DNA from: a virus | Reading direction: 5' to 3' (one strand) | Virus record (IMG/VR): IMGVR_UViG_3300030102_005935 | Coordinates: 1-53,001 of that record | DNA length: 53,001 nucleotides | In this document: piece after piece, positions 1-53,001 of the stretch | How positions within the stretch are numbered: position 1 is the first letter of the stretch | Layout: each line of letters opens with the position of its first letter | Position numbers and translations under genes: made by a program | Notes under the pieces: model-generated | Told to the model about the DNA's origin: nothing | What the model saw: the letters and a program-made list of their open reading frames with translations, nothing else | The model's database searches: none

Positions 1-327
1 GAAGGTATCCATCATGCAACCAATTATACATGACTGTAATAGCAAGACGCGTCTTACCTGCTCCGGTAGCGGCCTTGACTGTCATGCGTGGCCTCTCAAG
101 TCCGAGCCACTTGCTGTATGCTTCCGCTTGCCACTGTCTTGCACCTTCCTCCAACTGTTCTCCTGTTCGGGTAGGAGGTAGCGAGGACAATACCATCTCT
201 TTGTCGTAGTGTTCAATACCATCCGACTGTGCGAAGTGTATCACCATGTCATCGTTAGATGAATCAACAAAGTCAATGTTCATGTCATCGTTGGTAGTGG
301 TAGTTTCAATTCCAAAATCTATTTCCA
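1..327 (-). CDS. SF2 DNA/RNA helicase, N-terminal part (gene continues off the left edge)
   Basis: Only the first 109 codons are in the window. Residues 92-99 (A-A-T-G-A-G-K-T) form a Walker A loop, and the preceding R-Q-W-Q-A-E-A stretch looks like the Q-motif region of superfamily 2 helicases, so an ATP-dependent helicase of viral replication or recombination is the likely role. The start is ATG at 327, with GGTGAGAGAA directly upstream on this strand. The N-terminal extension is low-complexity and carries three copies of a short motif also found elsewhere in the window: M-E-I-D-F-G at residues 1-6, N-D-D-M-N-I-D-F at 13-20 and N-D-D-M-V-I-H-F at 25-32. The extension precedes the catalytic core and is probably a flexible tether. 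The helicase subfamily cannot be decided without the missing C-terminus. Confidence 0.85.
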
Positions 328-354
328 TTTCTCTCACCAATTATTGATATTATC

Positions 355-368
355 TTTTTATTATAATA
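355..368 (-). promoter_or_regulatory. Putative archaeal-type TATA box for the helicase gene
   Basis: On the minus strand this AT-rich block reads TATTATAATAAAAA. It lies about 30-40 bases upstream of the helicase ATG at 327, which would give a short leader containing the GGTGA ribosome-binding site. The surrounding 340-400 is strongly AT-rich compared with flanking DNA. The assignment is by composition and spacing only. Confidence 0.4.
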
Positions 369-409
369 GAGATAACTAACTATTATTCTTATTAGAAGAA
401 CATAAGATT

Positions 410-507
410 CGTGATAATCTTCCGTGATAATCACAGGATAAGCGCGAATCACAATCTCCAACATGGGAGACAACTACACACATGTCATAGTTGTTGCGAT
501 AAGCGCG
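410..507. repeat. Short direct repeats upstream of the helicase promoter
   Basis: CGTGATAATC occurs at 410-419 and again at 423-432, 13 bp apart. GATAAGCGCG occurs at 437-446 and 498-507. Both pairs lie just upstream of the presumed helicase promoter and could be operator or initiator-protein sites. No known binding motif was recognised. Confidence 0.4.
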
Positions 508-585
508 GGGTGAATATGATAAGTTGCTTGAGTAGCAACAGGTAATATGTCAAGAACATCAAGAATCGTGCGTGCTTGACAACAA

Positions 586-767
586 CGCTGAGATATTTTC
601 AGCGCAAAGTGAATTCACAACCGTATGGTTGGCGGTTTTTTTTATGTCGGAAAAAACAACCACAATGAGCATTCATTGAGGTTGTGAGACATAAAAAAAA
701 AGGGAGCCAACCCCACCGCGAGCGGTGAGGTTGACCCCCAATGAGGACCCCGGTTTACGATACCGGG
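586..767. other. Hairpin array in the non-coding gap between the two leftward genes
   Basis: Positions 328-789 hold no gene I can support. Within them lie several inverted repeats: CGCTGA 586-591 with TCAGCG 599-604; CAACC/GGTTG at 618-631 around GTAT; a long compound hairpin at 627-712; CAACC-c-CACCGC / GCGGTG-a-GGTTG at 708-733; and CCCGGT 749-754 with ACCGGG 762-767. Three of them share the same CAACC/GGTTG outer stem. The gap is downstream of the 790-1926 gene and upstream of the helicase, both on the minus strand. It could act as terminator, leader RNA or replication element. Confidence 0.6.
627..712 (-). terminator. Long compound hairpin, possible terminator or structured RNA
   Basis: Three nested stems share one axis: GGTTGGC 627-633 pairs with GCCAACC 706-712; the 13-base arm 636-648 (eight T then ATGTC) pairs perfectly with 688-700; and ACAACC-a-CAATGA 656-668 pairs with TCATTG-a-GGTTGT 673-685 around the loop GCAT. 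Read on the minus strand, the inner hairpin is followed by a run of T, as expected of a terminator for the leftward gene ending at 790. The outer stems make it far larger than a simple terminator. Confidence 0.55.
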
Positions 768-789
768 AAACGAGTAGGACAATATTCAA

Positions 790-1926
790 TCAAAGGTTTT
801 GAAGGTCTTTGATTGACATTGAATCAATGTCAGCGTCGGACATCTTTGGAGTTCTTTGGCTGGATTGCCAATCGTTCTCTTTAGGAACCCATCTCCAATT
901 GTGTGCTGTGCCTTTGATGACCTTTGAGTCCGCAAGTTCTTGATTCAAGTCTATCCATGCTTGGACATCTTGCTTGAATTGCTTGGATACAAAGTGAGTG
1001 AAACGCATGTTGTAAAACTTACGACCACTGCCATTGATTACTGCCGCTGCCACCTTGACTAAGATGCGCTTGACGATTTGCTTCTTTTGTAGGCTAAGAT
1101 GTCCACAAAGTTCAGCGAACCAATGTCTGTAATTACCATCTAAGTCAGCACGATTGACTTTAGCGGAAGGTCTAATCTCAATGATGTCAGCAATAACAGG
1201 TTGCATGATGCTGAAGTTAGCCCAACCTGCTCGGTCCTTGAGAATTTTAGCCTCAACTCTTTGCGTGCCGTTGTTTTTGTCTTGTTCGTATCCTTTGCCG
1301 TCTTTAGCAAGGTTGAACAATACTGCTTTAGCCGCTTCAATGTCTTCATCACTTACCGCTTGGATAGCCTTGAATGATTCACCGTTTAGAGCGTCAAAGA
1401 TGTGGTTAAGTTCTGTGGCTTGCGCTTCTTCAACTTCTTCATCGCTAACCATGTCATCAAGTGATGGCATGTTGTCTCCAAAGTCAATAGACATGTCGTT
1501 GTTTGTAGTGGCCTCAGTTTGTGGCTGAGTGGTGGAAGTGTTGAACGAATCAACAAAGGTAGTGAATCCTTGACGGATATTGTTGCGGGTGGATTGTATG
1601 TCCGACCCTTTGAAGTGTTTGACAACCAAGATAGATATTTCCTTGAGTTTTTGGAAATCATTGGGCATAGACATACCGGAGTCACCTTCGTAATACTCCG
1701 TAATCTTCGTATGCTCAATGCCGACACTGTTAGCAAGGCGAACAATCAAGGTTGCGTTCTTGACTGCTTGCCGGTTGCCGGTATCGGTCTTTTTGGTCTT
1801 AATGCTGGCTTCAGTTTCATTAGCGAAGGCCATCAGTCTTGCTGCCTTTTCATCACCGTCGCCGGGTCCGAAGAAGCAATCACTGAAAGCGTCTGCTGTT
1901 TCATATACTTTGTTCTGCTGTGGCAT
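790..1926 (-). CDS. Unknown 378-aa protein in the helicase operon, carrying the D-M-S-I-D-F-G motif
   Basis: No family was recognised. I chose ATG 1926 because GGAGGT ends directly before the upstream ATG at 1932, leaving a normal 6-base spacing only for 1926. Residues 50-128 look helical and charged. Residues 128-180 are a T/Q-rich then acidic linker with N-N-D-M-S-I-D-F-G at 142-150. The C-terminal half (about 180-378) is a basic, aromatic-containing folded domain with K-K-Q-I-V-K-R-I and N-W-R-W-V-P. Its position before the helicase on the same strand, and the shared motif, suggest a replication or recombination partner, for example a DNA-binding or annealing protein. That role is inference. 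Confidence 0.75.
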   Translation of the reverse strand: MPQQNKVYETADAFSDCFFGPGDGDEKAARLMAFANETEASIKTKKTDTGNRQAVKNATLIVRLANSVGIEHTKITEYYEGDSGMSMPNDFQKLKEISILVVKHFKGSDIQSTRNNIRQGFTTFVDSFNTSTTQPQTEATTNNDMSIDFGDNMPSLDDMVSDEEVEEAQATELNHIFDALNGESFKAIQAVSDEDIEAAKAVLFNLAKDGKGYEQDKNNGTQRVEAKILKDRAGWANFSIMQPVIADIIEIRPSAKVNRADLDGNYRHWFAELCGHLSLQKKQIVKRILVKVAAAVINGSGRKFYNMRFTHFVSKQFKQDVQAWIDLNQELADSKVIKGTAHNWRWVPKENDWQSSQRTPKMSDADIDSMSIKDLQNL

Positions 1927-1983
1927 ATTCATACCTCCTACTCCCTCAATGGAAGCACTTTTGCAGTAAGATTGGGCGCGCCC

Positions 1984-1990
1984 TTTATAA
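1984..1990 (-). promoter_or_regulatory. Putative TATA box for the leftward operon
   Basis: On the minus strand the sequence is TTATAAA, immediately preceded by the perfect 10-bp palindrome GGGCGCGCCC (1974-1983 on the + strand, so just downstream in the minus-strand sense). It lies about 60 bases before the chosen ATG at 1926, which allows a 30-base leader carrying the GGAGGT site. This fits archaeal promoter spacing but is not proven. Confidence 0.4.
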
Positions 1991-2389
1991 GCAAAAGGCC
2001 AAAAATCGGGTTGTCAGTCTTCGCGTTCTTGCTGCGCGATGGAGTGCAAGAACACGCGACAACCGTATGGTTGGAGCGAGCGCGTCGTGTAGTCGTCGCT
2101 CGCGACAACACGCGCCCGCGCGTTGTGTATTATCGCGTAATCGCGACACTGCGAAGCATCGCGCCGTTAGTGAAGGTGCTGATTTGCGCGAATTATCGCG
2201 CTACGCGCCCACCCCGCGGAGCAATTTGCCCCCCGCGTTAGCCGGAGTCGCGCTCGCGGCGCGGCAATTTGCCCTCCTTAACCGCGTGCGAAATACAGAC
2301 AATTTTTTCATGGGGGTCAAAAAAAAATTAGCGCAAAAAATTTTTACGACCGCTATCTTCAAGGGCAAGGTTGCTATCCGATATACCAC
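1991..2389. other. Divergent intergenic region, CGCG-rich with direct and inverted repeats
   Basis: No convincing gene lies between the leftward operon and the 2209-aa protein. Positions 2045-2290 are much richer in CG and CGCG than the flanks and hold many imperfect repeats: GCGAGCG 2076-2082 with CGCTCGC 2097-2103, GCAATTTGCC at 2221-2230 and 2264-2273, and several ATTATCGCG-type words. A 16-base sequence identical to one in the other intergenic gap lies at 2059-2074. A divergent control region or replication origin is plausible. Confidence 0.5.
2059..2074. repeat. 16-bp repeat with hairpin, second copy at 617-632
   Basis: ACAACCGTATGGTTGG occurs here and at 617-632, both times in non-coding DNA beside leftward genes. 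The core CAACC-GTAT-GGTTG can form a five-pair hairpin with a four-base loop, or be a dyad operator. I saw no further copy in the window, but did not search exhaustively. Confidence 0.5.
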
Positions 2390-5300
2390 ATGGCTCGCTT
2401 TGTCCGTATCTTGAAGGCCACGAAAAGGCAAGAAAAAGACGAGCGCAAACGCAAGAGGGACGAGGCAAGAGAGGCACGCAAAGCCAAGAAAAAAGCGCGA
2501 CAGAATAAGAAAAAACAGGTGCGCGTAGTTGATGCTCCGCCACCAAACAAAGAGCCGAAGGAAGCCAAACCGGAACCACCGAAAGAAGAGCCACCAAAAA
2601 ATAAGGAGACTAAGCCACCAACGCGCGAAATTGCTGTCCGAGACAGAAAGAAAGGTAAAACCGAGAAGGCTTTTGAGTCTTTACAGCCTTATATGAACAA
2701 CTTGATGAAGAGGCATGACGCTGGTGAGATTGACATAGTGGACTTATACACTAATATTATCAACGCGAACAACCTTTTGATTGGTCAAGCACTTGGTATG
2801 GACGAAAGTGCGCTGTATGAAGCGCAGGGAGACATACCTGCAATTATGGCGGAACCTTTGATTAACGCTCCTGTAATGATGCACTTACAAAGAATGTCAA
2901 ACAAATACCCGGAACTCAAAGAAGTTCGCGCAGAAGACGAAGAAGACAACGGTAGTTTGGAAGATTTGATGGAGGCGACAAAAGGAATACGCGCTGATAT
3001 TTCATCGTTTATCGCGGACCCAATAAACATGGGAAGACCGCACCAACAAAAAGACATCAATGGTATTTACAAATTGTTGGCTCGCTTTAATCACCCATTG
3101 GCTGTAACGCTTGGTGAAGAAATACCAAAGAGCGACAAGATTGCACCAAACTACAAACCAAGAAGACCTCGCCAAATACGCGTTAGGGGAAAAATGACAG
3201 ACCGCGACTTTGAGGGTGAGATGAACCGTTTAGCGCGTGAACAATCGGAACTGTTGAGTGGGAGAACACCCGCGGGTTCTATGGTTCCCTTTGGAGGACC
3301 GCGAGCGCAAGACAAGAAATTCTATGACGAATTCTTTTCACAGACCGATATTGACCGCGGACCAAAGAAGCAAACTGGTATTGTTGTTAAACGACCAAGC
3401 ACCGCGATGACGAAAAATATTCTTGAAAAAGTCAAACAAATTAGTCGCGAAGAAGCACTTGATGATAAGGACGCGTTCAATAGTTTACAAGATAAATTCA
3501 ACAACTTCATGATTTCATTAACAGGCAATAAGGCGTTCGGAACATCGGGGCGCGCTGGTAAATTTGGTGGTGAAATTGAAACTGGTCGCGCACCAAACGC
3601 ACTTACACCGTCTATGGCAGAAGTTGGTAAGCAACTTGGTATCGGTATGCCAGCACCAAACATACCGGACATGATGCTCAAACCTCATTTAGAAGGTAAA
3701 TCACCTTTCAGTATGGAGTTGCGTGACGCATTGGCTGTTGAGTTAGGCCCTATGGATAAAACAGGTTTCCACCCATCGCTTGTGTCATCAACAGGTGAAG
3801 ACGGGCTACTAAGCAGTTTGCTTGATGATGAAACTAAAGAAACAACTGAGGGTGCTGGTTTTGCTGGAACTAAAGAGGAAATTGAAGAGAAAGCCAGTGA
3901 AGCGCGAAGAGCAAGAATTGGTGGAGTTGCAACTGAATCTTCAATGATGGAACCCGAAGATGAACTTGCGGTTGTTCAAGGTAAAAGGAAGATGTCGCCT
4001 TCTCAAAAGATGGCTGAACTTGAGCGCAGGTTGCAACAAGGTGATATTGACGATTATGAATATGAAATGCAAAGACTCGCGCTTCAAATGAATCAACACA
4101 AGATAGACAGCGATAAAGAATTAGGCGGTCTAAGTGGTGATGATTTTGATGTTAATCACGCATTCTTTGGTTTGAATGAGAATCAAATCATGGAGCGCAG
4201 TCAAATGTTTGTTGACAATCTTATCGGTATGGGTCGTGTTATACGAGAGTTGAGGTATGAAGCACACAGACATAGTGGTGCTGAGACACCCGAACAAAAA
4301 AAGAAAGTTGATAATGAAATAGCCGCTATGGGTTTGGACGCGCAACATCTTATTTCATTTGGTAATATTGACAATGCTCCGCTTAGGGACATATTAAGAT
4401 ACAACAGGCTTGATGATATTATGAACGGTAAACTAAGTCAAGTAATGCCGCGAATAACATCGCAGATGAATAGACAGCACAAAATGATGAAAGATATGGG
4501 CTTGAGCGATGTTGATGTTGTTAATGCGGCTATGAAATACGCTAACGCTGATATGAGTATTAGCGGATACAAAGATGCATTCAAGAGTCTGTTAACACAG
4601 AAGCGCAAAGAGGGTGATTTGAAATCATATCCAATTTATCGTTTGTTGCAATATTTACAGAAAAAGGGACTTCGCGAAGCAATGGACGAGGAACATCATC
4701 AAAAGGTAATGGAGCAGCAGAAAAGGTTTGAGAGAAACCACGCTGCGCGCAAAACAGAAAGAGAGTTAGGTAGTTTCAGTGCTGGTGGGGCTGATTTGAT
4801 GTCGCCGCAACCCGAACACATTTCTCATCTTTTAGAAGACAAAGAAGAATGTCTATCGTGCCACCCGGATAGATTTGGGAACCGAACCGCACAGGAAGCA
4901 AGACTGCATTCACCATTCAAGCGTGAAAGAACACCATTCGCGCATAAATCAATCACTATGCCTCTTTTGACTGATTACAAAGAAGGCAAAGGGCGAGGCG
5001 ACGCGCGTTTGTATGCTATTGCGCCGGAAGGTCAAACTTCCCTTGCTTCTATCGTCAATCATATTTATCCGGGCAAACTTGACATCAAGAAACTATTAGC
5101 AGAAGAAGAAAGAGTCAAAGAAGACCGTCAAAGAAGTGTTGCAAATTGGCGCAAAGATAAAACCAAAAAATACAAACGACTCATCAAAGATGCTGTTCTT
5201 ACAGGTAATCCACGCGCTGCAAACATTTACAAAAAGTTTGGACTTTACAAGACAATTGAGAATGCTATCGCAACAGGACCAGCGGGTATGAGCAACAAAG

Positions 5301-8300
5301 AATTAGTTGCTGCATCGTTCTTCATGAATAACGACGATTCAATTGATAAATTCCAAGAAATGCATCGTAAAAAGACGCTTATGGCTACAAGATTCAACGC
5401 TATTACTGACGCTATTGATTTCATGAAAGAGATAGCCGAAGGTCAATATGGTGGTAAAATCAAACCGGGTGCGTTGAAAAGTGAATCATTAAGACGCGCT
5501 CTTCTTAGTGAATTAGTTGGTGGGCCTATTGATGGTATTCAAAGAGCAGACAAAAGCATACTAAGAGCAAAAAGAAGCCTTGAATCATTAGACCCTATTT
5601 ACCGACAGTATTTAGCAGAACAAAAGGACTATGAGGAAAAATTAGCGCAAACCAAGATGCAGACATACATTGACGAAGATGGTAATGAGCGACAAGAACG
5701 CGGACAATATATGGAGCCATCACAAATCGCAATGATTGAAGAAATCGCTAAAAAGATTGACAAGAAGTATAGCAGTATGTTGTTAGACCGTAAAAACAAA
5801 CTTAGCACTATCAAGCGTAATGAAAACAAAAAGCAAAAACTACAAGATGCAAGCGAAGAATCTTTGTCGCGTGTTAACGAATTCATGCTTGGTGTTTTCA
5901 TCAAGGCCGGTGGTGACATTGCAAAGATTCTCAACAGCAAAAAACCAACAACGAGTATGGTATCCAAACTGTATGAACAGTTGTATGAAGACGATGACTT
6001 TGATTCAATACACCGCGCTGATACAGATGGCAACTTGAGCCGCGACTTTACTCATTCTTTGAGTAATTACAAATTGGGACGAATGGGTGAAATGGCTGGA
6101 ACAGGTATCATGGCTCATAACAACAACAAAGCATTGCCGCGTGTTAACAATATCAACCAACTACTTGCTCATCGTATCGCTATGGGCTTCCCCCTCAAAG
6201 AAGATGACATTGAGCGCGCTAAATCAATGATGTTTGATGCTGAGATGACTGATGCTGTTGATGATGAAGATGATGAAGAGTTTATGCGATTAGCGCGTGA
6301 AATGATGACCGAAGAAGAAATACAGAATCTATCGGAAAAGAAACATCATCATCATGACGACAGTGCTAACGAGTTGGGGTTAATCACAGAAGCAGAAGCA
6401 GCGCGAAGGGAGCAAAATTCACACTTTACAAGAGGTAGTGAAGAAGCCATTGAAAGAGGTGATATTAATGCGCAGTCGTTGATAAGTAATTGGCGACAAC
6501 ATGCACCAACATTATGCGGAACATGTCATGGACATAAGTTCGTTACTAAAGATGAAGCAATCTCATTCTTGCGTCATCGCATACCGGAACTGGAAGGTGT
6601 AGGAAGAGACAGTCCAAGAATGATGAAATACATATCACAAAACTTACGACCGCGAGGCACGCAAGATTTCGCAAGTCATGAAATGGCTGATGAAATGGAA
6701 GACCACGAACACGAACAATTCGCGTGTCCGGCATGTGAACACAGTGCTGATTATGTTCAAGGTGGTAAGTGTAGCAACGGTTTATGCCCCGATTGTTTAG
6801 GTAGTGGTGTCCGCGACCCATTAGATGATGAACACATACATGATGGTTACACAGACGCGGAAGGAAACAAAATAGATGGTAAAAACCATCACTATTCGCA
6901 TAACGGTGCAGTCGGCGCGAAGTTTGACCACCTTAACCAACTGCTATTACAGGGAGCAGAAATGATGCAAAGCGGTAAAATACCCGACTTTCTGCAAGAA
7001 GTCGTTAAACGCGCTTCACCAGTATGGCAGCAGTATGGTGATTATGTAGGGACAGGTAAATACAAAACAATTGAGGATAAAAGAAATGCAGCGCGAAAGA
7101 AAGAATTGGAACCGTTGGAGATTGACCCTAACGCGCCGGAGATACCCGGTCCACCAAGAGAAGAAAACGAAGAAACGGCAGATAACACAGATATGAATAT
7201 TGATTTCGGTCAAGAAAAACCAAAAGATAACACAGATATGAATATTGATTTCGGTCAAGAAAAAGAAGAGCCAAGAATTGACATACCGTTATACGGTGTG
7301 CAAAAGAAGGCTCTTGATTCTCATCACAAGATAATGCTTGAAAACAGAATTAATCAATTAGAAATGATTGGTGTAAAAACACAAGAAAACGCTGGTAATG
7401 CTGACGCAGTAAAGATGATAAAAGATTTAGCGGCAGAAATTAGAGCAGACCCCGCTTTCATCAGCGGTGAAGTTCATGGAAACGATATGCACCCGCTGGT
7501 TGATAAAATACACAAGTTGCAAGAATATGCAGAAGCGGCGTATGTTGCTTCCGAAATGGGCTTTGACGACAGAAGAAAAATACCGTATGATGAAAAAGGC
7601 AACATACTAACAAGCGTCAAGGACATATTTGCTGGTGATTCACCTTTGACATTTGCTGATTATGAACCGTTGACCCCTATGCATGGACACAACTTGACAT
7701 TAAGTGAAATAGCAGAAGGACTGTTTGAAGATGGTGCGACTCATTCACCAAGACCGATTGATGATAAAAGATTAGCAGACTTATTCCGCGGTAACAATAA
7801 AGCGATGGGTGTCATCAATCGTCGCCAGCAATACAACAAACTTGACAAAAATAAACTAAGCAAAATAGCCTCCGCGCTTGATGGAATTGACAAACCAATG
7901 GTTGCTCGTAAAACAACTAATTTGAGAAGCGACTCATTAGATGCTATATTGAAAGAATTTGGCGAAGAAGGTAAAGTCTCCGAGATGGATAAACCGCAGT
8001 TGACTTATAGTGATGAAACAATGAATGCGTTTAAGCAAGCAGGTGCTACAGATGTTAACGCATTAATTACTGCACCAAACGCTAACAAACAAAATCGCGC
8101 AATCAACGAAGGATACAATGTGAACTTGAATAGTTCAATCAAAGAGTTGTGGCAAGAGTATGTTCTAAAGACAGCAATGAGAACATTCATGACGCGCGTT
8201 AACAACCCTCTTGATTTCCCAAAGATACCCGAAAACATCACACCGTCAAACATGAAACAGTTAGTTGGTGAAGATGTTGGGTTGTTCAAATTGTTAAGAG

Positions 8301-9019
8301 ATGAAGCCGCGAAACTATGTGGTTATGAAAATGAAGATGAGTTTAGTAAAAAGGTTGGGTTGACCAGCAAAATAGAGATTACTGACGGTAAAGGAAGAGT
8401 TGCGCGAGAGTTGAACCCAAGAGAATTCAAAGCAGATGTTATGCAGAATGCTAACCATGAAGATAGTGCTAAATTAGATTTAGGTTTTGTCAAATATCAA
8501 AAAGACGATGAAGGTAATCTCATTAGTGCTAAGTTTACACCAACAGATTTGAAAAAGTTGTTTGCTAATTCACAAAAATTAGCATTCTCAGCAGAAGATA
8601 AGGCGATGTATGACGGTATGGTAAAATCCGCTCAATGGCATCACTATCCTAATTGGTATCATAGAGATGTGATGCGCGATGTATTACAAGGTCAAGAAGG
8701 CAAAGAAGATGGGTTTAGTGATTATGATGAGTTGAGTCAAGCATTCCAAAATGGCCTGTTGCCACCGGAGATAGATAAAAGACTCAAAGAATCACTTATT
8801 CTAACAAGAATGTCGCACCCTACATTGAATCATCAAAACTACGGTGATATGTTAGCGTATGACCACGCGAGACAGGAAATGTTGAGAATGCAAAGAATGT
8901 CGCGTATGCAACGATATGGAACTAACCCGTATCTTGGACCTACACCCACGCAACCAACGGAGATGCCCCAGCAACAACAGCAACAGCCCGCAATTGATTT
9001 TGAGGGCGATTCTCAATAA
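2390..9019 (+). CDS. Giant 2209-aa basic and zinc-finger protein, probably virion-associated
   Basis: No enzyme family was recognised. Residues 1-85 are extremely Lys/Arg-rich and then Pro/Glu-rich, a likely nucleic-acid-binding or disordered tail. The middle is mostly charged helical sequence. Three cysteine clusters look like zinc sites: C821/C824, C1376/C1379 and C1446/C1449/C1461/C1466/C1469; the last ends in C-P-D-C-L-G-S-G, like the repeats of DnaJ-type zinc fingers. D-N-T-D-M-N-I-D-F-G occurs twice, at residues 1598-1607 and 1613-1622, and the C-terminus ends P-A-I-D-F-E-G-D-S-Q. ATG 2390 lacks a clear Shine-Dalgarno, so a leaderless start is possible. An internal virion or ejected protein is a guess from its size, composition and shared motif. 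Confidence 0.85.
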   Translation: MARFVRILKATKRQEKDERKRKRDEAREARKAKKKARQNKKKQVRVVDAPPPNKEPKEAKPEPPKEEPPKNKETKPPTREIAVRDRKKGKTEKAFESLQPYMNNLMKRHDAGEIDIVDLYTNIINANNLLIGQALGMDESALYEAQGDIPAIMAEPLINAPVMMHLQRMSNKYPELKEVRAEDEEDNGSLEDLMEATKGIRADISSFIADPINMGRPHQQKDINGIYKLLARFNHPLAVTLGEEIPKSDKIAPNYKPRRPRQIRVRGKMTDRDFEGEMNRLAREQSELLSGRTPAGSMVPFGGPRAQDKKFYDEFFSQTDIDRGPKKQTGIVVKRPSTAMTKNILEKVKQISREEALDDKDAFNSLQDKFNNFMISLTGNKAFGTSGRAGKFGGEIETGRAPNALTPSMAEVGKQLGIGMPAPNIPDMMLKPHLEGKSPFSMELRDALAVELGPMDKTGFHPSLVSSTGEDGLLSSLLDDETKETTEGAGFAGTKEEIEEKASEARRARIGGVATESSMMEPEDELAVVQGKRKMSPSQKMAELERRLQQGDIDDYEYEMQRLALQMNQHKIDSDKELGGLSGDDFDVNHAFFGLNENQIMERSQMFVDNLIGMGRVIRELRYEAHRHSGAETPEQKKKVDNEIAAMGLDAQHLISFGNIDNAPLRDILRYNRLDDIMNGKLSQVMPRITSQMNRQHKMMKDMGLSDVDVVNAAMKYANADMSISGYKDAFKSLLTQKRKEGDLKSYPIYRLLQYLQKKGLREAMDEEHHQKVMEQQKRFERNHAARKTERELGSFSAGGADLMSPQPEHISHLLEDKEECLSCHPDRFGNRTAQEARLHSPFKRERTPFAHKSITMPLLTDYKEGKGRGDARLYAIAPEGQTSLASIVNHIYPGKLDIKKLLAEEERVKEDRQRSVANWRKDKTKKYKRLIKDAVLTGNPRAANIYKKFGLYKTIENAIATGPAGMSNKELVAASFFMNNDDSIDKFQEMHRKKTLMATRFNAITDAIDFMKEIAEGQYGGKIKPGALKSESLRRALLSELVGGPIDGIQRADKSILRAKRSLESLDPIYRQYLAEQKDYEEKLAQTKMQTYIDEDGNERQERGQYMEPSQIAMIEEIAKKIDKKYSSMLLDRKNKLSTIKRNENKKQKLQDASEESLSRVNEFMLGVFIKAGGDIAKILNSKKPTTSMVSKLYEQLYEDDDFDSIHRADTDGNLSRDFTHSLSNYKLGRMGEMAGTGIMAHNNNKALPRVNNINQLLAHRIAMGFPLKEDDIERAKSMMFDAEMTDAVDDEDDEEFMRLAREMMTEEEIQNLSEKKHHHHDDSANELGLITEAEAARREQNSHFTRGSEEAIERGDINAQSLISNWRQHAPTLCGTCHGHKFVTKDEAISFLRHRIPELEGVGRDSPRMMKYISQNLRPRGTQDFASHEMADEMEDHEHEQFACPACEHSADYVQGGKCSNGLCPDCLGSGVRDPLDDEHIHDGYTDAEGNKIDGKNHHYSHNGAVGAKFDHLNQLLLQGAEMMQSGKIPDFLQEVVKRASPVWQQYGDYVGTGKYKTIEDKRNAARKKELEPLEIDPNAPEIPGPPREENEETADNTDMNIDFGQEKPKDNTDMNIDFGQEKEEPRIDIPLYGVQKKALDSHHKIMLENRINQLEMIGVKTQENAGNADAVKMIKDLAAEIRADPAFISGEVHGNDMHPLVDKIHKLQEYAEAAYVASEMGFDDRRKIPYDEKGNILTSVKDIFAGDSPLTFADYEPLTPMHGHNLTLSEIAEGLFEDGATHSPRPIDDKRLADLFRGNNKAMGVINRRQQYNKLDKNKLSKIASALDGIDKPMVARKTTNLRSDSLDAILKEFGEEGKVSEMDKPQLTYSDETMNAFKQAGATDVNALITAPNANKQNRAINEGYNVNLNSSIKELWQEYVLKTAMRTFMTRVNNPLDFPKIPENITPSNMKQLVGEDVGLFKLLRDEAAKLCGYENEDEFSKKVGLTSKIEITDGKGRVARELNPREFKADVMQNANHEDSAKLDLGFVKYQKDDEGNLISAKFTPTDLKKLFANSQKLAFSAEDKAMYDGMVKSAQWHHYPNWYHRDVMRDVLQGQEGKEDGFSDYDELSQAFQNGLLPPEIDKRLKESLILTRMSHPTLNHQNYGDMLAYDHARQEMLRMQRMSRMQRYGTNPYLGPTPTQPTEMPQQQQQQPAIDFEGDSQ
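7181..7264 (+). repeat. 39-bp perfect tandem repeat encoding the D-M-N-I-D-F-G motif
   Basis: The 39 bases at 7181-7219 are repeated exactly at 7226-7264 (45-bp period). Each copy encodes D-N-T-D-M-N-I-D-F-G-Q-E-K inside the 2209-aa protein. DNA-level identity indicates a recent duplication of the motif rather than ancient divergence. Confidence 0.9.
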
Positions 9020-9024
9020 TATCG

Positions 9025-9031
9025 TTTTTTT
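9025..9031 (+). terminator. T-run terminator after the 2209-aa gene
   Basis: Seven T residues follow the TAA at 9017-9019 by five bases, with no strong hairpin. Oligo-T terminators of this kind are typical of archaea. A new AT-rich promoter-like region follows directly. Confidence 0.45.
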
Positions 9032-9044
9032 CTCATAATCATAA

Positions 9045-9056
9045 TTTACTATATTA
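9045..9056 (+). promoter_or_regulatory. Putative TATA box for the membrane/GTPase module
   Basis: TTTACTATATTA lies in the AT-rich 9020-9085 block, about 45 bases before a short leader ORF and about 95 before the first membrane-protein gene. The block also contains repeated CGATAAT-like words. This is the largest gap (9020-9148) in the rightward series after the giant gene, so a new transcription unit probably starts here. Confidence 0.45.
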
Positions 9057-9099
9057 TTCTGATAATAATACGATAATAGCGATAAAAGGGTGAATCAAC

Positions 9100-9147
9100 A
9101 TGCTTATGTATCGTTCGCGACACGCACTACGCATGGAGGTCTGTTGA
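9100..9147 (+). CDS. Possible 15-codon leader peptide
   Basis: ATG 9100 is preceded by GGGTGA with normal spacing and opens a 15-residue frame (M-L-M-Y-R-S-R-H-A-L-R-M-E-V-C) that stops one base before the ATG of the next gene. The Shine-Dalgarno of that next gene (GGAGGT at 9135-9140) lies inside this frame. It could couple or regulate translation downstream. It may also be chance. Confidence 0.3.
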   Translation: MLMYRSRHALRMEVC

Positions 9148-9148
9148 T

Positions 9149-9670
9149 ATGCAAGAGCGAACACCACAGAATAAAGATGAATTAAGGGTTTTAGGATTGA
9201 TTTCCTTCGTTAGTATATTGGTCGGTTGTTGCATCGCGGTTTTTGATGCAGGTTTGTGGTTGAGAGATGATTCAACATATACAAACGCGATAACATACAC
9301 TATGGGAGCATTCACCTTACAAGGAATGGCCTATTTCATTTACAAAATGTTAGCGCAAGATGGTATGGACCAGCGCGCTGTTATTTCAAACATGCAACGA
9401 AGCATGACACGACAGATGCAAAACCAACAAATGCGGTTTGCTAAAGCGCAAATGGACATGGAAATCAAAAAACAAGAGGTTGCATTCGCAAAACAACTTG
9501 AAGAATTAGAAAAAGACCCCGAAGTTCAACAATATCTTGGGTTGATGAGCGGTGAAATTGAGCCGGAAACGCCAGCACACAAAGCAAACACCAAAAAATC
9601 ACTTAATTTAGGTAGTAGTGGTCGCAAACGCAACGCTGATGGAACATACGCGAAGAATAAAAAGGAGTGA
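9149..9670 (+). CDS. Membrane protein with two TM helices and a C-terminal coiled coil
   Basis: The 173-aa protein has hydrophobic helices at about residues 17-38 and 47-67, joined by a short charged loop. A Gln/Met-rich amphipathic segment (about 78-125) follows, likely a coiled coil, then a basic tail. No named family was recognised. The start is fixed by GGAGGT at 9135-9140. It opens a six-gene rightward module that includes a GTPase and two further small membrane proteins, so it may anchor or scaffold that complex at the host membrane. A role in virion exit, entry or superinfection control cannot be separated from sequence. Confidence 0.75.
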   Translation: MQERTPQNKDELRVLGLISFVSILVGCCIAVFDAGLWLRDDSTYTNAITYTMGAFTLQGMAYFIYKMLAQDGMDQRAVISNMQRSMTRQMQNQQMRFAKAQMDMEIKKQEVAFAKQLEELEKDPEVQQYLGLMSGEIEPETPAHKANTKKSLNLGSSGRKRNADGTYAKNKKE

Positions 9671-9675
9671 AAACT

Positions 9676-9912
9676 ATGGGTTGGTTGTTCAAAACACCCA
9701 GCGATGATGCAACAGAAGCCACGCTACGCGCTTTACACACACAAAATACTCTTGATACTTACTATGAACGCGGTAAAGCGTTGATTTTGTGTATAATTGT
9801 TGGAATCACTACCGCGCTTGGTGTTTCTTGGTTTGAACAATCAAGTGATATTAGTATTTGGGACAACACAGTTGAATGGTTTGTCAACAAAGTCCGCGGT
9901 TGGGTGGGGTGA
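9676..9912 (+). CDS. Small single-pass membrane protein
   Basis: This 78-residue protein starts at ATG 9676, six to eight bases after GGAG; an upstream GTG at 9667 overlaps that site and is less likely. A hydrophobic helix spans about residues 35-53 (A-L-I-L-C-I-I-V-G-I-T-T), preceded by a charged soluble part. Its TGA is immediately followed by the start of the GTPase gene, suggesting translational coupling and joint function. No family was recognised. Confidence 0.65.
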   Translation: MGWLFKTPSDDATEATLRALHTQNTLDTYYERGKALILCIIVGITTALGVSWFEQSSDISIWDNTVEWFVNKVRGWVG

Positions 9913-10635
9913 TTGGTTGCAACATTCGCTGGTAGCGCACTTATGGGTGCTGTTGTGTATGGCCGCGAATTGTATAATTTTCTTAAACCGCGCAGAATTG
10001 GCGTTTACGGTCCGACGCAAGTTGGAAAAACCACACTTGACCAATTTATGCGCACACCGGGAGAAATGGACGATATAGAGGAAAGGACGATGCACGCGAA
10101 ACGGTTATTTGGCGGAGGATATGTTCTTCCTAAAGCAACAAGGAAGCGTTTGCGCTGGAAAGGTGAAAAAAGAGTCGTGCATTCGGCTGATATTGGCGGT
10201 CAACAGCGTTTTTGGAATCTATGGATTGATGATATGGTTGATAGACAAGTGGAAATTGCTATTTTTATGACTGACACGCGTGTTTTGAAAGGTAATGGTG
10301 CGCAAATTATTGACGCAGTAGGTGGATTTGAGTATCTTGTTGACTCATTGATAGAAAAAAGATGGAAATATCGCTCTTTAAAATCAAGATTGAAAGGAAA
10401 ACGCTACGCTCCAAAGCAAATATGGCTTGTAGCGAACAAAGCCGATGAATGGTGGGACGAAAACGCTAACATTTTGTGGCAATCTAACCGATTGCGAGAA
10501 CATAAAGTGTTTGATGCACACCGTCCAGCCATGCGAAGACTACAAAAAGCAGGTATTCCGTGTCGTGTTAGCATGATGGCAACCAAAATCGGCTGGAATG
10601 TGGAAAAAACAATGATAGAAATGTTAAGTTGGTGA
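9913..10635 (+). CDS. Arf/Ras-like small GTPase with N-terminal hydrophobic segment
   Basis: The 240-aa protein shows GTPase motifs in the right order and spacing: G1 P-loop G33-P-T-Q-V-G-K-T-T41, G3 D93-I-G-G-Q97 (the D-x-G-G-Q form of Arf-like proteins) and G4 N175-K-A-D178 after a hydrophobic strand (I-W-L-V-A). It should therefore bind and hydrolyse GTP and switch conformation. Residues 3-17 (T-F-A-G-S-A-L-M-G-A-V-V) are hydrophobic and may be a short membrane anchor. The start is TTG 9913, directly after the previous stop; ATG 9943 is an alternative that would shorten this segment. It sits between membrane proteins, which suggests a membrane-bound switch. Virus-encoded small GTPases are unusual; recent host origin is possible. 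Confidence 0.8.
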   Translation: MVATFAGSALMGAVVYGRELYNFLKPRRIGVYGPTQVGKTTLDQFMRTPGEMDDIEERTMHAKRLFGGGYVLPKATRKRLRWKGEKRVVHSADIGGQQRFWNLWIDDMVDRQVEIAIFMTDTRVLKGNGAQIIDAVGGFEYLVDSLIEKRWKYRSLKSRLKGKRYAPKQIWLVANKADEWWDENANILWQSNRLREHKVFDAHRPAMRRLQKAGIPCRVSMMATKIGWNVEKTMIEMLSW

Positions 10636-10639
10636 TAAA

Positions 10640-11524
10640 ATGCTTGGAAATACACCCCAAAATGACCTATTACGCCTTGCCGCGCAAACACAGATGAGTC
10701 TTGCGCAGATGCAACAGCAAGCGACTGCACAAGCCGCGATGAATAACGCAAGTGAGCATATAGAAGTGCCACAAGTCAATTTTTACCCTTCACAACACCC
10801 AAACCCCAAAAAAGCGCGTAAAAAAGACATAAAACAGGCATATAAACTGCTAAAACCGACAAAAAGAAGCATTTTTTCACCGCGAAGATGGTTATTTGGA
10901 GGAAAATACCGATATAACACCAACACAATGCGTTGTGTTATTGATGGGGCCGATATTGAACACCTTTTACGGCATGCTGGGAACATATATGAGCAAGTAA
11001 TTGACGAAGAAACTGGCAAATCATTGTGGGAATTATACTTCAAAAACCCCGTTACAGGCGAAGTTGAAGCCTTTGTAGCACGCGAAAATGTCACAAGTGG
11101 GCGTAAAATGCGCGGAACTTACTGCCCGGAACACTTACATTTGTATCATTTACTATGTAAATGGGAGAAAGAAGAAGAAAAAGAGCAAGAAGCGGAAACA
11201 GGAACGCTAAAAGCCAAGTTGAAAAAGGGTGTTTCAACCGTTGCTGTGCCATTAAGTAGTATCAAAAAGAAAGATAACACCCCTCCTATACTCGCAAAAT
11301 ACGAACCTTTCTTCCAAATGCTCAAACAAGACAACATTCCTATTACACATCTAACCAATACTGCTACCGGAGTCAACGATTTGGTAATGATTGTGTTTGA
11401 TATGCGACAATTCCAAGCAGGGAATAACGCAAGATTGCTTTTTGACGCTCTCGCGATGCATCAAATCCAACAGCAATCCGCGCCTTTACCTTTACCGACA
11501 GAATCAAATGATGGGAGCGCGTGA
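10640..11524 (+). CDS. Unknown 294-aa protein of the GTPase module
   Basis: ATG 10640 follows GGTGAT by four bases. The N-terminus (1-50) is Gln/Ala/Met-rich and probably disordered or coiled; a basic stretch follows (about 57-90). The folded middle contains a cysteine before I-D-G-A-D and a later Y-C-P-E-H-L-H-L-Y-H cluster that together could bind a metal. Residues 190-225 are Lys/Glu-rich. The C-terminus is hydrophobic and then Pro/Gln-rich. No family was recognised. Tight spacing to the GTPase gene (four bases) suggests it may be an effector or partner. Confidence 0.7.
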   Translation: MLGNTPQNDLLRLAAQTQMSLAQMQQQATAQAAMNNASEHIEVPQVNFYPSQHPNPKKARKKDIKQAYKLLKPTKRSIFSPRRWLFGGKYRYNTNTMRCVIDGADIEHLLRHAGNIYEQVIDEETGKSLWELYFKNPVTGEVEAFVARENVTSGRKMRGTYCPEHLHLYHLLCKWEKEEEKEQEAETGTLKAKLKKGVSTVAVPLSSIKKKDNTPPILAKYEPFFQMLKQDNIPITHLTNTATGVNDLVMIVFDMRQFQAGNNARLLFDALAMHQIQQQSAPLPLPTESNDGSA

Positions 11525-11533
11525 GGTGGTATC

Positions 11534-12115
11534 ATGGTATGGCCGTTTAATAGTAATAATCAGCAAAACCAACAACCAAATGGTGCTTTGAATCTCGGTT
11601 TAGCGGGTGGACAACAGCAAGTTCCGGTGCAGGGACAGCAACAACAGTGGGGACAACAGCAATATGGTTTCCAATATCAAGCACCTCCGAGTGAAATGGA
11701 GATATTATCCGCGATGATAACTACAAATCCAATGATAGACAAGTGGTTATCGGACAACAACGGTGATAATATGAATATGCTTGTGTCGCTTTTAAGTAGT
11801 TTAGTTGCGGTTTCAATCAATACTCTTCTTGCGAATGCGCGTTTAGTTGAAGATGGAGATGGATATAAGTTTGATTTTAGCGGCGTTCAAGGTATGCCAA
11901 CGGCTGATAGCGTCATGATGAGTCAAACACAAATACTCAACAAGGCATCTAACAATGTTCAACAAAAATCTATGGAATTTCAACAAATGGTTAACCTTGC
12001 GAACCAAAGCGTGATGCAAGGTATGTTGAATGATGCTATGGCTGACCCCGGATTGATGCAAAATGTTGGTGGCGGTATTGGCTCATTCCTTCGCGGTGTT
12101 ACAACAGGACGGTGA
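11534..12115 (+). CDS. Unknown Gln-rich 193-aa protein of the GTPase module
   Basis: The start follows GAGGTGGT by four bases. Residues 1-52 are dominated by Gln, Asn and Gly, likely disordered. Residues 55-110 contain a hydrophobic helix (M-L-V-S-L-L-S-S-L-V-A-V), and the remainder is Met/Gln/Asn-rich helix ending G-G-G-I-G-S-F-L-R-G. No domain was recognised. Its stop overlaps the ribosome-binding site of the next membrane-protein gene. Confidence 0.65.
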   Translation: MVWPFNSNNQQNQQPNGALNLGLAGGQQQVPVQGQQQQWGQQQYGFQYQAPPSEMEILSAMITTNPMIDKWLSDNNGDNMNMLVSLLSSLVAVSINTLLANARLVEDGDGYKFDFSGVQGMPTADSVMMSQTQILNKASNNVQQKSMEFQQMVNLANQSVMQGMLNDAMADPGLMQNVGGGIGSFLRGVTTGR

Positions 12116-12120
12116 TGATT

Positions 12121-12354
12121 ATGGATATGACATCTTTTTTTACAACAGTTAGTGATATGACTAATTTGCGCAAATCTGTCGTAGTTGACATGATTATGGT
12201 TCAACTTATCTCTTTGACACTCGGTTGTTTCATGCTTTTAGTGTTTTCCGGCCCCGATATGACATCAAAAGACCTAAGTTGGGTCATAGGTGCATTATTC
12301 ATCTGTTTCAGTGCTACTGGTATCGTTTATCGTCGCCTCGGACAACAAGGTTGA
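12121..12354 (+). CDS. Small two-helix membrane protein
   Basis: The 77-residue protein has two hydrophobic segments, about residues 20-40 and 50-68, joined by a short polar loop; a holin-like topology is possible but no lysis enzyme is next to it. GGTGAT at 12111-12116 favours ATG 12121 over the in-frame GTG 12112 or ATG 12115. The gene ends the rightward GTPase module. Its last 60 bases overlap the 3' end of the convergent zinc-ribbon gene. Confidence 0.65.
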   Translation: MDMTSFFTTVSDMTNLRKSVVVDMIMVQLISLTLGCFMLLVFSGPDMTSKDLSWVIGALFICFSATGIVYRRLGQQG

Positions 12355-12603
12355 CCATTTACCAACTGGACATTCACTATTTTTCAAAATAGTTTTTGTT
12401 TTGATAAAACAACCACATAGACTACATCTATCGTGATTTCTTTCGGGGCATTTCAAACAAATGTTGTAACGACGCTCTCTTTCTGTTAAGTCTGCGCGTT
12501 GGTTAGTGATTAAATCAGCCGCGGCTCGCGAAAGACTCTTCGCTGTGCCTAATGAGATTGGAATTCCCGCTACTTTTGGGGCGCGACCTAACCTTTTTCT
12601 CAT
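12295..12603 (-). CDS. Zinc-ribbon protein, 102 aa, on the opposite strand
   Basis: Six cysteines, C49, C52, C60, C63, C65 and C78, form a K-C-P ... C-S-L-C-G-C-F ... C-P-V-G-K-W pattern that I recognise from many small uncharacterised proteins of marine tailed phages; at least one zinc is expected. The N-terminus is basic with helical, DNA-binding-like character. It is the only minus-strand gene I support right of 1926 and is divergent from the putative small terminase, with only 37 bases between the two starts. A regulatory role is conceivable but unproven. Confidence 0.7.
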   Translation of the reverse strand: MRKRLGRAPKVAGIPISLGTAKSLSRAAADLITNQRADLTERERRYNICLKCPERNHDRCSLCGCFIKTKTILKNSECPVGKWSTLLSEATINDTSSTETDE

Positions 12604-12640
12604 GGAAACCCTCTTTTGCTACAACTACTTGGTCTTTACT

Positions 12641-13309
12641 ATGGCGGAGCGTATATCAAGAGCATCTTGTAAGTTCTGTCAAGACCCCGACCGCGATGGT
12701 ATTGAGGAAATGATGAAGGCTGGATTGATTACTGCGAAGCAGTTAGATAAAGACAAAGGCTGGCGAGAAGGAACCGCTGACAGACATTTTCGCAACCACG
12801 CGGGGGAATATCACATGGGGAGTAACAGCGAATGTCCTCTTTGCACATCTCCCCAACGAGAAAATCTTGAAATGGCTTATTTTAATGCCAGTATGACTGT
12901 TGAAGAAATCGCACAAGAATTACAAATGCCCGAATCAAGCGTGTATCACCATCTCAAGCATCATCTTAAGCCAATAGTGCAAAAAGGCGCGGCGGATATT
13001 ATCATAATTGAAGCAGGTAAAGAAATGGACAGTCTAAGAACAAACTTGGCGCGAATCAATGGTGAGTTAGGTCATTTCCTTGACGATGCAGACCGCAATG
13101 ACCCGCAATATGTTCGCAACATAGTATCTTTGCACAAAGAAGTTCGCGAAACAGTCAAAGACATCATGAGAGTGCAAGAGCGCGCGGCTGGAACTACTAA
13201 CGAAAACATGACTGCACAAACCATAAACATACTCAAAGTTGAATTAGCGAAAGAGTCCCCCGAAGTGTGGGCGCGACTACGCGGCAAGTTGATGGGAGGT
13301 GATGAATGA
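12641..13309 (+). CDS. Putative small terminase subunit with two CxxC/HxxxH zinc-HTH units
   Basis: The 222-aa protein begins with two related units: C10-x2-C13 ... H49-x3-H53 and C65-x2-C68 ... H103/H104-x3-H107/H108. In the second, the intervening V-E-E-I-A-Q-E-L-Q-M-P-E-S-S-V-Y-H is a clear helix-turn-helix. A charged helical region (about 125-222) follows, suitable for oligomerisation. HTH plus coiled coil at the head of a packaging module fits a TerS that recognises viral DNA for TerL (18256). Translation from upstream in-frame codons was rejected because 12506-12603 is antisense to the zinc-ribbon gene and ATG 12641 begins the conserved part. A transcription regulator is the main alternative. 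Confidence 0.6.
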   Translation: MAERISRASCKFCQDPDRDGIEEMMKAGLITAKQLDKDKGWREGTADRHFRNHAGEYHMGSNSECPLCTSPQRENLEMAYFNASMTVEEIAQELQMPESSVYHHLKHHLKPIVQKGAADIIIIEAGKEMDSLRTNLARINGELGHFLDDADRNDPQYVRNIVSLHKEVRETVKDIMRVQERAAGTTNENMTAQTINILKVELAKESPEVWARLRGKLMGGDE

Positions 13310-14607
13310 TGGTAGGTGGACCCGAAGGTAGCACCGCAGGTATGCGTTTTAATCCCCGCGAAAGTGCAGAAGAATTACAAGATGACTCTTCAGTTGGTCG
13401 TGAAGATTCCGAAGAGCGTGCTTTGCATGATGCGAAGAAGAGGGAGAAACAAGAGAAACGCGCTAAAATGATGCAAGGTCTTCAACACATGAAGATAAAA
13501 ATACCACAAAAACGCGATGATGAAGAAGATAGCGACATGAAAAGACAGGCCGAGGCCGGTCAAATGTCCGGTCAAGTTGGTCAAAATGAGGCTATTGATG
13601 GCGCAAACCCACGCGGTAGTTTTGGTGGTGGTGCTGGAATGAACATGTTGTTGTCATCAGCACCTTTCATTGATGACGCTTTTGACATGATTCGCAAAAA
13701 GAAAAACGATGGGCCGAAGTTTGATGACGATAAACCCAAAAAGACAACAACTATTGATACTGTTCTTTCACGAAGGCGCGCTAAAAAAGGTAGGCGTAAG
13801 AAAAAGATGGGTAAAACCACTGAATCTTTCAAAGGTAGGCAAGGTAAAAGCAAAAAGAAACTCTTTGGTAATGTCACAAGGCCGGGTTATGTTCGTAATC
13901 CCGCTGCAATGACAGCGTTAAGAGGTGGTCAAGCACCTTACCAAACATTCGGTTTGATGGGTTCACGCAGACAATCTCCAACAGCACCGAGATTCTTGAC
14001 TGTTTCATCGGGAAGAAGTCGTGCAAGACAGGCTACTAACCCACGAACAAAATTAGGTCAAGATGTTCGTCAAGAAGTTCGTCAAGACACCCCAACTCAA
14101 GATTTGACCCCTCCTACTCCAACTGTGACACCGGAAGCGAGAATAGCACGCGCTGTTCGTGGTTCACGCGATTCTCGTCCACATAAAAAGGCAACAAGAC
14201 AACCAAGAACTGCATCAACACCCGGTGGTAAAGATTTAACAGAAGCAATATCGTTTGGAGGTGGTGCTTCTGCTATGGCCGCGGGCGGTATTGGTTCAAC
14301 AGACGACGCTATATTAGCCTCCGAAGAGTTCTTACTTAAGCGCGCGCAGAAGTTGAAATTAGGAATATCTGCTCGCGACCGTATTGAATATCGTCAATTG
14401 ATAGACCAACTCAATCATCTATTGCGCCGATTAATGCGTAAAGAGGATAAGTCAATGCAGGGTGCTGATGAAAAATCGTCACCTAACTCATCGGGTGGTC
14501 TTTCATCTAATCCAACAGGGGCTACTGAAACAGACCCCGATGACGACGCTACGCGATGGGGCGCACACCCTTACGATTTGTATGTTAGGAGAGGTGGTGT
14601 AGGTTGA
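13306..14607 (+). CDS. Unknown basic, largely disordered 433-aa protein
   Basis: The gene starts within the preceding stop (ATGA) behind GGGAGGTGAT; ATG 13309 is equally possible. Residues 40-75 and 140-190 are very rich in Lys and Arg, with K-K-G-R-R-K-K-K-M-G-K. Residues 225-300 hold Arg/Gln/Thr-Pro-rich sequence with V-R-Q-E-V-R-Q-D repeats. Only two short stretches (about 105-125 and 320-380) look folded. No family was recognised. Basic and disordered composition suggests DNA contact or a virion-internal role. It overlaps the next gene by four bases. Confidence 0.65.
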   Translation: MMVGGPEGSTAGMRFNPRESAEELQDDSSVGREDSEERALHDAKKREKQEKRAKMMQGLQHMKIKIPQKRDDEEDSDMKRQAEAGQMSGQVGQNEAIDGANPRGSFGGGAGMNMLLSSAPFIDDAFDMIRKKKNDGPKFDDDKPKKTTTIDTVLSRRRAKKGRRKKKMGKTTESFKGRQGKSKKKLFGNVTRPGYVRNPAAMTALRGGQAPYQTFGLMGSRRQSPTAPRFLTVSSGRSRARQATNPRTKLGQDVRQEVRQDTPTQDLTPPTPTVTPEARIARAVRGSRDSRPHKKATRQPRTASTPGGKDLTEAISFGGGASAMAAGGIGSTDDAILASEEFLLKRAQKLKLGISARDRIEYRQLIDQLNHLLRRLMRKEDKSMQGADEKSSPNSSGGLSSNPTGATETDPDDDATRWGAHPYDLYVRRGGVG

Positions 14608-16415
14608 GCGATATTATCCTAAAAGGAGAAGGAGTGTTTTACTTTGATGGTAAAGAATATCACGACCAAACCTTTCCTCCCGAAGAATCCGACCACGAAA
14701 ACATCTCTCATTTTCATATCAACAGTAAAACAGGAAAACCGTTCAAAGAACTTGAGGGTAAGGGTTTAGTCGGTAAATGGCCTATGGAAATCGCTGCTGG
14801 TATTTTGGCTCGCGAAATCATGGAGCAAGGATACAAAGACGAAAACGGTGTAAGAAGAAAACCTACAACCGAAAGCGATGCTTTGCGTAGCGCGAAAAGA
14901 ATGATGAACGAAGCAACAGAAGATTTCAATAAGACAAAAAGAGCAGCAGGTGATGATTATCACACATTAAAAACACCGTTTGATTTAGCAAATGGCGGTA
15001 TATTACACCCCGAATATGCAACCAATCATTATGGTGGACACGAATCTCGTCGTAAATCAACAGCAGAAAGAAGAACGCGAACAGATGATGGGAGATTAAT
15101 TGTTAATCACCCGCGTAATCAAGCGCATGAAAAACTTGGTCAACATCTTGAGTCTGCTGCTTTACACATTTTTGATGAATTAGAACAGCGCGCAAAAAAG
15201 AACGGTATCAAAACTTCTTTGGGTGCTGAACAAAATGTCATTGAACCTCAGCAACTTACGCAGGGTATCACACATCGTTATACTTCTAACGACAAACCGC
15301 CGGGTCATAGAGAACACAAGATAGTCCCCTCTCATTACAAAGATTTGCACGCTCAAACTGCTGCTTATGGACAAATATCTCCGATGGATATTGTGTCTGT
15401 TTTACCATCGGACTTCTTCTATCCGTCAACAGCCGGTGGTATGTCAACAAGAATAATGAATCAACTTATGGAAATGGGATATGACCAACCAACGGCGAGG
15501 GCTATGGCTCGCGCTCCCGTCAATCAGTTGTTATACGGTAGTGGTAAAGAAGGAAGAGAAAGCGGTCTTAACAAAGTAGTTCGTAACATGCGCGCTAAAA
15601 TGCAAGTTGATGACAACGACGATATACATGCTATGTTCAAAAACCATCTATCTCATATCGCACCTAAGATAAGAGGTGGCGATAATGGAAGAAATAACAA
15701 AGCGATTGAAATATTGGCTCTATTGAAAACTGGTGAAGAGTTAGGTGTTGAGCCAGCAGATTACTCAATGTATCCATCAGCACCAGCGAGCGTGATGGAT
15801 AATTGGCGCGAAGTCGCTCTTTCTCAAGGTGGCTCAACTATTGATATGGCCGCACTTGGTAGTGTTGATGAAAGACATGATATGCGCGGTAATTTAGTTT
15901 CACAAGATAGTTATCATCGTCATGAAAAATTCCCATCTTATTTGAGCGGTGGTTCCTTTGCTGATATTTTACCACCTACCCCTATTGTTGAAGAACCGTT
16001 GAGTCAACCTCCCGCCGTGGACTTTGATAATATAGAAGAAGAGCCACCAGTGCCACCGCAACAAATAGACCCTCTTGGTCAACAACCTCGTTATCCATTA
16101 CAAGATTTAGGTTTTAGCGACATGTCTCAATTCAATCCATTCCAATTGTCCGATGATGACCCAATGGGTGTTATCGCGACAATCATGGAGCGTGTGCAAA
16201 TGCATGACGCAGGTGGCTCTTTGTTAGTAAAATATGACCCTATGGATAATTATGACATGCATAAATTGGGTCAAAATGTAGGCATGTCAAGTAATGATGT
16301 TCGCGCGATTGCAATGTCGCTTGGTGATTGGGAGATTATAGCGAAATCTTTTAACACTACGCACGATGTGGTTCGCGCTATTAAGAGGTCAGTAGGAGGC
16401 GCGCTAAATGGTTGA
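14604..16415 (+). CDS. Unknown 603-aa protein, possibly head-internal
   Basis: TTG 14604 overlaps the previous stop (TTGA) behind GGAGGTGGT. The first 200 residues are mixed alpha/beta with several His-rich stretches. Around residue 290-305, M-N-Q-L-M-E-M-G-Y-D-Q-P-T-A-R-A resembles a UBA-like three-helix motif (Met-Gly-Tyr loop); this is only a resemblance. Near residue 465 a disordered Pro/Gln-rich linker contains P-P-A-V-D-F-D-N-I-E-E, a weak form of the I-D-F-G motif seen elsewhere. The last 90 residues look like a compact helical domain. Function unknown. Confidence 0.65.
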   Translation: MSDIILKGEGVFYFDGKEYHDQTFPPEESDHENISHFHINSKTGKPFKELEGKGLVGKWPMEIAAGILAREIMEQGYKDENGVRRKPTTESDALRSAKRMMNEATEDFNKTKRAAGDDYHTLKTPFDLANGGILHPEYATNHYGGHESRRKSTAERRTRTDDGRLIVNHPRNQAHEKLGQHLESAALHIFDELEQRAKKNGIKTSLGAEQNVIEPQQLTQGITHRYTSNDKPPGHREHKIVPSHYKDLHAQTAAYGQISPMDIVSVLPSDFFYPSTAGGMSTRIMNQLMEMGYDQPTARAMARAPVNQLLYGSGKEGRESGLNKVVRNMRAKMQVDDNDDIHAMFKNHLSHIAPKIRGGDNGRNNKAIEILALLKTGEELGVEPADYSMYPSAPASVMDNWREVALSQGGSTIDMAALGSVDERHDMRGNLVSQDSYHRHEKFPSYLSGGSFADILPPTPIVEEPLSQPPAVDFDNIEEEPPVPPQQIDPLGQQPRYPLQDLGFSDMSQFNPFQLSDDDPMGVIATIMERVQMHDAGGSLLVKYDPMDNYDMHKLGQNVGMSSNDVRAIAMSLGDWEIIAKSFNTTHDVVRAIKRSVGGALNG

Positions 16416-18249
16416 ATTATGGGAAATAGAATGGAATAGTAGTATGATACAACATGGTCGTGACTTAGGCACGATGGAATTTATCTTTGCAAAAGGCGGC
16501 AACCTCTCGGATATGAACTATGTCATGTTTGATGTTCAAGACAATACTTGGGAACCTCTCATCAAGGCTGTCGCGGAGCGCGACCATTCTCATCCCGACA
16601 TCATTCGTAAGAATGTTCCTCAACAACAACAACAACCGTTTTTCATGGATAACAGTCAACAAGGTGCATTACCGTTTATGGGAACAGGTGCAAGAAGCGC
16701 AAGAGAAATGAACAGACTTTACAACGCTGGTCAGCGAGCAGCAGACCTCCAAAATTACGCTCAAGACCCCAGCGCAATGAACGCTTTGCGCGCTGGTAAA
16801 TACGGAACTGCCGCAGGTAAAGGTTTGATAAATGTAGGTCGTGGTATTATGCAAGGTGCGCGAGCCACCCGCGATTACATGAGAGACACAGCCGGACCTA
16901 AGATGAAAGAAATGGCTGGTCGTGGCGTGGAAGCGGCTGGTCGTGGTCTAAGTGCGGCAAAAGACATGACTGGTCGTGGCCTAAGTGCGGCAAAAGACAT
17001 GACTGGTCGTGGGCTAAGTGCAGCAGCAGACATGGCTGGTCGTGGGCTTCAAGCAGTCAAAGACAGCGGTTTAGGTGAGCGTATGAAGAACTTTATGAGC
17101 GGTGCGGGTCGTGCAATCAGCGATTTGCGATTCTTACCGCAAGCAGCAAAGCAATCATACAAACAAATGGTAGCCGCAGGTGAAGACGAGGCTCGTCGTT
17201 CAGCACTTGAAGGCGGTCTTAGTCGCGGACAAAAAGAAATTGACGACGCATCAAGAAGGGCAGTTCCGGGTTCGCAGTTTTATGATTCCGAAATGGACCG
17301 AGCGCGAGCAAGCACAAGTCAAGGACTCTCTCGCGATTTCAATATCACTCCAAGAGTTCACGAAAAAGGTAAGAACAAAGGACAACCGATGGAATCAGTT
17401 GAAGATGCTATGCGCCGCGAAATTCAAGAAATTGGTGAAAGACGCAAATTACCAAAAGAAGGTTTCTTCGCTGGTATGAGGCGACGCGGTGATGAGCGAC
17501 GAGAGGCGAAAGCGGCACAACAACGAGGTGATGCGTTTGCTCCATCTAACATCGTGCCGGAAGAACCACCTAAACTACCCGATGCACCAACACCGGAAGC
17601 AGAAGCGGCGGCTAATGCTGATGCGAAAGTCACAGATACAAATGAAGACATGAACATTGACTTCGGACCCGAAACAGGAACACCACCGGACACAGGTGTA
17701 GTTGGCCCTCAACCTTCACAGAAAGCAACAGACGCTATGGCGATATTTGACAAAGTGCAAGAAAACAAGCGCAAGCGAATGGGAATGGAAACCGCTACGG
17801 CGACTGAACCAACACGCGGGCAAAGTGCTGTTACTGGCGCAGGTATGAAAATAGGTGCAACCGCAGGTGATAGAGTCGCGGGTGGGTTAGATGAGTTCTT
17901 TGCACAACACGAAAAAACACCATTCGCTGACCGCGAAGCGGCAAGGCAAGCCATGTTACAAGGTAATATAGGAACGAGCAGAATGAAAGAGGCTGGTAAA
18001 TTCTCCGGTAAAACAGCAAAGGCTGTTGAGCAAGTGTTGACTGAAATGTATGGTCCAGCGCAAGCAAAAGCAATTGTTCAAGCCGCGGAGCAAGGTAATC
18101 CCGACGCTCAAGAAATTGTTGAAGAAGCCGCTGAAAAAACTGACAATAGCGACATGAACATTGACTTCGGAAGCGAAATGATGACTTTGAGCGCGGATGA
18201 ACATCAAGCGGCTTGGGATTCGTTGTTGAAGCAGATGAGTATTAGGTGA
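16408..18249 (+). CDS. Unknown 613-aa protein with 11-residue repeats and two D-M-N-I-D-F-G motifs
   Basis: ATG 16408 overlaps the previous gene by eight bases behind TAGGAGG. Residues 1-60 look folded. Residues 125-225 are Ala/Gly/Met-rich amphipathic helix including three and a partial fourth copy of G-R-G-L-S-A-A-K-D-M-T from residue 178; eleven-residue repeats of this kind can coil around membranes, lipids or other helices. The rest is charged and mostly disordered. N-E-D-M-N-I-D-F-G lies at residues 412-420 and N-S-D-M-N-I-D-F-G at 580-588, close to the C-terminus. It may be a virion-internal or scaffold-type protein; no family was recognised. Confidence 0.7.
   Translation: MVELWEIEWNSSMIQHGRDLGTMEFIFAKGGNLSDMNYVMFDVQDNTWEPLIKAVAERDHSHPDIIRKNVPQQQQQPFFMDNSQQGALPFMGTGARSAREMNRLYNAGQRAADLQNYAQDPSAMNALRAGKYGTAAGKGLINVGRGIMQGARATRDYMRDTAGPKMKEMAGRGVEAAGRGLSAAKDMTGRGLSAAKDMTGRGLSAAADMAGRGLQAVKDSGLGERMKNFMSGAGRAISDLRFLPQAAKQSYKQMVAAGEDEARRSALEGGLSRGQKEIDDASRRAVPGSQFYDSEMDRARASTSQGLSRDFNITPRVHEKGKNKGQPMESVEDAMRREIQEIGERRKLPKEGFFAGMRRRGDERREAKAAQQRGDAFAPSNIVPEEPPKLPDAPTPEAEAAANADAKVTDTNEDMNIDFGPETGTPPDTGVVGPQPSQKATDAMAIFDKVQENKRKRMGMETATATEPTRGQSAVTGAGMKIGATAGDRVAGGLDEFFAQHEKTPFADREAARQAMLQGNIGTSRMKEAGKFSGKTAKAVEQVLTEMYGPAQAKAIVQAAEQGNPDAQEIVEEAAEKTDNSDMNIDFGSEMMTLSADEHQAAWDSLLKQMSIR
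16939..17064 (+). repeat. 33-bp tandem repeat in the 613-aa gene
   Basis: Copies start at 16939, 16972, 17005 and 17038 (last partial), each beginning GGTCGTGG and encoding an 11-residue amphipathic helix turn unit. The first two full copies are almost identical, so the array expanded recently. A diverged GGTCGTGG also occurs at 16918. Confidence 0.85.
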
Positions 18250-18255
18250 TGGCGT

Positions 18256-19656
18256 GTGCAATCGTTATCACTTGAAGCAATTGAGGAAATTGACTTTGAG
18301 GTAGCGAAGCGTGATTTCAAATTCTTCTTTGAAGAAATACTTGGGTTTCAACTATCTTGGCATCACGAACAGTGGTTCAACAATCTTGAGTCGCGTAAAA
18401 GATACTGTGTAAAAGCGGCGCGTGACCACGGTAAATCAACGCTGTTCCTCGGCTACATGTTGTGGAAAACTGCATTCAATCCTAAAACCAAAGCAGTATT
18501 GATTTCACACAGTTTGCATCAGTCTATACACCACATGCGCACGCTCAATGATTTGATTGACAGTGTGCCGTTTCTTGCTAAGATGAAAAAGCCGGATTCG
18601 TGGTCAAAGACATTTTTTGGTTTTTCTAATGGTTCTAACATTAGCGCGAAGTCGGTTGGTGGTGCTATCCGTGGTATCCACCCCGACCTCATTCTATGCG
18701 ACGACATTCTGTGGGGAACAACCGACACAGAACTTGCTCGCGTTGCATCATGGTTTTACGAAGTCCTTGTCCCGACGCTCCACCACACCTCAAAACTAAT
18801 GATAGTCGGGACACCCTTTACTCCAACTGATTTATACACAGAACTTGAAAGTCGCGATGGGTATCTTGTTGAGACATATCCGGCTATCAATGTCAAAGGT
18901 GAAGCGTTATGGCCGGAGCGTTGGGATTTAGAATCATTAGATGCGCGCAGAAATGATATGCCAGCAATTGCATTTGCTCGCGAATACCTGTGTGAACCAA
19001 TGGACGATGTATCAAGTCTCTTCCCGTCAACTATTCTTCAAGCCGCTAAAGACTCATCATTGAAACTAATAGAGCGCGAGGTAGGCGACCCCGATGACCA
19101 ATACTTCATTGGTTGGGACCCTGCGATTTCATCGGACAGAAGTGCAGACTATACTGTAATGGTGGTGCTTCGTCGCCCATCAACTAACCCCGAAATGCTT
19201 GAGTTAGTTCACGCAATCCGTCGTAAGAACATGGACTTCCGCACACAGATTACTGAGATACAAAGACTCAACGCGAAGTTTAATCCCGATGTAATTGAAC
19301 TTGAGGCTAACAACTTCCAGCGTGTGTTTGCAACTGAACTTCGCGCTGATACAGATTTACCAATCAAGACCTTCATTTCCACACGCCAACGCCGTGAGTC
19401 GCTTCTCATGGGTTTGGTGTTGCGCTTTGAGAAAGAGCAAATCCGTTTGCCGTGGGGTGATGACCGTTCTCGCACGCTGATGTCCGAACTTGAGCGAGAG
19501 TTGCTTATGTTTGGTATGAGCAAGAAAGGTCGGCTTGACAGTATTGGTAGGCACGATGACTTTGCTATTGCTCTTGCGTTGGCGCATTGGGCGACCACGG
19601 AGTTCCGTGAGCGCATTGTGGACTTAGATGAAATAATGGCGGGGTTGTTAGATTGA
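18256..19656 (+). CDS. terL: Terminase large subunit (packaging ATPase-nuclease)
   Basis: The 466-aa length is typical. Residues 54-62 (A-A-R-D-H-G-K-S-T) are the Walker A loop, I83-S-H-S86 a strand and coupling position, and L145-I-L-C-D-D150 the Walker B aspartates. The C-terminal half has the RNase H-like nuclease signature: G-W-D-P-A-I-S near residue 289, an acidic strand V-I-E-L-E-A near 355, and G-R-H-D-D-F-A-I-A-L-A near 435. It drives DNA into proheads through the portal (22255) and cuts the concatemer. GTG 18256 follows TAGGTGAT by five bases. It has no intein and all key motifs are intact. Confidence 0.95.
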   Translation: MQSLSLEAIEEIDFEVAKRDFKFFFEEILGFQLSWHHEQWFNNLESRKRYCVKAARDHGKSTLFLGYMLWKTAFNPKTKAVLISHSLHQSIHHMRTLNDLIDSVPFLAKMKKPDSWSKTFFGFSNGSNISAKSVGGAIRGIHPDLILCDDILWGTTDTELARVASWFYEVLVPTLHHTSKLMIVGTPFTPTDLYTELESRDGYLVETYPAINVKGEALWPERWDLESLDARRNDMPAIAFAREYLCEPMDDVSSLFPSTILQAAKDSSLKLIEREVGDPDDQYFIGWDPAISSDRSADYTVMVVLRRPSTNPEMLELVHAIRRKNMDFRTQITEIQRLNAKFNPDVIELEANNFQRVFATELRADTDLPIKTFISTRQRRESLLMGLVLRFEKEQIRLPWGDDRSRTLMSELERELLMFGMSKKGRLDSIGRHDDFAIALALAHWATTEFRERIVDLDEIMAGLLD

Positions 19657-19853
19657 GCGATTGTAATTGTGAATTTTGTGTAGGAACGAATGCGGCTTTT
19701 GATATGCTTGAAAAGAAATTATGTCCAGCGGGTAAGGCCGCGGCGAAGCGTAAATTCAAGGTTTATCCAAGCGCGTATGCAAATGGTTGGGCTGTTCAAT
19801 ATTGTCGCGGCAAGTTCCGTGGTAAAAAGAAGAAAGGAGGCAAGAAAAAATGA
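19653..19853 (+). CDS. Small Cys-containing basic protein, 66 aa
   Basis: TTG 19653 overlaps the terL stop (TTGA). After C4/C6/C9, the segment C-P-A-G-K-A-A-A-K-R-K-F-K-V-Y-P-S-A-Y-A belongs to a short basic family I remember from marine phages and giant viruses; I do not name it because I cannot check. The C-terminus is poly-Lys/Gly. It is the first of a run of small basic proteins between terL and portal, possibly DNA-condensing or minor virion proteins. Confidence 0.65.
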   Translation: MSDCNCEFCVGTNAAFDMLEKKLCPAGKAAAKRKFKVYPSAYANGWAVQYCRGKFRGKKKKGGKKK

Positions 19854-20014
19854 AACTCAAAAAAGACAAATGCTGTTGTGGCGGAACGAAAGATACACCA
19901 TGTGTTTGTATGATTGAAGGTAATCAATGCTCCGCTAAAAAACCTAAATGTCCTTGTTATAGATTAATGGATAAACAAAAAACTGCTTTGAAAAAGATGG
20001 TGCGAATAGTATGA
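19850..20014 (+). CDS. Cys-rich microprotein, 54 aa
   Basis: ATG 19850 overlaps the previous stop (ATGA) behind AAAGGAGG, and its own stop overlaps the next ATG in the same way. The protein has eight cysteines (C8, C9, C10, C18, C20, C27, C34, C36) among lysines, a pattern suggesting bound metal or a disulfide-knotted fold. The double ATGA coupling and the good Shine-Dalgarno argue that it is real despite its size. No family recognised. Confidence 0.65.
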   Translation: MKLKKDKCCCGGTKDTPCVCMIEGNQCSAKKPKCPCYRLMDKQKTALKKMVRIV

Positions 20015-20316
20015 CAGTTGAAAAGAATTTGAATCGTTGGTTCAAGGAGAAATGGGTTGATGTTTCTCGTAAAAAGAAAGACGGTTCACACCCTCCATGT
20101 GGGCGAAGTAAAGCCAAGACTTCTTCAAAGGGTTATCCAAAATGTCGTCCTTCTGTTAAGGTATCAAGTAAAACTCCAAAGACTTCCGGCTCTATGTCCG
20201 AGGGTCAAAAACGCGCGGCAACAAAACGCAAACGCAGTAAAAAACAAGGTGTGGGTGGTAAGCCGACCATCGTTAAGGCAATGGACGATGCTTGGTTGAT
20301 GCTCAAAGGTAGGTGA
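20011..20316 (+). CDS. Small basic protein, 101 aa, ending in an A-W-x-x-L-K motif
   Basis: The protein starts N-L-N-R-W-F-K-E-K-W-V-D-V and continues with H-P-P-C-G-R-S-K and G-Y-P-K-C-R-P-S, a pattern I recognise from small uncharacterised basic proteins of marine viruses. Residues 58-80 (M-S-E-G-Q-K-R-A-A-T-K-R-K-R) are highly basic. The C-terminus is A90-M-D-D-A-W95-L-M-L-K, a motif that recurs in other proteins of this window. It likely binds nucleic acid or is packaged; function unknown. Confidence 0.7.
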   Translation: MTVEKNLNRWFKEKWVDVSRKKKDGSHPPCGRSKAKTSSKGYPKCRPSVKVSSKTPKTSGSMSEGQKRAATKRKRSKKQGVGGKPTIVKAMDDAWLMLKGR

Positions 20317-20320
20317 AAAA

Positions 20321-20734
20321 ATGACAGAATATGAATACATTATGCACGAACCAATAACAGCCGAAGAATTAGCAATGATGAACGATGAAGATATATCAAA
20401 AGAAGTATCTTTTTGTTCGTGCTGTTCACCGTTTGATATAGCAAGTTCTGTGTTGAAAGCGAAGAAAAAAAGCAAACCGTTTCACGGTTATAACCCAAAC
20501 AAGCACAGTCGTAAAGGTGGATTGAACGCTAAAGGTCGCGCTGCCGCCAAGCGTAAAAGCGGTGCTAATCTCAAACCTCCTGTAACTACCAAACCAAGTA
20601 AGTTGAAACCGGGTGGTAAGAAAGCCAAGAGGCGTAAATCATTCTGTGCAAGAATGGGAGGCGTGAAAGGACCAACCAGTAAAGGCGGTAAATTGACACC
20701 GAAAGGTGCAGCATTGAAAAGGTGGAACTGTTGA
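20321..20734 (+). CDS. Small basic viral protein, 137 aa
   Basis: Residues 1-45 are acidic with a C-S-C-C cluster. From about residue 65 the sequence is G-G-L-N-A-K-G-R-A-A-A-K-R-K ... R-K-S-F-C-A-R-M-G-G-V-K, ending L-K-R-W-N-C. I recognise this as a small family shared by tailed phages and nucleocytoplasmic large DNA viruses (from memory catalogued as DUF6321; not checked). Function is unknown. GGTGAAAA precedes ATG 20321. The acidic head is probably specific to this virus. Confidence 0.75.
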   Translation: MTEYEYIMHEPITAEELAMMNDEDISKEVSFCSCCSPFDIASSVLKAKKKSKPFHGYNPNKHSRKGGLNAKGRAAAKRKSGANLKPPVTTKPSKLKPGGKKAKRRKSFCARMGGVKGPTSKGGKLTPKGAALKRWNC

Positions 20735-20877
20735 TGGATTGTTTCAAAGGCTGTTGTTATACAACCAATGATGGCTACCCGTTTGGGTATTGCCGAAAAT
20801 GTTGGTTGGCTAACGGCAGTCCTCAACCGGTCGGTGGAGGTTTTATTGACCCAATAGGTGGTGAAGATGAAAATTGA
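20734..20877 (+). CDS. Cys-rich microprotein, 47 aa
   Basis: ATG 20734 overlaps the last base of the previous stop, and the frame ends 11 bases inside the next gene. Five cysteines (C3, C7, C8, C20, C23) lie in the first half, followed by a Gly/Pro tail. GGTGG lies nine bases upstream. Position in a fully overlapping gene string and the Cys pattern support it; length alone does not. Confidence 0.5.
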   Translation: MDCFKGCCYTTNDGYPFGYCRKCWLANGSPQPVGGGFIDPIGGEDEN

Positions 20878-22258
20878 TTTAGCCGATGAAACGGCTTTTA
20901 TTGATATGATTTTGAAAAACACCATTCGTGGTGCTTCAATAGGCGATGGTCCACAACCAATTAATCAAGGACAAGGTGAAGTGAATGCAAATCCTGTGCC
21001 ACCTCCACCGAATGAAGTTGAAGAAGAAGAAGAGAAGAAAGAAATGGCTAAAGAAGTCGCGCAACAACTTAAGCGTTCATTACCCGACGGTGGTTGGTTT
21101 CAATCAATGTTCGGTCGCGGTGCTGGTGATTTAGTCAAAGATTTGAGAATGGCTCGTCGTGAACATAAGGATATGCGCGACGCTATTGATTACGCTATTG
21201 ATGCTATCCGTATTGCAAAAAAGCAAGAGGTTGAGGCTACCCTTCAATCAATTGAATGGATTGGCAAACATGAACAAACAGTTCGTAATCTCGGTATTAG
21301 TGAGCGCGATTTACAAGCATTGCGTAAGCATGGACACACACGCGAATATGCACTTCGTCGTGCTTGTGCGCAATGGGAGAAAGCCAACGACACTATCAGT
21401 AAATTATTGCTACTTGAAGGAGATTTCAATGATGAGCAAAGACAAATGTGGGTTGATGCTCAACAACTAAAGAAGAACTCAAAGAAAGAATGGCGTAACA
21501 CTTTACATTCAATTGATAACATCAAAAAAACAGATGCTATATTTTTAACAAAGGCCGCAAGAATACTTGAAGAGCGCGGTCCTTTACCCGCTAATGAAAT
21601 ATTTGCCAGTATGGAAAAAACAAAATCTTTGTCAACAAATCAATTAAGCGCGCTATTCAAAATGTATGGTGTTGATTACGATATTGAGAAGGTTGGTGCT
21701 GGTTGGGGTATAGTCCGCGATGAATCGGTAATTTTCAAAGATGTATGGGCTTACGCTGCTGGATTCCTTGATGCTGATGGATATATCACAATCACAAAGC
21801 GTCTTGAACCGAGGGCTGGTTTTATCGCTACCGGTGAAAGAGGTAAAATGCATTGCGAGCAATTACACAAGGCTCTTGGTTGCGGCGTTCTTCAAACAGA
21901 TTTGAAGATACATAAAAATAGCAGACGCACACAGCACAGACTTCAATTTTACAGTGAAGATGATTTGCGTAAATTGATGAAAGGGTTGCGACCACATCTC
22001 CGCATGAAGAAAGGTCAAGCGGGTGCTGTTCTTGAGTTGCTTGATTTGCGCGGTCGTAAAACAGACATAATCAAATCACGCCGCGATGAGTTGTATCGTA
22101 TAGTGAAATGGTTGAATTGGAAAGATGTTCCCGACAAGCGTGAAGAATTGCTTAAAGAGTGGAACATTGATGAAGCCGGACTTCATGCCATGTTTAATCG
22201 GGACGGCGAAACCCTCCGTCTTCTTGACGACGCTAACCGACTTGTGGAGATGATATGA
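20867..22258 (+). CDS. Protein with C-terminal LAGLIDADG-like domain, between terL and portal
   Basis: The 463-aa protein starts at ATG 20867 behind GGTGGTGAAG. Residues 30-65 are a Pro/Glu linker; 70-230 are helical with possible coiled coil. From about residue 295, W-A-Y-A-A-G-F-L-D-A-D-G-Y-I-T-I is a clear LAGLIDADG motif, followed by about 120 residues typical of one endonuclease domain (G-F-I-A-T-G-E-R, L-H-K-A-L-G-C-G, H-R-L-Q-F-Y). The acidic residue of the motif is present, so cleavage is possible, but a single domain must dimerise. It is not an intein: no splice-junction residues and the host protein is not a conserved gene. A domesticated role in packaging or gene control is an alternative. 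Confidence 0.75.
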   Translation: MKIDLADETAFIDMILKNTIRGASIGDGPQPINQGQGEVNANPVPPPPNEVEEEEEKKEMAKEVAQQLKRSLPDGGWFQSMFGRGAGDLVKDLRMARREHKDMRDAIDYAIDAIRIAKKQEVEATLQSIEWIGKHEQTVRNLGISERDLQALRKHGHTREYALRRACAQWEKANDTISKLLLLEGDFNDEQRQMWVDAQQLKKNSKKEWRNTLHSIDNIKKTDAIFLTKAARILEERGPLPANEIFASMEKTKSLSTNQLSALFKMYGVDYDIEKVGAGWGIVRDESVIFKDVWAYAAGFLDADGYITITKRLEPRAGFIATGERGKMHCEQLHKALGCGVLQTDLKIHKNSRRTQHRLQFYSEDDLRKLMKGLRPHLRMKKGQAGAVLELLDLRGRKTDIIKSRRDELYRIVKWLNWKDVPDKREELLKEWNIDEAGLHAMFNRDGETLRLLDDANRLVEMI

Positions 22259-24105
22259 TGGCAGAAGAAAAAGGACTGGTCGGGCGTTTTTTGTCAAGAT
22301 TGACAAAACCGTTCAACCGCCGAACAACACCCGAACCTATGATGCCCTTATGGAAGACGGGCATTCAAGAACCCGTTTTAGTTCAAGGTGTATCAATACC
22401 CGCCCTTTATGCGACAGTTCAAGAATCAATAATCTTGAGAACAACAATCAACACCTTATGTCAAGAAATATTCCGCCGTGGATATTATTGGGAGAAAAAG
22501 TTTCACAAGAAATGCACTAATTGTGATGAAGAATATCAACATGATACTGTTAATGAATGCCGTATTTGTGGTAATGAAGAGTTTGACAGCCCCGATGCTG
22601 ACCAAATACTATACCCGCGCTGGTTGTTAAAGCAACGCAACAGTATGGACCAATCATTTATTGAAGTGATGAAAGAGATTGAATGGGATTTAGATATTGT
22701 TGATGATGCGTTTTTGTTGCTCATCAAAGAATATTTCATTGACCCAAAGAGCGGTGAAATAGAATTCTTCCGCGTCAAAGAGTTGGTGCGCGGCGACCCT
22801 ACATTCATGAGAATAGTTGCTGATAAAGCAGGTAAGCGCGGAGGCAGATATTTACTGTGTCCTGTCCATCGTGATAAAACATATCCACATAACGGCGACC
22901 ACAGTAAATGTGAAGTCTGTTCTCTCCCTCTTCAAGATGTTCATTACATCAACACAGCCGGTAGCGGTAAAACGCAATATTACATTGACGGAGAAGTGTT
23001 GCATCTATCTAAATTCAATCCGTCTAAACTATACGGGCGTTCACCTGTTGCCAGTATGTGGAGACAAGCGCAATCACTTACTGCTATGGATAACTACATT
23101 TATCTTGCATATCAAAAGCGACGAATACCGCGTGGTGTTCTTGCTATTACTACTGATAACATTCAATCAACTGCATCATTTTGGAAAGGTGCAGAAGAAA
23201 AGATGGAGCGCGACCCACACTACATACCAAAGGTTGGTGTTGAATCTTCATCGGGTCGTGGTAAGGTTGAGTTTGTTCGTTTCATGGACAGCCTTGATGA
23301 GATGCAATACGCGCAAGTCCGTGATGAGATAAGAATGCGCATCGCGGCATTTTATGGTGTATCTAATGTTTTCATGATGGACGCTGGTAAGTCCGGTGGT
23401 TTGAACAACGAAGGTATGCAAATACTTGTAACAAACCGAGCGGTTGAATCCGGTCAAAAGTTATATTCACGCGAATTGTTCCCAAGAATGTTAGACCAAA
23501 TGGGAGTTGAAGATTGGTGTTTGACACTATATCCAAACGAAGAAGAAGATGAAATCACAAGACTCCGCCGCGATGAGCAAGAAGTCAACATTGCACAGCG
23601 TATGCAAGCACTTGGATTCCAACCGGAATTGACCGAAGATGCTGGTCGCGATATACGCTTCGTTTACAAGAAACCCGACCCACAAGAAGCCATGATGCAA
23701 CAACAGGCTGGCGGTGCGGGAGGAATGCCTATGCCACCGGGTGGTGGCGGAATGCCACCAATGGGTGGCGGTATGGCTCCACCTATGCCGCCGGGGGGCG
23801 GCTTACCTCCACAGGGTGGGGGTCCGATGATGCCACCGGGGGCAGGGGCTTCGCCACCGGGCGGGGGAGGACTCCCACCGGGCGGCGCGCCGATTATGAT
23901 GATGGAGAAAGCGATAGGTTTGGGTGAAAGCACTGGTCAACGCGACCGCGGACCTGCACCTATCAGTTCCGAAACTCATCAATCGGGCGCACCGTCAACA
24001 AAAAAGAACCAACGCGGAGCAAAAAAGACACCGTTGGAACAAGCACTTGATAGCGTTCAAGCCGCGAAAGACCCTACTTCAAAGCAAAAAGATAGTGGAT
24101 TTTGA
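22255..24105 (+). CDS. Portal protein with two zinc-ribbon insertions
   Basis: The 616-aa protein lies where the portal is expected. Recognisable portal parts are the helical region from about residue 125 (D-Q-S-F-I-E-V-M-K-E), the strand E-V-L-H-L-S-K-F-N-P and the stem-like N-Y-I-Y-L-A-Y-Q-K-R-R-I-P-R-G-V near 280. Two Cys clusters are inserted: C87/C90/C102/C105 and C202/H205/C219/C222, each a plausible zinc ribbon. Residues 475-550 are Gly/Pro/Met repeats, presumably flexible. The dodecameric portal would form the DNA channel, docking TerL and the connectors. The start is within the previous stop; ATG 22258 is also possible. Confidence 0.85.
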   Translation: MMAEEKGLVGRFLSRLTKPFNRRTTPEPMMPLWKTGIQEPVLVQGVSIPALYATVQESIILRTTINTLCQEIFRRGYYWEKKFHKKCTNCDEEYQHDTVNECRICGNEEFDSPDADQILYPRWLLKQRNSMDQSFIEVMKEIEWDLDIVDDAFLLLIKEYFIDPKSGEIEFFRVKELVRGDPTFMRIVADKAGKRGGRYLLCPVHRDKTYPHNGDHSKCEVCSLPLQDVHYINTAGSGKTQYYIDGEVLHLSKFNPSKLYGRSPVASMWRQAQSLTAMDNYIYLAYQKRRIPRGVLAITTDNIQSTASFWKGAEEKMERDPHYIPKVGVESSSGRGKVEFVRFMDSLDEMQYAQVRDEIRMRIAAFYGVSNVFMMDAGKSGGLNNEGMQILVTNRAVESGQKLYSRELFPRMLDQMGVEDWCLTLYPNEEEDEITRLRRDEQEVNIAQRMQALGFQPELTEDAGRDIRFVYKKPDPQEAMMQQQAGGAGGMPMPPGGGGMPPMGGGMAPPMPPGGGLPPQGGGPMMPPGAGASPPGGGGLPPGGAPIMMMEKAIGLGESTGQRDRGPAPISSETHQSGAPSTKKNQRGAKKTPLEQALDSVQAAKDPTSKQKDSGF

Positions 24106-24147
24106 AATAGGGATAACTTAAAGGCATAGCCGCACCTCGTCAGTCGC

Positions 24148-24489
24148 ATGAGCCTACTTGCAAAGATGGACCCGATGGTTCGTAAATTAGAAACTGCAAT
24201 GTCCGAATTTAAGGTCGCGCTTGCGAATAATGACCTTGTATCGGCTGAACAATTTTTGAGAAGTATTCAATCAACAAGCGATTACCTTGCTGATGATGTC
24301 ACCGCGATTTACAAGTCTCAAACTGGCGGAGACAAGGTTATTGGTGTTAACGATAGGTTCGCTGGTGGCTTCCCTGTTGCACAGTTCAACAGCACACAAG
24401 GAGTTATCGCGAAGTCCGGTGATAGACCAATGGGTTACATTGGACCGGACAGAATCGGTGCGCACTTCAAGAAACAAGGACAGGTGTGA
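24148..24489 (+). CDS. Unknown small head-module protein, 113 aa
   Basis: The gene follows the portal after 42 bases and has no clear Shine-Dalgarno. The N-terminal half (residues 5-55) is a predicted amphipathic helix pair; the C-terminal half is Gly-rich with R-P-M-G-Y-I-G-P-D-R. No family recognised. Position between portal and protease suggests a head or scaffold accessory protein. Confidence 0.6.
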   Translation: MSLLAKMDPMVRKLETAMSEFKVALANNDLVSAEQFLRSIQSTSDYLADDVTAIYKSQTGGDKVIGVNDRFAGGFPVAQFNSTQGVIAKSGDRPMGYIGPDRIGAHFKKQGQV

Positions 24490-24839
24490 GTGTGTCGGAA
24501 GAATCAGCAGATGCTATGGTATTGATGAAAGCCCTCATCAGTAAAATGGAGTCAATGGACGCTGAAATCAACGCCATGCGCAAAAGTATAGACACACCGG
24601 AGATATTGCTAAAACGCGCTGGATTTGTAAGAGCCAACACCCCTGCTAACGAAGATGTATGGGGCGACCCACTCCGCGGCGACCGTGATGATGTCATCAG
24701 CAAAGCCGCTGCTGCTATTGATGATGCAGGTATGAGTATGCCGGAGTCAAACGAAGCGTGGCATGAAATGTCATGGGAGGAAATTCACGCGATGGCTGAT
24801 ACAGCCGCGCAAGCAGAAGGAAGGAGGATTGACCAATGA
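24486..24839 (+). CDS. Unknown head-module protein, 117 aa, sharing its C-terminal motif with the prohead protease
   Basis: GTG 24486 overlaps the previous stop; GTG 24492 is an alternative. Residues 5-40 are a heptad-like helix (M-V-L-M-K-A-L-I-S-K-M). The C-terminal M95-S-W-E-E-I-H-A-M-A-D-T-A107 closely matches M479-S-W-D-D-V-H-R-L-A-D-K-A491 at the end of the prohead protease. In HK97-like systems the region fused behind the protease acts as scaffold, so this protein may be a separate scaffold or capsid-binding factor using the same contact. That link is inference from the shared motif. Confidence 0.65.
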   Translation: MSVSEESADAMVLMKALISKMESMDAEINAMRKSIDTPEILLKRAGFVRANTPANEDVWGDPLRGDRDDVISKAAAAIDDAGMSMPESNEAWHEMSWEEIHAMADTAAQAEGRRIDQ

Positions 24840-25192
24840 AGCCAATGAAAGTTGACGCAGGTGAACATGCACCCGATGTTGAAGAATTGCTCAAGCAAGC
24901 AAATGAATTAATGGAAAAGGCTGAACAAAAAGAAACTGATAAATTTGGTTCCGAACATGGTGATTTATTTGTCAATGTTACAGGTAAGGACAAGCCTGTG
25001 AAAACTGGATATTATGATACTAATCAGCGACGCATAGAAATCAAAGATGTTCCTAAGAAGAAACCAAAGAAGGAGGAAGTAAAATTAACTCCTATTGGTT
25101 ATCCATATCCACTTGAGGCGCGCGAAAACAAGAAGGGCGACCCATCGGACAAGAACCCCGAATCAGCATACAACCTCACAGACTATCTATGA
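24836..25192 (+). CDS. Unknown charged head-module protein, 118 aa
   Basis: ATGA overlap with the previous gene behind GGAAGGAGG. Residues 15-40 form a charged helix, followed by Y-Y-D-T-N-Q-R-R-I-E-I and a Lys/Pro-rich segment (P-K-K-K-P-K-K-E-E). The C-terminus ends Y-N-L-T-D-Y-L. No family recognised. Its short acidic and basic blocks suggest a disordered adaptor. Confidence 0.6.
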   Translation: MKPMKVDAGEHAPDVEELLKQANELMEKAEQKETDKFGSEHGDLFVNVTGKDKPVKTGYYDTNQRRIEIKDVPKKKPKKEEVKLTPIGYPYPLEARENKKGDPSDKNPESAYNLTDYL

Positions 25193-25203
25193 GGTGATGA
25201 AGT

Positions 25204-28200
25204 GTGCGCGAAGATGCTTTACAATACCATCAGCGCATGGTGAATCAGTTTGCACAAGCAATCATCAACAAACAAGATGCTCGCGATGAAGCGGTCAATC
25301 TTCTGTTAAGTGCAAACAACTTAGAGAACAATGGATACGCGTATCCTATATTCAAGGAGCAAGCAGAAGACTTCCTCAAACCTTTGTTGGAAATCAAAAA
25401 CCCCTCCGATAAAGGTATGGAGAGGATATTTTCATCAAAGACTACGCGACATGAACCCACACCTACTCGTCATCACAAAGCGAGAGGGTTGTTTCATAGC
25501 GACGATTGGGTTAAAGCAATGATGGAAGGCAACGAAAATGCAATTGATATGATGGTTAGGTTGTTTGCTGGTAGGAGATTCAAAGACACTATACCCGACA
25601 TCGCTGGTCGTGGAGTTGACGGTGTTGTTGGTAAACATTCTAAACTTAAAGCACTCAACCTTCACCCGCCGCGTAAAGGTGAAGTTGCTTTTGGTGAAAA
25701 ATCATTATGGCAACACTTGAGTAAATTCTTGTATGGTAATGGTGGTGCAAACGCTGAACGGTTAAACGATGCGATGGTTAAGGTCGCTAACAATATGAAT
25801 CCGATTCTCAAACAACCTCATTTATTTAGCAATTGGAGAGGCAACAACGCTACCATAATGAAAATGTATCAGCGCGGAAAAGATGATTTTATCAAAGCCT
25901 TCGGAGAAAGGTTCGGTAAAAATCACCCCTTGTTGTCTTCTAAAATGCTTGATGAATATTATCTAAGACAAAAAAATTGGGAGAACGAAGGCATACCACG
26001 CGAAGAAATTTTTGATGTTCTCTATGAAGAAAATGGAAACCCTGCAAGTAAAAGCAAGAAAAGTGATAAATCCCCTGTTGACCTTTTACGCGAATTAGCA
26101 GACACATACAATGACACAAGGAGAAGACCAAAAGAAGGAGAGGCTAACTTTGGTCGCGTTGGTGATGACGCGTATCGTCTTGGTATAGCGATGTTGCCTT
26201 ATGATGACATTTATCGTATCAAACGATGGATGTTAGAAACCAGCGGTGGTATGAAAGATGACGGCACAGTTGGTAATGATAAGGTCATCAACGAGATACT
26301 TGGACCCGACGCGAGAGGATATATGGCTCATCATGCTTTTATGATTGACAACATGCTTCACACCTTACATGCTGGTGGTGCAGAAAGAAACGGAATGAGT
26401 CATGTATTGCCTAACAGATTCTTGAACAAAACCAAAGAAGAAGTGATGCGTGATATAGATGCGCGACATGAAGAAATTAGAAGGAGATTAAAAGAAGGGC
26501 GATGGGGAACTCTCGGTGATGACGCTTTACAAGATGCATTACAAGGTGTTGATTTCAGCCCAAAGGTGGCAGAATTTGTAAAGAATAGAGATGATGTTAT
26601 AGTGGTTGATGATGATGATAACCCAATATACCCGCATATTGACCACAGTGACTATGGAACATTTGTGTATATGAATTCGGACTTACCCGACATTAGGAAG
26701 TTAAGTGCTTTTGGTTTTTTCAACCAAGAAGAGTTAGATGATTTAATTGAGCGCAGCGTTGTTTCTTACGGGTCAAAAGAATATACTGATTTACTTCGTC
26801 AATCAATCGCTGATTATACTCACACCCATAATATTGAAGATGAATTTGATATGTTGGAAGAGCCGACTATATATCAATCACCGCTTGGTATTTTGATGGA
26901 AGGTGTTGGTAGTAGGAGAGGTAATGCTAACGGCGAATGGGGTGATTTGGGTAATTCTTATGACGAATCAATGCCTAATATGATTCGCGTTAATTTACCA
27001 ACAATAGCGTTTATGATGCCGTCAAGAGGCGAAAGAAGCGGTAGCGGTAGTCAAAAAACTGTTGAACAACAAGACGAGTTTGACCCAAAGAAAGAAACTG
27101 ATGGTCAACTAAGACGAGACTTAGAAGAGGCTTTGCAAAGATACGGTGTTGAAGATGAAGAGAAATACTTGGATATGTTTGACAACGGTAAAGTGGTAAG
27201 TCTTGATGTTCCGCGCAAAGAGATGACTACTCAAGATGTAGCGGAGGGTATAATCAATCCTTATACAGCGGAGAATTACCCCGACTCGCTACCATCTCCG
27301 CTTGGTCAAATAGAACAATATGTGGAGGGTATGCCAACACCTATGTCAATTGCAACTAAAGGGTTGCATTCGTTTTACATGGCTCACAGCAACAACTTCG
27401 GTTTGGGTATGGCGGACTTTAATGGTTTTTTCAGTCTTGACGGTAAGCCCCTAAGAAGCACAGAAACAGCATTGAAAACACCAATGTATTCAACGCGCAA
27501 AGAGCGAGTCAACTCTCAATCAAAAGGTGGAAGAAGTTTATTTGATAGACATCAAATGTCCGGCGACCGTAAAGGTAGCGAAGCGCGACAACTTGGTATA
27601 ACAAAGAATAACCATTCTAATGAGGACAAATTGCTGATAGACGCGTTTTTACTTGGTATGCATCATCCTCTCCATCAACACGATGATGATTCATTTGAGT
27701 TATTCAACGCGCTAATGAACGCGAAAGAAGGAGAAAGAATGGACATTATCAAAAAGAACACACACAAAGACATTATAGGTAGCGGTGGCAGAACTGGTCA
27801 AGATATGTTGAGAGAGTTATTACAAGATGTCACCGAACCATCTCATCATGCAATTTACCACAAAGAAGACTATGATGACCACATGGTTAAGTTGATGAAT
27901 TTCAACGAGCCATACGAATTACCGGAAGCACAAATTAAGGGTATTAAATCGCGCGGAAGACTAATTCAATCAATCAAAGAACTTGACCAACAATATCGTC
28001 GCGCTTTTGAAGAAGGTGATGAAGAAAAGAAGAATGAGTTGCATAAACAGATTGAAACGATGCTGAATGATAAAGACAACATAGTAGGTTATCGTGAACA
28101 TGAAGATGGATTATCCGCGCTTGTCGTCGGTCCAACCCCTTCTTATCTTGCTTCTCAACATTATGCTATGCTTGAGAGCGCGCTACAAAAAGCGCGCAAT

Positions 28201-31158
28201 ACAGGAAACGAAGATGCTCAAGAAATGATTGAAAAAAGAATGATGGAAGTAAGAAGACAATCTCCGCCTTACGATGGTGGAGAGATAAAACTAAACAACC
28301 ATGAAGCGCGCTTGCAAAACCATGTCAACACTTTACTTGCCAAAGAAAAAATATTCAAAGTGTTACGACCAGCGATTGAAAAAATTTACCCCGATGTATA
28401 TACCGGTGATGTTCGTAAAGCAACAGCGGCTACCGCCTACACACTCAAACTGGCAGAACAAATTGCTATGCTATCTCCCGACGAAAGGAAGAAATTGTTT
28501 GGTGGTAAAGACAACATTCGTATAGGTGGTAAATCGGCTTCATTTGATTTATCCGAAGATGAGGTTGAAGAATTAGCGAATTTGAATGTTAAGCGTAAAA
28601 CCCATCTTGATTCATCATTTGTTGAAGGGAGCAAAATGGTTGACAACACTTTTGGTGGTGTTCAACCAAAAGGGTATAGAGTTCTTTCACATCTCGCGAA
28701 AGACTCAAACAACATTGACGAAGATGAGATAAAAATATTTGACCAACTAATCAGCAGTGTCAAGCAAGCCGCGAAAGAACAAGAGATTAGTTTCCAACAA
28801 GCGTTCGCTGCTCGTTATTATCCAACAAACTCAAACGGAATACCACTGAAAGGACAAGACCGAAGTTTTGCTTTTGACGCTTTAGAAGGCATGAAGCGAA
28901 GAGTAGGCGGTATGGGCTTCAATGAAGGAGGATTGTTCCGCGGTAGTCCGATATTTAGGCATGGCGGTGAGTCAATCCTTGATAAGAAAAACAAACCAGT
29001 TAGTATGAATAAAGAGCGCGAAATCATTTTCAAGATGTTATACAATGGTTTCTCTCAAACAAGAGAAGGTAGCGATGCAGCGTTAGATTTCAAGGGAATG
29101 TCATTCTTCAAGGGCTATGATGTAAAAAGAGCCAAAAAAGTGATGGATTTCAATAAACTTGACTCTCTTGATAACATCTCTTCACTGCTTGATAGTGTGA
29201 CGAAAACGCGCATATTTGACCAATCATCTCATGAAGATGTGGATACAAACATGGGTGGTTATGATTTCAAGAATGCTCCTGTCGTTCCTATCGCTACAAG
29301 CGCAGATAAAAAATTCCACGGTGGTATAGGAACCCCTGTTCCATTTATTGCAAGACCCGATTCATTGAATCAAGGTATGTTGTATCTTGAAGATGAAAAC
29401 GAGCATGTTTACAATCCTCCACCAGCACAACAACTTGTTACATTGAGTAACATGATAAGACGCGTCAATCCAACTTTACCACCTTTACCACCTTCTAAGC
29501 CCGGTGATAAGTATTATCCAAACTACGCCGGTTTTGATAACGAGCCGAATCCTAACATTCGTATGGGTCAAGCGGCTAATCAAGCGATGTTTACTGGAAC
29601 AGAAGCCTTGCAGTCCACAGACGATTCGTTAAGAACATACTCATCACATTTACTTGATGTCGCGTTAGATGATACACTTATCATAAAAGAAGATGGTAAA
29701 CCACAACCCATCAAATTTATGCATCGCATATTTGAGTTGGGAGACTTAGAGCATTTGCGCGGCTTCGTAGGTGATTGGGTTATCAGTCTATATCCGCAAG
29801 GTGAACACATCATCGCGACAAAAAAAGGAGATAAGATTACTGCTTATGGTGCTGATGGTGAAGTAAAGTTAGACGATGTGTTTAACGAAGAAGCAAGCAA
29901 AGTGTATGAAAAAGACTTCGTGGTTCATGCTATATTACACGATGGAGTAATGACCGTTATTGATTTGCTAAAGACTGCCGATGAAGATACACACAACATG
30001 CCAACCAAAGACCGCATTCGTCATCTTCGCGCTCAATACGAATCAAGCGAACACATCAAGATGCCCGAACCTATCAACACTAAGCGTAGCGATGATGAGG
30101 GATTGCAAGTCGCTATTGATGGTTTGAGAAATGAAAACAATATGGACATATTGCTCCGTGATGCTAACGCTACTTACATGAAAGGTGAGCCAAGACACCC
30201 TAAGTGGGTGTTGTTGAGTAAAGAAAAGATGGTTGATGTCGTCATTCTTTCCCGCAATGGTAAATCATACACAATAGGTGTAGGGCCATTGATGCACCCC
30301 GAAAACTACGGTAAGCGCGCACAACAAGTTGGTGAAGAACACTACATGAATGTTGGAAGCGCGAAAGGTCCGCGTGGATTGAAAGTCGGAGACTTTGCTA
30401 CTGTTCGTTGCACAGGTGTAAGTTCGTCAAATGGTGAACATACTACCTACCGTGTTCGTTCAGCCAAGATAACCGATGACGAACCGCTTGCCGCTGACAG
30501 TGTTGAGACTCTTGCAGTGATGTCCGGCGACCATCATATTCCTCAACAAGTCAATATGAAGAAAGGTAAAATCACTATTTTATTCCCTGCGTTTGATGAT
30601 GAAGTTATTTGTAAAACGCGCAAAGAAGAGGGTTATTGGTATGTTGAGCCGGAATCATCTCTATGGGGCAACGATTATCTTGTTGAGTTGGCACGCGACC
30701 AAGAAGCATACTGGATTGCAAAAGCCGCTTGGCTTTTGATGAAGGAAGAAGAAGAAGGCGTTGAACAACCCGAATACGACGAGGTAACACCCGAACCACC
30801 AGCGGGTCATAGCAAGAAAAGAAAGCATGTGTTGGAAGACGAAGAAGAAGTCATCAAGCATGGGTTAGAGTTGATAGAGCGCGGGTTGGAACATCTTAGT
30901 AAAGAGAAGATTACCAGCACAGGAGTTCAAGGATTAGGTATGGATTATGCAACCTATGATGAATCCCCGCGAGGCCCAACTGAGAATATACGCGACAACA
31001 CTATGCCCGATTTTGACCCTCAAGCACGACGAGATGATGAATTAAAACCAGCAACAGGCAAGAAAAAGAGTAAACTGCGAACCAGTCAAGGTGAAGTTGC
31101 GCGTCTTGAAGACGATGGGGTTCTCGCGATTGAGAACAGTTCCATTGATATACCATGA
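25204..31158 (+). CDS. Giant 1984-aa head-module protein with a degenerate DNA-ligase-like region near its C-terminus
   Basis: GTG 25204 follows GAGGTGATGAA. The first ~1450 residues are charged helical sequence without a recognisable enzyme. From about residue 1500 the pattern follows the adenylation and OB domains of ATP-dependent DNA ligases: G1520-F-V-G-D-W1525 where ligases have K-x-D-G-x-R, then a T-K-K-G-D-K-I-T-A-Y-G hairpin, D1648-I-L-L-R-D1653 at motif IV, W1668-V-L-L-S-K at motif V, and an OB-like stretch to about 1790 (G-L-K-V-G-D-F-A-T-V-R-C-T-G-V). The nucleophilic lysine is absent and motifs IV and V are altered, so catalysis is unlikely. The tail (1835-1984) is acidic and has A-A-W1843-L-L-M-K. 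It lies between portal and protease, so a virion-internal or DNA-binding role is likely. Confidence 0.75.
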   Translation: MREDALQYHQRMVNQFAQAIINKQDARDEAVNLLLSANNLENNGYAYPIFKEQAEDFLKPLLEIKNPSDKGMERIFSSKTTRHEPTPTRHHKARGLFHSDDWVKAMMEGNENAIDMMVRLFAGRRFKDTIPDIAGRGVDGVVGKHSKLKALNLHPPRKGEVAFGEKSLWQHLSKFLYGNGGANAERLNDAMVKVANNMNPILKQPHLFSNWRGNNATIMKMYQRGKDDFIKAFGERFGKNHPLLSSKMLDEYYLRQKNWENEGIPREEIFDVLYEENGNPASKSKKSDKSPVDLLRELADTYNDTRRRPKEGEANFGRVGDDAYRLGIAMLPYDDIYRIKRWMLETSGGMKDDGTVGNDKVINEILGPDARGYMAHHAFMIDNMLHTLHAGGAERNGMSHVLPNRFLNKTKEEVMRDIDARHEEIRRRLKEGRWGTLGDDALQDALQGVDFSPKVAEFVKNRDDVIVVDDDDNPIYPHIDHSDYGTFVYMNSDLPDIRKLSAFGFFNQEELDDLIERSVVSYGSKEYTDLLRQSIADYTHTHNIEDEFDMLEEPTIYQSPLGILMEGVGSRRGNANGEWGDLGNSYDESMPNMIRVNLPTIAFMMPSRGERSGSGSQKTVEQQDEFDPKKETDGQLRRDLEEALQRYGVEDEEKYLDMFDNGKVVSLDVPRKEMTTQDVAEGIINPYTAENYPDSLPSPLGQIEQYVEGMPTPMSIATKGLHSFYMAHSNNFGLGMADFNGFFSLDGKPLRSTETALKTPMYSTRKERVNSQSKGGRSLFDRHQMSGDRKGSEARQLGITKNNHSNEDKLLIDAFLLGMHHPLHQHDDDSFELFNALMNAKEGERMDIIKKNTHKDIIGSGGRTGQDMLRELLQDVTEPSHHAIYHKEDYDDHMVKLMNFNEPYELPEAQIKGIKSRGRLIQSIKELDQQYRRAFEEGDEEKKNELHKQIETMLNDKDNIVGYREHEDGLSALVVGPTPSYLASQHYAMLESALQKARNTGNEDAQEMIEKRMMEVRRQSPPYDGGEIKLNNHEARLQNHVNTLLAKEKIFKVLRPAIEKIYPDVYTGDVRKATAATAYTLKLAEQIAMLSPDERKKLFGGKDNIRIGGKSASFDLSEDEVEELANLNVKRKTHLDSSFVEGSKMVDNTFGGVQPKGYRVLSHLAKDSNNIDEDEIKIFDQLISSVKQAAKEQEISFQQAFAARYYPTNSNGIPLKGQDRSFAFDALEGMKRRVGGMGFNEGGLFRGSPIFRHGGESILDKKNKPVSMNKEREIIFKMLYNGFSQTREGSDAALDFKGMSFFKGYDVKRAKKVMDFNKLDSLDNISSLLDSVTKTRIFDQSSHEDVDTNMGGYDFKNAPVVPIATSADKKFHGGIGTPVPFIARPDSLNQGMLYLEDENEHVYNPPPAQQLVTLSNMIRRVNPTLPPLPPSKPGDKYYPNYAGFDNEPNPNIRMGQAANQAMFTGTEALQSTDDSLRTYSSHLLDVALDDTLIIKEDGKPQPIKFMHRIFELGDLEHLRGFVGDWVISLYPQGEHIIATKKGDKITAYGADGEVKLDDVFNEEASKVYEKDFVVHAILHDGVMTVIDLLKTADEDTHNMPTKDRIRHLRAQYESSEHIKMPEPINTKRSDDEGLQVAIDGLRNENNMDILLRDANATYMKGEPRHPKWVLLSKEKMVDVVILSRNGKSYTIGVGPLMHPENYGKRAQQVGEEHYMNVGSAKGPRGLKVGDFATVRCTGVSSSNGEHTTYRVRSAKITDDEPLAADSVETLAVMSGDHHIPQQVNMKKGKITILFPAFDDEVICKTRKEEGYWYVEPESSLWGNDYLVELARDQEAYWIAKAAWLLMKEEEEGVEQPEYDEVTPEPPAGHSKKRKHVLEDEEEVIKHGLELIERGLEHLSKEKITSTGVQGLGMDYATYDESPRGPTENIRDNTMPDFDPQARRDDELKPATGKKKSKLRTSQGEVARLEDDGVLAIENSSIDIP

Positions 31159-32648
31159 ATAAAAATTCGGAAGCAATGGCGATTCTCGCGGCTCCGAGTT
31201 CTTCCTCCAATCCCGTCATTTTGAAGGGTATTGGTGATGACCTTGTTGTTGCTGGGTATGCGTCTGTTGAAATGGTTGACAAGCAAGGCGACCTCATTAC
31301 TCGCGGTGCTTTGAAAGATGCGTTTGGCAAATTCATGAAAGCCGACGGGTTCCGCAATGTGCAACTTGCACACTCCAACATTCAAGTAGGAAGTGTCATT
31401 CCTTCCTACACTGATTCCTCCGGTCGTCTTTGGAAATCCGAAGTTGACGACACCGGTATGTTCGTAGTTATCAAACTACGAGGCGACATTGAGAAGGCAC
31501 GCGAAGTGGCTTCCGAAATCCGTAAAGGGAACTTGCGTTCGTTCTCTATCGGTGGTCAAGCATTTGAGCGCGTTAACAAGAGCGACCAAACTCGCGGAGA
31601 CTACCGCGAAATCCGTCGCATGGAACTCCATGAGGTTACGATTTGTGAAAAAGGTATTAACCCGGAAGCACAATTTCGTATCCTCAAGGAAGACACAGGT
31701 GATAATATGAGCAATACGATGAGCGAATTACAAAGTGTCCTTGAACGATTGTCAAAGAAACTTGACGATAAGGACGATGAAGACAAAGAAAATGCAATGA
31801 TGGGTGAAGACCCAAAAATGCATGACAAGAAAGACAAAGAATCCAAAGACAAAGGCATTGAGGACCTTCTTGATGCTCCCGACAAAAAAGACGAGGACGA
31901 TGACGGCAACATGAAGGAGACTCTTCGTGAAGCGCGTGAAGACAAGAAGGACAAAAAACCAGCAATGGACGATGACGATGACGAGGATGACGAAAACGAA
32001 GATATGATGTATGGTGATGACATGACAGCAAAAGCAGATGATATGATAACGAGCGACTACTTGATTTGGTTAGAGCAAACAGCAAAGAGCGCGGGCTTTG
32101 ACCCGTCTGCTGCTCGCGACCATTTCAACAAAGGATACGGACCGGGTGAAACCTCATTTGATATGAGAGGACAGGGTTCCCTTGAAGGTGCAGGTGAAGA
32201 CGACTCCGGTAAAAGGCCACAACCAAACTTTGGTTCTGCGCCTACCGGAAACAAGAATGTGATTAAGGGAGACTACCTAAACTCACAGAATGTTTCACCT
32301 TCCGAGATTGAAGCGGCTTACGAAGTTTACAAGGCCGCAGCAATGGAGCAACAATTCAAGGCAGACTTGAACAACAACTTCACTCAAAGGTTCCTAAAAG
32401 AACAGAAGGCAGAAGCAGACGCAATTGCAAAGCAAGAATTTGATGCTCGCGCACCAATGGTTGAGTTGCAAAAGGCTGTCCTTGCGCTAAATGAGCGTAT
32501 TGACAATGTTTCTTCCGGTAGTTCAATGATTGCAAAGTCCGCTAACAGCGCGACTGTAACTATTCCCGAAACTGCTGACTTGGCAAACATGTCGTGGGAC
32601 GATGTTCACCGACTTGCCGACAAAGCATTGAACGGAGGTGTTAACTGA
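31155..32648 (+). CDS. Prohead protease fused to a scaffold-like C-terminal region
   Basis: The 497-aa protein has an N-terminal HK97-type (U35/S78) serine protease: V-A-G-Y-A-S-V at 32-38, L-A-H73-S-N with the likely catalytic His, and R-S-F-S131-I-G-G with the likely nucleophile, then E-L-H-E-V-T-I-C-E-K-G-I-N near 160-172. It should mature the prohead by cutting capsid or scaffold segments. Residues 190-300 are strongly acidic with Asp/Lys runs, and 380-497 are helical; this fits a built-in scaffolding domain, explaining the lack of a separate scaffold gene. The C-terminus carries M479-S-W-D-D-V-H. ATGA overlap with the giant gene upstream; one-base overlap with the capsid gene downstream. 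Confidence 0.9.
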   Translation: MNKNSEAMAILAAPSSSSNPVILKGIGDDLVVAGYASVEMVDKQGDLITRGALKDAFGKFMKADGFRNVQLAHSNIQVGSVIPSYTDSSGRLWKSEVDDTGMFVVIKLRGDIEKAREVASEIRKGNLRSFSIGGQAFERVNKSDQTRGDYREIRRMELHEVTICEKGINPEAQFRILKEDTGDNMSNTMSELQSVLERLSKKLDDKDDEDKENAMMGEDPKMHDKKDKESKDKGIEDLLDAPDKKDEDDDGNMKETLREAREDKKDKKPAMDDDDDEDDENEDMMYGDDMTAKADDMITSDYLIWLEQTAKSAGFDPSAARDHFNKGYGPGETSFDMRGQGSLEGAGEDDSGKRPQPNFGSAPTGNKNVIKGDYLNSQNVSPSEIEAAYEVYKAAAMEQQFKADLNNNFTQRFLKEQKAEADAIAKQEFDARAPMVELQKAVLALNERIDNVSSGSSMIAKSANSATVTIPETADLANMSWDDVHRLADKALNGGVN

Positions 32649-33796
32649 TGGCAAGAAATTATGTAAGAACAGTTCAAGATATGGAGCGATACTATTACGG
32701 TGGGGCTTCTCAAACCGGATACACATACGGAAGCGGAGACATTCTAAAGGCAGACGCGCCTCTTCTCTCCACAACCGCTGGAACATACCAAGCAATCTAT
32801 GGTCGTAAAGTATGGTCGCAATTGAACCAAGAGTTCAACGCGTTCTCTATACTACCAAAGAAGCCGTGGGAGCGAAGTGGTTGGAGAATTCTAACTGGTC
32901 GCGCTGACTTCACAAAGGGTGGCGGAATTGCAGAAAACGGAACACTACCGGACACAAGCAGACCCGAATTCCTACATGTAGCAGCAAAGCCAAAAACCAT
33001 CGCGCACACTTTTGACCTATCCGAAGTGAGCATGTTCCTTTCCGATAAGGACGATGGATTGGGCGATGTCCGACAAGTCTTGAAAGAAGAAATGGGTAAG
33101 CACCACGCTGAACACATTAACAGAATGCTTCTTGAAGATGTTGACACACCAGTTGGAAACGACTTTGAATCTCTTGACAGATTAACTTCCGACCCGGACA
33201 AGATGACAACAGGAACAGGCCATGTAAGCGCAACCACTGACCACGACATTTACTCCATTGCTCGCGACGGAAGTGCAGACTTCCACAGCGCGGAAGTTGA
33301 TGTTTCAACAAGTTCAAGCACTAACAGAAACCTATCTCTAAACATTCTTGATGGGTTGTTCCAGCAACTATGGACCCGTGGTGGTAATCCAAAGGTTATG
33401 CTAACTGGATATGACACTCTAATGAGAGTTCAACAGTTGCTACAATCCCAACAAAGGTTCATGGACAGCAAGAGAGTTACCCCAACCTACAACGGTGTAA
33501 AGGGTGTTCCGGGTCTTGAGGCTGGTTTCATTGTGGCTACCTACAACGGTGTCCCAATTATCCCAACCAAAGATATGCCACAAGATGGTGCAGGTTCACT
33601 ATCTCGTATGTATTACCTTGACACAGACTACCTATGGTTCCAAACTGCTATACCAACACAGTATTATGAGTCCGGTATTGAAACCGGCGACCCATTCGCG
33701 ATTAACAGACTCGGCCAAGAAGGTCTTTACAGAACAATGGGAGAATTGTGGTGTTCTTTCTTCGGTGCAAGTGGTTCAATCCGCGACTTACAATGA
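32648..33796 (+). CDS. Major capsid protein, HK97 fold
   Basis: Directly after the protease, 382 aa is a usual length. A Tyr/Gly-rich N-terminus (R-Y-Y-Y-G-G-A) is followed by an E-loop-like region, a long helix (V-L-K-E-E-M-G-K-H-H-A-E-H-I-N-R-M-L near 145-165), and the A-domain pattern with P-K-V-M-L-T-G-Y, P-G-L-E-A-G-F-I-V-A-T-Y-N-G-V-P-I-I-P and L-D-T-D-Y-L-W-F-Q. Strong codon regularity and a good ribosome site support high expression. It forms the icosahedral shell. The N-terminal extension is short, so the scaffold is probably the protease C-terminus. Confidence 0.9.
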   Translation: MARNYVRTVQDMERYYYGGASQTGYTYGSGDILKADAPLLSTTAGTYQAIYGRKVWSQLNQEFNAFSILPKKPWERSGWRILTGRADFTKGGGIAENGTLPDTSRPEFLHVAAKPKTIAHTFDLSEVSMFLSDKDDGLGDVRQVLKEEMGKHHAEHINRMLLEDVDTPVGNDFESLDRLTSDPDKMTTGTGHVSATTDHDIYSIARDGSADFHSAEVDVSTSSSTNRNLSLNILDGLFQQLWTRGGNPKVMLTGYDTLMRVQQLLQSQQRFMDSKRVTPTYNGVKGVPGLEAGFIVATYNGVPIIPTKDMPQDGAGSLSRMYYLDTDYLWFQTAIPTQYYESGIETGDPFAINRLGQEGLYRTMGELWCSFFGASGSIRDLQ

Positions 33797-33807
33797 GGTG
33801 ATGAAAA

Positions 33808-34203
33808 ATGACAGTGACACATAGAGGAATTACATACACAGAAAGTGCAGGAACAGCAGCGGTAGTTTTAGACCTACCACTAAACACAGGTGTTGACATT
33901 GATGATGCAACATGGTTGACAGACTATCCGGGTGGTGCAGGGACACCGGGCAATGCTTTGGCTCCTTTTAGCGCAAGGCAGACCGATGGTTCACAAGCAC
34001 GCGCTCCAAGATTCGTTATACTAACTTGGACAGGTGCAACAGCCGGTGCGACTCTAACACTAAGCGGAGAAGTAACAGCAGTTCACGGAGCATTTAGCGA
34101 AATCGCAACAGCCGGTGATAGTGGTCTATCAATATCCGGTCTTGAGTTGACTCACAACTCAAGTGCGACCGAAACATTGCAACTACTACTAATACTTGGT
34201 TGA
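33808..34203 (+). CDS. Putative head decoration or minor virion protein, 131 aa
   Basis: GAGGTGATGAAAA gives an excellent ribosome site, as expected for an abundant virion protein. The sequence is beta-rich and Thr/Ala/Gly-rich with hydrophobic strands (R-F-V-I-L-T-W-T-G-A, L-Q-L-L-L-I-L-G at the end). Position directly behind the capsid gene and composition suggest a decoration protein or trimer on the capsid surface. No family recognised. Confidence 0.6.
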   Translation: MTVTHRGITYTESAGTAAVVLDLPLNTGVDIDDATWLTDYPGGAGTPGNALAPFSARQTDGSQARAPRFVILTWTGATAGATLTLSGEVTAVHGAFSEIATAGDSGLSISGLELTHNSSATETLQLLLILG

Positions 34204-34213
34204 GGTGGTTTCT

Positions 34214-34582
34214 TTGCCTACTATAACCTACAAAGGCCCAAGACGCGCTGGCGCGAACATGGGTCGCTTAGGTTGGTGGCTTTGGGGTAAACCAGTTGAA
34301 GTATCGGCAGAATGGCTTGACGCTCATCGTAAAGAAGTTGAAGGAGCAGATTTCGTAATTGAAGGACATCTCTTTGAAACAGTTGATGATGGTAATGACG
34401 GTCTTCCCGATATGGGCTGGAAGAAAGGTGATATTATGACTTGGTGTGATGAGAACGGAGTTCAATACTCCGCTCTCTCCACCAAAGCCAAGTTGCTCGC
34501 GGCAGTTGACGCGCACCTTAACCCACCCGAAGATACTATAACCGAAGGCGAAGAAGCAGATACAACGGAGAGTGATGAATAA
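34214..34582 (+). CDS. Protein with C-terminal HeH/LEM-like helical motif, 122 aa
   Basis: TTG 34214 is preferred over TTG 34196 because GAGGTGG at 34202-34208 lies five bases before it. The first half has G-R-L-G-W-W-L-W-G and beta strands. Residues 75-105 (D-I-M-T-W-C-D-E-N-G-V ... L-S-T-K-A-K-L-L-A-A-V) match the helix-extension-helix pattern of HeH/LEM or SAP-like motifs, often found in phage virion proteins and able to bind DNA or protein. The C-terminus is acidic. Confidence 0.65.
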   Translation: MPTITYKGPRRAGANMGRLGWWLWGKPVEVSAEWLDAHRKEVEGADFVIEGHLFETVDDGNDGLPDMGWKKGDIMTWCDENGVQYSALSTKAKLLAAVDAHLNPPEDTITEGEEADTTESDE

Positions 34583-34860
34583 TGGCATTTAGTTCAACGA
34601 TAGATAACAGACCGCATAACATTGGTGATTTAGTTCTGCTAAGTGGAACTTTCAACGCAGACAGTGTGACAACTGGCGCGATTGACTTATCATCGCATCT
34701 TAGCACAATCCTAAGCGCGCAAGTAAATGGCGACACTTTGGGTGATGTTACAGGCGGCGGTGTTGATGGCGCGTATGGATTGATTACTGCGGCTACTACT
34801 TTGACAATTGATTGCGTTAGTGGTAACACAGGTAAGTGGACCGTCATTGGTAAGAGATGA
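34582..34860 (+). CDS. Small beta-rich virion-type protein, 92 aa
   Basis: ATG 34582 overlaps the preceding TAA by one base. The sequence is rich in Thr, Ser, Gly and Val with alternating hydrophobic positions and ends K-W-T-V-I-G-K-R. It resembles short beta-sandwich head or neck proteins in composition only. No family recognised. Confidence 0.55.
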   Translation: MAFSSTIDNRPHNIGDLVLLSGTFNADSVTTGAIDLSSHLSTILSAQVNGDTLGDVTGGGVDGAYGLITAATTLTIDCVSGNTGKWTVIGKR

Positions 34861-34871
34861 GGTGATTCACC

Positions 34872-35045
34872 TTGTCCGATACCAAAGTGTTTGAGTTCAC
34901 GCCTAACGAGGCTTGTGAAACAGGCGCGGCTGTTGCGGGTGGAGTCCAACAGGTGCTTGATGCTTATACTCAAAGCAAGACCGTTGAGAGTATAACATCA
35001 TATACCATGCAGGGCAACTTATATGTCGTAGTCGTCACCTCATGA
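34872..35045 (+). CDS. Small protein, 57 aa
   Basis: TTG 34872 lies five bases after GAGGTGAT and opens a 57-codon frame filling an otherwise empty gap. The product (M-S-D-T-K-V-F-E-F-T ... Y-V-V-V-V-T-S) has alternating hydrophobic residues and a central helix. Its stop overlaps the ATG of the next gene. The ribosome site and tight packing support a real gene; no family recognised. Confidence 0.6.
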   Translation: MSDTKVFEFTPNEACETGAAVAGGVQQVLDAYTQSKTVESITSYTMQGNLYVVVVTS

Positions 35046-35323
35046 GGGTGAGCGACATGGACCTACAACAACTGCGAAGGCTTGAGAAACAAGGCTGGCG
35101 TAAGGCTGAAGAGTCAATGGTTAAGACCGATGAGCGCGATAAGTTGAAAGGTGTTGTCAAGCGTCAAAACATGAAGACGCGCAATATCCGAGACATCGTG
35201 AACATCGGTAGTGGCACACGCTGTCGCTTTTGCGGTATGCTACACTTTTGCTACCTTGAGCGATGCGGTGCTTGTAAGAAACCTATGGACTACAATCTCG
35301 GTAAAACAGAAGAGGTGATATGA
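35042..35323 (+). CDS. Zinc-ribbon protein of the neck module, 93 aa
   Basis: Residues 8-50 are a basic helical region; C61/C64, C70, C75/C78 form a compact zinc ribbon (C-R-F-C-G ... C-G-A-C-K). The start is uncertain: ATG 35042 overlaps the previous stop, while GAGGGTGA at 35044-35051 better serves ATG 35057. No family recognised. Confidence 0.65.
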   Translation: MRVSDMDLQQLRRLEKQGWRKAEESMVKTDERDKLKGVVKRQNMKTRNIRDIVNIGSGTRCRFCGMLHFCYLERCGACKKPMDYNLGKTEEVI

Positions 35324-36141
35324 TGAACCCAATGGAGATGTCTTGGTTGTTATTGAAAGATGAACCGTTGCCATATCACGGTGATAGTCCACCGCAACCT
35401 CAAACTAATTTGGATGTTTTATTCGCGCCGCGCCGCGCAAAATCGGAGTATCAACCTAATCGCATAGACGATTCACAGTTTCAACAATATATGAAAAACC
35501 GCGGATTATCACTTGATAATTTATCGGAATGGGACTCTTCGCAATTAGACATCGCTCAACAACACGCGCCGTCTGCTGAAATACATCAAAAGTTATCCGA
35601 TGAGCGAGCAAAACGAGGATATAACATCATTCCCCGAAATCAAATGATTGATGTTGGTCGCGACCCCGAAAAATCCCCTATGCCATCTAACAGAAATGAA
35701 GGTGACTACATAGATTCAGTCCGCGGAGATTTCAGCGAGCGTCTTCGCGATTTTCAACAGATGAATGCTGGCGAAGCAATGGAAATGTCTTGGCGAATGC
35801 TCAAAGAGTTGACACCCGACCAGCAAGCAAAGATTGACCAATATAACGCAATGGGTATGGGTGCTTACGCTGAACAATTTAAGCAACTCTTTGAAGAGCA
35901 AAACCGTGTAAATCAACAAGCGCGAGATACTGCTCCTGTTGAAACAGAACAAACCGGTTTGTATCAACAACAAATAGATGCAAGAAACGCAAAGAGAGCG
36001 GAAGAAAACCGCATACGCGCTATGGTCAAGAGAGGTAATCGCGGCGACCTCGGTGAAGCAAGAGAAGCAGCGTATCAATTCTTCTTACAACACGGCCATT
36101 ATCCACGGCATTTCCCTAAGAGTATGATGCGCGAGAGGTGA
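35320..36141 (+). CDS. Unknown 273-aa protein with two M-E-M-S-W-x-x-L-K motifs
   Basis: ATGA overlap with the zinc-ribbon gene behind GAGGTGAT. M5-E-M-S-W9-L-L-L-K13 lies at the N-terminus and M154-E-M-S-W158-R-M-L-K162 in the middle, each followed by an acidic or polar segment, which suggests an internal duplication of a short binding element. The linkers are Pro/Gln/Arg-rich and disordered. The last 60 residues look like a folded helical domain (A-A-Y-Q-F-F-L-Q-H-G-H-Y-P). Position between capsid and connector genes suggests a minor virion protein. Confidence 0.65.
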   Translation: MMNPMEMSWLLLKDEPLPYHGDSPPQPQTNLDVLFAPRRAKSEYQPNRIDDSQFQQYMKNRGLSLDNLSEWDSSQLDIAQQHAPSAEIHQKLSDERAKRGYNIIPRNQMIDVGRDPEKSPMPSNRNEGDYIDSVRGDFSERLRDFQQMNAGEAMEMSWRMLKELTPDQQAKIDQYNAMGMGAYAEQFKQLFEEQNRVNQQARDTAPVETEQTGLYQQQIDARNAKRAEENRIRAMVKRGNRGDLGEAREAAYQFFLQHGHYPRHFPKSMMRER

Positions 36142-36147
36142 TAAGTA

Positions 36148-37731
36148 ATGCCGACAGTGTTTCAAACAGGTGAGCGTGAAGGAAGACCCTTATTCCCTAA
36201 TAGGTTATATTACACTTCCGCGCAAAAGGTAGCAGACATATTGCAGATACCGTTTCCCGACCCTGTTTACTTAGCACTTGATGACGGCTCAACTCATGTT
36301 GATGTATCTCCCGCAGACTACCGATTAGTAGGATTTGAAGTTGGAGATAAGATTGAGATTACCAGCGATGCCGAAATGGGTGAAGAGCGAACTATCACAA
36401 GTGTTGCTCGCGCTTCCGGTAATGTGCGTTTATCTTTCAGCGATGCACTGACAGGAACATATACTACGGCTGATAACGCGCAGGTTCAAAACCTACAATC
36501 ATTCACTAACGGTAAACGAAAAGGTGTAACCAAAGCACAAGTTGAAACTCTCATTTTGCGAACACAAGACAAGATTGACAACTTGACAAACAACGCTTGG
36601 CGACCTATGTTGCAGACTGCTGAATATCTTAACTTTGATACTTACAAACCATATCGTCGCAGATATTACACGGACTATGTTGGTTCTGTTCCTCTTTACT
36701 TCCGTAATGTTCAGCAAGTGTTGAGACTTGAGATATGGCAGGGTCAAGACTATCGCGAGATTGCTGCGGCAGAAATACGATTGAAGGTTGACGACTTCAC
36801 ACAATTGACTGCTGACACGGATAATTTGTATCTATGTCCGGGTGGTGGTGGTGTAGCAACATTGACTGTTGGTGATGGCTCTTCTAAGTTCCGCGCACAG
36901 TTTGACAATGTAAGCACAGCACAACAGTTGGCTGACCTCATCAACAAAGATGCGCGTAAAGGTAAAGCCGCTACTGCGTTCAGCCCATCATTTTCTTTTG
37001 AAGATACGACCGAAATTGACGGAACAATCACAGCAAATGTTCATCATGAATTCATGGCATCAGCCAATGCTGACTATGGTGGTGGACAATTGAAGATTAC
37101 TTCTATGCGTCGCGGTGAAGCAGGTGAGAACGCTACTTACGCTTGCACATCTTCCGGTATTACATTCACTGGTGCAACTGACATCTCAACAACGGTATCA
37201 TCATCAACAGCCACAACCATTACTGTCGCTGATGTTACAGGTCTTGCACCATACGGTATCATCAACATAGGTAGTGCGTATGGATATTATACCAGCATTA
37301 CAGGGACTACACTCAACGGTGTCCAAGACCTCGGAGGAACCGATATTAGCGCGGCAGCAATCAACGGTGCTACACTTCTGCAAAAGAAATTCAAGATTGA
37401 TTATGTTGGCACGACCACAGGTGATGAAGCAAGGCTTCGTGATTGGTGGGCTGACTACGACATGGGTGTTATTTATTTCAACAACTCATACCCCTATTTC
37501 TCATGGAACGCAGTCAAGGTATCTTATGTCTATGGTGAACGATATGTTGAGAAAGCGATTGAAGATATATGCACCAAGTTGGTCGCGATGGACTTGATAC
37601 TGTCCGACGACCGAAGCGTGCTACTACCCGAAGGAACACAGAATGTGGACTTGGGTAGCAAGTATCAATTATTCAAAGCGCAGGTGGCTGAAACACTACC
37701 GCGCTATACAGAAGTAATGACGGTGTTGTGA
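36148..37731 (+). CDS. Putative head-tail connector (adaptor) with a large central insertion, 527 aa
   Basis: The two ends resemble a helical gp6/gp15-type adaptor: residues 125-155 (T-K-A-Q-V-E-T-L-I-L-R-T-Q-D-K-I-D) and the final 75 residues (V-E-K-A-I-E-D-I-C-T-K-L-V-A-M-D-L-I). Between them, residues 215-430 are Thr/Ser/Gly-rich beta structure, probably an outward-facing domain. Adaptors bind the portal ring and close the DNA channel. The call rests on position and helical pattern, not on a diagnostic motif. Confidence 0.55.
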   Translation: MPTVFQTGEREGRPLFPNRLYYTSAQKVADILQIPFPDPVYLALDDGSTHVDVSPADYRLVGFEVGDKIEITSDAEMGEERTITSVARASGNVRLSFSDALTGTYTTADNAQVQNLQSFTNGKRKGVTKAQVETLILRTQDKIDNLTNNAWRPMLQTAEYLNFDTYKPYRRRYYTDYVGSVPLYFRNVQQVLRLEIWQGQDYREIAAAEIRLKVDDFTQLTADTDNLYLCPGGGGVATLTVGDGSSKFRAQFDNVSTAQQLADLINKDARKGKAATAFSPSFSFEDTTEIDGTITANVHHEFMASANADYGGGQLKITSMRRGEAGENATYACTSSGITFTGATDISTTVSSSTATTITVADVTGLAPYGIINIGSAYGYYTSITGTTLNGVQDLGGTDISAAAINGATLLQKKFKIDYVGTTTGDEARLRDWWADYDMGVIYFNNSYPYFSWNAVKVSYVYGERYVEKAIEDICTKLVAMDLILSDDRSVLLPEGTQNVDLGSKYQLFKAQVAETLPRYTEVMTVL

Positions 37732-37735
37732 TAGT

Positions 37736-38017
37736 ATGAATCCAATGAAAGAAGCGTGGAAAGTCTTGAAGGCTTACGACCCCGAAACAGACCCGCGCAT
37801 TCAAGGTTATTTATCACAAAGCAACAGACCCGAAGGTAATAGGGCTTATCGCGTAAACCCTCCACAGCCATGTTCTCAATGCGGTGAAGAAACAACTGAT
37901 ACAGTTGAAAGCGGAACAAAACCTATTTGTAGTGGGTGTAAAATGTCTTACTTATTATCAAAACCCAATAAGGATTCACAGAATCCTTTAACTGATTTGT
38001 TTGGTGGTGGTCAATAA
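37736..38017 (+). CDS. Zinc-ribbon protein starting with an A-W-x-x-L-K motif, 93 aa
   Basis: The N-terminus M1-N-P-M-K-E-A7-W8-K-V-L-K12 matches the start of the 35320 protein (M-N-P-M-E-M-S-W). A disordered stretch leads to C46/C49 and C65/C68, a four-Cys zinc ribbon. The short motif at one end and a metal-binding domain at the other look like an adaptor. No family recognised. Confidence 0.65.
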   Translation: MNPMKEAWKVLKAYDPETDPRIQGYLSQSNRPEGNRAYRVNPPQPCSQCGEETTDTVESGTKPICSGCKMSYLLSKPNKDSQNPLTDLFGGGQ

Positions 38018-38289
38018 TGGAAGAAATAATCAAGAAAGCCATCTCCGATTCTGTTCGCGAGACAGTCATGCAAGCACGCGAAAACAGCGTGTTTACTGAT
38101 GAAGGGCGTATATTTCTTGATGCATCAGCAAGTCTTTACGGCGCAGCAGTCAACAATGATGGTCTAATCATTGATGAAAATGGCAATGTTATGACTGACA
38201 AAGACCCGAATTACCAAATCATAATCAACACGGCGAAGAAACAGGCTCGCGCACAATCAGCATTAGGGAGTGATTTACTTGGCTCTTGA
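38017..38289 (+). CDS. Unknown neck-module protein, 90 aa
   Basis: ATG 38017 overlaps the previous TAA. The N-terminal 30 residues are amphipathic helix; the middle (G-L-I-I-D-E-N-G-N-V-M) is a beta turn; the C-terminus is helical. In phages a small gene between adaptor and tail-completion protein is often a stopper or neck protein; that is only positional inference. Confidence 0.55.
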   Translation: MEEIIKKAISDSVRETVMQARENSVFTDEGRIFLDASASLYGAAVNNDGLIIDENGNVMTDKDPNYQIIINTAKKQARAQSALGSDLLGS

Positions 38290-38719
38290 ATCTGTTGAAC
38301 TGATTAAAAAAATACTCACTGATAATTGGAACCGTGGTAACACAAACCAAAGCACACCGATTATTGAAGATATTACAACTGTTGAGGCTGGTCGCGGTAA
38401 GCGTATTGACCTCACTAATAAAGATGCTATTTTGTTATACGAGACTGTTCACAATGAGGAACAGCCGGAGGTGTTCTATGATTTTGTCCATACGCGAATC
38501 AATGTCACGGTTGATGCGCGCACAATGAAAGGGAGGTCCCATCTAATGAAAATGGAAGATGAAGTTCGGCGCGTGGTTCATAGCCAAAGAAAAGGCGATG
38601 GCGCGAATTTTGACCGATTACTCTATAAGATGAGAACTGACCTTTCCGATAGGACGAAGAGGTTGCATCGCATGACCTTCCAAGTGGAAATAGTTATCTT
38701 TAGCGAACTCATAGCGTGA
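38279..38719 (+). CDS. Putative neck or tail-completion protein, 146 aa
   Basis: TTG 38279 is chosen over GTG 38270 because GGAGTGAT (38267-38274) lies four bases before it. The predicted alpha/beta pattern (helix at the N-terminus, strands A-I-L-L-Y-E-T-V and I-N-V-T-V-D-A-R, helix M-E-D-E-V-R-R-V, strand F-Q-V-E-I-V-I-F) fits tail-terminator or neck proteins located just before the tail-tube gene. No sequence motif proves it. Confidence 0.55.
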   Translation: MALESVELIKKILTDNWNRGNTNQSTPIIEDITTVEAGRGKRIDLTNKDAILLYETVHNEEQPEVFYDFVHTRINVTVDARTMKGRSHLMKMEDEVRRVVHSQRKGDGANFDRLLYKMRTDLSDRTKRLHRMTFQVEIVIFSELIA

Positions 38720-38739
38720 ACAAAGGCGGAGCAGGTAGT

Positions 38740-40662
38740 ATGGCATCAACAGTGTATAAAGGCGATTTATCCGAGGTTACATTCGGTAAAGAATGTGGGT
38801 TGGCATTGAAGCATGGTGGCTTCGGTGGCGCATTCCAATTTGAAACAAACGCTGCTGGGACTCAAATTGCATTCAGTGGCGCGACCGAAGGTTTCTTTGA
38901 CGGCTCATCCAACCTTCGCTACCCTGTTGGTATGCTCGTCGGCTCTCAACTTCGCGTCAACGGTGCTGGTAATTTCACTGACGATGACAACGCTACGAAA
39001 GGCCATGTCTATACTATCGTTGCAAATAGTGGCGCGACACTCACTGTTTCGCCAGCAATGAAAGCAGTAAGCACAACTTCAACCACTGGTGATGAATTAC
39101 TCATTGATACTCTTGCTACACCAACAATTGATACAGGAATGACATTCAACGCTAATGCTTCTTCCTCCGATGAGTCGGTTCTTACAGACCAGTTTATCGG
39201 CCTCGCAGCAACAGTCGCGCTACCGGAGACAAAAGTTGAGATTCGCCGTTCTCATGTAGTTGGTGTTGGTCGTGATATTGTTATTCAAGAACCACAGCGG
39301 TTTTCTAACGAAGGTGGTTCTCTTGAGACAATGATGAACAGCGCGCGTTGGTTATACTACTCACTTGGTCGCGAAGTTATTGATGTTCCCGGCACACTCA
39401 TGAGCGACCCCAGCGGACACACAAAAGTTGACATTTCTGCTGGTGATACATTCATAGCCTATTCAGCAGGGACACTTACCAATCTTGACGCGGGTGATTA
39501 TGTTATAGTGGAAGACGGAACAACAGTTAACTATCCTACTGACATTGCTGAACCAAGTGGAACAAAGTGGGGTGATGGTGCAACTGGTATCGCTTTACAA
39601 CACGCAGAACGAAATGAGATTCGTCAAGTGCTTTACATTGACACTACACTAAGACGCATACATGTTGAAGAACCATTTTACTTCAATCACGCCGCGGACA
39701 ATTACACTCTAAGGAGAGTCAAATACATGAGCGGTTCCGGCAATGGTTCACCAAACTTTGACACAGGAGCAAGCGACTTCGGCAACATCACTAACCGTCA
39801 AGACCGACTTATCTTTCAAGGAGCGACCTTACCAACTTTCTCAATTGAATCCAGCATTCGCACACACAACACTGGCTCATTCAATGCAAGCGGCGAAGGC
39901 ACATCAGCCCCCGGCTCGGTAAACGACAGTAAGCAACTTACGCGCGTTTGGCGAGGTTGTAAAGTCAAAGATTTTTCCCTCGCGGCTGATGCTGATGCGG
40001 AAGTAAAAATGACTGTTAACTTTGATGCGCTTTACTGCTACACTGACACAGGCCGTCTTGAAGATGGTGCGAACAAAGGCGACCGATACACTGCGCATCG
40101 TATGTTTGAGAACACTGCTAATAGTGCAGTCAACAGAAAGAAAGCGGGAATCGCGCCTAATACAGAAAAACCATTTTTCTTTTACAACGGTCAAATCAGT
40201 GCATTTGGAATTAACATCGCGCAAGTCACTAACTTTGCGTTAAGTGGTAACAACAACTCCGAAGCAATTTATACTATTCGCGGTAATGGTCAAGCAGAAT
40301 CCCGTAACAATGCTGGTGATTCTCTTGAGCAAGTTCCATTCGGCGGCTCTCGCAATGCTAATCTCATGATTGAGAAAGCGATGGAGTATGAGTTGTCTAT
40401 GACTGTCATTGCTTCCGACCCTCTCATCTTCCATGAATTTAGGACTAACAGAACACACGACCATACTGAACCAATTACACTGACACTAACAAAGGCTGGT
40501 GCAGGTGCTAACCGTGAAGAAGTAATTATCATTATTGATGATTACATTATTGATTCTGCTACTCTCCCTATACCGGAAGACAAGGGTGTTATAAAGTCCG
40601 AATTAGCAATCAAACCAAAGCATGTGCGAGTTATTTCTCGCGATGCGTTTTTACACATGTGA
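38740..40662 (+). CDS. Putative tail tube protein, 640 aa
   Basis: ATG 38740 follows GGAGCAGGTAG; GTG 38716 overlaps the previous stop and is an alternative. The protein is beta-rich and lies before the chaperone and tape-measure genes, as tail-tube genes do. It is about twice the common length: an inserted Thr/Gly/Asp-rich part (about residues 60-330) may be extra domains displayed on the tail. The C-terminal 200 residues (I-A-Q-V-T-N-F-A-L-S-G-N-N ... H-V-R-V-I-S-R-D) look like the core tube fold. Confidence 0.65.
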   Translation: MASTVYKGDLSEVTFGKECGLALKHGGFGGAFQFETNAAGTQIAFSGATEGFFDGSSNLRYPVGMLVGSQLRVNGAGNFTDDDNATKGHVYTIVANSGATLTVSPAMKAVSTTSTTGDELLIDTLATPTIDTGMTFNANASSSDESVLTDQFIGLAATVALPETKVEIRRSHVVGVGRDIVIQEPQRFSNEGGSLETMMNSARWLYYSLGREVIDVPGTLMSDPSGHTKVDISAGDTFIAYSAGTLTNLDAGDYVIVEDGTTVNYPTDIAEPSGTKWGDGATGIALQHAERNEIRQVLYIDTTLRRIHVEEPFYFNHAADNYTLRRVKYMSGSGNGSPNFDTGASDFGNITNRQDRLIFQGATLPTFSIESSIRTHNTGSFNASGEGTSAPGSVNDSKQLTRVWRGCKVKDFSLAADADAEVKMTVNFDALYCYTDTGRLEDGANKGDRYTAHRMFENTANSAVNRKKAGIAPNTEKPFFFYNGQISAFGINIAQVTNFALSGNNNSEAIYTIRGNGQAESRNNAGDSLEQVPFGGSRNANLMIEKAMEYELSMTVIASDPLIFHEFRTNRTHDHTEPITLTLTKAGAGANREEVIIIIDDYIIDSATLPIPEDKGVIKSELAIKPKHVRVISRDAFLHM

Positions 40663-40671
40663 GGTGATTAA

Positions 40672-40815
40672 ATGAACAATGTATTTAGAGAAAGTTGGGG
40701 AACGCTGTTGAAAGAAAGTATGTGCAAGGGTGATGATTGTAAAGGTTGTCGTGGTTGTAAGACCTGTCCTAAATGCAAACCGGAAGGCTCAACTTGCGAA
40801 AAGAGAGGGTGTTGA
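40672..40815 (+). CDS. Cys-rich microprotein with an N-terminal W-x-x-L-L-K motif, 47 aa
   Basis: ATG 40672 follows GAGGTGAT by three bases. The first 14 residues, M-N-N-V-F-R-E-S-W9-G-T-L-L-K14, resemble the S-W-x-x-L-K motif of the 35320 and 37736 proteins. Eight cysteines follow (C18, C23, C26, C29, C32, C35, C42, C47), giving a dense metal-binding or disulfide cluster. Excellent ribosome site and patterned cysteines make a real gene likely. Confidence 0.65.
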   Translation: MNNVFRESWGTLLKESMCKGDDCKGCRGCKTCPKCKPEGSTCEKRGC

Positions 40816-40817
40816 AA

Positions 40818-41264
40818 ATGAAGCGCGATATGCACATTGGAGGCAATAGACCACTTTACATTCGCGCTGTTGAAAAAGATACTTTTGTTGTTGAAGAAGT
40901 TGAAGAAGTATTCAACCCCGAAGCCGCAAAAACTGACGGCAATCCATTCCCCGAAGAACTGCAAGAAGAAGCAGTTGAAGAAACGACCCCGCTTGAAGAA
41001 GAGGGTCCTACTGATTACGAGTCCATGACTGTTGAAGAACTAAAAGCACTTTTACGAGCGCGCGGTCTTCCAGTCACAGGCACAAAGGCGGAACTCATTA
41101 CCCGCCTTACCGAAGCCGATACCCCCTCCGAACAAGAGGCTGTTGAAGCGGAGGCTGTCGTTCCCTCCGAACAAGAGGCCGCGACCAGTAGTGAGGGAGT
41201 AAGTGATAACAATGCCGAAGATAGCGGACCCGATGAGCCTCTTGGTGAACAGCCAAGCGGTTGA
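40818..41264 (+). CDS. Acidic protein with a SAP domain, 148 aa
   Basis: ATG 40818 follows GAGGGTG. After a short basic N-terminus, residues 20-65 are Glu-rich. Residues 67-98 (S-M-T-V-E-E-L-K-A-L-L-R-A-R-G-L ... T-K-A-E-L-I-T-R-L) are a textbook SAP motif, usually DNA- or protein-binding. The C-terminus is an acidic disordered tail with two P-S-E-Q-E-A repeats. The gene overlaps the next by 53 bases. Its place between tube and chaperone genes suggests a tail-assembly accessory or gene-regulatory role. Confidence 0.7.
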   Translation: MKRDMHIGGNRPLYIRAVEKDTFVVEEVEEVFNPEAAKTDGNPFPEELQEEAVEETTPLEEEGPTDYESMTVEELKALLRARGLPVTGTKAELITRLTEADTPSEQEAVEAEAVVPSEQEAATSSEGVSDNNAEDSGPDEPLGEQPSG

Positions 41265-41574
41265 GCATGAAATAAGAGCAGACGAAGAAGACCCCGATGT
41301 GGTCGTGAAAGTGTGGGTAAAGGAACTCTCCTTTATGCAGTTGCAAGAAGCAATCAAAACTTTCGTGTCCATCAGCGCAGACGGTTCAATAGATATTGAC
41401 CTCGCGCAATATTGGAAATATATGTTTGCTGAAGGAATTGAAAAAACTGAGCCTCGCTTATCTATACCGCAAATGTTGTCACTAAGACCATACATCGCTA
41501 CTCAAATCACAGCGTTGTTACCACAACCACAGGACATGATGAGCGGCCCTTTAGCGGATGGCGCGACAGAATAG
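41212..41574 (+). CDS. Tail assembly chaperone, upstream frame (gpG-like)
   Basis: The 120-aa protein starts at ATG 41212 (GTG 41203 is an alternative). It is an acidic alpha/beta protein (V-V-V-K-V-W-V-K-E-L-S-F-M-Q-L-Q-E-A) placed just before the tape measure, as gpG-type chaperones are. Near its end lies C-CCT-TTA, a canonical slippery site. A -1 shift there would join its first 114 residues to a 93-residue downstream frame. The short and long forms would coat the tape-measure protein during tail assembly. Confidence 0.75.
   Translation: MPKIADPMSLLVNSQAVEHEIRADEEDPDVVVKVWVKELSFMQLQEAIKTFVSISADGSIDIDLAQYWKYMFAEGIEKTEPRLSIPQMLSLRPYIATQITALLPQPQDMMSGPLADGATE
41547..41553 (+). other. Programmed -1 ribosomal frameshift site (CCCTTTA)
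   Basis: In the frame of the upstream chaperone the heptamer reads C CCT TTA, exactly the X XXY YYZ form. After slippage the -1 frame reads CCC TTT AGC. The zero-frame stop TAG lies 18 bases beyond the heptamer. The -1 frame has no ATG, GTG or TTG between its last stop (about 41448) and 41650, so frameshifting is the simplest way to express it. Confidence 0.8.
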
Positions 41575-41834
41575 ATGAAGCCTATGAGTTTCTTCGTAAG
41601 CCGTCGCACAATCTTGAACATGGATTCAACGCGGCGGCATATTTTGTCGCGAAACATTACGGAATCAGTATGCAAGAAGTGTGGGATATGAGTATAGAAG
41701 CATTTGAGCAGTCTTTCATTTGGGCTAATGCTGCTGAAAAGATTAAAGGCGAGGAAATGGAAAAGGCAACCGAAGGAGCAAAGAAGAAGACACGCGTAGG
41801 GTCAACACACGGACCGATGCCGTTTAGCAATTAG
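41553..41834 (+). CDS. Tail assembly chaperone, -1 frame extension (gpGT-like)
   Basis: These 93 codons have no start of their own and are read after a -1 shift at 41547-41553, giving a fusion of about 207 residues with the upstream chaperone. The extension (S-G-W-R-D-R-I-D-E-A-Y ... E-Q-S-F-I-W-A-N-A-A-E-K-I) is helical with a basic tail, like T-domains of gpGT proteins that bind the tube protein. It stops eight bases before the tape-measure ATG. Confidence 0.75.
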   Translation, partial: SGWRDRIDEAYEFLRKPSHNLEHGFNAAAYFVAKHYGISMQEVWDMSIEAFEQSFIWANAAEKIKGEEMEKATEGAKKKTRVGSTHGPMPFSN

Positions 41835-41842
41835 GTGATAAT

Positions 41843-43555
41843 ATGGCAGATATGGCAAAACTCAACGATGACACAAGGGCTGTTATCAAACAGTTAGAAC
41901 TGTTGGGTGTTGTTAATCTAAATACTACAAAGAAAATGGGATTGTTTGAAAAACAAAAAGTGAAAGTCACAAACGCGCTTAGAAAATCACCAATCGCTGG
42001 TATGATTAAAACACTAACTGGATACGCGCAGTCAGTAGGTAAGGTAACGAAGATAACAGGACAAAATGCAACGATGACCAAAGAGCAAAAAGAAGAACAT
42101 CGCAAATCCATGACAGTAATGGAAAAACTTGTAGCCGCGACTATCGCTCATGGTGTAGCACAGAAGATGAGCAACAAACTATTGAAAATCTCCAACAACC
42201 GTGTCACGCGCTTGATGACATCAATGTTTTCGTTAGTTAGTATTTTCCTCATCGTCGGTTTTGCACTCGCGGCATTATCAGTTGCTTTTGATGGGGCGAA
42301 TAGTCCGCTGCTTAAAATGACCGAGGATTTAGGACCATTACATGACGCAATGCAAGGGTTGGTGCTTGTCATATCGGGCGAAGGCGACGAGGGTGGATTA
42401 AACGCCGCGCTTGATGTTCTTGCTGCTGCGTTCTTTACTGCTGGTGCAGCATCACTTCTTCTTGGTGGAACTGTCGGTGTTTTGTTAGCGTTTGTTGTTT
42501 TAGCCGTAGGTGGAGCGCGAATGTTTTACAATGAATTTGAAAATCTATATGCGTCTATCCTTGTTGGTGTTGGTATATTCACAACTCTAATTGGTTCAGT
42601 ATTGATGTTGAAAACTGTTTTCGCCGCGTTGAAGGCGGGAACTATTATTGCTGTCAAAGGCACAGTAGGTGCAGTAGTAGCAGGTATCGGTCTTTTGATT
42701 GGTGGTATAGGCGGTTTGGTAGCGTTCGCTATGGGTGCAGGTGAAGGTATCAAAGCGGTTCTTCTTGCTGTTCTTAGCGCAATTGCAATATTTGTCGGTG
42801 CTGTTTTGCTTGGTTTAGGGGCTATCCCTGCCGCTATAATCGCTGGTATTGCTTTAGTTATTGCAATCATCGTTCGTTTTTGGGACGACATAAAAGAGAT
42901 AGTGTCCGGTGCTTTGACATGGTTATTTGAGGCTGGCGCGTTTTTGTTTTACAGCGCAGTAGCAGGTCTTGGTGCTTTAATTGGTGGTTTGATTGGTATC
43001 ATCACTGGTGCAATAGGAGTAGTGCTTGGGCTTATCGCTGGTGTAATAAATGCGTTATTTGAAGTAGGTAAATCATTTTACGACGATGTTATCAAAGGTG
43101 GAGGGTCGCTTATTGATTGGTTCATCAGCATACCCAAAACAATCAAAGATGGATTTGTTGATGGATTCAAAAGCATCTTCAACGGTGTTACTGGTATTTA
43201 CAACAAATTTGCAAAGAAGATGAAGTTTGACATTCCCGATTGGGTTCCTGTTGTCGGAGGTAAAACATTCAAATTGCCGCTTATTCCAAAACTGGCAAAG
43301 GGTGGTATTGTTAATTCACCAACACTTGCAATGATTGGTGAAGACGGACCGGAGGCTGTTGTTCCTCTAAACCGCAAGAATAACCCAACAGGTATAGGTG
43401 TTGGAGGTGGAGGCGGCATAACTGTTAACATCAATGTCGGTGGCGTAACAGACAGGACTGATAAGCGCGCATTAGCGAAAGAAATAGGTGATTTGATACG
43501 CGCTGAAATGACTCGCGGTGGTCGCTCACACGGTAATAGGAGGTCAAGCGTATGA
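41843..43555 (+). CDS. Tape measure protein, 570 aa
   Basis: TAGGTGATAAT precedes ATG 41843. Residues 1-130 are charged helix. Residues 130-410 contain many hydrophobic Gly/Ala/Ile/Val segments, suggesting membrane-inserting helices used at DNA ejection. Near residue 490, L-A-K-G-G-I-V-N-S-P-T-L-A-M-I-G-E-D-G-P is a signature typical of tape-measure C-terminal regions, followed by E-A-V-V-P-L. If the whole protein spans the tail at about 0.15 nm per residue, the tail is short (under 100 nm). It needs the chaperones encoded just upstream. Confidence 0.85.
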   Translation: MADMAKLNDDTRAVIKQLELLGVVNLNTTKKMGLFEKQKVKVTNALRKSPIAGMIKTLTGYAQSVGKVTKITGQNATMTKEQKEEHRKSMTVMEKLVAATIAHGVAQKMSNKLLKISNNRVTRLMTSMFSLVSIFLIVGFALAALSVAFDGANSPLLKMTEDLGPLHDAMQGLVLVISGEGDEGGLNAALDVLAAAFFTAGAASLLLGGTVGVLLAFVVLAVGGARMFYNEFENLYASILVGVGIFTTLIGSVLMLKTVFAALKAGTIIAVKGTVGAVVAGIGLLIGGIGGLVAFAMGAGEGIKAVLLAVLSAIAIFVGAVLLGLGAIPAAIIAGIALVIAIIVRFWDDIKEIVSGALTWLFEAGAFLFYSAVAGLGALIGGLIGIITGAIGVVLGLIAGVINALFEVGKSFYDDVIKGGGSLIDWFISIPKTIKDGFVDGFKSIFNGVTGIYNKFAKKMKFDIPDWVPVVGGKTFKLPLIPKLAKGGIVNSPTLAMIGEDGPEAVVPLNRKNNPTGIGVGGGGGITVNINVGGVTDRTDKRALAKEIGDLIRAEMTRGGRSHGNRRSSV

Positions 43556-44721
43556 CCAAAGTTCGTTTAATTCGCAACGATGGAGCGGTGCTAACCGTTG
43601 ACGCTACTGATTATTCAGTGAATGTCACAAGAAGCGTTCCCGTTATGCCTGTTCCTGTTCTTGGTGAAAGATACGCGATTGACTTGAACATGGTCACAGC
43701 CGACTTCAAACTCAATGTCATACTCGCTGATGATGATTGCGCTTCTATTGCAAATGCACCAAGCGCAGCATCAGCAAACATAGACTTTAGCGCGTTAGCC
43801 AATGCTGATGGTGGAGTTCGTCAAGCGTATATGACAAGCGGAACAGTATCAGTTGATGACTTACATGATAATTACTTTGAGATTGAATCAAGTTATACAG
43901 GTGAAAACACTATCCGTCCTCCTGTTCGTATTAAGTTCAATAAGAACTCCGCTTCTCATAGTAGTTCAAATACACCATCAACAGTGCTTGTTGGTATTCA
44001 AGGAATTACAACAGATGACGCTTTAGCGGCGGCTGTAAAGACAGCGTGTGAAGCGGCTTCATTTACACAACAGTTGACAACCGCTGGTGGCACATCATTC
44101 AGTAGCGCGTTTACTATCACTGTAAGCAATGGAGTATTGACTAACAACGCGCGATTAACATTCACACAAACAGAAGCAGGTTTCGGTGGTAATAATTCAA
44201 CACCAGTGTTCAACAAAGGATTCAGTTCTGTCATACCTTTGTATGATGAATTTGCAGGTGGTTCTAACAAATCTTGCCGTAGCGCGGGTGATAAGTTGCA
44301 AGACCTCATTGCGTATGTAGGCAACGCGAGTCTTCTTGGTGCTTCCGGCTCCGCACTTGGTGGTCGCGCTGACCCCGATGATTCTAACTCTTTGATTGAG
44401 GCTGATGTAAGTCTATCCGATAAACAAACAGCAGATTACATTGTTGGTATGCAAATACCTTACAACTCTATGATTACCAGCACATCGGCTAACGATGACT
44501 ACACTGAAAGAAATCTTATCATGATAACAGGAAGAAGCGACGCTAATCAGCAAGACGCTTTAGCCAACAATCTTGATGTTGGGGTTGTATTTGACCCAAC
44601 TAACAAATACACAGGTATTGCTGGAACAGTAGTCGCTATGGCTTTCAACTATATTGCTGGTGAAAATGTGTATGAAGGTTCTTTGACTTTCATGCCGGTG
44701 GACTTTATCGTGGGGAGTTGA
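43552..44721 (+). CDS. Putative distal tail or tail-tip protein, 389 aa
   Basis: ATGA overlap with the tape-measure gene behind AGGAGG. The N-terminus (K-V-R-L-I-R-N-D-G-A-V-L-T-V) and many alternating strands indicate a beta-rich protein, as distal tail proteins are; the middle (residues 110-220) is Thr/Ser/Asn-rich and may be an inserted domain. Role is inferred from position directly after the tape measure. No diagnostic motif seen. Confidence 0.55.
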   Translation: MTKVRLIRNDGAVLTVDATDYSVNVTRSVPVMPVPVLGERYAIDLNMVTADFKLNVILADDDCASIANAPSAASANIDFSALANADGGVRQAYMTSGTVSVDDLHDNYFEIESSYTGENTIRPPVRIKFNKNSASHSSSNTPSTVLVGIQGITTDDALAAAVKTACEAASFTQQLTTAGGTSFSSAFTITVSNGVLTNNARLTFTQTEAGFGGNNSTPVFNKGFSSVIPLYDEFAGGSNKSCRSAGDKLQDLIAYVGNASLLGASGSALGGRADPDDSNSLIEADVSLSDKQTADYIVGMQIPYNSMITSTSANDDYTERNLIMITGRSDANQQDALANNLDVGVVFDPTNKYTGIAGTVVAMAFNYIAGENVYEGSLTFMPVDFIVGS

Positions 44722-44722
44722 T

Positions 44723-47700
44723 ATGGCAGTTATTACTCTATCAAACCATGCGATGTTTTTCAATGGCGTAAGCGACAGTATAGTTTGCCCTCAAGGTGAT
44801 TTTACTAAAACCGGTCATAAGCGCGAATTATACGGTGGTGTTGCACGCTCTTCTGCTCCTGTTTTACAAGACGGTGATGGACATAGATTTGCTAACGCTA
44901 ACAATCAAACGCTGGACAAGTTTACAGTTGAGGCTTGGGTATCACCGGACTGCGGTGGTGTGATAGCAAGCAAAGCAGGTTTGTTTGAACTGAGTATGGG
45001 AACGGTAAACGCACCGGGTGTAGCATCATTCAAAGTTGAATTCACCAATGGTGTAACAGCAATTGCTTCAAGCGCAAATAATTACCCAACAGCCGCCGCT
45101 TCATTCATTAGCAACAATGTAGGATACAATGTAGGACAGCGCGAGTTGTATCATATTTCCGGTGAGTTCAATGGTGAGCAAGTAAAGTTGTATGTCAATG
45201 GAGAATTAATGGCTTCACATAAAATGAATAAGAAATACAAATGCAGTCTTAATGACCAAGATTTATTCATTGGCGGTAAAGGTGGTGAGTATCGTGGATA
45301 CATTGAATCATTGCATTGGAAAAGCGATGTATCAACTATGGAAAGTCGCGCTAAACCGCTTATGAAAGTTAACAGCACTATTGGTCTTTGGCGATTTGAA
45401 GAGCCGGTTGAAGTTGACGATGATGAATTTTACATCACATCAAATGTCAATGCGGGGGATACTACAATCACAATAGGTGCAACAGCCTGTCAAAAAATGT
45501 ATGAGTTAGTAAGTGGTAAATCCGACCCATTACTTACCACTTACACCCTTGAAAGTCTTGGTAATTATCAAGTAGCGAACCCAACACATTCGCTGGGTGC
45601 GCGAGTTATTAGCGTGGCTCATACACCATTCAATCTTATTATCAATCCAACGGCGACAGATACACTTACTGGACTACCAAACAATTCAGCACCGGAGCGT
45701 GTTCGTCTAAAACAAATCAGTCCTCTCGGAGCAATCACTGTTGAAAGCATACATCTTGACTTTAGCGTTTCAACTGACACAGGCGCGCGTGGCGTTTTAC
45801 ATTCACGCACAGCGTTTGATACAAGTAATAATTTTGCTAACGATTCAATGATGGTTCTTGTTCGGTCGGATTTACTTATTGACAGCGAAACCGGTAAGCC
45901 GTATCAGCGACTTGGAACAAGCAGTCAAGCCATAGATAGAACAGGAGCGATGGTTATAGATGAAAGCCCTAATGAGTTTCACGGATTTATCTATTCGCGC
46001 TCTCTTGCTGTTGGTAATACTTTTTCACCTGCTTCTTGGTCTATCGCGGAGAGGTTCAAAACAGGTCATACAGGTAGGCATAAACACACACAAAAAGAAG
46101 GACACTCATTCCTTCGTCTGCTACCACCAATACATGAACAAGAGTTGACAAGAACAATTGATGGTATATCCGATGATGCGCTAATCACCTTTGCTGGTAG
46201 TTATGTTGGACTCAAAGATGCTATACCTATCAACAGCAAAGCCGCTGTATCTCATACAGCGACAAACGCGCGTATCATGGAATTAAGAACATCGGCTACA
46301 ACTAACGGCGTTGTTCGCAATGGTCTGTATGGTATAGACAATAACCGCGACGGCGTTATTGCAATATCAGTTGATGACATAGAACCGTTCTTGTTGAAGG
46401 GTGGAGGTATAGGTGTTGATTCACAATCGGATAGTCAATACAAAAAACATCTTACACCCGAAAAAGATTCGCGAATTGCTATCCTTGAAGTGTCGGGTTT
46501 GACCGCTGGTTATGTTGAGGTTCACTATAACGCAGTTGACCTTACAGGAGAAAAAATGGGATTATCAAACCCGGCACTTCTTGTCACAAAAACAGTTCCC
46601 GACGGCGGTTGTTTTCTTAATACAAAACGCGTAGCCGAACACATCGCTGATGCCGTTGCTGCTGGCGCAACAATACATTCACCCGGTGGTGTCATCACTG
46701 CCTCTTCAAACGATATAGGAACCGCGCAAGTTGCGCTAAAGCCTCATCATCTTGTTGGTGATAACGCAGGTGGGTTTGATTATGAAAAGGATTTGAATGA
46801 GTCTTTGCTACCAGCAAACTACACTCCAAGATTTACAGGCGAAGAAGGTAATGCACCACCTCAAGGTGTTGCTACTACAACGCACCCGTCTGCTTATCAC
46901 AAGATACACATACAACCAATGCAAAGAAGCGCAAGCGACCCACCAGTAAATGAAGCACCCACGCACTACCAAGAGAGCGTTCAATTCGCTTCACAAAAAG
47001 GTGGAGCATTTGAGATGTTTGATATTATTGACAACGATAAAGTTGGTGATTCATACATATTCATTGTTCAACCAAGCAAGCGCGAAAGAACAATGCAGTT
47101 ATCGCGCGCTACACCAGCAACAGTTGATTTTAACGATTGCACATACTTTACTATTGAATATGTCCAATCAACAGTAAGAATATCCTCTATGGAGGTAAAT
47201 GATTCGGGTATGGGTCGTTATCTCATTATGGAAGGTCAAGGTATTATGACCGATGTATCCGACCAAACAGTATCATACGCGGGAGATGGTAGTCGTGATT
47301 CACACATCGTAAAAGAAATACAACCCGGCGCGCCTGTTGTTTCTGTTACTCTTGGTGGTCCCGGTCAAGGTGCTGTTAACACTAAACCGAGTTGGGACCC
47401 TGCAACATTATCGCGAGTAGGTTGGAATACACGACACGCTTGCGCTGTCGCAGTAAATGATTTTGATGGAGCAGCGGGAACAATAACAGTTCAACCCTTA
47501 AACAACAAAGGCCGTTTAGCAAATTGGGGAACATATTGTTTTCCAGCAACAGGGCGTATTTATTTATCAAATGGCGCGAATGCTGAATATGACTCTAAAA
47601 CATCAACTACATTTACATTTACGGGAGGTGCAGATAAATACATACTCGCTAATGGGAGGCGCGCTACGGATTTTGCTGATTGGGTAACATCAACTGGATT

Positions 47701-50700
47701 TTCTGTTGAATCACTAATCTTGCTTGACCCACAATTTGACACATCAAGTGTTTGTAGCGACGGCACAACCGTTAACGATAGATTGTTTCAATCAATTAGT
47801 TCAGTTCAGCATGATTATCAGTTAGGTTCTCAATATGCAAGCACTCGCGCGCTTGTTGAAATTCCACTTTTCCCTCAACAATTTTTTGAAGACCGCGACG
47901 CTGGTGTGTTCCCCGGACCGGACAACAGCATGAAGTTGCACCTTGATGCTACAATGACAGCGCAAGCATGGAATCCTTCTCCTGTTGGTCGTCGCGCACC
48001 AAACTACCCAGCGACAGATTACGAAGCGTTTGGTCATTATCAATATGCATCAGCAAACAATTTACCAATACGAAGTCAAATTATTGATATAAACAGGTTT
48101 GCCGCTAATACTATTGTTCTTGACACAAACCATATTGCTGATTCTAAATTTGATGACTTTGCTACCGTAAAAGGAGTTAGCACAAGAATGACACGAAAAA
48201 TTATTCTCGGTAATGGTGAATGGGCTTACTACGAAAAAAGCGGAGTCGGCGTATGCACAGTGACGCTGAGTGATTTAGAAAGTCATTCAAGTAAAGATTT
48301 CTTTTCATCTCTATCAATAGGCGCGCAAGTATTAGTTGGTGTATTACCTAATCAAGTAAACTTTCCACTCACAGGAGATATAAACTATCAAACCACTGGA
48401 CAAGAATACCGTCGTCCGTTTTACTATGACCGCGGTAGTGTAATGACACAAGGTGGTAATCTTGATTATGGTTTACGCCAATATGTTAGCGCGGTTGAAT
48501 TCAAGGCCGGACCTACTGCTAACCCACATTTAGCGCGCATACAATCAAAAAACGCAGTTATTGAATTAGTCCTTCCACTAATCCCACCTCTCTATACTGG
48601 CCCCGGTGTAAAATTTGGTATCAAGGGTAACTTACCTAAAGGAAAATTACCAACCAGTTATGAGTTTGCTGCCATAAATGAAGCAACCGGTCATAAGTAT
48701 AGAATTACTTACAACTCCACAATTGAGCCAAATTTCATAGCAATTCAAGCACACCCAATACTTGACCCAACAGCACCAACAGGTCTTCTCGCTACTGGTG
48801 ATGAACTTGTCTTGTTGGGTGTGTATTCAATTGACCCAAATACTGCTCCTTTGATGTTACCCGATAGTATAGCAAACTCCACATGGAATAATCCTTATTG
48901 TCCCGGCGGATTGCGATACGGTGATACGATTTGGGCTAACATGCATTACACTAACCCCCATGCAATAGAAGGTTTATTTGCTAAATCTCGCGGTGTCTAT
49001 AACGAATATGAGGTATGGCGTGGTTTCAATGGCGGCAAAGGCGAATTGGGAATTGAATCACGCGATACTCTTCCGCTTGAAAATTTCCTTATTGGCGATA
49101 CTTGTATTGAAACTGCTCGCAACTATGTTCAACATGTAAACAAAACCATTGAGTTGAATTGGATTGAATTAGGTCATGATGTATCCACACATAAACCACC
49201 AATTGTAGCATATCTTGACCCATATCTAAGCACTGAAACACATGCGCGTGTTTTACTTTACGATGTAGCGCATGACCGTGAATTTATCGCGTTCCATGAC
49301 CTTCACATGCAAGTGCAAACAAATGCAACAACTCCGACTATCAACGAACTTGATGTAGCGGCTGGATTTAGAACTCAAAGAAAAGATAAACACTTGGCGA
49401 CAAAACCGTATAACGAAGTAATAGATGGTGTAACATACGAATACGAAGATGGAACGGGTAAATCGCACTTTATTGAAGGGGCATACGCGCACCGTAGTTG
49501 GTATTTGATGGATAATAGTTTTATGACACCAAACCCTGCTGGTGTAGTTAATCTCGCGCATAACCGAAAAGCAAGAAACACTCCGCATTACATCAAGTTT
49601 GGTGATGAAACAACTCAATTTGGTCAAGGCAGAACTGCTCAATCAACTGTTGATATTGACAAAGCATCGCTAAGACACGCTGAAACTATCCCTTATCAAC
49701 AATCCGAAGATGTGCAATCGGGTAATACTTTTGCTCCGGTATTTACATCAACATTCTTTGATACACCCGAAGGAACGCGTGTTATATCAGCGTTCCTTTG
49801 CTTAAAAGGAAAACGCGCTTCAGTTAATGATACAAGAAATCACTACGAAGACAGATTACAACACCTACCACATTGGACTGATATGGACTTTGTAAGACGA
49901 TTGACTATTGATATGGGCGAAGTAGGGTTGCGCGAAGGTGTAACAGACATTGAAGCCGCTGCGCGAGAAGTTGTTAGACTTATTAATCAAGCAGGTGCGC
50001 TTAATGGGCGAAGCAGTCAACGCAGACCTTCCGACCAATATCCGGGTGAAGGTGAAAGATTTGACATTAACAGACGCGCTGTATCAGTAGGTGGCACAGA
50101 TACAGATAGACCAACAGATGCAACAGCGGCACACCATCATGCTGATTTTTCAGTGACAGGTTCAACTCACGACCCTGCTCCGTTTTGGGCTGATAACGCG
50201 TTTACTTCTTTTAACCGAGGTTCACACATGGGTTATCTTCGCGCTCATTTAGGTCGCGTTGTTGAAGATGCTAACGGTAATGAAGGGTTTAGCGTTGTAA
50301 TTCACAGCACAGTTCCGGGTGCAACAAGTCGCAATTTCTGTGTATGGCTTGATAATAGCAAAGGTCAAGCAGAATATAAACCACAATATCTTATTGGTCA
50401 CGGTGGAAGATTCCGTAATTTCTATTGCGCTCCACCCGAAGTAGCGGGGGAAAACATGCACCCTGCACCTATGCCAATTGATAAAAACGGTAAACCGTTT
50501 GCACCAATTACAACTTTGCGAGAGTATGTTGCATTAGATGAAGCAAGTGATGAGTTCTTTACAAACTTACATCTTGGTTTTGCAGCAAACTTCAACACAA
50601 CTATTGAGGGTGAAGAAACTCCAAACACAGGAGCAACCACTGGTCGGTCGTCAAACACTGGCTCTATGGAGTCTTTTGAAAATGGAGGTCAAAAATATTC

Positions 50701-53001
50701 AATACGCGAAGGTTTGCAAACTGGAAGTCGCGCTTATGGAAGAGTTAACTTCGGTGGTATAGTAGCGGCTGGCATACCCGGTTTTGCTCCCGATGCTGGT
50801 TTGTGGGGCTTTGGTGAAGATAACAAACCAAGCGGTCGTTTTCAAAGCATATACGGACAAAATGTTCAAACAACAGATGACAATTATGCTGTGTATTCCA
50901 GTTATGCGCCTCCAAACGAAACAGCAGATACATTTGTAGGCAACCAACCTTTGTATGGAATGAAATTAGTTGACCACCGTGGTAAATCGCATTTCATTCG
51001 TTATATCTATCGTCGCGGTGGAGAATCTTTTTCGCACAAAAATTCGGTTATGCCAAACACAATTGATGAAGAAACTCTAATTTATTTTGATGACCGCGAT
51101 ATTGGTCAAGGTGGATTTACGATTGGCGCAAACATGTGGGGACATGGTAGTTTTGGAACTCCATTCTTTTATTCAGCGGGACTAACTCACACATGGAGAG
51201 GAAATAAATGGCGCGGTGTTTATACGCCAAATGCTGGTTATGCCGTGACAGTTAAGTTAGCAACTCCTAACAATACGCTTACTTTGAAAAGTGATTCAGC
51301 AAGTTGTGGATTATACGGTAAAGGTATTTGGCATCAACTACCCGATGTTGATGATGTTCTTGGTCACATGGGATTCCCCGATAGTGGATTAATTTGGGTA
51401 GCAAAGCCTCAATCAAACACCACCTACGAAAGAAAAGGTTTGGTATTTTCATACACTCACAGAACACACAGTGGGCGCGGAGGACCGCACGCGTTTTTTG
51501 GATTACAAGGTTTTGAAGCAGACGCAATATCAACATATCACTTTAACACACAAGACAGATGTGGTCCTACAACTATAAGTGATGACCGCGCACCTACTAT
51601 CATAAGTCCTCATCTTAATCAAACTACTATTGTCACAGACGAATTGATTGCTGCGGCTACTAATTACGCGTTTACTGTTGACCCTAATGAGGGCGACCAA
51701 TACTTTGATTGTAGTCATTTGCGCGCTCCCGATGGTCGGACATACGGTGAGATACTTGGAGACAACGCACAGACCGCTATAAAAATTGGCAAGTTCAATC
51801 AAGATAAAGAAATCTTACCTATCGGTAAATTGTTTTCATCTTCACTTTCGCGCGATTGGGGACTTCAAGCAAGCAATACTGATGCTGATATTAATACTGG
51901 TTCGGCTGGTGGTCAGTTTGGTGGTGCGACAGTCGTTCAAGACAAAAAAACACACATGGCTGAATGCGGATACATACCATACACATTGTTACAAATATCA
52001 ACGCGCTTCAAAGGTAGCAACGCAAACACAGCAACACCGATATTCGTTGACCAATCAAACAATGCTATCTCAACAGATGAATGGCAAAAACACTTGCGCG
52101 GTGAAAAGTTTACCCGATATGAAGGCGACCACATTACACCATCACTTGAAGCCGCGACTTATACGATTGATACTCAAGTAGGAACATCTCTTCCCGGCGG
52201 CACAGAATACACCACATATCAACTTCAACTACGCGACCCCGCTAATTTTGCTGTGCTTGGTCGTCAATACGCTTGGCAATTGCAACATATCAGCGGTGGA
52301 ACTAATCTTAACTACGATGCTACAACAGAATTTGGTGGCGCAATAGACGGCTCTTGGTCGCCATTCAAGAGGTTAGAATTAGATAGTGAAACATACTTAC
52401 ACTGCGCCGCTTTAAGTTCTATAGCCGCACCAACTGATGTAACGCATGATTTAATTGCGTGGCATCATGGTGAATCAAAAGGTGAATTCAAAGATAAACT
52501 CGTAGTGGATATTATTCTTCAAAGATTTAAATTCGTTAACGATATACATGGTCTTCGTCTTCGTGCAAATCGTCGTGGTAATCCTCTATTGTATTTCCGA
52601 GGTGGACAAGATAGTATTGACAATCATGTTCCTCTTTACTTTGGTGGAGGTTTTAGTGGTGTTGTTATGGACATCAACGACGGCTCTCGCGTTGATTATT
52701 CAACTCATAACAAACACCCATACGCAAACGGACCAACAGGTAGCACAGGTATGCAAGACATAGGTGAAAAGATGGGAGCATACGCGCTCCTTGACACAAC
52801 AGCGTTGTTTGCTATGTTCCCTGCCACTGTTGCATTAGACCAACATCGCGGAGAAGCAACCCCACCGTTTGCTAATCAAAATGCTATACTAAACACAGAC
52901 ATTGATGGAAACACCAACACCCATACTATACCGGGGACGACATACACAAATGTCAATATTGCAAAACCTACTCCGGTCGTTCTTCGTTTTGCTCACCCAT
53001 A
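44723..53001 (+). CDS. Giant tail fibre or tip protein with N-terminal LamG domain (3' end missing)
   Basis: I read this frame codon by codon from ATG 44723 to the window edge and found no stop: at least 2759 residues. Residues about 65-230 are a LamG/concanavalin-A-like lectin domain: F67-T-V-E-A-W-V-S-P, then H-I-S-G-E-F-N-G-E-Q-V-K-L-Y-V-N-G, D-L-F-I-G-G-K-G-G and I220-G-L-W-R-F-E. Such domains bind glycans, so attachment to a host surface polysaccharide or S-layer glycoprotein is likely. The remainder is beta-rich, with many Gly, Asn, His and Trp and no collagen-like repeats; no protease or glycosidase motif was recognised. Codon use matches neighbouring structural genes. Confidence 0.85.
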   Translation, partial: MAVITLSNHAMFFNGVSDSIVCPQGDFTKTGHKRELYGGVARSSAPVLQDGDGHRFANANNQTLDKFTVEAWVSPDCGGVIASKAGLFELSMGTVNAPGVASFKVEFTNGVTAIASSANNYPTAAASFISNNVGYNVGQRELYHISGEFNGEQVKLYVNGELMASHKMNKKYKCSLNDQDLFIGGKGGEYRGYIESLHWKSDVSTMESRAKPLMKVNSTIGLWRFEEPVEVDDDEFYITSNVNAGDTTITIGATACQKMYELVSGKSDPLLTTYTLESLGNYQVANPTHSLGARVISVAHTPFNLIINPTATDTLTGLPNNSAPERVRLKQISPLGAITVESIHLDFSVSTDTGARGVLHSRTAFDTSNNFANDSMMVLVRSDLLIDSETGKPYQRLGTSSQAIDRTGAMVIDESPNEFHGFIYSRSLAVGNTFSPASWSIAERFKTGHTGRHKHTQKEGHSFLRLLPPIHEQELTRTIDGISDDALITFAGSYVGLKDAIPINSKAAVSHTATNARIMELRTSATTNGVVRNGLYGIDNNRDGVIAISVDDIEPFLLKGGGIGVDSQSDSQYKKHLTPEKDSRIAILEVSGLTAGYVEVHYNAVDLTGEKMGLSNPALLVTKTVPDGGCFLNTKRVAEHIADAVAAGATIHSPGGVITASSNDIGTAQVALKPHHLVGDNAGGFDYEKDLNESLLPANYTPRFTGEEGNAPPQGVATTTHPSAYHKIHIQPMQRSASDPPVNEAPTHYQESVQFASQKGGAFEMFDIIDNDKVGDSYIFIVQPSKRERTMQLSRATPATVDFNDCTYFTIEYVQSTVRISSMEVNDSGMGRYLIMEGQGIMTDVSDQTVSYAGDGSRDSHIVKEIQPGAPVVSVTLGGPGQGAVNTKPSWDPATLSRVGWNTRHACAVAVNDFDGAAGTITVQPLNNKGRLANWGTYCFPATGRIYLSNGANAEYDSKTSTTFTFTGGADKYILANGRRATDFADWVTSTGFSVESLILLDPQFDTSSVCSDGTTVNDRLFQSISSVQHDYQLGSQYASTRALVEIPLFPQQFFEDRDAGVFPGPDNSMKLHLDATMTAQAWNPSPVGRRAPNYPATDYEAFGHYQYASANNLPIRSQIIDINRFAANTIVLDTNHIADSKFDDFATVKGVSTRMTRKIILGNGEWAYYEKSGVGVCTVTLSDLESHSSKDFFSSLSIGAQVLVGVLPNQVNFPLTGDINYQTTGQEYRRPFYYDRGSVMTQGGNLDYGLRQYVSAVEFKAGPTANPHLARIQSKNAVIELVLPLIPPLYTGPGVKFGIKGNLPKGKLPTSYEFAAINEATGHKYRITYNSTIEPNFIAIQAHPILDPTAPTGLLATGDELVLLGVYSIDPNTAPLMLPDSIANSTWNNPYCPGGLRYGDTIWANMHYTNPHAIEGLFAKSRGVYNEYEVWRGFNGGKGELGIESRDTLPLENFLIGDTCIETARNYVQHVNKTIELNWIELGHDVSTHKPPIVAYLDPYLSTETHARVLLYDVAHDREFIAFHDLHMQVQTNATTPTINELDVAAGFRTQRKDKHLATKPYNEVIDGVTYEYEDGTGKSHFIEGAYAHRSWYLMDNSFMTPNPAGVVNLAHNRKARNTPHYIKFGDETTQFGQGRTAQSTVDIDKASLRHAETIPYQQSEDVQSGNTFAPVFTSTFFDTPEGTRVISAFLCLKGKRASVNDTRNHYEDRLQHLPHWTDMDFVRRLTIDMGEVGLREGVTDIEAAAREVVRLINQAGALNGRSSQRRPSDQYPGEGERFDINRRAVSVGGTDTDRPTDATAAHHHADFSVTGSTHDPAPFWADNAFTSFNRGSHMGYLRAHLGRVVEDANGNEGFSVVIHSTVPGATSRNFCVWLDNSKGQAEYKPQYLIGHGGRFRNFYCAPPEVAGENMHPAPMPIDKNGKPFAPITTLREYVALDEASDEFFTNLHLGFAANFNTTIEGEETPNTGATTGRSSNTGSMESFENGGQKYSIREGLQTGSRAYGRVNFGGIVAAGIPGFAPDAGLWGFGEDNKPSGRFQSIYGQNVQTTDDNYAVYSSYAPPNETADTFVGNQPLYGMKLVDHRGKSHFIRYIYRRGGESFSHKNSVMPNTIDEETLIYFDDRDIGQGGFTIGANMWGHGSFGTPFFYSAGLTHTWRGNKWRGVYTPNAGYAVTVKLATPNNTLTLKSDSASCGLYGKGIWHQLPDVDDVLGHMGFPDSGLIWVAKPQSNTTYERKGLVFSYTHRTHSGRGGPHAFFGLQGFEADAISTYHFNTQDRCGPTTISDDRAPTIISPHLNQTTIVTDELIAAATNYAFTVDPNEGDQYFDCSHLRAPDGRTYGEILGDNAQTAIKIGKFNQDKEILPIGKLFSSSLSRDWGLQASNTDADINTGSAGGQFGGATVVQDKKTHMAECGYIPYTLLQISTRFKGSNANTATPIFVDQSNNAISTDEWQKHLRGEKFTRYEGDHITPSLEAATYTIDTQVGTSLPGGTEYTTYQLQLRDPANFAVLGRQYAWQLQHISGGTNLNYDATTEFGGAIDGSWSPFKRLELDSETYLHCAALSSIAAPTDVTHDLIAWHHGESKGEFKDKLVVDIILQRFKFVNDIHGLRLRANRRGNPLLYFRGGQDSIDNHVPLYFGGGFSGVVMDINDGSRVDYSTHNKHPYANGPTGSTGMQDIGEKMGAYALLDTTALFAMFPATVALDQHRGEATPPFANQNAILNTDIDGNTNTHTIPGTTYTNVNIAKPTPVVLRFAHP

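Follow-up and report, generated by a model that had tools for sequence, protein, structure and literature searches.

Clamp-binding motifs, such as the PIP box and the bacterial clamp motif, place one motif on many genome-handling proteins, all read by one hub. The C-terminal tail of SSB, which is acidic and ends in Pro-Phe, is borne by one protein and read by many. In phage T4, diverse internal proteins are brought to one place by a short capsid targeting sequence, which is their conserved part (PMC3012670). Encapsulins load several different cargo proteins through a short peptide at either end of the cargo, which is read by the HK97-type shell (PMC7355545). In the Borg elements of archaea, fast-changing, disordered protein regions carry amino acid tandem repeats, which the authors liken to short linear motifs (PMC9879509).

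Here, we analysed a window of 53,001 nucleotides (IMG/VR record IMGVR_UViG_3300030102_005935, positions 1 to 53,001), in which a peptide of the type DMNIDFG, hereafter the tag, recurs at the N-terminus of a helicase and in 380-aa, 2209-aa and 613-aa proteins. A motif search of the translations confirmed the motif at every place named in the original prediction, including a weak site in a 603-aa protein (Table 1). The protein listed there as 378 aa, with the motif at residues 142–150, is 380 aa long and is called p380 below. The helicase gene starts with an ATG at position 328 of the minus strand, and its remainder lies on contig G020. In viruses G001 and G010, the 603-aa protein bears the full tag of its own virus and the 2209-aa protein carries QPIDFG at its C-terminus.

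Table 1. Tag copies and the genes that carry them in the window
Feature	Positions	Strand	Annotation
SF2 (ResIII-like) helicase, first 109 aa, runs past window edge	2..328	-	Pfam ResIII, E 8.2e-5
Helicase N-terminal tag copy MEIDFG	311..328	-	
Helicase tag copy NDDMNIDFV	266..292	-	
Helicase tag copy NDDMVIHFA	230..256	-	
p380 (380 aa)	790..1932	-	no family found
p380 tag copy NNDMSIDFG, residues 144-152	1477..1503	-	
2209-aa late protein	2390..9019	+	family set of 22 sequences
2209-aa protein, tag copy NTDMNIDFG	7184..7210	+	
2209-aa protein, second NTDMNIDFG, DNA identical to the 7184..7210 copy	7229..7255	+	
2209-aa protein C-terminus, partial tag QPAIDFE (PAIDFE)	8984..9004	+	
603-aa protein	14604..16415	+	
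603-aa protein, weak PPAVDFD	16008..16028	+	
613-aa protein, adjoins terminase	16408..18249	+	family set of 37 sequences
613-aa protein site 1, tag copy NEDMNIDFG	17641..17667	+	
613-aa protein site 2, tag copy NSDMNIDFG	18145..18171	+	

At 98–100%, contig G020 overlaps the window at either end, and the two contigs together make up a genome of about 101 kb. On G020 the motif recurs in only two further proteins, p680, which has a weak DUF932 match, and p175. The window and G020 were scanned with a query made from the copies of the 613-aa and 2209-aa proteins, p680 and p175. This gave 11 sequence windows, spread over six proteins, that outscored everything in 314,571 residues of other contigs; the six include the helicase and p380, which were absent from the query. 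The same scan found no tag copies in the polymerase, clamp loader, portal, capsid protein or protease; for the polymerase and clamp loader, the original prediction is not supported as stated. The peptide DMWIEFG at residues 97–105 of p680 was set aside as a look-alike, as it lies in the part of p680 that is conserved among relatives whatever their tag.

Letters like DMNIDF were found in none of the first 19 relatives searched, and it was an alignment of 613-aa orthologues that revealed the tag letters to be virus-specific. Relatives carry strongly different peptides, such as LDVGDI, TMPDL, PEIDFG, FIEEDMP and PLTEED, which match within one virus and lie at the same protein places as in the window virus. 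To the letter, DMNIDFG is thus absent from relatives with conserved flanks, the observation named beforehand as speaking against a shared motif; yet most relatives hold another, equally shared peptide in these places, which supports the idea of a shared tag, with a virus-specific motif in place of one fixed consensus. The tag changes coherently over a fixed set of carriers, namely the SF2 helicase, p380, p680, p175 and the 613-aa protein, joined in some relatives by the 2209-aa protein. Each tagged protein holds one to nine copies, often in tandem, in linkers or tails that may be N-terminal, internal or C-terminal; those of p380 are degenerate. In G038, the scan detected the tag in five proteins, and a sixth, p380 (TLEVDIDAPTLEVGSVGG), whose gene spans the contig ends, was recognised by eye only. 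Tags switch even between viruses at a late-block distance of 0.02–0.06: the late-block proteins average 94–98% identity, yet the tags of comparable carriers differ, although switched tags are sometimes partly alike (EEDxP in G016 and G023).

Most tags are strongly acidic, as exemplified by PLTDDDEP repeats. The tag segments of six viruses contain 0–4 K+R against 26–122 D+E, with G023 at 122 D+E and no K+R. In AlphaFold models of p680 and p380, pLDDT was 25–36 over the tags, but both models are poor throughout (mean 50); that of p380 shows two helical parts with the tag linker between them. A Foldseek search with the p680 model returned nothing usable (best E 1.1), and a comparison of flank hydropathy around the tags was uninformative.

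Like clamp-binding motifs, the tag is a single motif across genome-handling proteins, but the polymerase and clamp loader are untagged here. It shares with the SSB tail an acidic, hydrophobic and presumably disordered character, whereas about six proteins bear it and several tags are internal. Patterns for archaeal PIP boxes, bacterial clamp motifs, SSB tails and encapsulin peptides occur in none of the tag segments of six viruses, and the clamp-peptide and SSB-tail likeness suggested earlier is not supported as stated. As with the T4 sequence (PMC3012670), a short sequence sits on diverse proteins of one virus and may bring them to one place; however, the letters of the tag change even from one close relative to the next, and it is present in many copies at N-terminal, internal and C-terminal positions. 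Encapsulin peptides are likewise short and shared by several different proteins (PMC7355545), but the capsid proteins of G025 and G030 are 100% identical while their tags differ. Borg repeats, too, change fast, and they lie in disordered regions, as the tag presumably does, yet their units are unique within a genome and very rarely shared (PMC9879509), whereas here one peptide runs across a fixed protein set. Our literature search on magroviruses and on short linear motifs of archaeal viruses, run in a collection that includes a minority of subscription papers, brought up no account of such a tag among the papers listed, and the word 'motif' does not occur in PMC10160649.

To quantify the match within a virus, we compared the two sites of the 613-aa protein across 28 viruses, dereplicated from 37. 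The own-virus sum was 818, against a permuted mean of 526 (sd 21, maximum 631), and the true pairing beat all 20,000 relabellings, with site bounds that were chosen after the data were seen. In five of the 28 viruses (G029, G033, G036, G037 and x063) the 613-aa protein has no shared tag, and in G007 the best site match is not the tag. With six proteins from six viruses and segments set by place, the true pairing took the top rank for 13 of the 15 protein pairs but not for the other two; the helicase segment, fixed after the data were seen, comprised the first 60 residues in four viruses and both ends in G016 and G023. For the 2209-aa protein, own pairing was best in only 6/16, several relatives being without a tag, and G016 and G023 have none at that place. 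G039 shares its tag with G013, and both come from one metagenome; the two, assumed to be one virus, enter the 2209-aa pairing and codon tests but not the six-virus test. As predicted, the late-half tag NTMPDL of G014 is present in p680 and p175 of G040, its early half, recovered afterwards and connected to it through an overlap of 127 nt at 100%. For the TMP pattern, we widened the letters to the copies seen, whereas the profile scan used late-half copies only; with this query, and with G012 set aside, the best p680 and p175 windows were unequalled in other contigs.

In comparisons between proteins, the choice of synonymous codons is nearly random, which indicates that the peptide is what is selected. 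Between proteins, 717 of 1455 codons (49%) are identical, against 39% expected from usage, a rough figure in that the pairs compared are not independent and matches overlap in G016 (the p680 look-alike was excluded). In G014 they are at expectation (18/63 against 18.6). Selection on the peptide, first proposed from the window, is hence supported well beyond it, and the codon and pairing tests place it at the amino-acid level across unrelated proteins, as in short linear docking motifs. The accompanying claim that different genes use different codons holds between genes and fails within them: the two 2209-aa copies are identical in DNA, and the two 613-aa copies share seven identical core codons. 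Indeed, copies within a protein share codons above expectation (245/387 against 153), and the tag tail of p175 in G040 is interrupted by a misplaced piece of p680. These observations would suit concerted DNA evolution, in which recombination or gene conversion spreads short repeats between genes and peptide likeness is a by-product. The excess identity between proteins does indicate that some DNA copying occurs; recent copying, however, would bring it to about 100%, G014 shows no excess, and the copies keep the reading frame and occupy matching positions in a constant set of proteins. We therefore regard this explanation as improbable.

We propose that the motif serves as a docking tag, private to each virus and present in multiple copies, for which there would be one putative receptor; to this reading we assign a probability of roughly 0.7. 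The tag would be a short peptide, acidic in most cases and anchored by hydrophobic residues, placed in linkers or tails. All copies would be read by a receptor that changes together with them, and weak multivalent binding could gather the carriers into one assembly. Since the polymerase and clamp loader are untagged and the late operon encodes two of the carriers next to the terminase, the tag likely gathers accessory genome-handling proteins and two late proteins. Such an assembly might be cargo loaded with the genome or a genome-bound compartment. More tentatively, the tag could be a self/non-self barcode marking the virus's own accessory and late proteins and shutting out those of co-infecting relatives, a possibility we consider doubtful. 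Only own marked proteins would then enter the assembly, and tags and reader would be pressed to become private, which could explain why tags differ although late-block proteins are nearly identical.

The receptor would more likely be viral than host-encoded. The original interpretation is partly supported: the peptide is common to proteins that a common partner could collect, but no hub was identified. Among ten late-block proteins, none stood out in co-variation with the tag (highest partial r 0.157, for the 613-aa protein itself). The identical capsid proteins of G025 and G030 indicate that the capsid does not read their tag difference. The 613-aa protein is the most divergent large protein in tag-switch pairs, but was dropped as a receptor because this is also the case in G001/G010, a pair with the same tag (74%, against 95–100% for the other proteins). 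That no receptor emerged would be expected if tags were homotypic stickers that bind each other, where any sequence is allowed provided it matches within the virus. With no receptor needed, stickers would account for tags that match inside a virus yet vary freely from virus to virus, and for frequent tandem copies; strongly acidic tags, however, should repel each other, and we find this highly unlikely. A further reading takes the tags as cleavage sites of a viral protease. Within a virus, the sites cut by one protease resemble each other, and several tags are found in linkers; the window also codes for a head maturation protease, and the specificity of such an enzyme might change with its substrates. 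This reading is very unlikely indeed: no tag copies were found in the usual substrates (capsid, scaffold and portal) or in the protease, cleavage would hardly call for tandem arrays of as many as nine copies or for tags at the very ends of proteins, and G025 and G030, whose tags are switched, have protease genes (assigned by position) that are 98.4% identical.

If the docking reading is true, a single short motif is rewritten in concert across several genes of a virus, a natural experiment on the joint change of motif and reader. Viral proteins of uncharacterised function could then be assigned to a common assembly where homology gives no guide, making the orphan proteins p380, p680, p175, 613 and 2209 one testable system, and the tag would perhaps be a private address code by which the proteins of a virus are distinguished from those of its relatives.

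The virus is marine, with archaea as its probable hosts. Magrovirales, tailed viruses of marine archaea, have genomes of 90–100 kb with a family B polymerase, clamp, clamp loader, chaperonin and HK97-type head (PMC10768690). Our virus, at about 101 kb, encodes a polymerase, an AAA clamp loader and a group II chaperonin, together with a weak processivity-factor match and a major head protein, and may belong to this group. Primase and RadA-like genes of G020, for which no Pfam family was found, and a small GTPase gene were labelled by eye, without a family match. The phage collection searched contained no relative of the 613-aa protein, and a scan with p380 alone gave no relatives. A genome scan returned a single contig, filed under a Cytophagaceae MAG.

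A short peptide tag, NxDMNIDFG-like in the window virus, is common to a fixed set of proteins, is virus-specific and changes coherently between viruses. The original prediction had placed this motif in replication and virion proteins, and it was confirmed at every location named there. A query built from the tag copies of 613 (a 613-aa protein beside the terminase), 2209 (a 2209-aa late protein), p680 and p175 retrieved 11 segments of the window and G020 that outscore everything in 314,571 residues of other contigs. These lie in six proteins, namely the SF2 helicase, p380, 2209, 613, and p680 and p175 on G020, the last two carrying the copies NDDMNMDFGNNDDMTIDFGNTDDMDISFE and NNDDMFIDFGNNDDMFIDFG, respectively. 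The polymerase, clamp loader, portal and capsid protein were absent from the census matches in the window and G020.

The window (53,001 bases of a virus record, with genes cut off at both ends) overlaps at both ends with G020 (IMGVR_UViG_3300030102_004251, 48,905 bases). Judged from these overlaps, window and contig belong to one genome of about 101 kb, whether they stem from a single virus or from near-identical ones. G020 encodes a family B polymerase, an AAA clamp-loader-like protein, a chaperonin of the thermosome group and a protein weakly matching a processivity factor, and the window virus has an HK97-type head. By gene content, the virus resembles magroviruses as described (PMC10768690).

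Tags are mostly acidic and often present in several copies per carrier, and those of relatives have other letters. The tag of G038, LD[VI]GDI, occurs in helicase, p680, p175, 2209 and 613, with p380 holding only a degenerate form, recognised by eye. G002 has PEIDFG and DIDWG, G016 F[IV]EEDMP, G023 PLTEED (nine copies in p680), G013 FDM[ST]GAxPT and the G014+G040 virus TMP[DE][LI]. The helicase tag is N-terminal in the window virus, G002, G014 and G038, and C-terminal in G016 and G023. When segments were set by place in six viruses, two of them joined from contigs via overlapping ends, the true pairing held the top rank for 13 of the 15 protein pairs; the exceptions were 2209-p680 (2 of 120) and helicase-p380 (9 of 720). 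For 613 and 2209 in 16 viruses, the pairing lay above all 50,000 relabellings; own pairing was best in only 6/16, as 2209 bears no clear tag in a number of lineages.

None of the first 19 relatives of 613 has DMNIDF-like letters. Alignment of 613 revealed that both tag places are retained, occupied by a different peptide that is similar within one virus. A second scan for relatives used patterns taken from outside the tags, and 28 of 37 viruses entered the pairing test after dereplication. Own-virus similarity of the two sites summed to 818, compared with a mean of 526 (sd 21, maximum 631) in 20,000 relabellings. In 15 of the 28, the virus's own site 2 was unequalled by that of any other; in others, it was equalled by that of a virus whose tag is identical or similar. 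With 200 shuffles of site 2 per virus, the fraction was ≤0.03 in 20/28. Five of the 28 (G029, G033, G036, G037 and x063) gave no tag signal in 613, and in G007 the best match between the sites is not the tag.

The G014 contig holds late genes, helicase and p380, and NTMPDL was read as its tag before G040, which overlaps it by 127 nt at 100%, was found. On G040, p680 holds DTMPDIGLNTMPSLGSDNTMPAMNTMPAMNTMPEIGL and p175 holds NTMPDLNTMPDLNTMPTM plus NTMPDL. With the late-half copies alone as query, the best p680 and p175 segments were unequalled in other contigs (G012 left out). The pattern TMP[DEASVT][LIM], broadened to fit copies already seen, has 17 occurrences in this virus (25,278 aa), confined to exactly six proteins, and none in 332,970 aa of other viruses (same-tag G011 and G012 left out).

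Recent copying of DNA between carriers would give about 100% codon identity. Local duplication is real, as 2209 holds identical tag copies and a p680 fragment sits inside p175 of G040. Equal residues of aligned copies share codons between proteins in 717/1455 cases (49%, where codon usage predicts 574 or 39%) and within proteins in 245/387 (63%; 153 expected). These comparisons, which include G013 with G039 as one assumed virus, are not independent and are rough owing to overlapping G016 matches. Despite such duplication, the tag shared between proteins is maintained mainly as a peptide.

Tags change quickly, differing despite small mean late-block distances, computed without 613 (G025/G030 0.02, G008/G009 0.04, G015/G023 0.06), and some differing tags are partly alike, EEDxP being common to G016 and G023. 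In such pairs, most late-block neighbours are 89–100% identical, 2209 84–93% and 613 62–74%. G002 and G038, with different tags, share 89% in p680 and 84% in p175, 61% in helicase, 36% in 613, and 34% in both 2209 and p380 (the latter over 191 aa). Since G025 and G030 have identical capsid proteins (100% over 379 aa), this protein is not the reader of their tag difference.

Docking and targeting peptides are already known as a class. In the literature searched, we found no account of one motif being coherently rewritten across several genes between near-identical viruses. One receptor, changing together with the tags, may bind the copies weakly and multivalently, which would gather the carriers. 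The polymerase and clamp loader carry no tag, and two of the carriers are late proteins; on these grounds, cargo loading and a genome-bound compartment would be about equally likely. When tag distance was set against protein distance by partial correlation across 18 viruses, none of ten late-block proteins stood out. By sequence divergence, p380 is a possible candidate for the reader, because its body diverges most among carriers (34–36% identity in three pairs whose helicase is 66–77%). The divergence of 613 was dropped as evidence for a reader, since 613 is also divergent in the same-tag pair G001/G010 (74%, the rest 95–100%). Structure models of two carriers, both poor overall, had low confidence at the tags.

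Coordinates of tag sites, contig overlaps and further features
Feature	Contig	Position	Observation
Overlap with G020, left end	window	3-100	98 nt, 100%
Protein with hydrophobic N-terminus	window	9913-10635	small-GTPase-like motifs in 22/22 orthologues; no Pfam match, no significant PDB sequence match
613 site 1	window	17641-17667	
613 between tags	window	about 17770-18100	polymorphic, at least three dissimilar types; varies among relatives independently of tag (G001/G010: same tag, different region)
613 site 2	window	18145-18171	
466-aa protein	window	20858-22258	HNH endonuclease PHROG match, residues 297-400, E 8e-11
Small gene after capsid protein	window	33808-34203	unusually divergent in near-identical pairs (58% G025/G030, 37% G008/G009)
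Overlap with G020, right end	window	52448-53001	554 nt, 98.0%
p175 tail	G040 (L132)	3157-3855	fragment of the neighbouring p680 lodged among the tag copies, pointing to local recombination
p680 relative	G041 (L135)	2-1750	begins with DELEDDG repeats, possibly another tag; p175 not found on this contig

PAUP01000076.1 (L112), filed under a Cytophagaceae MAG, equals IMGVR_UViG_2788499960_000001 in size and match position and is probably mis-binned virus DNA.

Follow-up and report, generated by a model that had tools for sequence, protein, structure and literature searches.

Magroviruses have been reported as encoding DNA ligase almost universally (PMC10160649, PMC12999244), and in group A magroviruses the gene annotated as an ATP-dependent DNA ligase adjoins the gene for a phage prohead protease (PMC7318539). 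We analyzed a 53-kb virus record (53,001 nucleotides; this whole stretch is referred to here as the window) that contains a terminase, a portal, an S78 prohead protease, an SU10-type capsid protein, and a very large open reading frame between portal and protease (Table 1). The C-terminal 370 residues of the encoded 1984-aa protein include a ligase core consisting of a nucleotidyltransferase domain and an OB fold. The initial annotation, made from the sequence alone, had placed a catalytically dead ligase-like domain at positions 29700 to 30600 of a head-module protein; the open reading frame was confirmed, with residues 1500 to 1799 falling at positions 29701 to 30600. Other giant open reading frames lie at positions 2390 to 9019 (2209 aa, no Pfam match) and 44723 to 52999 (>2758 aa). 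A 466-aa open reading frame with an HNH-endonuclease match lies between terminase and portal (positions 20858 to 22258), and the terminase of the haloarchaeal virus HVTV-1 is also flanked by HNH genes.

Table 1. Coordinates of the head cassette genes, and of the domains and motifs of the 1984-aa protein, in the window
Feature	Position	Strand	Basis or remark
Terminase large subunit	18256..19656	+	
Portal protein, upstream neighbor	22255..24105	+	
1984-aa protein, between portal and prohead protease	25204..31158, stop included	+	GTG start; ORF list, synteny
N-terminal part, residues 1-1498	25204..29697	+	Conservation, dN/dS, family search
Predicted dead nucleotidyltransferase domain, about residues 1500-1672	29701..30219	+	Pfam, NCBIfam, AlphaFold model, Foldseek
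Degenerate motif I, Y1530-P-Q-G1533-E-H1535 (ligase K-x-D-G-x-R)	29791..29808	+	hhalign, YDGKR-bearing relatives
Degenerate motif III, H1575-A-I1577 (ligase D-G-E)	29926..29934	+	Glu in 0/152 relatives
Degenerate motif IV, M1647-D-I-L-L-R1652-D1653 (ligase E-G-x-x-x-K)	30142..30162	+	Lys to Arg in 150/152
Degenerate motif V, R-H-P-K1667-W1668-V-L1670-L-S1672 (ligase W-x-K-x-K)	30193..30219	+	W kept, first Lys lost in 152/152
Predicted OB fold, about residues 1673-1765	30220..30498	+	AlphaFold model; Foldseek alignment spans OB
Small C-terminal alpha/beta domain, about residues 1766-1850	30499..30753	+	AlphaFold model, alignments
Conserved tail with GLGxDYA...SPxGPT motif	30754..31155	+	Conservation, motif search
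Prohead serine protease S78	31155..32648	+	4-base overlap with stop of the 1984-aa ORF
Major capsid protein	32648..33796	+	

Relatives of the protein were collected from IMG/VR, with 469 in the final scan. The window fragment alone matched the Pfam model DNA_ligase_A_M with an E value of 0.14, and the same model was matched by 18 of 25 diverse homologues (best E value, 2.2e-7). Two relatives scored above the curated cutoff (27.6 and 26.6 bits versus 26.2), each score being the sum of adjoining in-frame pieces. NCBIfam ATP-ligase models were matched by 41 of 47 homologues and by the window domain itself at 5e-4. Profile-profile comparison by hhalign with archaeal (Thermoplasmatota) ligases gave an E value of 3.7e-6 once the archaeal alignment had been trimmed; untrimmed, it gave only a 39-column local match. 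The AlphaFold model of the ligase-like region had a mean pLDDT of 90.1 when built from an alignment of 47 diverse homologues, which raised the score from 52.7 with 23 close homologues. When this model was compared with the PDB by Foldseek, all 50 matches listed were DNA ligases (best E value, 2.4e-13, for Thermococcus sibiricus 4eq5), and the alignments covered both the nucleotidyltransferase and the OB fold. The TM-scores were moderate (0.3 to 0.5) and the rmsd was large, which may reflect a different orientation of the domains. Judged by profiles and the predicted structure, the C terminus is an ATP-dependent DNA ligase fold, with the nucleotidyltransferase-plus-OB order that the initial annotation had proposed.

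The residues at the catalytic positions were counted over 152 distinct relatives. The register of motif I was fixed by hhalign together with relatives that bear KWYDGKR in the hairpin, whose appearance led us to reject a first register on GFxGDW. The nucleophile position is Y1530, about 10 residues from positions 1520 to 1521, where it had been sought initially. At this position the relatives have W (55), Y (46), M (23), F (8), I (8), K (7), or L (5), so that lysine is missing from 145 of the 152. The seven lysine-bearing relatives lack the OB fold and the remaining catalytic residues, and in 38 relatives a lysine lies just before the nucleophile position. These observations suggest that decay was stepwise or, alternatively, that weak activity is possible in some lineages. 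The E-G of motif IV is replaced by variable residues (M1647-D1648 in the window), and the first lysine of motif V corresponds to L1670. The absence of the adenylated lysine and of the motif IV glutamate had been recognized from the outset, as had the I-L-L-R-D of motif IV and the A-T-Y-M-K-G that precedes W1668 of motif V, and these readings were correct. The entry segment, P-[IV]-K-x-M-H-R-I-F, aligns with P-[IV]-K-x-M-L-A of archaeal ligases. New invariants of the family are G1520, W1525, R1604, R1609, G1633, D1653, M1659, K1667, and W1668. From these residues the ligase domain is predicted to be dead. An active ligase serving viral replication, as published annotations imply, would agree with the ATP-dependent DNA ligase reported for magroviruses (PMC10160649, PMC12999244), but with the nucleophile, the motif III glutamate, and the motif V lysine missing, and with the gene in a head cassette rather than a replication module, this is barely credible. 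It is also very unlikely that the domain is still an enzyme, its pocket retooled for another reaction through the conserved R1652, D1653, H1665, K1667, and W1668. Such a change would fit the region of motifs IV and V, where polar residues are invariant among the 152 sequences; however, the residues of known covalent nucleotidyltransferases have been lost together, and we found no recognizable alternative catalytic motif.

The ligase-like block is the most conserved stretch of the 1984-aa protein. Among close relatives, 79 to 93% of residues are conserved per 50-residue bin, versus about 50% for the N terminus. For the nucleotidyltransferase, dN was about 0.05 to 0.12 and dS exceeded 1.4 or was saturated, while dN for the fast-evolving N-terminal part was 0.30 to 0.82. 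These values indicate that the dead ligase block is under strong purifying selection, which argues that it is functional. The N terminus ranges in length from about 660 to >2000 residues among the relatives, and it showed no convincing family match in Pfam, A4 members included. The OB fold is absent in at least two lineages (L088 and L092-L104/L195), in which the nucleotidyltransferase and the small C-terminal domain are kept, and the GLGxDYA...SPxGPT tail occurs in nearly all relatives. This tail motif was considered as a shared protease site and rejected, the motif not being found in other window proteins. In the L149-L174 lineages the tail is interrupted by an inserted Cys knuckle (CWCGAEKGEECKQGMGH-like), and the L007 homologue (positions 3534 to 9887 of L007) has, following its C-terminal domain, about 122 extra residues that include clusters of His and Cys.

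The gene holds a fixed place in the portal-protease-capsid cassette. Among the relatives, the prohead protease is the next gene in all 97 distinct loci with downstream sequence, and 48 of 52 loci have the portal upstream, which bears out the initial assignment of the protein to a head or packaging module. From gene order only, we infer a putative head or virion protein. There is a good probability that an archaeal-type ATP-dependent ligase core lost its adenylation chemistry in the ancestor of these viruses and was retained as a noncatalytic binding module of a head-morphogenesis protein. The dead ligase, the small C-terminal domain, and the tail, which together form the conserved block at the C terminus, would serve as an anchor. 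They would dock the protein to part of the head, such as the portal, the protease, or the lining of the capsid, or place it inside the procapsid, and the fast-evolving N terminus would do lineage-specific work. We favor this docking role because the nucleotidyltransferase, C-terminal domain, and tail are shared across lineages, whereas the OB fold is dispensable and the N terminus diverges.

The initial annotation had further proposed that the pseudo-ligase grips DNA. The fold, the catalytic loss, and the head cassette context invoked for this stand; the gripping itself is weakened. A nick- or end-binding clamp, in which the dead ligase would hold DNA unsealed at the portal vertex while the genome is packaged or ejected, would suit a ligase fold with OB, a gene lying between portal and protease and downstream of the terminase, and the near invariance of the basic or polar residues R1652, H1665, and K1667 in the old pocket region. 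However, ligases grip DNA through the OB fold and the DNA-binding domain. Since the OB fold has been lost in two lineages and no Pfam ligase N-terminal (DNA-binding) domain was detected in the 14 N-terminal regions scanned, the gripping of DNA ends loses weight and is less likely than a docking role. The loss of the motif V first lysine and the motif III glutamate in all 152 relatives also speaks against the clamp. The net charge is slightly acidic, although real ligases are similar, and as a sign of DNA binding net charge was uninformative, discriminating in neither direction. We regard the clamp as doubtful.

The relatives also point to the identity of the viruses. The window portal is approximately 30% identical to portals of haloarchaeal tailed viruses, and PolB was present in 9 of 13 kin records searched (records up to 118 kb), though not in the window itself. 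Among 84,980 species genomes there was one match to the protein, on contig 2 of AG-422-I20, a single-cell genome of Poseidoniales, where the gene order is the same, ahead of protease and capsid. Taken together, the halovirus-like portal, PolB in kin records, and the Poseidoniales single-cell relative are a pointer to magroviruses, and on these grounds the viruses look like magroviruses with Poseidoniales hosts. The L195 head cassette lies on a 106-kb contig from a single-cell genome of Poseidoniales and gives a direct host link for an OB-less lineage. No relatives of the 1984-aa protein were detected among INPHARED phages.

Of 25 Poseidoniales genomes sampled (G028-G052), 24 encode an NAD-dependent ligase and none an ATP-dependent ligase. 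A recent host origin of the dead domain is therefore unlikely. An ejected effector, packaged and injected, would have its dead ligase work inside the host cell, for instance by protecting the ends of viral DNA or by competing with the NAD-dependent ligase. Hosts with an NAD-dependent ligase only would accord with this, as would a giant head-cassette protein with a fast-evolving N terminus. However, there was no sign of injection, and arms-race effectors are usually less conserved than this C-terminal block, so we consider this improbable.

The dead domain bears on the published annotations. In kin records of 78 to 118 kb, which are possibly partial genomes, PF01068 matched the dead domain only or nothing, and RNA-ligase and NAD-ligase models gave no match. 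PolB-bearing records of as much as 118 kb yielded no further ligase, and so the dead domain is probably what was published as the magrovirus ligase next to the prohead protease, an equation made by gene neighbor. The two have the protease neighbor in common and, by inference, the virus group; they differ in that the published gene is annotated as a replication enzyme, whereas here the catalytic residues are gone and the context is morphogenesis. This suggests a revision of the view that magroviruses bring a ligase of their own for replication, and the viruses may instead depend on the NAD-dependent ligase of the host. We consider it fairly likely that a dead DNA ligase took on a structural or DNA-handling role in head assembly, universal within a common group of tailed ocean archaeal viruses, and that the replication-ligase annotation is wrong. 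Pseudoenzymes are already known, but a dead ligase as a fixed part of the head cassette is apparently new; a limited literature search found no such case for a viral head cassette. The role of a giant, invariably placed head gene thus becomes a testable target.

Several known systems resemble parts of this locus. The haloarchaeal Druskaviridae (HVTV-1, HCTV-1, and HCTV-5) share the homologous portal, followed by a giant protein. In HVTV-1 the portal is followed by a 1048-aa HExxH-like protein, a head-assembly protein, and a 1313-aa protein annotated as a zeta toxin, and no counterpart with a ligase-like domain was seen. The first of these, gp113 (L105:10724-13870), is annotated as hypothetical, and its HExxH-like HEMGH suggests a metallopeptidase. 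A capping-enzyme/ligase-type nucleotidyltransferase fold has been kept as a binding module in the m3G-cap-binding domain of Snurportin-1, and weak Snurportin-1 Pfam matches were obtained for 5 of 25 homologues (best, 0.0033). Snurportin-1 differs in being a eukaryotic RNA-cap import adaptor without an OB fold, and ligases are the closer match to the virus domain. The best structural matches, among the matches listed, were the archaeal ligases of Thermococcus sibiricus (4eq5) and Pyrococcus furiosus (2cfm). With archaeal ATP-dependent ligases the virus domain shares the nucleotidyltransferase and OB fold, the P-[IV]-K-x-M entry segment, the motif IIIa D and helix, and the motif V W. It differs from them in lacking the nucleophile lysine, the motif III glutamate, the first lysine of motif V, and a detected N-terminal DNA-binding domain, and, unlike those enzymes, it is joined to some 1500 residues of unrelated sequence and encoded within a head cassette.
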